From: Prevotellaceae bacterium
GTDB taxonomy: Bacteria > Bacteroidota > Bacteroidia > Bacteroidales > Bacteroidaceae
Length of the DNA: 42,499 bases
Assembly: GCA_021204865.1 (NCBI GenBank)
Contig: JAJPYQ010000065.1
Coordinates: forward strand, 3,792 to 46,290
Direction of reading: 5' to 3'
Below the pieces are notes generated by a model. The model did not search any database, had not been told where the DNA came from, and worked only from the letters and a program-made list of their open reading frames with translations. Of this stretch, positions 1 through 42,499 are shown in pieces (position 1 is the stretch's first letter; every line of letters begins with the position of its first letter). The position numbers and the translations under genes are program-made.

Positions 1-133
1 TATCCCTCTGAAGTACCTCCGGCACTTTTTGAAGCAAGCTATAGCTTGCGATCCTCCCCGTGTTATCCAACCCAGGGCTATCCCTCTGAAGTACCTCCGG
101 CACTTTTTGAAGCAAGCTATAGCTTGCGATCCT
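1..133. repeat. Two copies of a 55-bp palindromic repeat
   Basis: The segment 1-55 recurs at 79-133, 78 bp later, with no difference that I can see. Each copy holds the perfect 16-bp palindrome GCAAGCTATAGCTTGC (34-49 and 112-127). The start of each copy (CCCAGGGCTATCCCTCTGAAG, from about 72 for the second) resembles the REP-like element seen at 10832, in infB and in recG. It lies just past the 3' end of the leftward PorT-like gene, so it could also fold as a transcription end. The left side is cut by the window edge, so more copies may lie outside. Confidence 0.8.
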
Positions 134-136
134 ATT

Positions 137-853
137 TTACTCGAAGTTGAAGGTCAGGGTTATCATCTTGGAGTGCGCCTTGTCCTCGGAGTTGGTGAAC
201 TTCATGAGTGTGCCGTCGATAAGGTCGTCGCGGTGTTTCTTGAGGATGCTGAGCAGTCCGAAGGAGAACTTGAGCTCGGGTATGAGCTTGAAGAAGGAGA
301 AGTAGATGTCGCAGCCCATGCCCACCTCGACAAAGCAGTCGAAGGGTTTTGTGTAAATGGCCTGGTGTTTGTGCCCTGCGAGGTCGATGGAGGGTGCGAG
401 CCCCGCAATGACGTAGGGGCGGAAGTTGTTGTATCGGGGGGCTGCCATCTTAAGGGAGACGGGGAAGGAGATGTAGGTGCTCTTGAGGTTCTGCGTGGTG
501 TCGCGGCCTGAGACCTGCTCGTGGTAGAGGACGTGTCTCTGCCCGAAGTGCATGGTGGGGACGAGGCGCAGGGCGAGGTATTTGTTGAGGCGCATCTCTC
601 CGATTATGCCCACTGAGAAGCCGGGGTTGTAGGAGTCGATGTCGGCGTACCACTGCTCGCCTGTCTCGGGGTCGATGAAGCCGTTGTTGCGCAGCTCCAT
701 GTCCTGAAGCTGCATGCCGAACATAAAGCCCCAGTGGAACCGTCGCTCGTCGATGTACGGTCGGGTCATCACCTTGCGTTCCTGCGCGTCGAGGCGTGCG
801 CAAAGGGGCAGGAGGCAGAGGGCGATGATTGTGAGGCGTATGGACGTGCGCAT
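137..853 (-). CDS. PorT-like outer-membrane protein of the type IX secretion family
   Basis: 238 residues, close to the roughly 240 usual for PorT. The N-terminus (MRTSIRLTIIALCLLPLCA, then LDAQ) is a typical signal peptide. The mature part has alternating aromatic and polar strands expected of a small beta-barrel and ends in a phenylalanine-containing strand (ITLTFNFE), as outer-membrane proteins do. The early motif RPYIDERRFHWGFMFGMQLQ matches what I know of PorT proteins, which are needed for type IX secretion in Porphyromonas and relatives. A secreted hydrolase at 18293-22093 ends in a type IX-like sorting tail, which fits. The generic alternative is another outer-membrane beta-barrel (OMP_b-brl_2) protein. 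No clear promoter was seen upstream. Confidence 0.7.
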   Translation of the reverse strand: MRTSIRLTIIALCLLPLCARLDAQERKVMTRPYIDERRFHWGFMFGMQLQDMELRNNGFIDPETGEQWYADIDSYNPGFSVGIIGEMRLNKYLALRLVPTMHFGQRHVLYHEQVSGRDTTQNLKSTYISFPVSLKMAAPRYNNFRPYVIAGLAPSIDLAGHKHQAIYTKPFDCFVEVGMGCDIYFSFFKLIPELKFSFGLLSILKKHRDDLIDGTLMKFTNSEDKAHSKMITLTFNFE

Positions 854-963
854 AGCATTAGGTTAAACGGCGGGCGGGGGCTGTTTATTGCCTTCCTAAT
901 CCTTTTTGGTTAGGCGTGGAGAAAAAAGGGGCGGCGGAGCGAGGGCGGTTAACTGAAATTGAT

Positions 964-971
964 TACTTTTG
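964..971 (+). promoter_or_regulatory. -7 box of the ferredoxin promoter
   Basis: TACTTTTG fits the Bacteroidetes -7 consensus TAnnTTTG exactly, 53 bp before the ferredoxin ATG. I see no good TTTG -33 element at the usual 19-21 bp distance. Confidence 0.5.
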
Positions 972-1023
972 CACCGTTTTCGAGACACAACACATCATTA
1001 ACAAACACAACTTACAATCAATT

Positions 1024-1191
1024 ATGGCTTACGTTATTGGTTCTGACTGCGTCGCCTGCGGCACGTGCATTGACGAGTGCCCCGTTGGGGCTATCTCCGA
1101 GGGCGACATCTACAAGATCAACCCCGACGAGTGCACCGAGTGCGGCACTTGCGCGGACGCTTGCCCGAGTGGAGCTATCTCCCTTGGGTAG
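1024..1191 (+). CDS. 2[4Fe-4S] ferredoxin
   Basis: 55-residue bacterial-type ferredoxin, a small cytoplasmic electron carrier. Two cluster motifs are visible: CVACGTCIDECP and CTECGTCADACP, each CxxCxxCxxxCP, followed by PVGAI and PSGAI. The start at 1024 (MAYVIGSDC) is chosen because it gives the standard length and lies downstream of a -7 box at 964-971; an upstream in-frame extension to 916 would place that promoter inside the gene and adds no conserved sequence. It is a single-gene unit closed by a strong hairpin at 1217-1250. Its redox partner cannot be told from the context. Confidence 0.95.
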   Translation: MAYVIGSDCVACGTCIDECPVGAISEGDIYKINPDECTECGTCADACPSGAISLG

Positions 1192-1216
1192 TAGTTGACT
1201 AAAGGCTACTGACTTA

Positions 1217-1250
1217 CAAAGGCTCTCGCCATCAGTGGTGAGAGCCTTTG
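1217..1250. terminator. Bidirectional terminator between ferredoxin and GH97 gene
   Basis: Arms CAAAGGCTCTCGCC and GGTGAGAGCCTTTG pair over 14 bp with one G-T pair and a 6-nt loop. It sits between two convergent genes (ferredoxin ends 1191, GH97 ends 1256). There is no long T-run on the + side, so it is named from the stem and position. Confidence 0.75.
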
Positions 1251-1255
1251 TCGTA

Positions 1256-3235
1256 TCATTGCACCAAGACGAAGCCGCCCCCGTTGGGCATCGAGACGGT
1301 CACCGAGCTTCCCTTCAGCCTTATGCTCTGCAACAGTGGCTCGCGGGTCTTCATGTTGTCGCGGTAGAGCTTTGCCTCGCCGTCCTTCCTGAGCATGGGC
1401 AGCTGGAGCTTAAGGGTGAGGTTGTCGCCCGTGGCGTTGTTGCCTGCCACGTACCAGCGGTTGCCGCTGCGGCGTGCTATCACGCAGTACATACCGGGGT
1501 AGCCGTCGATGAAGACCGTCTCGTCCCATGTCGTGGGCACGCCCTTAAGGAAGTCAAGACACAGCTCGGGCGCTCCTCCCTCGCCAACCTTGCCAAGGTT
1601 CTCGGGTGCGATGGCGAAGTTCTGTATGGGGTTCTGGAAGAGGACGGTGGTGGCAAGCTCGTGCGTGTCGGTCGTCTTGCGCACGTTCCCTTTCTTCGAG
1701 GGGTCGTTGCCACGGTTAAGGTAGCGGCTAAGGAAGCAGCCGCCAAACTCCATGCAGCCCACGGTGTTGCGCAGGAAGGGGTGCGTTGCTGTGTTCTGCG
1801 CCTCCACGTCGCAGAAGTGCTGGTCGAAGTATATGTTCTCGCTGGCGAGCACCGCCTCGCTGCCCACGTAGTTGGGGTACATACGCTCCCATCCTCGTGG
1901 CAGCGTGCAGCCGTGGAAGATGACCATCAGGGCGTTGTCGTCTGCGTCGGAGAGTATCTGCTCGTAGAGGCGCATCGTCTCCTGTTTGTCGCCCCCGAAG
2001 AAGTCCACCTTGATGCCCTTCACTCCTATCTCAGCCATCCAACGCATCGCAGCCTTGCGCCTTATGGGGTCGCTCATCACGTTCGTAGGGCTTTGCTCGA
2101 TGTTGTTCCACCAGCCGCTTGACGAGTACCAGAGGAAGACGCCCACGCCCTGCTCTCCCGCGTAGCTGACCAGCCTCTCAATGCCCTCCTTGCCCATCGT
2201 CACGTCCCAGCCGCAGTCCACGAGGATGTAGGGGAAGCCCATCTGCTTAGCCATGTCAACGTACTGCACCTGGTCGTCGTAGCACACGCTCTCGTCCTGC
2301 CACAGTATCCAGCTCCAGCCGCTCTTGCCGTACCGGTAAGTGTTCTTGCTCTCGTATCGGGGCTCCACGTTGTCCCAAGGGCAGGTGGTCTCCACTATGG
2401 GCTTCAGCGAGATGCCCACGGTGAGCGTGCGCCACGGCGTTGCCCCGGGCAGGGCGAAGGCAGGCTCTACGGTGCCGTTGCCGTTGTTCTCCTCAGGCAG
2501 GGGGAACTCCAGCTTATACGTGCCGTCAGCCCTCAGGTCAGAGAGGCGGCTCGCGCAGTAACGGCTGTCCACCCCCGTCTCCGACAGCAGCACCCAGCCG
2601 TCCTTGCCCACGTGGAAGAGGCAGGGGAAGGTGTAGCCGAGGCCATACTTCGAGGGCGTGGAGAGAGGCTCGTCGTACTGGTACTCTTCCTCATACGAGG
2701 GCTTCGTGCGCCTCCAGCCCTTCATCGGCGTGCACTGGGGGCAGATGAAGCTCTTCGTCCCGTCGGGCAGGCGGTAGCCAGTAGCCTCGCTCATTATGCG
2801 CACGGACATCTTGTTGCCGTCCCCTCCGTCGGGCCACGAGGGAAGCTCGTAGCGGAAGGCGAGGTCGTTGTCGCTCAGGCGGAAGAGGATGTCGAACTGC
2901 CTCCCCTCTGCGTTCATCAGTGTAGCCCGCAGCTCGTTGGCGACGTAATGCACCTTTGATGTCTTTATGCGGTCCAGCTGGTAGTCGTCAGTGTACTCCT
3001 TCTCCTGCGTGCCAAGGAGCGTGAGGTCTTGGCTGAAGTCGCCTGCGTCGGCAGTGAAGCCGAGGGGGCTTGGCAGGAGCATGGCCTGGCCGTCGTAGGT
3101 GAGCGAGTAGAGAGCCTTGCCCTCGTCGATGGCGAGGGTCATTTGCAGCCGTCCGTCGGGGCTGCCGAGCGCGCGTGTCTGCCCAAGGGCAACGGTGGCG
3201 CAGAGTGTTAGCAGGAGGCTTAGGAGTGTCCTCAT
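1256..3235 (-). CDS. Glycoside hydrolase family 97 (alpha-galactosidase/alpha-glucosidase type)
   Basis: 659 residues with a signal peptide (MRTLLSLLLTLCATVALGQ), so exported, probably periplasmic. The family order is visible: N-terminal beta-sandwich (about 25-280), a (beta/alpha)8 barrel beginning near GWSWILW (about 307) and a small C-terminal beta domain. Within the barrel, GIKVDFFGGDKQ places an aspartate at about residue 411. Known retaining GH97 enzymes such as the Bacteroides alpha-galactosidase use an Asp nucleophile here, whereas the inverting SusB-type alpha-glucosidases lack it, so I infer a retaining enzyme. HGCTLPRGWERMYPN and GSEAV (about 441-461) are also family motifs. No SusC/D partners are adjacent. 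It has its own -7 box, so it is probably transcribed apart from hipBA upstream. Confidence 0.88.
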   Translation of the reverse strand: MRTLLSLLLTLCATVALGQTRALGSPDGRLQMTLAIDEGKALYSLTYDGQAMLLPSPLGFTADAGDFSQDLTLLGTQEKEYTDDYQLDRIKTSKVHYVANELRATLMNAEGRQFDILFRLSDNDLAFRYELPSWPDGGDGNKMSVRIMSEATGYRLPDGTKSFICPQCTPMKGWRRTKPSYEEEYQYDEPLSTPSKYGLGYTFPCLFHVGKDGWVLLSETGVDSRYCASRLSDLRADGTYKLEFPLPEENNGNGTVEPAFALPGATPWRTLTVGISLKPIVETTCPWDNVEPRYESKNTYRYGKSGWSWILWQDESVCYDDQVQYVDMAKQMGFPYILVDCGWDVTMGKEGIERLVSYAGEQGVGVFLWYSSSGWWNNIEQSPTNVMSDPIRRKAAMRWMAEIGVKGIKVDFFGGDKQETMRLYEQILSDADDNALMVIFHGCTLPRGWERMYPNYVGSEAVLASENIYFDQHFCDVEAQNTATHPFLRNTVGCMEFGGCFLSRYLNRGNDPSKKGNVRKTTDTHELATTVLFQNPIQNFAIAPENLGKVGEGGAPELCLDFLKGVPTTWDETVFIDGYPGMYCVIARRSGNRWYVAGNNATGDNLTLKLQLPMLRKDGEAKLYRDNMKTREPLLQSIRLKGSSVTVSMPNGGGFVLVQ

Positions 3236-3263
3236 AGCGTCGGGTGTTAGTGGTTAGCACTGG

Positions 3264-3271
3264 CAAAGATA
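3264..3271 (-). promoter_or_regulatory. -7 box for the GH97 gene
   Basis: On the minus strand TATCTTTG matches TAnnTTTG, 29 bp before the GH97 start codon, in the short gap after hipA. The -33 position is not convincing. Confidence 0.55.
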
Positions 3272-3322
3272 AGCCTTTTGTGGCGGAATGCATAGGCTTG
3301 GGGCGGGGAAAGTGGTTTGGGG

Positions 3323-4594
3323 CTACAGTGCCTCGAGGCGGAGAGCAGTCTCCTCCGTTATCCTCTCAGTCCATTTGCTGCCCACCTCTGCCTGCTTGGC
3401 ATACGAGGCATAGCCACGCACCACAGCGGCGAGCCTGTCAACGAGAGCGGAAGCCCCCTTCACCCCATATCTCGCAGCCACCTCCAGCAGGTCACGCCTG
3501 CCAATGTCGCTGTCCCTCCCGTTGACGGTGAGGCTGTGGCGGTTGACGTAGGCAGGTGCGGAGGGGTCAACGGTGAAGGTGAAGTCGTAGGCTGGGGAGG
3601 CGTGCCACGCCCCGTCCTTGCCCATCAAGAAGCTGAAGTTCTTGCTGTGGTCGTCCACGTTGCCTGCAAGCACGTTCATCACCATCTGCACGAAGAGCCT
3701 CTTCAGTTCACTCGGCACGATGGCGAGGCGGCAGGCTGTGTCGAACAAGTCCTCGTAGGAACTGGCGTTGGGGCTCATTGCCGCCAGTGTCTGCACGTGT
3801 ATCTTCTCGTCCCCTCTCCTGTCGAAGCGTGTGGTGAGGAAGTGGTCCGCCTCCTTGCCCCTAAGCAGCCACGAGTGTGTCATCGGCAGTCCTGCGTCCT
3901 CAGCCATGAGGTAGTAGCTGTACTCGATGCGTGTGGCTGGGATGCCGTTATGCTCGTCCAACTTCACGAGCATAGGCGTGAAGCCAGGCAGCGGTGCTGC
4001 CACCTGCCCTGAGTAGCACTCTCCCGTCTCCATGTTCACGTTGACCACCGCCTTGGGGCATCGGCCACCGGCAGACGTGCCGACACGGAAGAGGCTCTCT
4101 ATCATCAGGTCGGGGCTTACGGAAGCCTTGAAGTCCTCCGCCTCTCGCAGTGCCTGTTGGGCAAGGCTGTAGAGACTCTCTATCTCCACTTGGAACGGTG
4201 CCTCCATATCCTCTGCCACTGGGGGCAGGAACTCAAGCGCCCCCATCCCTCTGCGCCCTATGTAAGCGAGGCGGTCGAGCGGAGAGAGGTCTCGCGCCTT
4301 TATGTGGTGAGCCTTAGCCCACTCGCCGAACACCTTGTTTCCCCAGTGGTCGGGCAGGGAGTCGGCAATGAACGAGGGCAACCCTCCGAACAGCTTCCCC
4401 TCGTCGGCGTATATGGGCAGTCCGTTCCTTGCGGCAGCGCCCTTGAGGGAAGCCCTGAGGGGTGCAAGGTCATAGCCGTCTCTCACGTAGGGCTCGTCGA
4501 AGTAGAAGCAAGTCTTCGTCACGTGGTGCTGCTCGTATGCCACCAGTGTTCCCACCCGTCTGCCCCACAGGTGCACGTCAAGGCTCTGTATCAT
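3323..4594 (-). CDS. HipA-type serine/threonine kinase toxin
   Basis: 423 residues, a full-length HipA (N-terminal domain, middle region and kinase core in one chain; in many Bacteroidetes these are split over two genes). Motifs: GTSAGGRCPKAVV with Lys181 in the ATP-binding part; the catalytic segment NVLAGNVDDHSKNFSF (about 307-322) with the active-site Asp314; and PAYDF with the metal-binding Asp337. HipA kinases such as E. coli HipA phosphorylate glutamyl-tRNA synthetase and cause growth arrest; the substrate here is unknown. No key residue is missing, so it looks active. Its start overlaps the hipB stop in an ATGA. Confidence 0.9.
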   Translation of the reverse strand: MIQSLDVHLWGRRVGTLVAYEQHHVTKTCFYFDEPYVRDGYDLAPLRASLKGAAARNGLPIYADEGKLFGGLPSFIADSLPDHWGNKVFGEWAKAHHIKARDLSPLDRLAYIGRRGMGALEFLPPVAEDMEAPFQVEIESLYSLAQQALREAEDFKASVSPDLMIESLFRVGTSAGGRCPKAVVNVNMETGECYSGQVAAPLPGFTPMLVKLDEHNGIPATRIEYSYYLMAEDAGLPMTHSWLLRGKEADHFLTTRFDRRGDEKIHVQTLAAMSPNASSYEDLFDTACRLAIVPSELKRLFVQMVMNVLAGNVDDHSKNFSFLMGKDGAWHASPAYDFTFTVDPSAPAYVNRHSLTVNGRDSDIGRRDLLEVAARYGVKGASALVDRLAAVVRGYASYAKQAEVGSKWTERITEETALRLEAL

Positions 4595-4902
4595 TTGCCC
4601 CTCCTCACCCTCTTGGGCGTCAGCTTGTTTATCTGCCTTAGCGTGTCGGGGTGCATTGGCAGCCGGGGCAGCAGCTCCTCGACGCGCTGCTCCATGCCCA
4701 CGACCCGCAGGAGCGAGATGAGGTTGGAGAGCGTCAGGTTGAGCATCGTGCCTTGCTCGAAGTGGCTGATGGTGGCGAGTCCCACGCCCGAGCGTTCCGC
4801 CAGTTCCCTTTGGCTGAGGCGGGCTGCGAGGCGGTATTCGCGCAGCCTCTGGGAGAGCGTCCTGATGATGTCTTGGTTAGATGTGTAGCCGGGTGCGTCC
4901 AT
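4591..4902 (-). CDS. HipB-like XRE-family antitoxin
   Basis: 103 residues. A helix-turn-helix of the XRE/HTH_3 class spans about 18-72 (LSQRELAERSGVGLATISHFEQG), followed by a basic tail ending KLTPKRVRRGK. It overlaps hipA by 4 nt (ATGA), the usual antitoxin-first order, so translation is probably coupled. HipB proteins bind HipA and repress their own promoter; matching half-sites are present upstream at 4913-4988. Confidence 0.88.
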   Translation of the reverse strand: MDAPGYTSNQDIIRTLSQRLREYRLAARLSQRELAERSGVGLATISHFEQGTMLNLTLSNLISLLRVVGMEQRVEELLPRLPMHPDTLRQINKLTPKRVRRGK

Positions 4903-4912
4903 AGCGGTAGTT

Positions 4913-4988
4913 TATCACCATTTGAGCGCGAATATAGGGATTATTGTCCGTTTACCACCACATAAGGCTGACTTTTCCGGTGGTGGTA
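4913..4988 (-). promoter_or_regulatory. Candidate hipBA promoter with repeated operator half-sites
   Basis: Three related 8-mers lie upstream of hipB: TATCACCA (4913-4920), TACCACCA (4953-4960) and the inverted TGGTGGTA (4981-4988). The last two form the longer inverted repeat TACCACCAC / GTGGTGGTA. Between the first two, the minus strand reads TATATTCG (4929-4936), a near-consensus -7 box. The layout fits autorepression by HipB, by analogy with other hipBA operons; no -33 element is clear. Confidence 0.5.
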
Positions 4989-5025
4989 TAAGAGGTGCCG
5001 TTGCGCCTGTATACGAGGTGTCGAA

Positions 5026-5093
5026 GAACCCATTGCGAGGGGTTCAGTTGAACCCATTGCGAGGGGTTCACTTGAACCCCTCGCAATGGGTTG
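5026..5093. repeat. 24-bp palindromic tandem repeat, third unit inverted
   Basis: Units start at 5026, 5050 and 5074. Units 1 and 2 read GAACCCATTGCGAGGGGTTC plus a 4-nt linker (AGTT or ACTT). Unit 3 is the reverse complement of the same core (GAACCCCTCGCAATGGGTT). GAACCC/GGGTTC arms make each unit a hairpin, and units 2 and 3 together form a perfect 19-bp inverted repeat with an ACTT loop. It lies between rnhB and hipB and could end the long suf operon. Confidence 0.85.
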
Positions 5094-5096
5094 TCT

Positions 5097-5142
5097 GACG
5101 GGTAGCTGTGAGGGACCACGACGGGTAGCCGTGAGGCGTGAT
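5097..5142. repeat. Two 23-bp degenerate repeat units
   Basis: GACGGGTAGCTGTGAGGG (5097) recurs as GACGGGTAGCCGTGAGGC (5120), exactly 23 bp later and directly before the rnhB stop codon. Same period as the other arrays in this window. Confidence 0.6.
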
Positions 5143-5750
5143 TAAGCCAAGGGCAGGGTCATCTGCAAGCCTTCGCCAAGGAGGTTGAACGTCCTGCGGT
5201 GGTGCGGCGTGGGACCGTACAGCCGGATTGCCTCTCGGTGGGCGAGGGTGGGGTAGCCTTTGTTCACGTCCCAGTGATAAAGGGGGTACTGCTGGTGCAG
5301 CCGCTGCATATAGTCGTCTCGGTAAGTCTTGGCAAGGATGCTGGCGGCTGCGATGCTCTGGTACGTCGCGTCGCCCTTGACGACGGTCTCGTAGGGGATG
5401 TCCTCGTAGGGCAGGAAGCGGTTGCCGTCGATGAGCAGCAGCTGTGGGCGCAGGGTGAGACGGGCGATTGCCCGGTGCATTGCGAGGATGGAGGCGCGCA
5501 GGATGTTCAGGCGGTCTATCTCCTCGTTGCTCACCACGCCCACTGCCCAGCACAGCGCCTCACGCTCGATGACCTCCCTCAGCTGCCGCCTTTGATGGTC
5601 GGACAGCTGCTTGGAGTCGTTGAGACGCGGGTCGCTTATGCCTTGCCTAAGCACTACCGCTGCGGCGAAGACGGGACCTGCGAGGCAGCCACGCCCGGCC
5701 TCGTCGCAGCCCGCCTCGAGGAGCGTCTTGTCTTTGCAGGAAAGCAGCAT
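5142..5750 (-). CDS. rnhB: Ribonuclease HII
   Basis: 202 residues; cleaves the RNA strand of RNA-DNA hybrids and single ribonucleotides in DNA. The active site is visible: [13 protein letters not shown] near the start (Asp16, Glu17), NDSKQLS, LLIDGN and [21 protein letters not shown]. The start at 5750 ([21 protein letters not shown]) gives normal length. A longer in-frame reading to 5867 would run into sufS and adds an arginine/serine-rich stretch unlike the family. It follows sufS by 10 nt and is the last gene of the rimP-to-rnhB operon. Confidence 0.95.
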
Positions 5751-5760
5751 GGGGCGGGGC

Positions 5761-6984
5761 TTAGGCGAACATCTCCTGCACACGACGGATGGCGTCGGCG
5801 AGGCGGTCGACCTCCTCCCTTGTGTTGTAGAGAGCGAAGGAGGCTCGGCACGTCCCCTCCACGCCAAGCCTTCGCATAAGAGGCTCTGCGCAGTGATGAC
5901 CCGTGCGCACCGCTATGCCGAGGCGGTCAAGGAGGGTTCCCATGTCGAGGTGGTGTATGCCGCCCACTTGGAAGCTAAGCACCGCCTCCCTCTCCCGTGG
6001 CTTGCCGAATATCCGCAAGCCCTTTATCTCGCTGAGGCACTCCACGGCGTACTGCGTAAGGCTCTGCTCGTACTGCCTGATGGCTTCCATCCCTATGGAA
6101 GACACGTAGCGCAGGGCTGCCGCCAAGCCCGTTGAGGCGATGTAGTCAGGCGTGCCTGCCTCGAACTTGTAGGGCAGGTCGCTGAAGGTGGTGCGCTCGA
6201 ACGACACGCTCTTTATCATCTCCCCTCCGCCCATGTAAGGGGGCAGGCGGTCGAGCCACTCCTCCTTGCCGTAAAGCACGCCGATGCCCGTGGGACCGTA
6301 GACCTTGTGACCGCTCAGGGCGAAGAAGTCGCAGTCCATCTCCCTTACGTTGACGGGCAGGTGGGGCGAGCTTTGCGCCCCGTCCACCAGCACAGGCACG
6401 CCGTGCGAGTGGGCTATCCTTATTATCTCCGCTACGGGGTTGAGCGTGCCAAGCACATTGCTTACGTGGGTGACGGAGACGAGCTTCGTCTTGGGCGTGA
6501 ACATAGTCTCGAACACGTCCATGCGCAGCTCCCCACGCTCGTCGATGGGGATGGGGCGCAGGCGTATGTCCTTCCTCCTTTGCAGGAGCTGCCACGGCAC
6601 GATGTTGCTGTGATGCTCCATCTCCGAGAGGATTACCTCGTCGCCGTCCTCCATGCTCTCGTCACCGAAGCAGGAGGCGATGAGGTTGATGCTCTCCGTC
6701 GTGCCTCGGGTGAAGACTATCTCGCTTGCGCTCCTCGCACCAAGGAAGCGGCGCACCGCCTCGCGGCTCTCCTCGTGCAGGTCGGTTGCCCTCTGCGAGA
6801 GGAAGTGAACACCGCGGTGAACGTTAGCGTTGGCGTTGTAGTACTCATTCACCATCGCCTCCACCACCTGCCGGGGCTTCTGCGTGGTGGCGGCGTTGTC
6901 GAGGTAGACAAGGGGGTAGCGGTCGTATATCTTCCTCGAGAGGATGGGGAAGTCCGCCCTTATGGCTTCGATGTCGTAGCTCAT
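5761..6984 (-). CDS. sufS: SufS cysteine desulfurase
   Basis: 407 residues; PLP enzyme that takes sulfur from cysteine for Fe-S cluster assembly. The PLP lysine is Lys227 in [12 protein letters not shown], the reactive cysteine is Cys365 in RTGHHCAEP, and the [10 protein letters not shown] start and TRGTTESIN cofactor motif are present. The GHHC context marks the SufS (group II) type rather than IscS. The start at 6984 ([15 protein letters not shown]) is preferred over ATGs at 6990 and 6999 because it overlaps the sufD stop as ATGA. No SufE or SufU gene is found beside it in this window. Confidence 0.96.
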
Positions 6985-8324
6985 CTGCATACCTTGCACC
7001 CCTCGCAGTTACTAAGGCTTCCACGCATACGTGCCTCCGTGAGGTAGCGAAGGCGGTCGCGCAGAGGCTCAAGCCTTACGCTGTCTATCACCTCGCCCAC
7101 GAAGGCGTACTTAAGCAGCAGTCGAGCCTCCTCAAGGCTCACGCCCCTTTGGCGCATGTAGAAGAGGGCTGCCTCGTTCAGCTGCCCCACGGTGCTGCCG
7201 TGCGAGCACTTCACGTCGTCGGCGTATATCTCAAGCATAGGCTGCGAGAACATCCGCGCCGAGGGGGAGGCGCAAAGGTTGGCGTTCACCTCCCTCGACG
7301 ACGACTTCTGCGCGTCCTGCCTCACCAGCACCCTGCCTGCGAACGCCCCCACGGCCTCGCCGTCGAGCACGTACTTGTACAGCTCGTTGCTCTCGCACTG
7401 GGGCGAGCGGTGTTCGATGAGCGTGTTGTTGTCCACCCGCTGCTGCTTGTCCGCCACCACGCAGCCGTACATATTCACCGTCGAGCCTGCGCCCCTGAGC
7501 GACACGTCGGTGCGGTTGCGGGTCAAGCCGTTGTGCAATGTGATGCTGTCGAGGGTCACCTGAGCCTTCTCCCCAACATCCACGTACATATTGGCGAGGC
7601 GGTGGTTGAGGGAGTGCGTCTCCTCCAGCTCGTAAAGCTCAAGACTTGCTCTGTCTCCCACGAAGACCTCAGCCACCTGCGTCGTGAGGAACTGCCGCTC
7701 GTCGGCGGCGTGGTCGCAGAAGAGCAGCTGCGCCTGCGCCCCCTCCTCCATTACGATAAGCACACGGCGGTTCGCCATAAGGCTCACGTCCGCCCTAAGT
7801 ATGTTCACCACCTGCAAGGGGCGGCTCAGCGCCACGTTCTTAGGCACATAGACGAAGACCCCGTCCTGCGTGAGCATAGTGTTGAGGGCGTTGAGCGAGT
7901 CCTTGCGTGTGGGGGCAAGCCGTGCGTAGTGCCGCTCCACGAGTTCCCTATGCTCCTCTGCGGCCTTGGCGAGCGAGCATACCACCACCCCTTGGGGCAG
8001 CGGCTTGCTGTGCGTCACTTCAGGGCGGAACTCGTCGTTGATGACGAAGTAAAGGTAGGTGGATAGGGTAGGGACGCTGCAAGAGAAGGCTTTCCTCGGG
8101 TCGATGGGTATGGCGAGGCGGCTGAGGTTAAGCCCGTAGTCGGGCTTCAGCACCTGCTCCACGTCGGTGTAGCGGTAGCGTTCCACCTTCAGCGAGGGTA
8201 TGCCCAGCCTTTTGAAGTCTCTGAACGCTTCCTCGCGGGGGGCGTTGAGGGCAGAGGGCGAATGCAGGGCTATCGTGTCCCTGTTCTGCTCGTAGAGGGT
8301 GATGTATTGCTCCGCTGCGCCCAT
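6981..8324 (-). CDS. sufD: SufD, Fe-S scaffold subunit
   Basis: 447 residues, within the usual range. SufD pairs with SufB in the SufBC2D complex that builds Fe-S clusters. The C-terminal beta-helix carries the family segments SSREVNANLCASP and DVKCSHGSTVGQL with the conserved histidine, then LNEAALFYMRQRG. It lies 2 nt after sufC and overlaps sufS by 4 nt. The C-terminus ends CEGCKVCR, three cysteines in a short space. Confidence 0.95.
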   Translation of the reverse strand: MGAAEQYITLYEQNRDTIALHSPSALNAPREEAFRDFKRLGIPSLKVERYRYTDVEQVLKPDYGLNLSRLAIPIDPRKAFSCSVPTLSTYLYFVINDEFRPEVTHSKPLPQGVVVCSLAKAAEEHRELVERHYARLAPTRKDSLNALNTMLTQDGVFVYVPKNVALSRPLQVVNILRADVSLMANRRVLIVMEEGAQAQLLFCDHAADERQFLTTQVAEVFVGDRASLELYELEETHSLNHRLANMYVDVGEKAQVTLDSITLHNGLTRNRTDVSLRGAGSTVNMYGCVVADKQQRVDNNTLIEHRSPQCESNELYKYVLDGEAVGAFAGRVLVRQDAQKSSSREVNANLCASPSARMFSQPMLEIYADDVKCSHGSTVGQLNEAALFYMRQRGVSLEEARLLLKYAFVGEVIDSVRLEPLRDRLRYLTEARMRGSLSNCEGCKVCR

Positions 8325-8326
8325 CG

Positions 8327-9073
8327 TTACGCCTCCTTGCGTATCCAGTCGAAGCCTCGGCTCTCTATCTCAAGCGCAAGCTCAGGACCGCCTGTCTTCA
8401 CTATCCTTCCGTCTATCAGCACGTGCACCACGTGGGGGCGTATGTAGTCAAGCAGCCTCTGGTAGTGCGTTATGACCAAGGCGCTCGACGTGGGCTTCCA
8501 CAGCTTGTTAAAGCCCTCAGCCACGATGCGCAGAGCGTCCACGTCAAGCCCTGAGTCCGTCTCGTCGAGGATGGTGAACTTAGGCTCAAGCATAGCCATC
8601 TGGAATATCTCGTTGCGCTTCTTCTCGCCGCCAGAGAAGCCCTCGTTAACGCTGCGCCCCGTCAGCTTGCTGTCCATCGACACAAGCGCCCTCTTCTCCC
8701 TCATCAGGCGCAGGAACTCGCTGCCCGTCATCGGCTCGAGCCCCTCGTGCTTGCGCTTGGCGTTCACAGCCGCGCGCATGAAGTTGACCATCGACACGCC
8801 GGGTATCTCCACAGGCTGCTGGAAGGAGAGGAAGATGCCCCTCAGCGAACGCTCCTCAGCCGAGAGCGAGAGCAAGTCCTCCCCGTCGTAAAGTATCTCT
8901 CCCTCCGTCACGCTGTAGGAGGGATGCCCCACGATGATGTTGCTAAGGGTGGACTTTCCCGCTCCGTTCTGCCCCATCAGGGCGTGTATCTCCCCGTCAC
9001 GGATGGTGAGCGATATGCCCTTCAGTATCTCCTTGCCAGCGATGCCAGCGTGCAAGTTCCTTATCTCTAACAT
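8327..9073 (-). CDS. sufC: SufC, ABC-type ATPase of the Fe-S assembly complex
   Basis: 248 residues, a soluble ABC ATPase without a membrane domain. Walker A is GQNGAGKST (about 34-42), the signature is the SufC-specific FSGGEKKRNEI, and Walker B is FTILDETDSGLD. ATP binding by SufC drives the shape change of SufB-SufD needed for cluster formation. Spacing is 2 nt to both sufB and sufD, so the subunits are surely co-translated from one message. Confidence 0.97.
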   Translation of the reverse strand: MLEIRNLHAGIAGKEILKGISLTIRDGEIHALMGQNGAGKSTLSNIIVGHPSYSVTEGEILYDGEDLLSLSAEERSLRGIFLSFQQPVEIPGVSMVNFMRAAVNAKRKHEGLEPMTGSEFLRLMREKRALVSMDSKLTGRSVNEGFSGGEKKRNEIFQMAMLEPKFTILDETDSGLDVDALRIVAEGFNKLWKPTSSALVITHYQRLLDYIRPHVVHVLIDGRIVKTGGPELALEIESRGFDWIRKEA

Positions 9074-9075
9074 GG

Positions 9076-10530
9076 TTATCCTACTGTTCCTTCAAGTGAT
9101 ACTCCCAACAACTTCTGCGCCTCAACAGCGAACTCCATGGGCAGCTTGTTAAGCACGTCCTTGGCGTAGCCGTTAACGATAAGCCCAACCGCGTCCTCCG
9201 TGCCTATGCCCCGCTGGTTGCAGTAGAACAGTTGGTCCTCGCTTATCTTGCTTGTGGTGGCTTCGTGCTCCACTATCGCCGTGTTGTTCTGCACGTCCAT
9301 ATAAGGGAAGGTGTGAGCGCCGCACCTGTTGCCAAGCAACAAGCTGTCGCACGAGGAGTAGTTGCGCGCGTTGTCAGCCGTCCTTGCCACCCTTACCAGC
9401 CCCCTGTACGAGTTCTCGCTCTCTCCCGCGCTTATGCCCTTGCTGATGATGGTGCTGCGTGTGTTCTTGCCCAGGTGTATCATCTTGGTGCCAGTGTCCG
9501 CCTGCTGATGGTGGTTGGTCACAGCCACGCTGTAGAACTCCGCCTGCGAGTTGTCGCCCTTAAGCACGCAGCTTGGGTACTTCCACGTCACTGCGCTGCC
9601 AGTCTCCACCTGCGTCCACGAAAGCCTGCTGTTATTGCCTGCCAGCAGCCCGCGCTTCGTCACAAGGTTAAGCACTCCGCCCTTGCCCTCGCTGTCGCCA
9701 GGGTACCAGTTCTGCACGGTGGAGTATTTCACCTCGGCATCCTCCATCACGGCTATCTCCACCACAGCGGCGTGAAGCTGGTTCTCGTCCCTCATAGGTG
9801 CGGTGCAGCCCTCAAGGTAAGACACGTAGCCTCCCTTGTCGCACACAATGAGCGTGCGCTCGAACTGCCCCGTGCCCCGCGCGTTAATGCGGAAGTAGGT
9901 GGAAAGCTCCATGGGGCAGCGCACGCCCTCAGGTATGTACACGAACGAGCCGTCGCTGAACACCGCCGAGTTGAGGGCGGCGAAGTAGTTGTCCCTGTAG
10001 GGCACCACGCTGCCGAGATACCGGCGCACGAGTTCGGGGTGGCTCTTCACCGCCTCGCTTATGGAGCAGAAGATGATGCCTTTCTCCCGCAGCTTATCAC
10101 GGAAGGTGGTCTTCACCGACACCGAGTCCATGACTGCGTCCACCGCCGTGCCGCTCAGCGCCATACGCTCCTCAAGCGGGATGCCAAGCTTGTCGAAGGT
10201 CTTCATCAGCTCGGGGTCTATCTCCCCCTTGTCTGTCTTCTTCGTGGCGGTGGGGTCGGCATAGTAGGATATGGCTTGGTAGTCTATCTCCGGCAGCCTC
10301 AGATGCCCCCACGTGGGCTGCCTCTGACTTGTCCAGTGGCGGAACGCCTTAAGGCGGAAGTCGAGCAGCCACTCAGGCTCGCCCTTCTTCTCCGAGATAA
10401 GGCGCACCACAGCCTCCGACAAGCCTTTCTCTATGATGTCGGTCTCAACGTCGGTGGTGAAGCCGTACTCATATTTCTTAGCCGCCACCTCACGCACGTA
10501 TTCATTCCCTATGCCAGCAGTCTCTCCCAT
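9076..10530 (-). CDS. sufB: SufB, Fe-S scaffold subunit
   Basis: 484 residues, standard length. Family segments include [25 protein letters not shown], the invariant YLEGCTAP and [22 protein letters not shown]; the cysteine in SSCDS lies in the conserved C-terminal part. SufB is the main scaffold on which the cluster forms. The start codon lies inside a 40-bp segment (10511-10550) that is a near copy of the cvpA 3' end, so the present N-terminus MGETAGIG may derive from a duplicated gene junction (see the island at 10511-10924). Confidence 0.96.
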
Positions 10531-10622
10531 TCCTTTATATAATCGGTTAAGTTGTTGGCGTTAGCAAGCCCCGAAGGGTTCCTTAGCTTGCAGGTTGCTA
10601 AGGCAAGCCCCGAAGGGGTTCT

Positions 10623-10829
10623 CAGCCGCTCCTCTTCGCGACAACGTTCGTGCAAACGAGAGCAAACGAGCTTGCTCGATTTGCCGAGTGCAGCCGAACC
10701 TCGCCGAAGGCCACCAGCCGCTCCTTTTCGCGACAACCAGCCGCTCCTTCTTTCAAGAACCAGCCGCTCCTCTTTGCGACAACCAGCCGCTCCTTCTTGT
10801 AAGAACCAGCCGCTCCTCTTCGCGACAAC
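10623..10829. repeat. 23-bp tandem repeat array (CAGCCGCTCC family)
   Basis: One lone unit at 10623-10645 and five contiguous units at 10715, 10738, 10761, 10784 and 10807 (to 10829), each 23 bp and starting CAGCCGCTCCT. The second half alternates between TTCGCGACAAC or TTTGCGACAAC and TTCTTTCAAGAAC or TTCTTGTAAGAAC; the last two contain TTCTT/AAGAA hairpin arms with different centres. The same family recurs at 36480-36571. Confidence 0.9.
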
Positions 10830-10831
10830 CA

Positions 10832-10874
10832 GTTGAAACCCACGGCTATCCCTCTTGAACCCCTTCGGGGTTAT
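10832..10874. repeat. REP-like palindromic element, intergenic copy
   Basis: Reads GTTGAAACCCACGGCTATCC, then CTCTTGAACCCCTTCGGGGT ending in TATAAC. The second part folds as AACCCC-TTC-GGGGTT. The same two blocks, in this order, occur inside infB (13852-13898, 13735-13775) and, diverged, in recG (31107-31166) and at 72-133. Confidence 0.8.
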
Positions 10875-10882
10875 AACTTCGC

Positions 10883-11245
10883 TTATGGCAGCAGGCTCTT
10901 CCATTCCTTTATATAATCGGTTAATAACAGTATGAAGCCTATCAGCAGTCCGTACTTCACGCAGCCCACCACAGCGCCCAGCAGCCTGTTAAGCGTGCCG
11001 ATGAGGAAGATGGAGTTCAGCACAACGGAAACCAAGGAGGCCACGAAACCCAAGACGATAGGCACTGCCACGCAGAAGAGAAGCGTCCACCAAGTGTTGA
11101 GGTTGTATTTGTCGTGAAGATACCACGCCGCCACGCAACCAACGACGAAGCCTACCGTAGAGCACAGCTCCTTCACCAGTCCGTTCCTCCAGCCGCTGAC
11201 CAACCCGTAAAGCAACACCAAAGCGCATACAACCTCCACCCACAT
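10883..11245 (-). CDS. cvpA: CvpA family membrane protein
   Basis: 120 residues with four hydrophobic segments (about 5-25, 28-48, 57-80, 84-110), as in CvpA, an inner-membrane protein linked to colicin V production and envelope stress whose molecular role is not settled. The GLVSGWRNGLVKELCS start and the NRLLGAVVGCVKYGLLIG last segment are family-like. It is shorter than the 160-180 residues I expect and ends soon after the last membrane segment, just where the repeat island begins. It follows infB by 12 nt. Confidence 0.8.
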   Translation of the reverse strand: MWVEVVCALVLLYGLVSGWRNGLVKELCSTVGFVVGCVAAWYLHDKYNLNTWWTLLFCVAVPIVLGFVASLVSVVLNSIFLIGTLNRLLGAVVGCVKYGLLIGFILLLTDYIKEWKSLLP

Positions 11246-11257
11246 AGGGAAGCGTCC

Positions 11258-14149
11258 TTACAGCTTTGCCTTCACCTCCACCTCTTGGTAGGTCTCTATC
11301 ATGTCGCCCTCGCGGAGGTCGTTGAAGTTCACCAGCGAGATGCCGCACTCGAAGTTGGTGCCCACCTCCTTCACGTCGTCCTTGAAACGCTTCAGGGCGT
11401 TTATCTGACCCGAGAACACCACTATGCCGTCCCGCACCACACGAGCCTTGTTGCTGCGGCTCACCTTGCCGTCCGCCACGTAGGCTCCTGCCACGGTGCC
11501 GACCTTTGATATATGGTATACCTGCCGGACCTCTACCTGTGCGGTGACTTCCTCCTTTATCTCAGGCGAAAGCATGCCCTCCATTGCGTCCTTTATCTCG
11601 TTGATGGCATCGTAGATGACGCTGTAAGTGCGTATGTCCACGCCCTCCTTCTCCGCCAACTTGCGGGCAGCGCCAGAGGGCCTGACCTGGAACGCCACGA
11701 TGATGGCGTCGGAGGCTGCGGCGAGGTTCACGTCGTTCTCGCTTATCTGCCCCACAGCCTTCTGTATCACGTTCACTTGTATCTTCTCCGTTGAGAGCTT
11801 CAGCAGAGCGTCCGACAGAGCCTCTATCGAACCGTCCACATCGCCCTTCACGATGATGTTCAGCTCCTTGAAGTCGCCCAAGGCAATGCGCCTGCCTATC
11901 TCGTTCAGGTCCACACGCTTTATCGTGCGCAAGCCCTGCTCGCGGGCCAGCTGCACACGCTTGGAGGTTATCTCACGGGCTTCCTGCTCGCTGTCCATTA
12001 TGTGGAACGTGTCGCCTGCCTGCGGTGCTCCGTCCAAGCCCAATATTGCCGCAACCTCGGAAGGACCTATCTCCTTCACTCTCTGCCCGCGCTCGTTGAA
12101 CATCGCCTTCACCCTGCCGTAGTTAGTGCCGGCGAGCATCATGTCGCCAATGCGCAGTGTGCCGTTGCTGCACAAGACGGTGGCAACGTAACCCCTTCCC
12201 TTGTCGAGCGACGACTCTATCACCGTGCCAGTGGCCTTGCGCTTCGGGTTTGCCTTCAGGTCGAGCATCTCCGCCTCAAGCAACACCTTCTCCAGCAGCT
12301 CCTGCACGCCTATCCCCTTCTTCGCACTTATGTCTTGACTTTGGTACTTGCCGCCCCATTCCTCCACGAGGAAGTTCATATTGGCAAGCGCCTCCTTTAT
12401 CTTCTCTGCGTCAGCTCCGGGCTTGTCAATCTTGTTAATGGCGAATACGATAGGCACGTTGGCTGCCATAGCGTGGTTTATAGCTTCCTTTGTCTGAGGC
12501 ATTATCCCGTCATCGGCTGCAATTATTATTATAGCAACGTCCGTCACCTGAGCTCCTCTTGCTCGCATGGCGGTGAATGCCTCGTGTCCTGGGGTGTCAA
12601 GGAACGTCACGTGCTTGCCGTCGTCCAGCCTCACGTTGTATGCGCCTATGTGCTGCGTTATTCCTCCTGCCTCACCCGCTATCACGTTTGTCTGTCTTAT
12701 GTAGTCGAGAAGCGAGGTCTTGCCGTGGTCCACGTGACCCATAACAGTAACTATCGGAGCGCGTGTAACGAGGTCTTCCTCCTTGTCCTCAACCTCCTCA
12801 ACAGCCTCAGCCACCTCGGCGCTCACGAACTCTGTCTTGTAGCCGTACTCTTCAGCCACAAGGTTTATGGTCTCCGCGTCCATTCTTTGGTTTATGCTCA
12901 CCATTATGCCGATGCTCATACAAGTGCCAATGACTTGTGTTACAGGCACGTTCATCATCGTAGCCAGCTCGTTGGCGGTGACGAACTCTGTCAGCTTCAG
13001 CACCTTGCTCTCGGCCTCCAGCTCCAGCTCTTCCTCCTCGCGGTCGTGGCGGATGGCTTCTCGCTTGTCCTTGCGATATTTTGCACCCTTGCCCAGCTTG
13101 TTGCTCTTGCTGGTAAGGCGTGCCAAAGTCTCGCGCACCTGCTTTGCCACTTCCTCCTCGCTCACCTCGGGGGTGATGACGAGATTTGTTTTCTTCTTCC
13201 CCTGCTTTCCGCCGCTGTTCCTGCTTTGTTGTTGCAGACCCTTTCCGTTGCGGTTTTGTCCGCCGCCTTGCTGTCCGCCACGCTGCCGCTGCTGCGGGTC
13301 GCTGCCTCCGCCCTGTTGCGCCACAGCGTTCACGTCAACCCGTTGCTGACCGATGCGCATGCGCTTTTTCTTCTCCGAGGGTTGCCCGGCGTTCGTTGCA
13401 GTGGCGTTGCCTGCAGCCTGCTTCTTGCGGTCCTTGGAGCTTTTCTTCTTGGGCCGCATACTTTGGTTAAGGGCGCTAAGGTCGATGTTTCCAATCACCT
13501 TGGGAGCCTTCACGGGGATGGAACTGTTGAGGCGGAACACACCGTCATCCTTCGGAGCTTCCTCAACCGAGGGTTTGCTTTGCAAACTGGCGCTGTCTTC
13601 GGGAAGAACCCCGTTCTTCTGTCCTGCGTCTGTGGCGGACTCTTTCGAGGGAGACCCTACGTTCGTCTCGGGTTGTTCAGTGGGTTTGCTTCGCAGACGG
13701 GCGTTTTCTTCGGGCAAAGCTCCGTTTTGCTGGCCACGGCTATCCTTTTGCAACCCCGTCGGGCTTGTGCTGGAAGCGGGTTTCGCAGGCTTCTTCGGTG
13801 CGTTTAAGTCAATGTTGCCAACCACCTTCGGACCTGCCAGCTTGTCCACAACCGTGGGTTGAAACCCACGGCTATCCTTGTTCACCCCCTTCGGGGTTGT
13901 AGAGGACTTGCGCGCTTGCTTCTTCTCTTTCTCCTTCTCCACCTGCCGCTGCTGTTGCTGCTGCGACACCTGGGTGCGCAAGCCCTTGTCCTGTGTGAAC
14001 TCGGCAAGCAGCAACTGGTACTGCTCGTCCGTTATCTTTGTGTTTGGGTTGGCCTCAACGTCCTTGAAACCTTTCTTCTGCAAGAACTCGACAGCAGTCT
14101 GCAAGCCCACATTGCATTCCTTGGTGACCTTATTTAACCTTATGCTCAT
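11258..14149 (-). CDS. infB: Translation initiation factor IF-2
   Basis: 963 residues; the GTPase that brings initiator tRNA to the ribosome. N-terminal IF2_N domain from [15 protein letters not shown], a long basic low-complexity linker (about 60-385), a second IF2_N-like segment (about 385-440), the G domain with GHVDHGKT (471-478), DTPGHEAF and NKID, then the C-terminal domains. The start at 14149 is chosen over a TTG at 14215, which would lie inside nusA. The linker is odd: it holds two in-frame copies of a genomic REP-like repeat (residues about 84-100 and 128-140, sharing KDSRG), a 17-residue repeat at 140-156 and 177-193, and [18 protein letters not shown] twice (107 and 216). It follows nusA by 10 nt. 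Confidence 0.96.
13735..13775. repeat. REP-like element inside infB, shorter copy
   Basis: Contains CCACGGCTATCCTTTTGCAA followed by CCCCGTCGGGCTTG, the same two-block order as 13852-13898 but with the hairpin arm before the core reduced. On the coding (minus) strand it gives [11 protein letters not shown], parallel to [11 protein letters not shown] in the next copy. The reading frame is kept. Confidence 0.7.
13852..13898. repeat. REP-like palindromic element inserted in frame in infB
   Basis: Two hairpins: CCGTGGGTT / AACCCACGG (13852-13860 and 13863-13871, loop GA, perfect) and ACCCC / GGGGT (13884-13888 and 13893-13897). Between them lies CTATCCTTGTTC. It is the most complete copy in the window. 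It encodes residues about 84-100 of IF-2 on the minus strand. Confidence 0.8.
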
Positions 14150-14159
14150 AGTCCAATCT

Positions 14160-15419
14160 TTACTCAAACTCAGCCGCCAACACGCGCAGCACCTCGTCCA
14201 CGGTCTCCTCCTCAAGGTCGGCCTCCTTTATGAGTATCTCCTTCGGGGCGCCAAGCACCTGGCGCGCTGTGACGAAGCCTATCTTCTTCAGCTCCTCTAT
14301 GATCCACGGCTCGATAGCGTCGGTGAACTCGTCGAGGCTCACATCGTCTATCTCCTCTTCAGCCGTCTCGCGGTATACGTCGATGGTGTAGCCCGTCAGC
14401 ATGCTCGCCAGCTTTATGTTAGCGCCGCCCTTGCCGATGGCGAGGCTCACCTGGTCGCTGTCCATATACACGTCCGCCTTCTTCCCCTCCTCGTTCAGCT
14501 CAACCTTGTTCACCCTCGCGGGGCTCAACGCACGGGCCACGAACAGCTGCGGGTTGGAGGTGTAGTTGATCACGTCGATGTTCTCGCCGTGAAGCTCTCT
14601 GACGATGCCGTGCACACGGCTGCCGTGCACTCCCACACAAGCGCCAACGGGGTCAACCCTCTCGTCGTAGCTCTCCACTGCCACCTTTGCCCTCTCGCCC
14701 GGGATGCGGGCAACACGGTGAATGGTGATGAGGCCGTCATTTATCTCAGGTACTTCCGCCTCCATCAGCCTCTGCAAGAACTCGGGGCTGATGCGGCTCA
14801 ACACTATCCTCGGCGTGCCGCTGGTGTTCTCCACCTTGAGTATCACTGCCCGCGCTGTCTCGCCCTTGCGGAAGTAGTCGCCCGGTATCTGCTCGCTCTT
14901 GGGCAGCGTCAGCTCGTTGCCGTCGTCGTCCAGCAGCAATGTCTCGCGCTTCCAGTTCTGGTATACCTCCGCGCCTATCACCTCGCCGACGCGGTCTTTG
15001 TACTGGTTGTAGAGCGTGTCGTGCTCCAGCTCCAGTATGCGGCTCGCCAGCGTCTGCCTCAACGTCAGTATGGCGCGCCTGCCGAAGCTCTTGAATGGGA
15101 TGCGCTCGCTCACCTCCTCGTCCAGCTCGTAGTCGGGGTCGATGACCTGCGCATCGGAGAGCGAGATCTCCCTGTTCTCGTCCTTCACCTCACCGTCCGC
15201 CACCACTGTGCGGTTGCGGTAGATCTCGAAGTCGCCCTTGTCGGGGTTCACGATGATGTCATAGTTCTCGTCAGTGCCGTAGATTTTGGTGATGACGTTG
15301 CGGAAACACTCCTCCAGCACGCTCACCAGCGTAGCCTTGTCGATGCTTTTCTCGGAGTTGAACTCCTGGAAGGATTCTATTAGGTTAACGGTCTCCTTGT
15401 CTTTTGCCTTGTATGCCAT
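14160..15419 (-). CDS. nusA: Transcription termination/antitermination factor NusA
   Basis: 419 residues. NusA binds RNA polymerase and nascent RNA and tunes pausing, termination and antitermination. The N-terminal domain begins [17 protein letters not shown], the S1 domain covers about 130-200, and the KH domains include [19 protein letters not shown] and the later [19 protein letters not shown]. The length equals that of other Bacteroidetes NusA, which lack the acidic repeats of E. coli. Placed 12 nt after rimP and 10 nt before infB, the usual order in most bacteria. Confidence 0.96.
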
Positions 15420-15431
15420 TGCATTTATATG

Positions 15432-15899
15432 TTATTTGATCTTTATCGCATATCGGGCGCTCGCCACCTCGGCGAACGTGAACGTCAGCGTCTGAAGCTC
15501 TTTCTTGGCGCGCTTCGCACCCTCGGACTTCACCTTCACCTCCATTTCCATGTCGAAGTCGTCGTCCCCGACCCTTGTGAGAGTGCCGGTGAACTTCCTG
15601 CCGTCTTTCAGCTGGGCGATGACCGTCTTGCCGACGTGCATCTGCCACTGTCTGAGCACCTTGAAAGGCTGCCCCAAGCCCGCGCTGCCCACCTCGAGGT
15701 CGAAGTCCTCCTTGTCGCGGTCGAGGTGAGCCTCTATGTGGCGGCTCAGGGCGGCGCAGTCGTCTATCCAAACGCCCTCGGCGCAGTCGATGACCACCAC
15801 TATCTGGTTGTCCGCTGATACGGTGAGGTCGACGAGGAAGTAGTCCGTCTCCCTCAGCCAGTCCTCAACAACAGTCTTCAAATACTCTCTGTCTATCAT
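15432..15899 (-). CDS. rimP: Ribosome maturation factor RimP
   Basis: 155 residues; helps assembly of the 30S subunit. DYFLVDLTVSADNQIVVVID and WIDDCAALSRHIEAHLD near the N-terminus and DFDLEVGSAGLGQPFK fit the RimP fold (the last is the family's EVSSPGLxRPL region). First gene of the long leftward operon, with a promoter and a leader hairpin upstream (15923-15975). Confidence 0.93.
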   Translation of the reverse strand: MIDREYLKTVVEDWLRETDYFLVDLTVSADNQIVVVIDCAEGVWIDDCAALSRHIEAHLDRDKEDFDLEVGSAGLGQPFKVLRQWQMHVGKTVIAQLKDGRKFTGTLTRVGDDDFDMEMEVKVKSEGAKRAKKELQTLTFTFAEVASARYAIKIK

Positions 15900-15922
15900 A
15901 TCTGTCCGTCTGTTAAAAACGC

Positions 15923-15954
15923 AAGTGAGGAACTCCCCTCGGTGCCCCTCACTT
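15923..15954 (-). promoter_or_regulatory. Leader hairpin of the rimP operon
   Basis: AAGTGAGG (15923-15930) and CCTCACTT (15947-15954) are perfect 8-bp arms around a 16-nt GC-rich loop, between the -7 box and the rimP ATG. It would form in the 5' leader. No long U-run follows on the minus strand apart from GTTTTTAAC nearer rimP, so an attenuator is possible but not shown. Confidence 0.45.
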
Positions 15955-15967
15955 CATCTAACGGCTG

Positions 15968-15975
15968 CAAAGTTA
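15968..15975 (-). promoter_or_regulatory. -7 box of the rimP-nusA-infB-suf operon
   Basis: On the minus strand TAACTTTG fits TAnnTTTG exactly. A GCTTG lies 20 bp upstream in the -33 position. The leader to the rimP start would be about 60 nt. Confidence 0.6.
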
Positions 15976-16010
15976 CCAATACTTTCCTCCTCAAGCAAGC
16001 AAACAGCGCA

Positions 16011-16133
16011 TTATTTTAGCGTAGAGGTGAGGTAGAGGAAGGCGAATGCAATGATGATAACCATTACCGCGAGGCAGGTGTTGACGATGAGGAAGCGGCG
16101 GTTGGCTTTTCGCAGGTCTCTTTGGTATCTCAT
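16011..16133 (-). CDS. 40-residue single-span membrane protein
   Basis: A short reading frame starting at 16133, 12 nt after the S41 protease stop and on the same strand. The N-terminus is basic (MRYQRDLRKANRRFL), then IVNTCLAVMVIIIAFAFLYL forms one membrane span, and it ends TSTLK. The positive-inside rule puts the N-terminus in the cytoplasm. I do not recognise a family. The spacing suggests co-transcription with the protease. That a clean hydrophobic segment follows a charged start, with the stop right after it, argues for a real gene; there is no homology evidence. Confidence 0.65.
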   Translation of the reverse strand: MRYQRDLRKANRRFLIVNTCLAVMVIIIAFAFLYLTSTLK

Positions 16134-16145
16134 AGTTGTGTTATG

Positions 16146-17795
16146 TTATGGTCTGAGTATGCTCTCGTATTCGTCTTCGTTCTGAAGCAGGCGCACAGCC
16201 TCCTCGAATCCCTTGTCGCCTCTGAGCTGCTGCTTGCACGCCCCCCGCTGCAGCTCGTAGCGGCTCACTATCTCGGTGTTGAGGTAGGGCAGCACGTCGT
16301 CCTTTAGCCGTTCGAGGTCTGCCGCTATGTCCTTGTTTAGCTTTGCCTCGAGTGCGTCGAACTCGTCCTGCGCCTCCTCGAGGTAGCCTTCAGCCTTGGC
16401 TGCGTCCTTTAGCAGTTGCAGCACCTTCTCGCTCCTGCGGTTGGCTGAGAAGCCGCTCTGCTGCACGTAGGCGACGAACTGCTGGTACTCCTCGTCGCTC
16501 AGGCTGAACTCCCCCGCGGGGGCTATCGTGGGATGGCTCACCACGTACTGCGTGGCGTAGTTGAAGAGCTCCTCGCCCGAGAAGAGGTCGTAGATGAACG
16601 TGGGCAGGGAGTCGGGGTCGAGCACCACGTCGGGCTTAATGCCTCCGCCGTCCCTTACGCTGCGCCCCGCCATGGTGTGGAACTCACGTGTCAGGGAGTC
16701 GGGCACTGTGCCGACGGAGCCGTCGGCGTTGAGGTGTCGGTAGTCGTAAGCCTGAATGCAGCGTCCGCTGGGTATGTAGTAGCGGCTGACGGTGAGCTTG
16801 AGGTTGCCTCGGTAGGGCAGGTCGTGGATGCTTTGCACCAGTCCCTTGCCGTAGGTGCGGTTGCCCACGACGACGGCACGGTCCATGTCCTGGAGGCTGC
16901 CTGCCAGTATCTCAGCCGCCGAGGCGCTTCCACCGTCGACGAGCACTACCACGGGCATCAGCGTGTCGAGAGGCTCGCTGGAGGTGAAGTACTCGCGGTT
17001 GGAGCTTGGTATCTTCCCCTTCGTGTACACCACCTTGCGGCCTCGGGGCACGAAGAGGTTGACTATGTTCACCGCCTCGTCCAGCGCGCCCCCGGGGTTG
17101 TCCCTGAGGTCGAGAACTAAGCGTCGCATCCCCTGAGCCTTGAGGTCGAGCAGAGCCTGCCGTGTCTCTATCATCGCCCCTTCGGTGAAGCCCGTGAGCA
17201 GGAGGTAGCCTATGCCCTCGGAGGGGTCGCCCTCGATGCCGTAGTAGGGGATGACGGGCAGCTGTATGGTCTTGCGTGTGAGGGTGAAGGTGAGGGGCTG
17301 CTCTGCTCCCGGGCGGCGCACCTTCACCTCCACGTTGGTGCCCGCCTCTCCCCTTAGCCTCTGCGTCACGTCCTCTATGGGCATCCCGTCCACGTCAGTG
17401 TCGTCGATGGTGAGCAGCACGTCGCCTGCCCTCAGGCCTGCCACTTGGCTTGGCGTGCCCTCGTAAGGCTCGCTGATGACGGCTCGGTTCTCCCGTGTGC
17501 TGAAGCGTATCACGCTGCCTATGCCGGCGTACTTGCCCGACGCCATCTGGCGGAGCTCCTCGTCGTCCTCGGGGTGGTAGGAGGTGAAGGGGTCGACGTG
17601 GGAGAGCATCGAGTTGATAGCCCACTCTATGACGGTGTCTGCCGAGAGGCTGTCCACGTAGTAGGTGTCGAGCTGCCGGTAGATGTCGTTGAAGGTCTCG
17701 AGGTTGCGTGCTATCTCGGCGTTGTGGTTGCCCGTCTGGGCGGGCAGGGGCAGCGTCAGGAGGCACATATATAATAAGGTATACGGTCGTCTCAT
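16146..17795 (-). CDS. S41 family C-terminal processing peptidase
   Basis: 549 residues, with a signal peptide (MRRPYTLLYMCLLTLPLPAQ), so periplasmic or membrane-facing. A PDZ domain spans about 85-170 (YAGIGSVIRF, GLRAGDVLLTIDD). The protease core has LVLDLRDNPGGALDEA, the catalytic serine in VDGGSASAAEILAG (about 290-292) and the catalytic lysine Lys317 in NRTYGKGLVQ. This is the CtpA/Prc type Ser-Lys protease that trims or degrades envelope proteins. A helical tail (about 430-549) is present as in Bacteroidetes members. It shares a divergent promoter region with tRNA-Asn. Confidence 0.92.
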   Translation of the reverse strand: MRRPYTLLYMCLLTLPLPAQTGNHNAEIARNLETFNDIYRQLDTYYVDSLSADTVIEWAINSMLSHVDPFTSYHPEDDEELRQMASGKYAGIGSVIRFSTRENRAVISEPYEGTPSQVAGLRAGDVLLTIDDTDVDGMPIEDVTQRLRGEAGTNVEVKVRRPGAEQPLTFTLTRKTIQLPVIPYYGIEGDPSEGIGYLLLTGFTEGAMIETRQALLDLKAQGMRRLVLDLRDNPGGALDEAVNIVNLFVPRGRKVVYTKGKIPSSNREYFTSSEPLDTLMPVVVLVDGGSASAAEILAGSLQDMDRAVVVGNRTYGKGLVQSIHDLPYRGNLKLTVSRYYIPSGRCIQAYDYRHLNADGSVGTVPDSLTREFHTMAGRSVRDGGGIKPDVVLDPDSLPTFIYDLFSGEELFNYATQYVVSHPTIAPAGEFSLSDEEYQQFVAYVQQSGFSANRRSEKVLQLLKDAAKAEGYLEEAQDEFDALEAKLNKDIAADLERLKDDVLPYLNTEIVSRYELQRGACKQQLRGDKGFEEAVRLLQNEDEYESILRP

Positions 17796-17842
17796 CTCGT
17801 GTGTAGGGGTGCTTTTTCTTGTGTTAGTGCTTAATTTTTGGG

Positions 17843-17850
17843 CAAAGGTA
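17843..17850 (-). promoter_or_regulatory. -7 box for the S41 protease
   Basis: Minus strand TACCTTTG, an exact TAnnTTTG match, about 48 bp before the protease start. It is back to back with the tRNA promoter on the other strand. Confidence 0.6.
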
Positions 17851-17881
17851 TTGCTTATTTATCAAACTACCTATAACTTTG
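17851..17881 (+). promoter_or_regulatory. Promoter of tRNA-Asn
   Basis: TTG at 17851-17853, a 20-bp spacer, then TAACTTTG at 17874-17881, both fitting the Bacteroidetes consensus. The tRNA begins 50 bp after the -7 box. Confidence 0.65.
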
Positions 17882-17930
17882 CAGCGCATTTCCCGAGAGA
17901 GGGGTTCCCCAGAGAGGGGGTGCGAGACTT

Positions 17931-18004
17931 GCTTCAGTAGCTCAGTTGGTTAGAGCACATGACTGTTAATCATGGGGTCGTTGGTTCAAGCCCATCCTGA
18001 AGCG
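17931..18004 (+). tRNA. tRNA-Asn (anticodon GTT)
   Basis: 74 nt. The acceptor stem GCTTCAG / CTGAAGC pairs perfectly, with discriminator G. The D arm is GCTCAGTTGGTTAGAGC, the anticodon stem CATGA / TCATG encloses CTGTTAA with anticodon GTT, and the T loop is TTCAAGC. The T stem GTTGG / CCATC has one T-T mismatch. CCA is not encoded. No integrated element is found at its 3' end, only a terminator and a repeat array. Confidence 0.95.
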
Positions 18005-18016
18005 CGAGGGTCGGAG

Positions 18017-18050
18017 AAGGCGGCTTCCCATCATGGGGAGCCGCCTTTTT
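18017..18050 (+). terminator. Rho-independent terminator after tRNA-Asn
   Basis: AAGGCGGCTTCCC, loop ATCA, TGGGGAGCCGCCTT with the 3' side running into TTTTT. GGCGGCT/AGCCGCC is a perfect stem. It begins 12 nt after the tRNA end. Confidence 0.9.
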
Positions 18051-18072
18051 CATGTGCCTTGTGGAGGGGTCC

Positions 18073-18264
18073 AAAGGTCAGTAGTGACCTTCTGCGAAAG
18101 GGTTGTAGAACCCCTTCGGCAAAGGGTTGTAGAGGCCTACCGCGAAAGAGGTGTAGACCCCTTTCCCTAAAGGGGTGTAGACCTCTTTCCTCAAAGGGGT
18201 GTAGACCCCTTTCCCTAAAGGGGTGTAGACCTCTTTCCTCAAAGGGGTGTAGAGGCCTTTCGCG
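18073..18264. repeat. Eight-unit 24-bp palindromic tandem array
   Basis: Units start every 24 bp from 18073 to 18241, with a partial ninth after 18264. Typical unit: AAAGGGGTGTAGACCCCTTT plus a 4-nt tail (CCCT, CCTC, GGC or CGCG type). Most units fold on themselves, for example AAAGGGG/CCCCTTT, and the first has different but still matching arms (AAGGTCA/TGACCTT). The same family, as its reverse complement, is at 36360-36479. It fills the gap between the tRNA terminator and the 3' end of the leftward glycosidase. Confidence 0.92.
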
Positions 18265-18292
18265 AAGGGTCAGTAGAGGGTGGGGTAAGGGC

Positions 18293-21200
18293 TCAGCGCA
18301 CGAGCACCTTCGTTCCGCCCTTTATGTAGATGCCTCCCTGCTTAGGGCTGCTCAGCCTGCGCCCCGTGAGGTCGTAGTAGGTGTCGGGCTGGGCCTGGGA
18401 TGGGGTTATGCCTGTCAGGCCCGTGTCCACATCCTCCCCGTCTCCCTCGTCTTCGCCTTCCTCCTCTTGCTCCTCGCTGTCGGTCTCTCCGTCCTTTACT
18501 ATCTTGATGTAGTCGACGAAGAGGTGTGGCATCGAGCCCGAGCCTTTGTTGGCGGCTGTGTATCCGAGGCTGAGCTTGCCTGGCGTGTCCTCGTCGAGGC
18601 TGAAGGAGAGGGTCTCCTGTGTCCACTCGCCCACGGTGTAGGTGGTGGCGGAGAGCAGGTGCTCTGTGCCGTCTTGCTCTATGAAGCCGATGAGGTTCTT
18701 CTCGAAGGCGGTGGTGCCGCTGACGTTGTATACGGGTATCTCGAGCTCATAGTCGCCTGCGGGCAGCAGGACGCTCTGGGTGTACTGCGTCTGGGCAGTC
18801 CACACGGAGACTACGCCGAAGGCTCCGCCCTCCGTCGTCCCCTCGGAGTTGGTGGCGGGGGCGAGGTAGTCTGGGCTGCCCAGGAAGAGGGACGAGCCGA
18901 AGGCGTACTGCCCGCTGGAGCGGGCGTTGCCGTTGCTCACAGCCATGTCCCAGCCGTCGACGGGCTGCATGCCTGAGGTCTCCGTGGTCTCGTCGGTGAC
19001 GTCGTAGTCGTAGGTGCGCACGCTCTTCGTGACGAACGTCCCCTCGTCGAACGTGAGGTTCTGTATCTCCGAGAGGTCTTTGGTCTGGGAGACGACGAAC
19101 TCGTCGCTCTCCTTCGCCTTGCTGGAGTACGAGGTCGTAACCACCACCTTAACCAGCGAGCCGTCAACGACATCCTCGGATAGCGGGATGCTGAGCTCCT
19201 CGAGGCAGAGCTGCAAGCTGTCTGTGACGCTTGCCACCTCCGTCCACGTGCCGTCCTCCCCTTGCATCAAGACCGTCAGCGAGGCGGTCTCCTCGGCGTT
19301 GGGGTTAGAGACGGAGAGGGTGAAGACGCCGTCCTGGAGCGTGGCGTAGTTGATGGCGGGCGTGTAGACGTAGGGGTTATAAGTGATGCCGACGTAGTCG
19401 ATGAAGAGGTGGGGCATGTCGCTCGAGCCCTTGTCGGCGGCGGTGTATCCGAGGCTAAGCTTCCCTGCGGTCTGCTCCTCGAGCCCGAAGGAGAGCGTCT
19501 CTGTGGTCCACTCGCCGACGGGGTAAGTGGTGGCGGAGAGCAGATAGTCCTCGCCCGAGTCGGCTACGAAGCCGATGAGGTTCTTGCTTATCGCCCCAGT
19601 GCCGCTGGTGTTGTAGACGGGTATCTCGAGGTCGTAGTCGCCTGCCTCGAGGATGACGTTCTGCGTGTACTGCGTCTCCGCCGTCCACACGGAGACGATG
19701 CCCAGCGCGCCTCCCGCGTTTGTCCCCTCGGAGTTGTAGACGGGTATCTTGTAGTCGGAAGAGCCGAGGAAGTAGGACGAGCCGAAGGCGTACTGCCCCG
19801 CCGCCCTTGCGTCTCCATTGCTCACGATGTCCCAGCCGTCCACTGCCTGCATCCCCGAGGTCTGCGAGGCTTCGCTGGTAATGTCTTTGGCGTACGTCAG
19901 CACGCTCTTGTTGACGAACGTGCCCTCGTCGAACGTGAGGTTCTCGAGGTCGCTAAGCGTGTGGAAGCGTGGGAAGGTATACTCGTCGCTCTCCACCTCG
20001 GTGTCGGAGAACAGCCCCTTGAGCACAAGCTTGAGCGTGCTGCCCTCCTCAACCTCATCGGAAAGGGTGATGACCTCAGTCGTCGGGTCGAACTCCGAGC
20101 GGTCGGTAATGCTTCCCACCTCAGTCCACGAGCCGTCCTCCTCGAGCATCATAACCACGAGCGAGGCTGTAGCGTCCCCGTTGGCGTTGTTCACTGAGAG
20201 AGCGTACTTCCCGTCCTGGAGCGTGGCGAAGCCGATGGAAGGTGTCTGCACCGAGGGTGCCCACCAGTTGGGCGTGGCCTGCACGGAGGAGTCGTATCCG
20301 AAGTGGGGCTTCACCCTCTTGTAGACCGTGCCAGCGGGGGCAGTGCCACGAAGGTAGTTGCAGTCCCAGAATATCTCCCTCATCCATCCGTTGGTGCCAC
20401 CCGTGTCGTCGGGGTAGAGGGCGTAGCGTTCAACGTGGTTGTTGTACTCCATCAGGTCGAGCACGTTGAGCACCTGCCCCGCATACTCGTTGGTGCTGCT
20501 GGGGGTGTAGCTGTAAGTCCACGAGGCTCCGTACTCCCACTCCGTTATCCACACGGGTCGCCCGTAGCCTATGAGCGTGTAGAAGTCGGTCGACCACTCC
20601 GTTGTCCAGTAGCCGTGCGTGCAGGAGAAGTCGCAGCGTTGCTTCATGTCGTCGCAATGCCCGAGGTATTCCTTTATGTACGATAAGTCAGTTGCCGAGG
20701 GCGAGCCTATGCGCAGCCCCGTGGCGTTGAACTTCGGTGTGTTCTGGTAAGCCTTCCAAGCGTCTATCGTGCCGCCACAAGAGCAGTCTTCATGCTGCTC
20801 CGAGTGCTCAGGCTCGTTGAACATCATCATTGCTGTGTATGTGCTGTTGTAGAATTTGCCGTCGTCAGGCCAGTAGAGGTGCTGCTTGATGGGGATGTAC
20901 TCAAGGTCGTTGCTCGAGGAGCTGTCAGCGTCCCAGTTCCAGTACCACGTCGCTCCGCATGCCTTAACCGCCCCCGTGTCGCTGCCTGGGTAGCCCGCCT
21001 TGGAGGTGTAGTGCCAGTTGCGCACGTAGACGGAGGAGATGCGCTGGTCGAGCGGTGTGGGCAGCGTGACGGTTAGGTCGGCGTGGTCAGCCACGTAGAC
21101 GCGGCTGTAGTCTCCCCCGCTCTCGTCGGTAGCCACTGTTGCCATATAGCCCCGCTTAAGGGTGAAGGAGCGAGCCTTGTTGCTGTTCTCCCCGAGGTTG

Positions 21201-22093
21201 CTGGTGTTGCCTAAGGGGCAGGAGAACGTGCCGTCGTCGGTTGTTGCCACGAAGGGGTCTTCGTCGCTAAGGGGTATCACGGCAGCCCCACGGAGGAATA
21301 TCTCGACGCGGCAGTTCGTTCCGCTCTGCGCTTTAGCTCCGTCGATGGTCACGTAGGAGAGGTAGGAGCTTATGACCGTGCTGGGTTGCACGCTCTCGAA
21401 GACGAGCCACGAGCCTCTGCCCTCGAGGTTCACCGAGCCGTTGCCGCTGAAGGGCGTGGAGCTTATTATGTGGTAGTCCAAGCCGTTCACCGTCACTGGC
21501 TCGCTCACGCAGTAGGCATCCTGCTCCAGCACGCCGTACTCGTTGGTGAACTCTGCCGTCTTAGCCGCCTCGCGTGAAGCCTCGAAGCCCTCGCCGTTGG
21601 AGGGGATAACGGAGAACCAGTTAAGCGCCCCTGCGCTCTTGTCGTAGTAGACAGGCACGTACGTACCGCTGCTCCAGTAGTAAGTGTCGCCGCTTGAGAA
21701 GTCGCAGCCGAGGCGCTTGCTTGTGCTCTTCTTGCTTACTATCGTGGTGCTGAAGAGCTGGTCGAGCTGCCAGAGGTACTGGTCGCCGCTGCCGCTGTTG
21801 GAGAGCAGCACGCTGTACGAGTTGGAGGTGCTGGCGGTGAGGTATAGCCCTGTGCTCTTGTGCTTGAGCTTCACGTAGCCGTCAGTGCCAGAAGCCTCAG
21901 CCACGAAGAGGAACTTCGCGTCGTTGCTGCTGCTGTAGTCAGCCAGCTTAGGGTCGTTGCTTGAGTCGTTGGTTAGCAGCCGCTCGAAGAAGTCGTTGTA
22001 GATGTAGTACTCTCCTTCCTCCACCACTGCCTTCGTCTCGAGGGGCAGGCACAGGAGGATAAGGGCTGCCATTAGGTAAGTTCTTGAGTTCAT
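18293..22093 (-). CDS. Large secreted glycoside hydrolase (Asl1-like/GH128-type) with duplicated C-terminal modules
   Basis: 1266 residues with a signal peptide (MNSRTYLMAALILLCLPLE). Residues about 25-170 (GEYYIYNDFFERLLT..., repeated YLW/LYL) resemble a beta-trefoil binding domain. The catalytic part (about 355-600) has MFNEPEHSEQ (Glu427, likely acid/base) and VWITEWEYG (Glu518, likely nucleophile), as in Asl1-like beta-glucanases of GH128. Then come two near-identical 288-residue modules (618-905 and 911-1199), each with TLQDG, an ENLTFDEGTF or QNLTFDEGTF segment and LSLGYTAA(D/N)KGS, probably carbohydrate-binding beta-sandwiches. An acidic linker (about 1204-1222) leads to a tail with YYDLTGRRLSSP and GIYIKGGTKVLVR, a cell-surface/type IX sorting signature common in Prevotella. 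Beta-1,3-glucan is a guess for the substrate. It begins 31 bp after the antiporter gene. Confidence 0.72.
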   Translation of the reverse strand: MNSRTYLMAALILLCLPLETKAVVEEGEYYIYNDFFERLLTNDSSNDPKLADYSSSNDAKFLFVAEASGTDGYVKLKHKSTGLYLTASTSNSYSVLLSNSGSGDQYLWQLDQLFSTTIVSKKSTSKRLGCDFSSGDTYYWSSGTYVPVYYDKSAGALNWFSVIPSNGEGFEASREAAKTAEFTNEYGVLEQDAYCVSEPVTVNGLDYHIISSTPFSGNGSVNLEGRGSWLVFESVQPSTVISSYLSYVTIDGAKAQSGTNCRVEIFLRGAAVIPLSDEDPFVATTDDGTFSCPLGNTSNLGENSNKARSFTLKRGYMATVATDESGGDYSRVYVADHADLTVTLPTPLDQRISSVYVRNWHYTSKAGYPGSDTGAVKACGATWYWNWDADSSSSNDLEYIPIKQHLYWPDDGKFYNSTYTAMMMFNEPEHSEQHEDCSCGGTIDAWKAYQNTPKFNATGLRIGSPSATDLSYIKEYLGHCDDMKQRCDFSCTHGYWTTEWSTDFYTLIGYGRPVWITEWEYGASWTYSYTPSSTNEYAGQVLNVLDLMEYNNHVERYALYPDDTGGTNGWMREIFWDCNYLRGTAPAGTVYKRVKPHFGYDSSVQATPNWWAPSVQTPSIGFATLQDGKYALSVNNANGDATASLVVMMLEEDGSWTEVGSITDRSEFDPTTEVITLSDEVEEGSTLKLVLKGLFSDTEVESDEYTFPRFHTLSDLENLTFDEGTFVNKSVLTYAKDITSEASQTSGMQAVDGWDIVSNGDARAAGQYAFGSSYFLGSSDYKIPVYNSEGTNAGGALGIVSVWTAETQYTQNVILEAGDYDLEIPVYNTSGTGAISKNLIGFVADSGEDYLLSATTYPVGEWTTETLSFGLEEQTAGKLSLGYTAADKGSSDMPHLFIDYVGITYNPYVYTPAINYATLQDGVFTLSVSNPNAEETASLTVLMQGEDGTWTEVASVTDSLQLCLEELSIPLSEDVVDGSLVKVVVTTSYSSKAKESDEFVVSQTKDLSEIQNLTFDEGTFVTKSVRTYDYDVTDETTETSGMQPVDGWDMAVSNGNARSSGQYAFGSSLFLGSPDYLAPATNSEGTTEGGAFGVVSVWTAQTQYTQSVLLPAGDYELEIPVYNVSGTTAFEKNLIGFIEQDGTEHLLSATTYTVGEWTQETLSFSLDEDTPGKLSLGYTAANKGSGSMPHLFVDYIKIVKDGETDSEEQEEEGEDEGDGEDVDTGLTGITPSQAQPDTYYDLTGRRLSSPKQGGIYIKGGTKVLVR
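18497..20242 (-). repeat. Internal gene duplication: two 288-codon modules
   Basis: The segment encoding residues 618-905 (20242-19379) and that encoding 911-1199 (19363-18497) are clearly homologous over their whole length, for example FGSSYFLGSSDY against FGSSLFLGSPDY and LLSATTYPVGEWTTETLSF against LLSATTYTVGEWTQETLSF. The likeness is highest in the second two-thirds, which points to a fairly recent duplication or gene conversion. Confidence 0.9.
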
Positions 22094-22124
22094 ACAATTA
22101 TAATTAAAGTGTAAGGTTAGTTCG

Positions 22125-24248
22125 TCAGGTGTTAAGGAAGCTTTTCAGCCAGCGGCTCTTGCGGGTGACGGCACGCCCGTTGGGGGCAAAGATAGAGACC
22201 TCCTCAAGCGGGTCGCCCCATTCGTCGGGGTAGAGCAGCATGACGCTCGTGTGGCTGAAGTAGCGGTGTATCTGGAGGGGGAGCGAGTCGAACTCACGGC
22301 GGTAGGAGATGAAGCCCTGCCGTGCCGTCACTATCACTATCATCTCGTCCACGCCCAGCATGCGGGGCAGGTTCATCAGCTGCCCCCAGTTGCTCATCTC
22401 GTTGTAAGCCGCCCTTACGCTGCCGTGCTGCCTGTCCATATAGCCTCGGATGTAGGGCAGCGTCGCCTGGTGGGCGTAGTACTCGAGGCGGCAGCCCAGC
22501 TGCTCCCCAATGCGGCAGATATGCTCGAGCCACTTGTAGAAGCCCACCTCGTACTCCGCCTTCTCGGGCACTGCCACCACGACACGCTGGAGCGTGCCAA
22601 GGGGGACTATGCCCCTCAGAGCCATCACCTCGCGGTGGCAGCCCTCCACGAGGTTGTCTATCACCTTGCCCAGCGACGACTTGGGCATGCCCGTCGTGCG
22701 GTCGGCAAGGCAGACGATGACCTCACCGCAGTCGTACTCCCGCATCGTGTGCAGTATGCCGCTGACGATGTTAGTCGATATGCGGTTAAGCGTCGTCATC
22801 CCAACGTCCGCCGCGCTGGCTATCTCGCTCGCCTTCGCCAAGAGCCTCCTGCCTCTGTTGTGCATGTCTGCCTCGTCCTCCCCTCCTTCCTCGTAAGCCA
22901 CGCTAAGTCCCATCAGGGGGTCGGGGATATAAGGGTTGCGTATCAGTATGGCGAGCATCGTCATAGGCTCGACGCTGTCCCTTTGGCTGTAAGTGACGAG
23001 GCACTTGCCGTGGAACGAGCCTCGGTTCTCGTCTGGCGTTGCGTCACGAAGGGCGAGCCTCCTCACCCCGTGGCTCGTGGCGAAGCTGCTTATTATGCAG
23101 GAGAAGAGGATAAGCATCACGATGGCGTTAACTACCGAGGGGTCAACCAAGCCCACCTGAGGCGAGCTTGCCACCATCACTATCGCCAAAGCCCCGGCGG
23201 AGTGGGCGTTCGTAAGGCCGAACATCAGCAGGCAGCTGTCCCACGAGCCGCGCGTCAGCAGCTTCTCCAAGAAGGAGGCGAGGAACTTAAGCGCAGCCCC
23301 AGCAATGACCATAACGACGACCGTCCACACCGTGCCGAGGTCGGTGAAGAGCACCCTCACGTCCACCAGCATGCCCACGCCTATCAGGAAGTAGGGGATG
23401 AACAGGGCGTTGCCCACGAACTCTATGCGGTTCATCAGCGGCGACGTGCGCGGGATGAGGCGGTTGCACACAAGCCCCGCGAGGAACGCCCCCAGCAGCC
23501 CCTCCAAGCCGCACAGCTTGGCGAAGGCAGCCCCGAAGGACATCGTGCCGAGGATGAAGATGAACTGCCCCACGTTGTCGCTGAAGCGGCGGAGGTACCA
23601 CCGCCCAAGCCTCGGGTAAACGACGAAGAGCACGAGGAAGTACACAAGGCACTTCACCGCGAAGAGCGCCCACCGGAGCCACCCCGTCTCGGGGCTGAGC
23701 GAGCCCACGGTTACGGCGAGGATGAGCAGAGCCGCAAGCATAGCCACAGCCGTCGAGACGACTGAGATGACCACCGCCTTGTGCTTGCCCAAGCCGTAGC
23801 GACCTACGATGGGGTACGTCACCAGCGTGTGCGAGCCGAAGACGCAGCCCATCAGCACGCTCGACATCGCGCTCATCCCCAGCAGCCAGTGCGCCGTAAG
23901 ACCGCCGAGAGTGAAGGGCAGCAGGAACGTCAGCAAGCCGAAGCGAAGGCCGCCCCTGCCGTAGTGCTCCACCGAGCCCACGTCGAGCTCGAGGGCGGCC
24001 GTGAACATAATGTAGTACACGCCTACCTGCCCGAATATCTCGAAGCTGCGGTCACGCTCGATGAGGTTCAGCCCGTGCTCGCCTATCAGGATGCCCGCCA
24101 GCAGCAGGCCCACTATATAAGGTATGCCGAGCCGCCGCAGCAGGGGGGCCAGCAGGATGACGAGCAAGACGATGGCGAACGTCCACGTGGGGTCCGTCAC
24201 GAGTGCGGTGTCAGCGCTTAGCGAGATGGCGGAAAGGGCGGTCAGCAT
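22125..24248 (-). CDS. Cation/H+ antiporter (CPA2) with C-terminal USP-like region
   Basis: 707 residues. About 12 hydrophobic segments fill residues 1-400 (LRRLGIPYIVGLLLAGILIG, ALELDVGSVEH, the FLAGLVCNRLIP loop), as in Na+/H+ exchangers of the CPA2/KefB group. The cytoplasmic half (about 410-707) has two alpha/beta segments like universal stress proteins (CLVTYSQRDSVEPM..., VVVAVPEKAEYEVGFYKWLEHI). The transported ion is not readable. The start at 24248 (MLTALSAISLS) is chosen because the nearest upstream in-frame start, a TTG at 24275, lies inside the -7 box. Confidence 0.85.
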   Translation of the reverse strand: MLTALSAISLSADTALVTDPTWTFAIVLLVILLAPLLRRLGIPYIVGLLLAGILIGEHGLNLIERDRSFEIFGQVGVYYIMFTAALELDVGSVEHYGRGGLRFGLLTFLLPFTLGGLTAHWLLGMSAMSSVLMGCVFGSHTLVTYPIVGRYGLGKHKAVVISVVSTAVAMLAALLILAVTVGSLSPETGWLRWALFAVKCLVYFLVLFVVYPRLGRWYLRRFSDNVGQFIFILGTMSFGAAFAKLCGLEGLLGAFLAGLVCNRLIPRTSPLMNRIEFVGNALFIPYFLIGVGMLVDVRVLFTDLGTVWTVVVMVIAGAALKFLASFLEKLLTRGSWDSCLLMFGLTNAHSAGALAIVMVASSPQVGLVDPSVVNAIVMLILFSCIISSFATSHGVRRLALRDATPDENRGSFHGKCLVTYSQRDSVEPMTMLAILIRNPYIPDPLMGLSVAYEEGGEDEADMHNRGRRLLAKASEIASAADVGMTTLNRISTNIVSGILHTMREYDCGEVIVCLADRTTGMPKSSLGKVIDNLVEGCHREVMALRGIVPLGTLQRVVVAVPEKAEYEVGFYKWLEHICRIGEQLGCRLEYYAHQATLPYIRGYMDRQHGSVRAAYNEMSNWGQLMNLPRMLGVDEMIVIVTARQGFISYRREFDSLPLQIHRYFSHTSVMLLYPDEWGDPLEEVSIFAPNGRAVTRKSRWLKSFLNT

Positions 24249-24272
24249 GCTTCCGATGGTATCATCCGCCCG

Positions 24273-24280
24273 CAAAGGTA
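24273..24280 (-). promoter_or_regulatory. -7 box for the antiporter gene
   Basis: Minus strand TACCTTTG, an exact TAnnTTTG match, 24 bp before the chosen ATG at 24248; the leader would be short. Confidence 0.6.
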
Positions 24281-24380
24281 GCTAAAGTTCCCGTAAGCCC
24301 GTACATTTCGGGGCGGCAAAACGCTCCTCGCCGCGGCCGTTTCGGGCTAAGGGCCGCTTGCGCCTGTATAAGAGTCGCCG

Positions 24381-24518
24381 GAATCGTTCCGACGGACCGA
24401 CTTGAATCGCTCCGACGGACCGACTTGAATCGCTCCGACGGACCGACTTGAATCGCTCCGACGGACCGACTCCAATCGCTCCGACGGACCGACCCCAATC
24501 GCTCCGACGGACCGATTC
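24381..24518. repeat. Six-unit 23-bp tandem array (GAATCGCTCCGACGGACCGA family)
   Basis: Units start at 24381, 24404, 24427, 24450, 24473 and 24496; they differ at only a few sites, mainly the last two and first bases. Each holds an imperfect palindrome TCGxTCCG-A-CGGAxCGA. It lies in the 387-bp gap between the divergent antiporter and asd genes. The flank TTGCGCCTGTATAAGAG (about 24359-24375) is nearly repeated before the array at 5026 (TTGCGCCTGTATACGAG, about 5001-5017). Confidence 0.93.
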
Positions 24519-24575
24519 CAACGCCTCAACGTGGGCGTTGCGAAGCCTTCGGAGGACACATTTCCGCCCCCAGCC

Positions 24576-24606
24576 TTTGACGGCTTAGGCTAAAGCAGTA
24601 ACTTCG
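24576..24606 (+). promoter_or_regulatory. Promoter of asd
   Basis: TTTG at 24576-24579, a 19-bp spacer and TAACTTCG at 24599-24606: both Bacteroidetes elements at the standard distance, one mismatch in the -7 box, 30 bp before the ATG. Confidence 0.75.
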
Positions 24607-24635
24607 CGGCGCTAAACGTTAAAGCTTAAGAGGAA

Positions 24636-25652
24636 ATGAGAGTAGCTATCGTGGGCGCAAGCGGCGCAGTGGGTCAGGAATTCCTTAAGGTGCTGGAGGA
24701 GCGGAGCTTCCCCGTCGGTGAGCTGCTGCTCTTCGGCAGCCAGCGCAGCGCGGGCAGGAAGTACGCCTTCCGCGGCAAGGAGACGGAGGTGCGGCTCTTG
24801 CAGCACAACGACGACTTCCGTGGCGTTGACATCGCCTTCACCAGTGCGGGGGCGGGCGTGTCGAGGGAGTTCGCTGAGACCATAACACGGCACGGGGCTG
24901 TGATGATAGACAACTCGAGCGCCTTCCGAATGGACGAGGACGTGCCTTTGGTCGTGCCTGAGTGCAACGCCGAGGACGCACTCTTAAGGCCGCGGGGCAT
25001 CATAGCCAACCCGAACTGCACCACGATAATGATGGTGGTCGTCCTGCAATGCCTTGAGAAGCTTAGTCACATCAAGCGCATCCACGTTGCCTCCTATCAG
25101 GCGGCGAGCGGGGCGGGAGCGGCTGCCATGGCTGAGCTTGAGCTGCAGTACCGCGAGGTGCTCGAGGGCAAGCCCGTGACGGTCAGCAAGTTCGCCTACC
25201 AGCTCGCCTACAACGTCATCCCGCAGATAGACGTGTTCACCGACAACGGCTACACGAAGGAGGAGATGAAGATGTTCAACGAGACGAAGAAGATAATGCA
25301 CTCCGACGCACGTTGCTCCGCCATGTGCGTGAGGGTGCCTTCCCTGCGCAGCCACAGCGAGGCTGTGTGGGCGGAGACGGAGCAGCCCGTCAGCCCCGAC
25401 GAGTTCAAGGAGGCCATCAGGCAAGGCAAGGGCGTGCAGCTGATGGACGACCCCTCGAACAAGGTGTACCCAATGCCCCTCTTCCTCGCTGGCAAGGACG
25501 ATGTCTACGTGGGACGCATACGCAAGGACCTTGCCTCGGAGAACGGCTTGACCTTCTGGCTCGTGGGTGACCAGATTAAGAAGGGTGCGGCGCTCAACGC
25601 CGTGCAGATAGCAGAGTACCTTATAGAGAAGGGCAGCGTGGGGAGGCGCTGA
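24636..25652 (+). CDS. asd: Aspartate-semialdehyde dehydrogenase
   Basis: 338 residues. Reduces aspartyl phosphate to aspartate semialdehyde with NADPH, the branch point to lysine/diaminopimelate, threonine and methionine. The NADP-binding loop is [14 protein letters not shown] (3-16). The active-site cysteine is Cys128 in IANPNCTT, and the acid/base histidine is His240 in [10 protein letters not shown]. The [19 protein letters not shown] end is also characteristic. Single gene with its own promoter; it ends 24 bp from the convergent ABC transporter. Confidence 0.97.
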
Positions 25653-25676
25653 GCCCCCGAGACCTTCGCCAAGCCT

Positions 25677-27329
25677 TTACAGCCGCAGCGACTGAGTGCA
25701 TTGCTCCGCTGCGGCTGCTCTGTGTGTGACGAAGATGAGGGTCTGGCTCGGGCTGAGCCAATGGGTGAGGTTATGGAGAAGGCGGCTCTCCGTCTCGGTG
25801 TCGAGGGCGCTGGTAGCCTCGTCGAGCAGTAGTATCTGCCCCTTGCCGAGAAGGGCACGTGCAATGCAGAGCCGCTGCGCCTGCCCTTGGCTCAAGCCTA
25901 CCCCTTGCTCTCCTATGAGGCTGTCCAGCCCGTTGGGCAGACTTAGAACGAACTCGGCGCAAGCCACACGCAACGCTTCCTCCATCTCCTGCTGAGTAGC
26001 CTTCGGGTTGCCGAGCTGCAGGTTGTAGCGTATCGTGCCGCTAAGCAGGGTGTTGCCCTGAGGCACGTAGAGCATGTTGCATCGTGTCTGTGGCGATGCC
26101 GCGCAGCTGTCGTCTCGGTTGAACACCTCCACCGTTCCCTCCTCGGGCTCTATGAGGGCGAGCATCAGGCGAGTGAGCGTCGTCTTCCCCGCTCCCGTCT
26201 CTCCCACGATGGCGGTGCGGCTGCCGGGCGGGAAGCTGAAGGAGAGATGGCTGAGCGTAGGTTGCGGGTTGCCCGGATACGTGTAGCTCACGTCCTTGAG
26301 CCTCACTCCCGCTCCGTCGGGGAAGAGCCTCGGCTCTCCCTCTTGTTCGAGGGGCGTGTCCTCAAGCTCCATAAGCCTCTCGCCAGCGGTGAACGAGCCG
26401 ATGATGAGCGGCACGAAGCGTGTCAGCTCCCTTATGGGCAGCTGTATCTGCCCCACAAGCTGGATGAAGGCTATCATCGTGCCGTAGGTGATGGTGTCGT
26501 GGTGAAGCCCCCGCGCGCCCCAAAGGAAGGTGACGAGGTAACCAGCCGAGAAGCCAAGGTTGATGAGCGTGGCTGAGGTGGAGGAGTAGACGGTGCGGTG
26601 GCGTATCTGCTGCCTTAGCGTGCTTTGCATCGAGGCGAGCCGCTCCACGATGTCCTTGGCTCGCTGGAGGGTCTTAAGCACGAGGTGATGCTGAAGGCTC
26701 TCTTGCAGGTGGCTCTGGATAAGGCTGTCGGTGGAGCGTATCTCACGTGTCAGGCGGCGCATGCGGAAGACGTAGACCCTGCTGATAAGGGCGAAGAGCG
26801 GGGCTATGAGCAGGAGCAGGAGGGCGAGGCGAGCGTCCATTGAGTAGAGGAACACGAACGCCCCGACGAGGCGCACGCCTACGCCGAGGATGGCGGGCAG
26901 TGTGTCGGTGACGGTGAGCGTGACGTCTCGCACGTCAAGCTCGAGGCGGTTGATGGCGTCGCCGCTGTGGCGTGCCTCCCTTCCTCCCCAACGTGCCCTG
27001 AGCAGCAGGCTGAAGATGCGCCTCTGCATCAGGTTTTGCGCCCTTACGCCAAGGATGGCGCTTACCCAACGCTGCGAGAAGCTTATGAGAATGCGCAGCA
27101 GCATGATGCCGATAAGCATTAGGGCTGCAGCCGAGAGCGACGGGTTGAAGACCTTGCCCGTCGCGATGTCTATGGCGAGCTTCGTGGCGTAGATGAAGGC
27201 GAAGTCCAACGCAACCACAAGGATGCCGATAAGTGAGTTGATGACGGACTGCAGGCGGAACTGCGAGGACACTTGCCAGTACCACCGCCCGATGCTAAGC
27301 AACGACTTGCCGTCTCTCCGTTTGCTCAT
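25677..27329 (-). CDS. ABC transporter, fused membrane and ATPase domains
   Basis: 550 residues, an exporter half-transporter. About six membrane segments lie in residues 25-310; the ATPase domain has Walker A GETGAGKTTL (about 363-372), signature LSQGQAQR, Walker B ILLLDEATSALD and VTHR. The substrate cannot be told; in Bacteroidetes such genes next to nadK are annotated only as lipid/multidrug-type ABC exporters. Start and nadK stop overlap as ATGA, so the two are co-translated. Confidence 0.88.
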   Translation of the reverse strand: MSKRRDGKSLLSIGRWYWQVSSQFRLQSVINSLIGILVVALDFAFIYATKLAIDIATGKVFNPSLSAAALMLIGIMLLRILISFSQRWVSAILGVRAQNLMQRRIFSLLLRARWGGREARHSGDAINRLELDVRDVTLTVTDTLPAILGVGVRLVGAFVFLYSMDARLALLLLLIAPLFALISRVYVFRMRRLTREIRSTDSLIQSHLQESLQHHLVLKTLQRAKDIVERLASMQSTLRQQIRHRTVYSSTSATLINLGFSAGYLVTFLWGARGLHHDTITYGTMIAFIQLVGQIQLPIRELTRFVPLIIGSFTAGERLMELEDTPLEQEGEPRLFPDGAGVRLKDVSYTYPGNPQPTLSHLSFSFPPGSRTAIVGETGAGKTTLTRLMLALIEPEEGTVEVFNRDDSCAASPQTRCNMLYVPQGNTLLSGTIRYNLQLGNPKATQQEMEEALRVACAEFVLSLPNGLDSLIGEQGVGLSQGQAQRLCIARALLGKGQILLLDEATSALDTETESRLLHNLTHWLSPSQTLIFVTHRAAAAEQCTQSLRL

Positions 27330-28231
27330 AGAGGGCGTTCTGGTGCGTTGTCGAAGCGCAGGTCGCTGCCGAGCATCAGCTTGCCCCTTAGAGTGCGGAA
27401 GAAGGAAGTGCCGGGGCGCTTCGCCACAAGTATGTCGTAAGGCGCACGGCGCAAGGTCAGGCGAGTGCCCTCAGGGCATGTCTCGCTCCTGCCATCCACG
27501 GAGACGAGGAAATGGTGGTTGCGGCTCAACACGCTCAAGCCCACCTCCACGCTGTCGGGCAGCGTGATGGGGCGCACGTTGAGGCTGTGAGGAGCCACTG
27601 CCGTAAGTCCGAGCATCCCTCCCTCAGGCGACATGATGGGCCCTCCAACGCTTAGGGCGTAGCCAGTGCTTCCCGTCGGTGTGTTGATGATAAGCCCGTC
27701 CGCCTGGTAGGTGGCAAGGTACTCGCCGTTGATGTCCACGCGGATGCTTATCATCGACGAGTTGTCCTGCTTCAGCACCGCCACTTCGTTGAGGGCGAAG
27801 GGATAGACGGAGTGCTCGCCCTGGTCGTAGGCGAGTTGCAAGACGCTTCGAGGCTCCACGGCGAGCTTCCCCTCGTAGATGTGCTCGATGGCTTGTGGAA
27901 TCTCGTCCGCGGGCACGTCGGCGAGGAAGCCAAGATGCCCCATGTTGATGCCGAGGATGGGTATGCCCTTGTCCCTGACACGGCTCGCGGCCTCGAGGAA
28001 CGTGCCGTCTCCGCCCATGGAGATGACGTAGTCCGCCCGGAAGTCATCGTTCTCGATGAGCGACGCGGGGCTTACCGAGAGGCGGAGGCTATCGGTGAGA
28101 TAGTGGAAGAAACGGCTGTCGACGCTAATCTCCGCCTCTCTCTCTTGCAGCAGGCAAATGAGCTTCTGTATGGAGACTGACTTCTTCGCCTGGTAGATGT
28201 TCCCGAACAATGCGAACCTGAGCTTCGGCAT
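27326..28231 (-). CDS. nadK: NAD kinase
   Basis: 301 residues; phosphorylates NAD to NADP. The GGDGT motif is at residues 73-77 (ISMGGDGTFLEA), followed by INMGHLGFLADV and the second conserved region LIINTPTGSTGYALSVGGPI. Length is normal. First gene of a two-gene leftward unit with the ABC transporter. Confidence 0.96.
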   Translation of the reverse strand: MPKLRFALFGNIYQAKKSVSIQKLICLLQEREAEISVDSRFFHYLTDSLRLSVSPASLIENDDFRADYVISMGGDGTFLEAASRVRDKGIPILGINMGHLGFLADVPADEIPQAIEHIYEGKLAVEPRSVLQLAYDQGEHSVYPFALNEVAVLKQDNSSMISIRVDINGEYLATYQADGLIINTPTGSTGYALSVGGPIMSPEGGMLGLTAVAPHSLNVRPITLPDSVEVGLSVLSRNHHFLVSVDGRSETCPEGTRLTLRRAPYDILVAKRPGTSFFRTLRGKLMLGSDLRFDNAPERPL

Positions 28232-28261
28232 AATGTGGCTTTCTTACGTGCGATTGAGCTG

Positions 28262-28269
28262 CAAATATA
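28262..28269 (-). promoter_or_regulatory. -7 box of nadK
   Basis: Minus strand TATATTTG, an exact match, 30 bp before the nadK start. Confidence 0.65.
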
Positions 28270-28319
28270 TAATAAAAAGGTGAAGACACGGTTGCTGAGA
28301 AGGAAAAAGCATTGAAGTG

Positions 28320-28350
28320 TTGCTTTTCTAAGGTATTTGTCGTATATTTG
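28320..28350 (+). promoter_or_regulatory. Strong rightward promoter with no nearby gene
   Basis: TTG at 28320-28322, a 20-bp spacer and TATATTTG at 28343-28350. The next start codon of a recognisable gene (pdxJ) is 400 bp further on, across a repeat array. Confidence 0.55.
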
Positions 28351-28356
28351 CGGTGT

Positions 28357-28708
28357 GCTTGGGTGCATTGCGCTGAAGCGTTATGACTTAAATTGAGCTT
28401 GAAAAGGGGTGTGTGACACCTAATTAGGAATCGGTCGACACCTAATTAGGAATCGACCGACACCTAATTAGGAATCGGGTGACACCTAACTATGTGTCGC
28501 CCGACTCGCAGCGTTCGTTAAGCTCACACGCAGCGTTGTGTCGGGCTGAAGACCTATAGTGTGTAAGCCTTAACGCAACGGTGCGATCAGCTGAAGCTAT
28601 ATGGCCGTCTGGCAAACGTCAACGTCGCGTCGCCATCACCCAAGCCATCTTCCGACGCTCTCGCCCATAACAAAAAGGCGAGGCCAAGGGGCGGGGTGAG
28701 CGTTTTTT
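28357..28708 (+). ncRNA. Possible noncoding transcript or long pdxJ leader
   Basis: Inferred from a promoter at 28320-28350 and a possible terminator at 28655-28708: outer stem ACGCTC (28655-28660) with GAGCGT (28698-28703), inner stem CTCGCC / GGCGAG (28660-28665 and 28677-28682, sharing one base with the outer stem) and a six-T run at 28703-28708. It would include the 22-bp palindromic array. I find no open frame of note in it and no match to a known riboswitch. A weak -7 box for pdxJ (TAAATTCG, 28712-28719) lies just after the possible terminator. Confidence 0.25.
28415..28502. repeat. Four-unit 22-bp palindromic tandem array
   Basis: Units at 28415, 28437, 28459 and 28481. The first three are GACACCTAATTAGGAATCG plus 3 variable bases (GTC, ACC, GGT); the fourth has diverged (CCTAACTATG). 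CCTAATTAGG is a perfect palindrome. The variable ends form further palindromes across the joints (GGTCGACA, GGTGACACC). Confidence 0.9.
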
Positions 28709-28750
28709 GCCTAAATTCGCGGTGAACGACAGGCATAACACATTAAGAAT

Positions 28751-29464
28751 ATGACTAAGCTTTCGGTTAACATAAACAAGATAGCGACGCTGCGCAACGC
28801 CCGCGGGGGCGACAACCCCAACGTCGTGAGGGTGGCTCTCGACTGCGAGAGGTTCGGCGCGCAAGGCATCACGGTGCACCCGCGCCCCGACGCGAGGCAC
28901 ATACGCTACGCAGACGTGAGGGAGCTTAAGGCTGCCATCGGCACTGAGCTTAACATCGAGGGGCAGCCCTGCGACAGCTTCATCGAGCTGGTGCTGGAGG
29001 TCGTGCCGACGCAGGTCACGCTGGTGCCCGACGCTCCGCAGCAGCTCACGAGCAACCACGGCTATGACACGCGGGCTGAGCAAAGCTTCCTGCGGGGCAT
29101 CACCGCCCGTTTCCACGAGCGGGGCATAAGGGTGAGCGTCTTCGTAGACGCAGACCCGCTGATGGTGGACTACGCTGCCAAGGCGGGGGTGGACAGGGTG
29201 GAGCTTTACACCGAGCCGTATGCCTCCATGTACCCGCGCGGCTGCGAGGCGGCCGTCGCCCCGTTTGTCAAGGCGGGGGAGCGAGCGAGGGAGCTGGGGC
29301 TGGGACTGAACGCGGGGCACGACCTCAGCCTTGAGAACCTCAGGTTCCTGCACGAGCGGATGCCTTACATCGACGAGGTGAGCATCGGGCACGCGCTTAT
29401 CTGCGATGCCTTGTACCTTGGGCTTGAAGAGACGATAAACCAATATAAACTCTGTCTGATATGA
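28751..29464 (+). CDS. pdxJ: Pyridoxine 5'-phosphate synthase
   Basis: 237 residues; last step of the DXP-dependent vitamin B6 pathway, joining 1-deoxyxylulose 5-phosphate with aminoacetone 3-phosphate. [19 protein letters not shown] at the start, [13 protein letters not shown] (phosphate and active-site region), LNIEG and [11 protein letters not shown] are PdxJ signatures. Its stop overlaps the next ATG (ATGA). First gene of the pdxJ-PfpI-ispD-recG unit. Confidence 0.96.
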
Positions 29465-30018
29465 TTTACATTTTCTTGGCCAATGGCTTCGAGGAGGTCG
29501 AGGCACTGGCGCCGCTCGACATCCTTAGGCGTGCTGGTGTCGAGGCGCAACTGGTGAGCATAACTAACGAGACTGTGGTGCGTGGAGCGCACGGTGTAGG
29601 CGTGACGGTAGACACAGTGCTCCCTGACGCCGACCTTACAGGGGCTGACATGCTCGTGCTGCCCGGCGGGCTGCCCGGGGCAACCAACCTCGACGCTTGC
29701 GAACCGCTTCGCAAAGCCCTCGTGAAGCAGGTCGAGGCGGGAGGGATGGTTGCTGCCATCTGCGCCGCCCCGTTGGTTCTCGGGCATCTCGGCTTATTGA
29801 AGGGGAAGAAAGCGACGTGCTACCCGGGCTTCGAGACCGAGCTCGAGGGGGCTGACTACACTGCCTCGCTCGTTGAGCGTGACGGGCAGATAATAACAGG
29901 CAAAGGACCCGGGGCAGCCTTCGAGTTTGGCTACACCATCCTCGCCGCCTTGGGGATTGACGCCGAGCCGCTGCGCGAGGGGATGATGTACAATTTCCTG
30001 ATGAGCACTGCCAGCTGA
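29461..30018 (+). CDS. DJ-1/PfpI family protein
   Basis: 185 residues, one DJ-1/PfpI domain. The reactive cysteine is Cys101 in [12 protein letters not shown], with Glu residues early ([18 protein letters not shown]) and the GGLPGATNL turn. This is the DJ-1/YajL/ThiJ subgroup, linked to protection of proteins and nucleotides from carbonyl or oxidative damage; the exact reaction in this group is debated. It overlaps pdxJ by 4 nt and precedes ispD by 27 nt. Confidence 0.9.
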
Positions 30019-30045
30019 ACCAGCCGCCATAGACGTTAGGGGACT

Positions 30046-30696
30046 ATGGCACGACACGCTATAATTGTAGCCGCGGGCAAGGGCGAGCGGATGGGCGCTC
30101 CTGTGCCGAAGCAGTTCATCGACGTTGCGGGGAAGCCCCTGCTAATGCGCACCGTGGAGGCGTTCCGACGGGCGGACGAGGGCATCAACATTGTCCTTGT
30201 CCTGCCCGAAGCGTACCTTGAGCATTGGCAGAAGCTTTGCAACGTCCGTGCGGTCTGTGGCGCTGCGACGCGCTTCCACTCCGTGTTGAACGGCTTGTCG
30301 CTTATCGACGACACGGAGGACGGGCTCTTGGCAGTGCACGATGGCGTTCGCCCCTTCGCCTCCACTGAGCTGATACGCCGCTGCTTCAGTGCTGCGGAGA
30401 GGGAGGGAACGGCAGTGCCGGTGGTGCCCGTGGTTGAGTCGATGCGACGGATAAGGGCGGACGGCTCGGAGACGATTGACCGCCGGGCCTATCGCCTTGT
30501 GCAGACCCCGCAGGTGTTCCGCTTGAGCCTGCTCCGGGAGGCGTATCGTCAGCCCTACAATGCACGCTTCACCGACGACGCGACAGTGGTGGAGGCGCTG
30601 GGGCGCAAGGTGTGCCTCGTTGAGGGCGAACGTAATAATATAAAGGTGACAACGCCTGACGACCTGGCCTTCGCAGAGTACTTATGCCGTCGATAG
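30046..30696 (+). CDS. ispD: 2-C-methyl-D-erythritol 4-phosphate cytidylyltransferase
   Basis: 216 residues; third step of the MEP isoprenoid pathway (CTP + MEP to CDP-ME). The nucleotide-binding start IIVAAGKGERMGAPVPKQF, VHDGVRPF and ALGRKVCLVEGERNNIKVTTPDDL are family hallmarks. It overlaps recG by 13 nt, so the two are translated together. Confidence 0.96.
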   Translation: MARHAIIVAAGKGERMGAPVPKQFIDVAGKPLLMRTVEAFRRADEGINIVLVLPEAYLEHWQKLCNVRAVCGAATRFHSVLNGLSLIDDTEDGLLAVHDGVRPFASTELIRRCFSAAEREGTAVPVVPVVESMRRIRADGSETIDRRAYRLVQTPQVFRLSLLREAYRQPYNARFTDDATVVEALGRKVCLVEGERNNIKVTTPDDLAFAEYLCRR

Positions 30697-32825
30697 ACCT
30701 TGGCGCGCACATCACCTTCCTTGCGGGAGTGGGGAAGCAGAGGGCGAAGCTCCTGCACGACTTTATGCAAATCACCACCATCGGCGACTTGCTTACCTAC
30801 TTCCCCTTCAAGCACATCGACCGCAGCCGCCTTTACACGGTGACGGAGCTTACGGCGGACATGCCCTTCGTGCAGCTGCGAGGGGAGATACTCAGCTTCA
30901 GCGAGGAGGGGGAGGGACGGAAGCGCAGGCTCGTCGCTCACTTCACCGACGGGCAGGGGCTTGTTGACCTCGTGTGGTTCAACGGGCTTGCGTACATTCG
31001 GAGGCTCTATAAGGAGCACACGCCGTACATTGTCTTCGGGCGGCCGAGCCTGTACAAGGACAGGTTTAGCATAATGCACCCCGACGTTGACCCTGCCGAC
31101 AGCGAACCGTGGGTAAGCTTCGCCAAACCCACGGCTATCCCACCGAAACCCCTCCAGAGTTTTTTGATGCAGCCGTACTACAGCGTGCCTGAGAAGGCGA
31201 AGAAGCGGGGGCTTACCTCGAGGTTCATCAGCCTGCTCGTCTCCGACTTGTTGCGCCAGCTCACCGAGCCGCTGCCTGAGACCTTGCCCCCATACCTCGT
31301 ATCACAGATGAGCCTGATGCCGCGTGACGAGGCTCTGAGGACAATGCACTTCCCCCCGAGCAGCGAGGCGCTGACGAGAGCGTCGTACCGCCTTAAGTTC
31401 GAGGAGCTGTTCTACATCCAGCTAAGCATCCTGCGCTATGCGAGAGACAGGCGGGGGCGGTTCAAGGGAATGCCCTGCAAGCGCATCGGAGGTCGCTTCA
31501 ACTCGTTCTACTACGAGCGGCTGCCCTTCGCGATGACTGGGGCGCAGAAGAGGGTAGTCAAGGAGATGTGGGAGGACATGCGCTCGGGCAGGCAGATGAA
31601 CCGCTTGCTGCAAGGCGACGTTGGCAGTGGCAAGACGCTTGTGGCACTGATGCTGATGCTCATCGCCATCGACAACGGCTTGCAGGCTTGCATTATGGCT
31701 CCCACGGAGATACTTGCCTCGCAGCACCTCGAGACGTTCCGCTCCATGCTCGGCGAGCTGCCCGTGAGGGTGGAGCTGCTCACCTCGTCGGTGAAGGGGA
31801 AGCGTCGCAGAGAGACGCTCGAAGGCTTGGCGAAGGGTGATGTGAACATTCTCGTCGGCACGCACGCAGTAATCGAGGACCCCGTTGAGTTCCTTAGGCT
31901 TGGGCTTGCCGTCATTGACGAGCAGCACCGCTTCGGCGTGGCGCAGAGGGCGAGGCTTTGGCGCAAGACGGACACGCCGCCTCACGTGCTGGTGATGACC
32001 GCCACGCCCATCCCCCGAACGCTTGCGATGACGCTCTACGGCGACCTCGACGTGTCGGTGATTGACGAGCTGCCCCCGGGCAGGAAGCCAGTGGTGACGG
32101 TGCATCAGCGCAACGAGCACCGTGCCGACCTCTACGAGGGGATGCGTCGCCAGCTTGCCCTCGGGAGGCAGATATACGTGGTGTTCCCGCTCATAAAGGA
32201 AAGCGAGAAGATGGACTTGCGCAACCTCGAGGACGGCTTCGAGAGGCTGCGGCAGGTCTTTCCCAACGTAGCCGTCGGCAAGGTGCACGGCAGGATGAAG
32301 CCCGCCGACAAGGACGAGGAGATGCGGCGCTTCGCACGGGGGGAGACGCGCATTCTCGTTTCGACGACGGTGATTGAGGTTGGGGTGAACGTGCCTAACG
32401 CGAGCGTGATGGTGATAGAGAACGCCGAGCGCTTCGGCCTGGCGCAGTTGCACCAGCTCAGGGGCAGGGTAGGCAGGGGTGCCGACCAGTCGTACTGCGT
32501 GCTTGTCACCAACGACCGTCTCTCCCGCGAGCAGCGTAAGCGCATGGCGATAATGACTGAGACGACGGACGGCTTCGTGATAGCGGAGGAGGACATGAAG
32601 CTGCGTGGGCCCGGCGACATGGAGGGGACGCAGCAGAGCGGCATGCCTTTCGAGCTAAGGGTCGCCAATCTTGCGAGGGACGGGCAGATAGTGCAGCTGG
32701 CCAGGGACACCGCTACGCAGGTGCTTGACGACGATAAGACATGCGACGCCCCCCGCAACGCAGTGCTTTGGCAACACCTAAGGGAGCTGCGCCAGCAAAC
32801 GCCCGACTGGTCCGCCATCTCGTAG
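30684..32825 (+). CDS. recG: ATP-dependent DNA helicase RecG
   Basis: 713 residues; remodels stalled replication forks and branched recombination intermediates. The wedge domain covers about 1-200, Walker A is LLQGDVGSGKTLVAL, the DEAH-type box reads VIDEQHRFGVAQR, and the C-terminal helicase motifs (TTVIEVGVNVPNAS, LHQLRGRVGRG) and FELRVANL are intact. Residues about 141-161 (EPWVSFAKPTAIPPKPLQS) interrupt the usual run from the HPD/E motif to QPYYS(T/V)xEK and correspond to a REP-like repeat at 31107-31166; total length is about 15 residues more than I expect for the order. Confidence 0.95.
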   Translation: MPSIDLGAHITFLAGVGKQRAKLLHDFMQITTIGDLLTYFPFKHIDRSRLYTVTELTADMPFVQLRGEILSFSEEGEGRKRRLVAHFTDGQGLVDLVWFNGLAYIRRLYKEHTPYIVFGRPSLYKDRFSIMHPDVDPADSEPWVSFAKPTAIPPKPLQSFLMQPYYSVPEKAKKRGLTSRFISLLVSDLLRQLTEPLPETLPPYLVSQMSLMPRDEALRTMHFPPSSEALTRASYRLKFEELFYIQLSILRYARDRRGRFKGMPCKRIGGRFNSFYYERLPFAMTGAQKRVVKEMWEDMRSGRQMNRLLQGDVGSGKTLVALMLMLIAIDNGLQACIMAPTEILASQHLETFRSMLGELPVRVELLTSSVKGKRRRETLEGLAKGDVNILVGTHAVIEDPVEFLRLGLAVIDEQHRFGVAQRARLWRKTDTPPHVLVMTATPIPRTLAMTLYGDLDVSVIDELPPGRKPVVTVHQRNEHRADLYEGMRRQLALGRQIYVVFPLIKESEKMDLRNLEDGFERLRQVFPNVAVGKVHGRMKPADKDEEMRRFARGETRILVSTTVIEVGVNVPNASVMVIENAERFGLAQLHQLRGRVGRGADQSYCVLVTNDRLSREQRKRMAIMTETTDGFVIAEEDMKLRGPGDMEGTQQSGMPFELRVANLARDGQIVQLARDTATQVLDDDKTCDAPRNAVLWQHLRELRQQTPDWSAIS
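31107..31166. repeat. REP-like palindromic element inside recG
   Basis: CCGTGGGT (31107-31114) pairs with ACCCACGG (31127-31134); then CTATCCC, ACCGAAACCCCTCC and AGAGTTTTTTGATGC. The order and the final T-run are closest to the copies at the left window end (CTATCCCTCTGAAG ... CCTCCGGCACTTTTTGAAGC). It is in frame and encodes about 20 residues of RecG. Orientation relative to the coding strand is opposite to that in infB. Confidence 0.75.
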
Positions 32826-32827
32826 CC

Positions 32828-32942
32828 GAACATCCTTGGCAACTCGTTCGCCTGACATCTTCCAACTTGTCCGACGAACATCTTCCAACTCGTTCGCCTG
32901 ACATCTTCCAACTTGTTCGCCTGACATCTTCCAACTCGTAGG
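32828..32942. repeat. Five-unit 23-bp tandem array (CCTGACATCTTCCAACTCGT family)
   Basis: Units at 32828, 32851, 32874, 32897 and 32920, exactly 23 bp each; the first is most diverged. CGAAC at unit starts and GTTCG at unit ends can pair. Begins 3 bp after the recG stop. Confidence 0.93.
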
Positions 32943-33019
32943 GCTACGCTTTGCGGTCCCTCGTACGACCCTTTTCTGAAAAAGTCAACTGGTAGTATTC
33001 TTTTTAGGCAACTATTCCC

Positions 33020-33027
33020 TACCTTTG
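33020..33027 (+). promoter_or_regulatory. -7 box of the higBA-like locus
   Basis: TACCTTTG, an exact match, 8 bp before the candidate toxin start, so the transcript would have almost no leader. Confidence 0.5.
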
Positions 33028-33034
33028 CAACGCA

Positions 33035-33386
33035 ATGTGCATGAGGGCTTTCGAGTTATTGATACTGCGTGAGGCAGCAGACTTCCTTGGAAGCTTGCCG
33101 CCTTCAGTTATGGACAAGGTCTACTACAATATCCACAGGATTGCGTCTGGGGAGCGTAACGCTGAGCTGTTCAAAGAAGATAAGCGGCAGTGAGATATGG
33201 GAGTTCCGCACTAAGTACGACAAGATGACATACCGCCTGTTCGCTTTCTGGGATAAGGAGTGAAAGACCTTGGTGGTGGCAACGCATGGGATGATAAAGA
33301 AGACCCAGAAGACTCCATTAGGCGAGATAGCGAAGGCGGAAAGGATGAGAAAGGAATATTTCGAAGATAAGAAGAAAGGAGATTGA
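33035..33386 (+). pseudogene. Broken HigB/Gp49-type toxin
   Basis: The sequence reads FELLILREAADFLGSLPPS...NAELF in one frame up to about 33172, then continues one frame over as SGSEIWEFRTKYDKMTYRLF and AFWDKE, meets a TGA at 33261-33263, and goes on in the same frame as KTLVVATHGMIKKTQKTP to a stop at 33384-33386. These parts in order make a complete RelE-superfamily (phage Gp49-like, HigB) toxin of about 115 residues. Removing one A from the AAA at 33173-33175 restores the first join (LFKKISGSEIW). So there are two lesions: a one-base insertion and an in-frame stop. The downstream antitoxin is intact. Confidence 0.85.
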
Positions 33387-33387
33387 G

Positions 33388-33729
33388 ATGAAGAGAGTAG
33401 GACGATTTGAGGCGTACACCTTAGACGAGTGCCTCGATATGCATTTGGGAGAGAAAGGAACGACGAGGCGCGATGAGCACGAACGCAGTGTAGAGGCTGC
33501 CTTGGATGCCTACAGGGTTGGCGAGGCGGTAAGGAGCATACGCAAGCAGCGAAACCTGACACAGGAGGAGCTTGGAAAGAGGATCGGTGTCAACAAAGCC
33601 CAAATATCGAAGCTGGAGAGAGGGGCAAGCATAACTCTTTCGACAATGAGCAGAGTGTTCAAGGCTTTGGGAGCGGCGAGTGCCACTTTGGACTTGGGAG
33701 GCGATATGGGAAAGGTGGCTTTGTGGTAG
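33388..33729 (+). CDS. HigA-like XRE antitoxin
   Basis: 113 residues. The helix-turn-helix is in the C-terminal half (about 54-105: RKQRNLTQEELGKRIGVNKA, then QISKLERG). The N-terminal 50 residues would contact a toxin. It starts 1 nt after the toxin reading frame ends, the HigB-first order. With the toxin broken it may now act only as a repressor or be left behind by drift. Confidence 0.85.
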   Translation: MKRVGRFEAYTLDECLDMHLGEKGTTRRDEHERSVEAALDAYRVGEAVRSIRKQRNLTQEELGKRIGVNKAQISKLERGASITLSTMSRVFKALGAASATLDLGGDMGKVALW

Positions 33730-33744
33730 ATTGTATGTCAAGCA

Positions 33745-33777
33745 TTGGGCGAGGCACGAGGTTTTTCACTAACTTTG
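33745..33777 (+). promoter_or_regulatory. Promoter of the phosphofructokinase gene
   Basis: TTG at 33745-33747, a 22-bp spacer and TAACTTTG at 33770-33777, 45 bp before the ATG. Confidence 0.6.
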
Positions 33778-33821
33778 TGCGCTACCAAGGAGTATCATTT
33801 CACACTTAAACGATAAAGACT

Positions 33822-35471
33822 ATGGAAAAGAGTGCATTGCAAGTGGCAAGGGCTGCTTATCAGCCGAAGGTGCCCCGTGTGCTGAAGGGCGCAGTCGAGG
33901 CTAAGGAGGGCGCGCCTACTGAGAGCGTGGGCAACCAGAAAGAGATCAGGGAGCTGTTCCCCAACACCTACGGTATGCCCGTGGTGGAGTTCGTCGCTTC
34001 CGACGAGAAGCAGGCTAAGCCCGTCAACGTGGGCGTGATACTGTCGGGCGGACAAGCGCCGGGCGGGCACAACGTCATCAGCGGCTTGTTCGACGGCGTC
34101 AAGTCGCTCTCAAAGGAGAGCAAGCTCTACGGCTTCCTCATGGGACCCGGCGGCTTGGTCGACCACAAGTATATGGAGATAACCGACGAGCTGATAGACG
34201 AGTACCGCAACACTGGAGGCTTCGACATCATCGGCTCGGGGCGCACGAAGCTGGAGAAGGTGGAGCAGTTCGAGAAGGGCATTGAGATACTGCGCAAGCT
34301 CGGCATCACCGCCCTCGTCATCATCGGGGGAGACGACTCGAACACGAACGCCTGCGTCTTGGCAGAGTACTACGCCGCCAAGAAGTACGGCGTGCAGGTC
34401 ATCGGCTGCCCGAAGACCATCGACGGCGACCTCAAGAACGAGCAGATAGAGACCTCGTTCGGCTTCGACACCGCCTGCAAGACCTACAGCGAGCTGATAG
34501 GCAACATACAGCGTGACTGCAACAGCTCCCGCAAGTACTGGCACTTCATCAAGGTGATGGGCCGCTCTGCCTCGCACATCGCCCTCGAGTGCGCCCTTCA
34601 GACGCAGCCTAATGTCTGCCTCGTCTCCGAGGAGGTGGAGGCGAAGCAGATGACCCTCGACGACGTGGTCACCTACATAGCCACGGCTGTAGCCAACCGA
34701 GCCCTTGACGGCAACAACTTCGGCACGGTGGTCATCCCCGAAGGCATAATAGAGTTCATCCCCGCCATCAAGAAGCTTATCGCCCAGCTCAACGAGGTGC
34801 TCACCGACCCGTCGACGGGCGAGCCTCGTGCCTTCGCCAGCGCCGACGAGCAGATAGCCTTCGTTAAGGGCAGCATCGAACAGGACAACCTTGCCGTGCT
34901 CGAGTCCTTGCCCTCGGACGTGGCACGGCAGCTTTGCCTCGACCGTGACCCTCACGGCAACGTGCAGGTGTCGCTCATCGAGACGGAGAAGCTGCTCTCC
35001 CGTATGGTGGACACGAAGCTCAAGCAGTGGAAGAAGGAGGGCAAGTTCGTGGGCAAGTTCAGCGCACAGCACCACTTCTTCGGCTACGAGGGTCGCTGCG
35101 CAGCTCCGTCGAACTACGACGCTGACTACTGCTACAGCCTCGGCTTCAACGCGAGCCGCCTCATAGCAAGCGGCAAGACGGGCTACATGAGCATCATCAA
35201 GAACACCACCGCGCCGGCCGAGCAGTGGGTGCCGGGAGGCGTTCCCATCACGATGATGATGAACATCGAGCGCAGGAACGGGGCGAACAAGCCCGTCATC
35301 CGCAAGGCTCTCGTGGAGCTCGACGGTGCGCCCTTCAAGTACTTCGCAAGCCACCGAGACGTGTGGGCAAGGCAGACCTCGTACGTCTACCCGGGTCCGA
35401 TACAGTACTTCGGCCCCTCGGAGGTGTGCGACCAGTGCACCAAGACCTTGGCTTTAGAGCAAGCTAAGTAG
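33822..35471 (+). CDS. Pyrophosphate-dependent 6-phosphofructokinase
   Basis: 549 residues, the long PFP type. Makes fructose 1,6-bisphosphate from fructose 6-phosphate with pyrophosphate in place of ATP, reversibly. The marker is GGDDSNT (169-175), where an Asp stands in for the Gly of ATP enzymes, together with Lys198 in [21 protein letters not shown] at the start, [19 protein letters not shown] and [15 protein letters not shown] are family segments. The following lysozyme gene begins 6 nt after its stop. Confidence 0.95.
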
Positions 35472-35477
35472 CTCTGA

Positions 35478-36347
35478 ATGCCGACCAAGCAGGCAACGAC
35501 AAGGAGACGGAAGACAAGCCCAAGCCCCGGGCGCAAGCGCAAGCGCAAGAGCGGCGCATCGCTGCTGAGAGGCTTCCCCTGGTGGGGAGTGCTTGCGGGA
35601 AGCCTCCTTGTCGTTGCCGTTTACGTCGCCTTGCTCTACCACTTCTTCGTCGGCCCGCTCTCCTTCCGCTGGCGAGCCCTCTACGGCGAGCCCGACTACC
35701 CGCAGGAGTACGACGTGCGTGGCATCGACATAAGCCACTACCAGAAGGACATCGACTGGGAGGTGCTGCGCAACGCCAAGGTGGGCGGGCGGCCCCTTCG
35801 CTTCGTCATCGTGAAGGCTACCGAAGGTTTGACGATGACGGACGAGAACTTCAACGACAACTTCTACCGCGTCCGCGAGAACGACCTCATCCGAGGGGCG
35901 TACCACTTCTACATCCCCGGCAGCGACCCCCGCGGGCAGGCGGAGTTCTACCTCAGGCAGGTGCACCTTGAGCCGGGCGACCTGCCTCCCATCCTCGACA
36001 TAGAGCGAAGGGGAGACGAGCCGCTGGAGCAGTTCCAGGCGGGCGTGAGGCGCTGGCTTGAGATAGTAGAGGCAGTCTACGAGACCGCCCCCGTCATCTA
36101 CACCAACCTCGACTTCCGCCGCAAGTACCTCAGCGACCCCGCCTTCGACCGCTATCCCCTCTGGATAGCGAACTACTACAAGCGCAAGCTCACCTACGAG
36201 GGGGAGTGGGCGCTCTGGCAGTACACCGACCTCGGCAGCCTGCCCGGCGTCAAGCACAAGGTGGACTTCGACCTCTTCAACGGCAGCCTCCAGGACCTTC
36301 GCGGCTTCCTGCTGCCGGGCGAGACAGGGCTTGACATGATAGACTGA
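35478..36347 (+). CDS. GH25 lysozyme, membrane-anchored
   Basis: 289 residues. The N-terminus is strongly basic (TTRRRKTSPSPGRKRKRK), followed by one membrane span (about 34-55, WWGVLAGSLLVVAVYVALLY), so it is anchored with the enzyme outside the inner membrane. The GH25 domain runs about 80-280: GIDISHYQKDIDW, FVIVKATEG, GAYHFYIP, catalytic DIE in PPILDIE (Asp174, Glu176), and WQYTD near the end. It cleaves the beta-1,4 bond of peptidoglycan. Why it is paired with a glycolytic gene is unknown; the 6-nt gap suggests shared transcription. Confidence 0.92.
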   Translation: MPTKQATTRRRKTSPSPGRKRKRKSGASLLRGFPWWGVLAGSLLVVAVYVALLYHFFVGPLSFRWRALYGEPDYPQEYDVRGIDISHYQKDIDWEVLRNAKVGGRPLRFVIVKATEGLTMTDENFNDNFYRVRENDLIRGAYHFYIPGSDPRGQAEFYLRQVHLEPGDLPPILDIERRGDEPLEQFQAGVRRWLEIVEAVYETAPVIYTNLDFRRKYLSDPAFDRYPLWIANYYKRKLTYEGEWALWQYTDLGSLPGVKHKVDFDLFNGSLQDLRGFLLPGETGLDMID

Positions 36348-36359
36348 CACAGACCTTAG

Positions 36360-36479
36360 AGACCTCTCTACAGGCCCTTCGCAAAAGGGTTCTACACCCC
36401 TTCAGTCAAAGGGTTCTACACCTCTTCGGTCAAAGAGGTCTACACCTCTTCGGTCAAAGAGGTCTACACTCTCATCGCG
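36360..36479. repeat. Five-unit 24-bp palindromic tandem array
   Basis: Units start at 36360, 36384, 36408, 36432 and 36456. Typical unit AAAGAGGTCTACACCTCTTC plus GGTC; AAGAGGT-CTAC-ACCTCTT is a perfect 7-bp hairpin. It is the reverse complement of the family at 18073-18264. It runs without a gap into the 23-bp array at 36480. Confidence 0.9.
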
Positions 36480-36571
36480 ACAACCAGCCGCTCCTCTTCG
36501 CGACAACCAGCCGCTCCTCATCGCGACAACCAGCCGCTCCTCATCGCGACAGCCAGCCGCTCCTTTTCGCG
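36480..36571. repeat. Four-unit 23-bp tandem array (same family as 10623-10829)
   Basis: Units at 36480, 36503, 36526 and 36549, ACAACCAGCCGCTCCTCTTC plus GCG, with CTC(A/T)TCGCG or CTTTTCGCG ends. The last 24-bp unit before it also ends TCATCGCG, so the two arrays share a boundary sequence. The rest of the gap up to the promoter at 36675 (about 100 bp) shows nothing I can name. Confidence 0.9.
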
Positions 36572-36674
36572 ACGACTCCTGTACCATCGCCGACATCCGT
36601 AGCCCTAAGCTCCGCCGAATGGCACTCTGAGTGAGCACCGCGAGAGCCCTTTCGTCACTTTCTTTAGTCTTTTA

Positions 36675-36706
36675 TTGCGTTTATTGCGGCGGATTGCATA
36701 CCTTCG
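36675..36706 (+). promoter_or_regulatory. Promoter of the DUF4492-cydAB unit
   Basis: TTG at 36675-36677, a 21-bp spacer and TACCTTCG at 36699-36706 (one mismatch), 32 bp before the DUF4492 ATG. Confidence 0.55.
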
Positions 36707-36737
36707 TGGGCGAAGCACTTAACCTGACACTCCACCT

Positions 36738-36962
36738 ATGGGCAAGCCACGACTTCTGGGAAGGGTCTTCGAGTTCTACCGCGACGGTTTCCGCTCGATG
36801 GACATCGGCAGGGTGCTGTGGCTCGTCGTGGCGGTGAAGCTTTTCCTTATCTTCGTGGTGATCCGCCTCTTCCTTATGCCCGACACGTTGAAGGAGAAGG
36901 CGGGCAAGGGCAACGAGGCGGAGTACGTCTCCACCCAGCTCACGGGCGGGGCGGGGCAGTGA
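36738..36962 (+). CDS. DUF4492 small membrane protein
   Basis: 74 residues with one membrane span (about 26-49, RVLWLVVAVKLFLIFVVIRL), after GKPRLLGRVFEFYRDGFRSM, the typical DUF4492 start. In Bacteroidetes this protein stands directly before cydAB, as here (42 bp gap). By position it is probably a small subunit or assembly aid of the bd oxidase, like CydX in Proteobacteria though not related in sequence; that role is inference. Confidence 0.85.
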   Translation: MGKPRLLGRVFEFYRDGFRSMDIGRVLWLVVAVKLFLIFVVIRLFLMPDTLKEKAGKGNEAEYVSTQLTGGAGQ

Positions 36963-37004
36963 CTTAAGGCATTATCCAAGAACCATACTTAACCATCAAC
37001 ATCT

Positions 37005-38606
37005 ATGACAGACCTACTAATCTCAACAGGCTTGCTCGCCGTCAACTGGGCAAGGGCGCAGTTCGCCCTGACGGCGGCATACCACTGGCTCTTCGTCCCC
37101 CTGACGCTCGGCCTGGCCCTGATTATGGGCATTATGGAGACGTGCTACTTCAGGACGGGCAAGGCGTTCTGGCGTGAGACGGCGCGCTTCTGGCAGCGGC
37201 TCTTCGGCATCAACTTCGCCATGGGCGTGGCCACGGGCTTGATACTCGAGTTCGAGTTCGGCACCAACTGGAGCAACTACTCGTGGCTCGTGGGCGACGT
37301 GTTCGGCGCTCCCCTGGCGGTGGAGGGCATCGTGGCGTTCTTCCTCGAGGCGACGTTCGTGGGCGTGATGTTCTTCGGCTGGGGCAAGGTGTCGAAGCGC
37401 TTCCACCTCGCCTCCACTTGGCTCACGGGCATCGGGGCTACCGTCTCGGCGTGGTGGATACTCGTTGCCAACGCCTGGATGCAAAGCCCCGTGGGGCAGC
37501 ACTTCAACCCCGACACGATGCGCAACGAGATGACCTCCTTCAGGGAGGTAGCCCTCTCGCCCTTCGCCATCGACAAGTTCGTGCACACGGTGCTCTCGGC
37601 TTGGATAGTCGGGGCGCTCTTCGTCTCGGCAGTGAGCTGCTACTACCTCTTCCGCAAAGCCAAGGGCGAAGGGCAGGAGGGGGAAAGGCGTATGGCTGTG
37701 CAGAGCTTCAAGATAGCGGCGATAGTGGGCTTGGTGTCCGCCTGCCTCACTGCGCTCAGCGGCGACGAGTCGGGCTACCGTGTGGCGAAGTCGCAGCCTA
37801 TGAAGCTTGCCGCTATGGAGGCTCTCTACGACGGAGGCAACGGCGTGAGCCTTACGGCTGTCGCTCTCGTCAACCCCTTCAAGCAACCTGACTATGCCTC
37901 GGGCGAAGAGCCGCCGATGAGGATAGCCATACCCAACATGCTCTCGGTGCTCGCCACCCGAAGCCTCGACGGATACGTGCCCGGGGTCAACGACCTGATC
38001 AGGGGAGGCTACGAGCTGCCCGACGGCACGCTTGCCCCCTCCCTCGACGAGAAGATGGACCGCGGCAGGCAAGCCATCGCAGCTCTTGCCGCCTACCGCC
38101 AGGCGCAGAAGGACGGGGACGAGGCTGCTGTTGCAGAGAGCGGCAAGGCGCTGGATGAGAACATCCAGTACTTCGGCTACGGCTACGTGGACAACGCCGA
38201 GCAGATAGTGCCCTTCATCCCCGTCTGCTTCTGGACGTTCCGCCTTATGGTGGGGCTCGGCATGCTCTTCTGCCTCTTCTTCCTCGTGGCTCTCGTTGTG
38301 GCCTACAAGTGGGACTTCACCACCCGCCGCTTCCGCTGGCTGCACGTCGTGGGCATGGTGATGCTTCCCCTTGGCTACGTGGCAAGCGAGGCGGGCTGGC
38401 TCTTGGCGGAGTTCGGCCGCCAGCCTTGGACCATTCAGGATATGCTCCCCACGTGGGTGGCTGTCTCCGACGTTAGCGCGGGGGCGGTGATGCTCACCTT
38501 CTTCATCTTCCTCGTCCTCTTCACGCTGCTGCTCGTGGTGGAGCTGAGCATTATGTGCAAGGCTGTGAGGCGAGGCCCTAACGTTAGTCAACTGATTAAA
38601 GGATAA
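37005..38606 (+). CDS. cydA: Cytochrome bd ubiquinol oxidase subunit I
   Basis: 533 residues, inner membrane. Oxidises quinol and reduces oxygen to water; high affinity, useful at low oxygen. The start LLAVNWARAQFALTAAYHWLF has the early conserved histidine, followed by LEFEFGTNWSNYS, SQPMKLAAMEALYDG and LLAEFGRQPW. The periplasmic loop between residues about 250 and 390 is the quinol-binding Q-loop region. CydB follows 6 nt later. Confidence 0.96.
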   Translation: MTDLLISTGLLAVNWARAQFALTAAYHWLFVPLTLGLALIMGIMETCYFRTGKAFWRETARFWQRLFGINFAMGVATGLILEFEFGTNWSNYSWLVGDVFGAPLAVEGIVAFFLEATFVGVMFFGWGKVSKRFHLASTWLTGIGATVSAWWILVANAWMQSPVGQHFNPDTMRNEMTSFREVALSPFAIDKFVHTVLSAWIVGALFVSAVSCYYLFRKAKGEGQEGERRMAVQSFKIAAIVGLVSACLTALSGDESGYRVAKSQPMKLAAMEALYDGGNGVSLTAVALVNPFKQPDYASGEEPPMRIAIPNMLSVLATRSLDGYVPGVNDLIRGGYELPDGTLAPSLDEKMDRGRQAIAALAAYRQAQKDGDEAAVAESGKALDENIQYFGYGYVDNAEQIVPFIPVCFWTFRLMVGLGMLFCLFFLVALVVAYKWDFTTRRFRWLHVVGMVMLPLGYVASEAGWLLAEFGRQPWTIQDMLPTWVAVSDVSAGAVMLTFFIFLVLFTLLLVVELSIMCKAVRRGPNVSQLIKG

Positions 38607-38612
38607 GTCATT

Positions 38613-39755
38613 ATGTCATACGTGTTTCTTCAGCATTACTGGTGGTTCCTCGTCTCCCTGCTCGGGGCGTTGCTCGTGTTCATGATGTTCGTGCAGGGGG
38701 CTAACAGCGCCATCGCCTGCCTCTCCCGAAGCGAGACCGAGAGGCGGATGATCGTTGCCTCCACGGGAAGGAAGTGGGAGCTGACGTTCACCACTCTCGT
38801 CACCTTCGGCGGGGCGTTCTTCGCCTCGTTCCCCTTGTTCTACAGCACGAGCTTTGGCGGCGCTTACTGGCTGTGGATGATCATTCTCTTCACCTTCGTG
38901 CTTCAGGCGGTAAGCTACGAGTTCCACACCAAGCTGGGCAACCTGCTTGGGGCGAGGACGTTCCGCTGCTTCCTTATGATTAACGGTGTCGTAGGCCCTG
39001 TCCTTATCGGCGGAGCTGTGGCGACGTTCTTCGACGGCTCTAACTTCCTCGTCGACAAGATGGGCATCACCTCCGCCTTCTCCCCGATAATAAGCCGCTG
39101 GGCTAACGGCAGCCACGGGCTCGACGCCTTGCTCGACCCTTGGAACGTCGTGCTTGGGCTCGCTGTCTTCTTCCTCGTCCGCTCCCTTGGCATACTCTTC
39201 ATCGCCAACAACGTGGAGGATGAGAACATACGCTCCCGTGTGAAAAAGCACCTCCTTTGGTCGTCCATCCCCTTCGTCCTGCTCTTTGTGGCGTTCCTCG
39301 TGCATCTTTTCGTGAAAGACGGCTTCGGCTACGACCCCTCGACGGGCGAGATTGTGCTCGTTCCCCACAAGTATCTGCTCAACCTCATCGAGATGTGGTA
39401 CGTCGGGCTGCTGCTCCTCCTTGGCGTGATATTATATATATATGGTATAGTCCACACGCTCGTGGGGAAGTCCAAGACGGGAGGCATCTGGTTCTCGGGC
39501 GTAGGCACAGTGCTCGCCGTGCTTGCCCTGCTGCTCTGTGCGGGATGGAACAACACAGCCTACTACCCCTCGCTCGTCGACCCGCAGAGCAGCCTCACCA
39601 TCTCCAACAGTTGCAGCAGCTACTTCACGCTCAGCGTCATGTCTGTCGTCTCCATTCTCATACCTTTCGTGCTTGCGTACATCATTTGCGCCTGGCGTGC
39701 GATAGACAAGAAGAAGGTCTCGGAGCTTACCGTCTCGGAGGCTGAGGGGCATTGA
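38613..39755 (+). CDS. cydB: Cytochrome bd ubiquinol oxidase subunit II
   Basis: 380 residues with about nine membrane spans, the partner of CydA. YVFLQHYWWFLVSLLGALLV at the start, MFVQGANS, GAYWLWMIILFTFVLQAVSYEF and NNTAYYPSLVDPQSSLT near the end are CydB segments. Transcribed with DUF4492 and cydA and closed by a terminator at 39791. Confidence 0.95.
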   Translation: MSYVFLQHYWWFLVSLLGALLVFMMFVQGANSAIACLSRSETERRMIVASTGRKWELTFTTLVTFGGAFFASFPLFYSTSFGGAYWLWMIILFTFVLQAVSYEFHTKLGNLLGARTFRCFLMINGVVGPVLIGGAVATFFDGSNFLVDKMGITSAFSPIISRWANGSHGLDALLDPWNVVLGLAVFFLVRSLGILFIANNVEDENIRSRVKKHLLWSSIPFVLLFVAFLVHLFVKDGFGYDPSTGEIVLVPHKYLLNLIEMWYVGLLLLLGVILYIYGIVHTLVGKSKTGGIWFSGVGTVLAVLALLLCAGWNNTAYYPSLVDPQSSLTISNSCSSYFTLSVMSVVSILIPFVLAYIICAWRAIDKKKVSELTVSEAEGH

Positions 39756-39790
39756 TCAGGCTTTCCCCGCAAAGCCTTAAGGTTAACTGA

Positions 39791-39829
39791 GGGAGAGAGT
39801 GGCGAAAAACACTCCCTCCCTTTCTTTTT
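39791..39829 (+). terminator. Terminator of the cyd operon
   Basis: GGGAGAGAGTG (39791-39801) and CACTCCCTCCC (39810-39820) pair with one mismatch and an 8-nt loop, followed by TTTCTTTTT. Confidence 0.85.
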
Positions 39830-39851
39830 GGCATGTCTTTTGCTAACTTTG
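39821..39851 (+). promoter_or_regulatory. Promoter of clpC
   Basis: TAACTTTG at 39844-39851, exact -7 match, with TTTC at 39821-39824, 19 bp upstream. It overlaps the T-run of the preceding terminator. It supports an ATG at 39878 rather than 39833. Confidence 0.65.
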
Positions 39852-39877
39852 TCCCAGAAAGTCTCACTACTACGATT

Positions 39878-42415
39878 ATGCTTAACATAAGGTTTTCACC
39901 CGAAGTCAACCACATACTCAACTACAGCCGACAGGAAGCCCTGCGGCTCTCCAACAACAAGATTACCCCCACCCACCTCCTGCTCGGCATCCTCAGGCTC
40001 GGCAGGGGTTTCGCCGTGGAAGTCCTGCAAAAGCTCAACGCTGACCTGCAAAGGCTTAAGGTCGAGCTCGAGAGAGCCGCACGCGCAGAGGCTTCCGCCC
40101 TCCCTTTCTCCGCTGAAGAGATGACCCTCGACCTCGCCGCCAACCGCATTATGCAGCTTAGCGTGATAGAATCGCAGATAAGGCAAAGCGACACCATCAA
40201 CGTGGAGCATATCTTGCTTGCCATCCTTAAGGACGACCGCACCACAGCCTCGCAGACCCTTGTCAGGCAACACATCACTTACGCCCATTTCGCCGACCTT
40301 GCATACGCCAACAACGTGGCAGGCGGCTCTGACGCCTCGGCAAGCGGAAAGAATATCGTGAGAAATGGCTTCGGCTTCTCCGAGAAGGAAGAGGACGACG
40401 AGGAAGACCCCGTCATGGGCGCTGCGGGTACACGGACGAAATCCAAGGACGGCAAGGACAACGGGTCAAGCACGCCCGTCCTCGACAACTTTGGAACAGA
40501 CCTGACACGTGCGGCCGCCGACGGACTTCTCGACCCTGTTATCGGACGCAAGGCGGAGATAGAGCGTGTGGCCCAGATACTTGTGCGCCGGAAAAAGAAC
40601 AATCCCATCCTCATCGGTGAGCCCGGCGTGGGGAAGAGCGCAATTGTTGAGGGACTTGCCCTGAGGATTGTGCAGCGGAAGATTGCCCGAATCCTCTGGA
40701 ACAAGCGGGTTATGGTTCTCGACATGGGGAGCGTCGTGGCGGGCACCAAGTATCGCGGGCAGTTTGAGGAAAGAATCCGGGCAATTATTGCGGAGCTTAA
40801 GGAAAATTCAGACGTGATTATCTTTATAGACGAGGTGCACACGCTCATAGGCGCAGGCTCTGCGCCAGGTTCTATGGATGCTGCCAACTTGCTTAAGCCT
40901 GCTCTCGCCCGTGGAGAAATACAGTGCATCGGCGCGACCACCATCAACGAGTACCGAAAGTCCATAGAAAAAGACGGTGCCCTTGAGCGCCGCTTCCAAA
41001 AAGTTCTTGTCAACCCAACGACGGCAGAGGAGACACTCGACATTCTTCGCAACTTGCAAAGCCGCTACGAGGAGCATCACAACGTCAAGTACACGGACGA
41101 GGCTCTCGAGGCTTGCGTCCGCCTGACAGAACGCTACGTCAGCGACCGCAGTTTTCCCGACAAGGCTATCGATGCCCTCGACGAATCGGGGGCAAGGGCG
41201 CATATCATGGACGTGCCCGTCTCGCCAGATCTCGAGAATATGGAGAGGGAAGTGGCGAGGCTCAACGAGCAGAAGGACGAGGCCATCCGAACGCAGAACT
41301 ACGAGCTTGCGGCCGACTACCGCGACCAGCTGAAGACTGCGCAGAAAGCCCTCGACTATCAGAAGAAAGAGTGGGAGCAGCAGCTGAAAGACAACCCGCA
41401 AGTGGTTGACGCTCAGCAGGTGGCGCAGGTAGTCTCCAAGATGACGGGCATCCCCGTCGAGCGTCTTGGCGAGGAAGAGCACGAGCGTCTGCGCCATCTT
41501 GGCGACCGTCTGAAGGAAAAGGTCGTTGGTCAGGACGCTGCCATCGAGGCTTTGACGCGAGCAATCCAGCGTAGCCGCATAGGGCTTAAGGACCCACGCC
41601 GGCCCATCGGGGCTTTTATGCTCGTTGGTCCGACTGGAGTGGGAAAAACTTACTTGACAGAGATGCTTGCCGAGGAGATGTTCGGCAAAAGCGAAAGCCT
41701 CATACGCATCGACATGAGCGAGTATATGGAGAAGCACACGGTGTCGCGCATGATTGGTTCGCCTCCTGGCTACGTTGGCTACGACGAGGGTGGCCAGCTC
41801 ACCGAGAAAGTGCGCCGGAATCCTTACTCAATCATACTTTTCGACGAGATTGAGAAGGCGCACCGTGACGTGTTCAACCTCCTGCTTCAAGTTATGGACG
41901 AGGGACGCTTGACCGATGGCAACGGAGCCACCATAGATTTCCGCAACACCATCCTGGTGATGACCAGCAACAGCGGGACACGGCAGCTTAAGGAGTTCGG
42001 AAATGGCGTGGGTTTCTCGGCCTCTCAGGACGTTACCCACGATCGTCAGCTGGCTCGCTCCATCGTGGAGAAGAGCCTGCAAAGGCAATTCGCCCCGGAG
42101 TTCCTGAACCGCCTGAGTGACATCATATATTTTGACCAACTCTCCCCCGAGTCTATTCTAAAGATAGTGGACATCGAGCTTGCGCCCCTGATGCGTCGAG
42201 TGGAAGATATGGGCTTCTCGCTCAAGGTCACGGACGCCGCCAAGCAGCTCCTTGCTAAGAAGGGTTACGACGTTCAGTACGGTGCCCGACCGCTTAAGCG
42301 AACCATCCAAAACCTCCTTGAGGATTCGCTCTGCCAGCGGCTGCTCGACGGGGCTGCCGAGGGAACCGCATTCGAGGCCGATGTGGAAGGCGAGGAGATA
42401 GTCATAAGAATGTAA
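39878..42415 (+). CDS. clpC: ATP-dependent Clp protease ATP-binding subunit ClpC
   Basis: 845 residues. An AAA+ unfoldase that feeds proteins to ClpP. The double Clp N domain lies at about 1-140 (FSPEVNHILNYSRQEALRL, TPTHLLLGILR), then an acidic linker, AAA1 with GEPGVGKSAIVEG (about 247), the UVR segment NEQKDEAIRTQNYELAADYR (about 453) that marks ClpC as opposed to ClpB or ClpA, and AAA2 with GPTGVGKTYLTEMLA (about 590). The start at 39878 (MLNIRFSPEVN) gives a standard N-terminus; the upstream ATG at 39833 falls before the -7 box. No ClpP gene is in the window. Confidence 0.95.
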   Translation: MLNIRFSPEVNHILNYSRQEALRLSNNKITPTHLLLGILRLGRGFAVEVLQKLNADLQRLKVELERAARAEASALPFSAEEMTLDLAANRIMQLSVIESQIRQSDTINVEHILLAILKDDRTTASQTLVRQHITYAHFADLAYANNVAGGSDASASGKNIVRNGFGFSEKEEDDEEDPVMGAAGTRTKSKDGKDNGSSTPVLDNFGTDLTRAAADGLLDPVIGRKAEIERVAQILVRRKKNNPILIGEPGVGKSAIVEGLALRIVQRKIARILWNKRVMVLDMGSVVAGTKYRGQFEERIRAIIAELKENSDVIIFIDEVHTLIGAGSAPGSMDAANLLKPALARGEIQCIGATTINEYRKSIEKDGALERRFQKVLVNPTTAEETLDILRNLQSRYEEHHNVKYTDEALEACVRLTERYVSDRSFPDKAIDALDESGARAHIMDVPVSPDLENMEREVARLNEQKDEAIRTQNYELAADYRDQLKTAQKALDYQKKEWEQQLKDNPQVVDAQQVAQVVSKMTGIPVERLGEEEHERLRHLGDRLKEKVVGQDAAIEALTRAIQRSRIGLKDPRRPIGAFMLVGPTGVGKTYLTEMLAEEMFGKSESLIRIDMSEYMEKHTVSRMIGSPPGYVGYDEGGQLTEKVRRNPYSIILFDEIEKAHRDVFNLLLQVMDEGRLTDGNGATIDFRNTILVMTSNSGTRQLKEFGNGVGFSASQDVTHDRQLARSIVEKSLQRQFAPEFLNRLSDIIYFDQLSPESILKIVDIELAPLMRRVEDMGFSLKVTDAAKQLLAKKGYDVQYGARPLKRTIQNLLEDSLCQRLLDGAAEGTAFEADVEGEEIVIRM

Positions 42416-42440
42416 GAAAGCTTCTTGCTCGCATAAGGCA

Positions 42441-42478
42441 AAGGGAAGGACTGTCGAAGTCCTTCCCTTATTTTTTTG
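42441..42478 (+). terminator. Terminator of clpC
   Basis: AAGGGAAGGACT / AGTCCTTCCCTT is a perfect 12-bp stem with loop GTCGA, followed by a T-run (ATTTTTTTG). Confidence 0.95.
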
Positions 42479-42499
42479 CACAATGCTCAAGGGCTTGGC

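What the first reader, a model, noticed from the sequence alone, without database searches (positions are those of the whole stretch)
5026..36571. Family of 22-24 bp tandem arrays filling intergenic gaps
At least seven gaps contain head-to-tail units of 22, 23 or 24 bp (5026-5093, 10715-10829, 18073-18264, 24381-24518, 28415-28502, 32828-32942, 36360-36571). The sequences mostly differ between gaps, but the period stays within 22-24 bp, near two helical turns, and all lie between genes. Ordinary slippage would be expected to give varied periods. A shared process (a templated copying activity, a DNA-bending protein, or a RAYT-like enzyme) would explain a fixed size with free sequence. I know of no described bacterial element with this behaviour, but I cannot search for one.
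Basis: partly seen in the sequence, partly recalled or inferred. Interest (0 to 1): 0.75.

Follow-up and report, generated by a model that had tools for sequence, protein, structure and literature searches.

The report
Lineage-locked 22–24-bp intergenic repeat arrays
In this uncultured bacterium and a number of its relatives, the gaps between genes carry small head-to-tail repeats whose sequence changes freely while their length stays near 22–24 letters, a pattern close to one described in Porphyromonas but broader and still unexplained.

Summary
The seven places carry 22-, 23- or 24-bp arrays. In a 778-kb sample of the genome, biased towards contigs holding one family, 127 of 173 tandem arrays have periods 22–24; a shuffled control gave 3 arrays, none in that range. 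In stretches of 20 genomes of the genus 59 of 169 arrays are exactly 22 bp, against 0 of 45 in 68 more distant Bacteroidota loci. The larger sequence families each keep one length (38 of 38 arrays, 16 of 16, 10 of 10). With detected arrays masked, array-bearing gaps still beat at 23 here (z 6.0) and at 22 in relatives (z 3.8); array-free gaps do not. Arrays favour convergent gaps (29 of 51) over divergent ones (8 of 48), and seven of eight window arrays fold as rods. RAYT, reverse transcriptase, DDE_Tnp_1 and Cas1 do not track them. Best reading: module-built, non-coding elements that work like BIMEs or BrickBuilt, copied in whole-module steps under a spacing constraint. What sets the length is unknown; a fixed-step enzyme is not excluded.

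The parts
5026..5093 (.). Family C array, 24 bp: two direct units, then an inverted unit; folds as one hairpin
   Evidence: (RNA z -10.2 and -12.2)
5000..5025 (.). Degenerate outer module left of the family C core; a similar module to the right (about 5094-5145) runs in inverted orientation (by eye)
   Evidence: flanks of C and F cores autocorrelate at lag 23 (0.476 against about 0.25, 38 flanks)
10713..10832 (.). Family B array, 23 bp with alternating units (46-bp higher-order repeat), between a SufBD-family gene and a Colicin_V family gene
18081..18278 (.). 24-bp array (AAAGGGG TGTAGA CCCCTTT + spacer; 48-bp alternation), downstream of a tRNA
24381..24515 (.). Family A array, 23 bp x 5.9; absent from the orthologous gap of the closest sampled relative (G069)
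   Evidence: 49 places in this genome; 1 of 61 genus genomes
28415..28502 (.). Family E array, 22 bp, between an NAD kinase gene and pdxJ (divergent); in five relatives the matching stretch is 16-212 bp and has no 22-24-bp array
32827..32939 (.). 23-bp array just after recG, joined to cluster A by single linkage; two relatives carry 22-bp arrays of other sequence at the same place
36367..36470 (.). 24-bp array resembling the one at 18081 (by eye)
36471..36573 (.). Family B array, 23 bp, directly abutting the 24-bp array

Best explanation
These are lineage-specific, non-coding, module-built intergenic elements. Each is a stack of 22-24-bp modules, a part of them palindromic, sometimes framed by more degenerate modules in inverted orientation. 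Shown: length is far more stable than sequence within families, between species and beyond the detectable arrays; arrays prefer convergent gaps and are rarer in divergent ones; at four comparable places relatives lack the array. Inferred: modules multiply by whole-module copying errors between neighbours (slippage, unequal exchange, hairpin-assisted template switching), and blocks are copied between gaps; insertions that spoil promoters are lost; a partner reading about two turns of helix (a protein on DNA, or one on the rod-like RNA these gaps would give if transcribed past gene ends; 22 bp is two A-form turns, recalled) keeps the length while sequence drifts. They would work like REP/BIME or BrickBuilt elements: 3'-end hairpins that tune termination or mRNA decay, mostly near-neutral.
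For: Period: 127 of 173 arrays at 22-24; 59 of 169 at exactly 22 in stretches of 20 genus genomes against 0 of 45 in 68 distant loci. 22 is the strongest intergenic lag of 5-60 in 8 of the 18 genomes G001-G018. Large families keep exact length: 38/38, 16/16, 10/10, 8/8, 7/7, 6/6. Length outlives sequence: lag 23 in masked array-bearing gaps z 6.0, lag 22 in relatives z 3.8, no such peak in array-free gaps or distant loci; flanks of C and F cores match themselves at lag 23 in 48% of positions. A drifting 22-bp consensus is shared by G005, G008 and G012, many unit pairs at 68-82%. Placement: convergent 29/51, codirectional 32/113, divergent 8/48; convergent against divergent p 6e-5; relatives 22/101, 21/232, 12/132. 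Flanks in inverted relation, p 1e-5 (98 arrays). Palindromic consensus in 22 of 69 own and 12 of 36 relatives' arrays at p<0.05. Folding z -3.3 to -12.2 on both strands for seven of eight window arrays.
Against: No partner protein was found and no transcription data exist. Periods 23 and 24 are not whole turns of B-DNA or A-RNA. Two thirds of units show no significant palindrome, and the array at 32827 folds hardly better than shuffles (z -1.3, -1.4). Permuting unit order does not change folding (31 own arrays, mean z -0.04), so no selection on whole-array shape is seen. Pairing columns covary in G (0.70 against 0.55 random), weakly in C and D, not in A (0.590 against 0.585) and run against pairing in F (0.33 against 0.51). 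Own families are hardly more alike than shuffled units (0.487 against 0.479), so common descent of all families is not shown. Inside codirectional gaps of the first sample arrays are not nearer the 3' end (median 107 bp) than the next start (110 bp; 15 arrays). Several genus genomes show no 22-24 peak in what was sampled.
Confidence: 0.45

Rival explanations
1. A dedicated, undescribed activity makes duplications with a fixed step (for example a nuclease, polymerase or integrase that copies or duplicates about two helical turns), seeding arrays from any sequence; the step length is a heritable property of the lineage.
For: Size is fixed while sequence is free in many families; exact 22 in several species; the preferred period seems to differ by lineage: 22-24 here and in G069, 7 in G050 (7 of 12 arrays), 11 then 22 in G006. 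Arrays at places where relatives have none.
Against: No candidate tried tracks the arrays: Y1, reverse transcriptase, DDE_Tnp_1, Cas1. The PolA 5'-exonuclease domain is present in 31 of 31 genomes. Multi-locus families imply copying of existing modules rather than fresh seeding.
Confidence: 0.2
2. Neutral founder effect: an ancestral 22-bp minisatellite spread through the gaps; slippage copies whole units, so length is inherited without any constraint, and divergent gaps lose arrays because promoters are hurt.
For: Drifting shared 22-bp consensus in three species; whole-unit higher-order repeats of 46, 48 and 72 bp; promoter-poor placement; absence at matching places in relatives.
Against: Unrelated families within one genome show little residual similarity, yet their lengths stay at 22-24. 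Flanking modules that match at under 50% still keep a lag of 23, where unconstrained indels should have blurred the phase.
Confidence: 0.2
3. They are non-autonomous transposons of the BrickBuilt type: leader, minisatellite and tail with terminal inverted repeats, moved by a resident IS5-type transposase.
For: Similar outer modules in inverted orientation around C and F cores; dispersal to many gaps; places empty in relatives.
Against: The published BrickBuilt end GAGACCTTTGCA is not enriched in the window (2 matches, 3.7 expected). No DDE_Tnp_1 match in this genome or in array-bearing G005, G008, G012, G016, G018, though G013 and G017 have some. No target-site duplication could be defined. 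A shared unique leader or tail was not seen.
Confidence: 0.1
4. REP/RAYT system: the modules are REPs spread by a Y1 transposase.
For: Two Y1 genes in the genome; palindromic modules; REP-like preference for convergent and codirectional gaps (PMC3733652 passages); two 22-bp arrays lie near one Y1 gene.
Against: Y1 has no match in several array-bearing relatives. The Y1 genes here sit beside a separate GTAG-tagged palindrome; GTAGCCG(A/T)GGGTT has 17 exact matches in the sample. The arrays are head-to-tail at a fixed short step.
Confidence: 0.05

Closest known systems
BrickBuilt, 23-nt minisatellite MITE of Porphyromonas gingivalis (PMC4596501; abstract and sections 5, 7 part 1 of 2, 8, 9, 13 read)
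   Same: Order Bacteroidales (for the window inferred from named relatives); 23-nt head-to-tail units; always intergenic; non-identical copies at many loci; flanking leader and tail; predicted long stem-loops; some sites empty in other strains. The paper also cites 22- and 41-nt repeats in strain W83.
   Different: BrickBuilt is one sequence family with 19 copies and IS5-like 12-bp ends. Here there are many clusters of unrelated sequence (42 among 132 arrays), about 16 arrays per 100 kb of a biased sample, no such ends in the window, and a period shared by species with mostly unrelated units.
REP / BIME palindromic repeats (PMC3733652: start of abstract and 12 passages seen)
   Same: Short palindromic intergenic modules, dispersed, mostly in convergent and unidirectional gaps, likely in transcripts.
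   Different: REPs carry a GTAG or CGTC tag, and GTAG ones often a RAYT gene. This genome has such REPs separately. The arrays are head-to-tail stacks with a locked period.
Cyanobacterial heptamer tandem repeats (STRR; recalled, not read)
   Same: Fixed unit length with several sequences, intergenic.
   Different: Unit is 7 bp. Heptamer arrays do occur in some relatives of this genome (G050, G007, G003, G018, G005, G016).

Membership tests
BrickBuilt MITE | 23-nt tandem unit without spacers, intergenic | tested here: met
   unit lengths 22 and 24 occur too, and 49 of 127 arrays overlap ORF calls or stretch ends
BrickBuilt MITE | Shared leader and tail segments around the array | tested here: inconclusive
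   125 of 225 flanks match another flank against 17 of 129 truly array-free gaps, but the shared parts seen are further 23-bp modules, mainly around C and F cores
BrickBuilt MITE | Terminal inverted repeat like GAGACCTTTGCA | tested here: not met
   2 matches at up to 2 mismatches, 3.7 expected; window only
BrickBuilt MITE | IS5-type transposase that could move it | tested here: not met
   0 DDE_Tnp_1 (PF01609) matches in G000; genome 89% complete; other transposase families not searched
BrickBuilt MITE | Target-site duplication at filled sites | not testable with these tools
   closest relative found is about 75% identical in the clp gene at 39833-42415, flanks too diverged
REP/BIME with RAYT | GTAG or CGTC tag at one end of the palindrome | tested here: inconclusive
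   by eye on the unit lists: GTAG and CGTC occur in some units but inside them; no systematic test
REP/BIME with RAYT | Y1 (RAYT) transposase in genomes that carry the repeats | tested here: not met
   no match in G005, G008, G012, G016, G018; genomes 80-92% complete
REP/BIME with RAYT | Preference for convergent and unidirectional gaps | tested here: met
   29/51 convergent, 32/113 codirectional, 8/48 divergent; relatives 22/101, 21/232, 12/132; codirectional is not significantly above divergent (p 0.16)
CRISPR array | Repeats separated by unique spacers; cas1 | tested here: not met
   units abut; no Cas1 match in G000, G005, G008, though G003 and G011 have one
Retron or other reverse-transcriptase product | Reverse transcriptase in array-bearing genomes | tested here: not met
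   no match in G005, G008, G013, G016, G017; one in G000

The most novel reading that the evidence does not exclude
The lineage carries a previously undescribed activity with a built-in ruler of about two helical turns that duplicates or copies intergenic DNA in fixed 22-24-bp steps whatever its sequence, and the ruler length is itself a heritable, switchable trait of the lineage (22 in many members of the genus, 23 with 22 and 24 here and in its closest sampled relative, 7 or 11 in others).
Probability: 0.2. Interest if true: 0.9.

Novelty: new variant of a known kind. Interest (0 to 1): 0.6.

Why it matters
Tandem repeats are normally thought of as sequence families whose lengths vary from locus to locus. 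Here length is the conserved character and sequence is the free one, in much of a genus and even in degenerate flanks. That turns an old curiosity (BrickBuilt in P. gingivalis, heptamers in cyanobacteria) into a comparative system in which one can ask what sets a repeat's period. It also warns that assemblies of such genomes break at these arrays: 7 of 23 contig ends checked fall within 60 bp of one, on contigs partly chosen for carrying family A.

Tried and rejected
Whole-element mirror symmetry: after seeing rod-like folds I proposed that arrays are kept as long hairpins; permuting unit order gave no effect (31 own arrays, mean z -0.04, p 0.81; 8 in relatives, mean z -0.08), so it was dropped. 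Compensatory pairing as a general rule: present in G, weak in C and D, absent in A, against pairing in F (the first attempt, used wrong pair offsets for G and E). A vocabulary of recurring hexamer arms in the outer modules: a genome-wide regular expression found 432 matches against 426 in shuffled sequence, so the claim is not made; only the anchored flank test is used. Known RNA families in the window: only a tRNA at 17931-18004. Loss of the PolA 5'-exonuclease as cause: domain present in 31 of 31 genomes. Enzyme candidates Y1, reverse transcriptase, DDE_Tnp_1, Cas1: no association seen (Cas1 was looked for in only 12 genomes of the genus). A shared CGTGAA motif in units of 7 species: the best of 200 shuffles reaches 6, so marginal. 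Matching places in relatives: most of its 80 rows look like chance translated matches; I kept four by eye (window 24381; L026 7892 with 8048; L167 10955, these three against G069; window 28415 against five relatives), and aligned only the first. Against them, G005 and G018 carry 22-bp arrays after recG, as this genome does (3 of 28 distinct loci). An earlier gap count (27/51, 27/113, 8/48) turned out to cover only the 14 multi-locus families; it was redone with all 127 arrays, and its control group had included gaps with singleton arrays, also redone.

Literature: (open-access library only; two searches returned nothing). None of the listings showed a description of a genus-wide locked period; that is not proof of absence. 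PMC5677150 was seen as 12 passages; PMC7202029 and PMC8604942 only as starts of abstracts in a listing.
Full report
WHAT IS THERE. The window lies in an 89%-complete assembly of 2.34 Mb in 96 contigs; its genes (SufBD family, infB, nusA, recG, pdxJ, cytochrome bd, a ClpC-like gene) and named recG relatives point to Bacteroidales. The units can be read directly: for example ATCGCTCCGACGGACCGACTTGA (23) at 24406, CACCTAATTAGGAATCGGTCGA (22) at 28417, GACCCCTTTCCCTAAAGGGGTGTA (24) at 18156. Two arrays with different units and lengths abut at 36.36-36.57 kb.

GENOME-WIDE. In 777,993 bases including the window there are 173 arrays at score 50 or more: 23 at 22 bp, 74 at 23, 30 at 24, 9 at 21, and 37 spread over 18 other periods. 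Shuffling gave 3 arrays, none at 22-24. Many of these contigs were chosen because family A had been found on them, which inflates density; without the window 119 of 142 arrays of period 8-60 are 22-24. At 70% single linkage, 132 arrays of 21-25 bp fall into 42 clusters, 28 of them singletons; the large ones each keep one length (A 38/38 at 23, G 16/16 at 23, C 10/10 at 24, F 8/8 at 24, H 7/7 at 22, B 6/6 at 23). Family A DNA matched in 1 of 61 genus genomes, this one.

GENUS-WIDE. The first stretches of relatives were taken around recG and other hits of the recG search; later ones were arbitrary parts of genomes that had so far shown few arrays or several, and of the two nearest relatives. In 1.67 Mb from 20 genomes of the genus there are 169 arrays of period 8-60: 59 at exactly 22, 14 at 21, 6 at 23, 8 at 24. 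In 1.22 Mb from 68 more distant Bacteroidota loci there are 45 arrays, none at 22 and 4 at 22-24; in 11 nearer named loci 4 of 10 are 22. Among G001-G018, lag 22 is the strongest intergenic lag of 5-60 in G005, G008, G011, G012, G013, G016, G017 and G018; it is second in G003 (after 7) and G006 (after 11) and third in G015; G010 peaks at 24, G002 at 23, G004 at 23 but very weakly, G007 at 7; G001, G009 and G014 show no 22-24 peak; samples are small, 7 kb for G009. The nearest relative found, G069 (75% DNA identity in the clp gene), has 3 arrays at 22, 3 at 23 and 1 at 24 of 15; one of the seven units reaches 0.74 to a family-G unit of this genome, the other six 0.59-0.65. The next, G050, has 7 of 12 at 7 bp. 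So a preferred period seems to belong to a lineage, not to a sequence.

LENGTH OUTLIVES SEQUENCE. Units in G005, G008 and G012 share a drifting consensus, many pairs at 68-82% identity, with period 22. Outward flanks of C and F cores, only partly called as arrays, match themselves at lag 23 in 47.6% of positions against about 25% at other lags (38 flanks). With detected arrays masked, array-bearing gaps still show lag 23 (z 6.0, this genome) and lag 22 (z 3.8, relatives); array-free gaps and distant Bacteroidota show no such peak. Families within this genome are hardly more alike than shuffled units (mean 0.487 against 0.479).

ANATOMY. Many units read as arm, spacer, inverted arm, spacer; 22 of 69 own and 12 of 36 relatives' consensus units are more palindromic than shuffled ones at p<0.05. 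Left and right flanks of an array tend to be inverted copies (score 8.55 against 7.27 shuffled, p 1e-5; direct 7.86, p 0.02; 98 arrays), clearest in C, F and G. Seven of eight window arrays fold far better than dinucleotide shuffles on both strands (z -3.3 to -12.2); the one at 32827 does not (-1.3, -1.4). Unit order does not matter for folding and pairing columns covary only in some families, so structure may be a by-product of palindromic units.

PLACEMENT AND TURNOVER. Of gaps of 80 bp or more, 29 of 51 convergent, 32 of 113 codirectional and 8 of 48 divergent hold a 22-24-bp array (convergent against divergent p 6e-5, against codirectional p 0.0008; codirectional against divergent p 0.16). 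Relatives show 22/101, 21/232 and 12/132 for 21-24 bp. Gene calls are by ORF length only, and 49 of 127 arrays overlap ORF calls or stretch ends. At four comparable places relatives have a much shorter stretch between conserved parts and no 22-24-bp array (24381, L026 and L167 against G069; 28415 against five relatives; matched by eye). After recG, G005 and G018 carry 22-bp arrays of other sequence.

WHAT MIGHT MAKE THEM. Y1 transposase, reverse transcriptase and DDE_Tnp_1 are each without a match in five or more array-bearing genomes, and Cas1 in G000, G005 and G008 while G003 and G011 have it (assemblies 80-92% complete, so single absences mean little, joint ones more). PolA's 5'-exonuclease domain is present in 31 of 31. 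I favour whole-module copying plus a spacing constraint of about two turns, at 0.45; neutral inheritance of length and a fixed-step activity each get 0.2.

COMPARISON WITH THE KNOWN. BrickBuilt (PMC4596501) is the nearest: 23-nt, intergenic, 19 copies, in the same order. Its end sequence was not enriched in the window and no DDE_Tnp_1 transposase was found in this genome. REPs share the gap preference (PMC3733652, passages), and this genome has true-looking GTAG REPs beside its Y1 genes, separate from the arrays. I therefore file the arrays as a new variant of intergenic palindromic minisatellites, not as members of either family.

Noticed in passing
window 31126-31190 (recG), 13863 (infB), 10837, 69; L010, L017, L150 and others: A separate interspersed palindrome, GTAGCCGTGGGTT...AACCCACGGCTA(T/C), 30 matches (up to 2 substitutions of AACCCACGGCTATCC) in the 778-kb sample, 20 of them inside called ORFs (some ORF calls may be spurious). 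In recG it coincides with a 14-residue surplus over six relatives, so it looks like a GTAG-tagged REP that can sit in frame inside genes.
   Followed up: partly
L149 14657-15101 and L150 2458-2953 (G000 contig C24): Two Y1 transposase genes that look like RAYTs, with GTAG-tagged palindromes beside them by eye; two 22-bp arrays also lie near the first (L149 14510 and 15528).
   Followed up: partly
G050, G007, G003, G018 stretches; L031, L037, L038: Other members of the genus and nearer named loci carry arrays of 7, 14 or 11 bp; in L031 both 7- and 11-bp arrays follow recG.
   Followed up: partly
contig ends of G000 (L013, L021, L027, L028, L164, L168): 7 of 23 contig ends checked lie within 60 bp of a 21-25-bp array, so true array lengths are probably underestimated; contigs were partly chosen for carrying family A.
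   Followed up: yes
window 3323-4902: HipA-like kinase gene with an upstream helix-turn-helix gene, a probable toxin-antitoxin pair.
   Followed up: no
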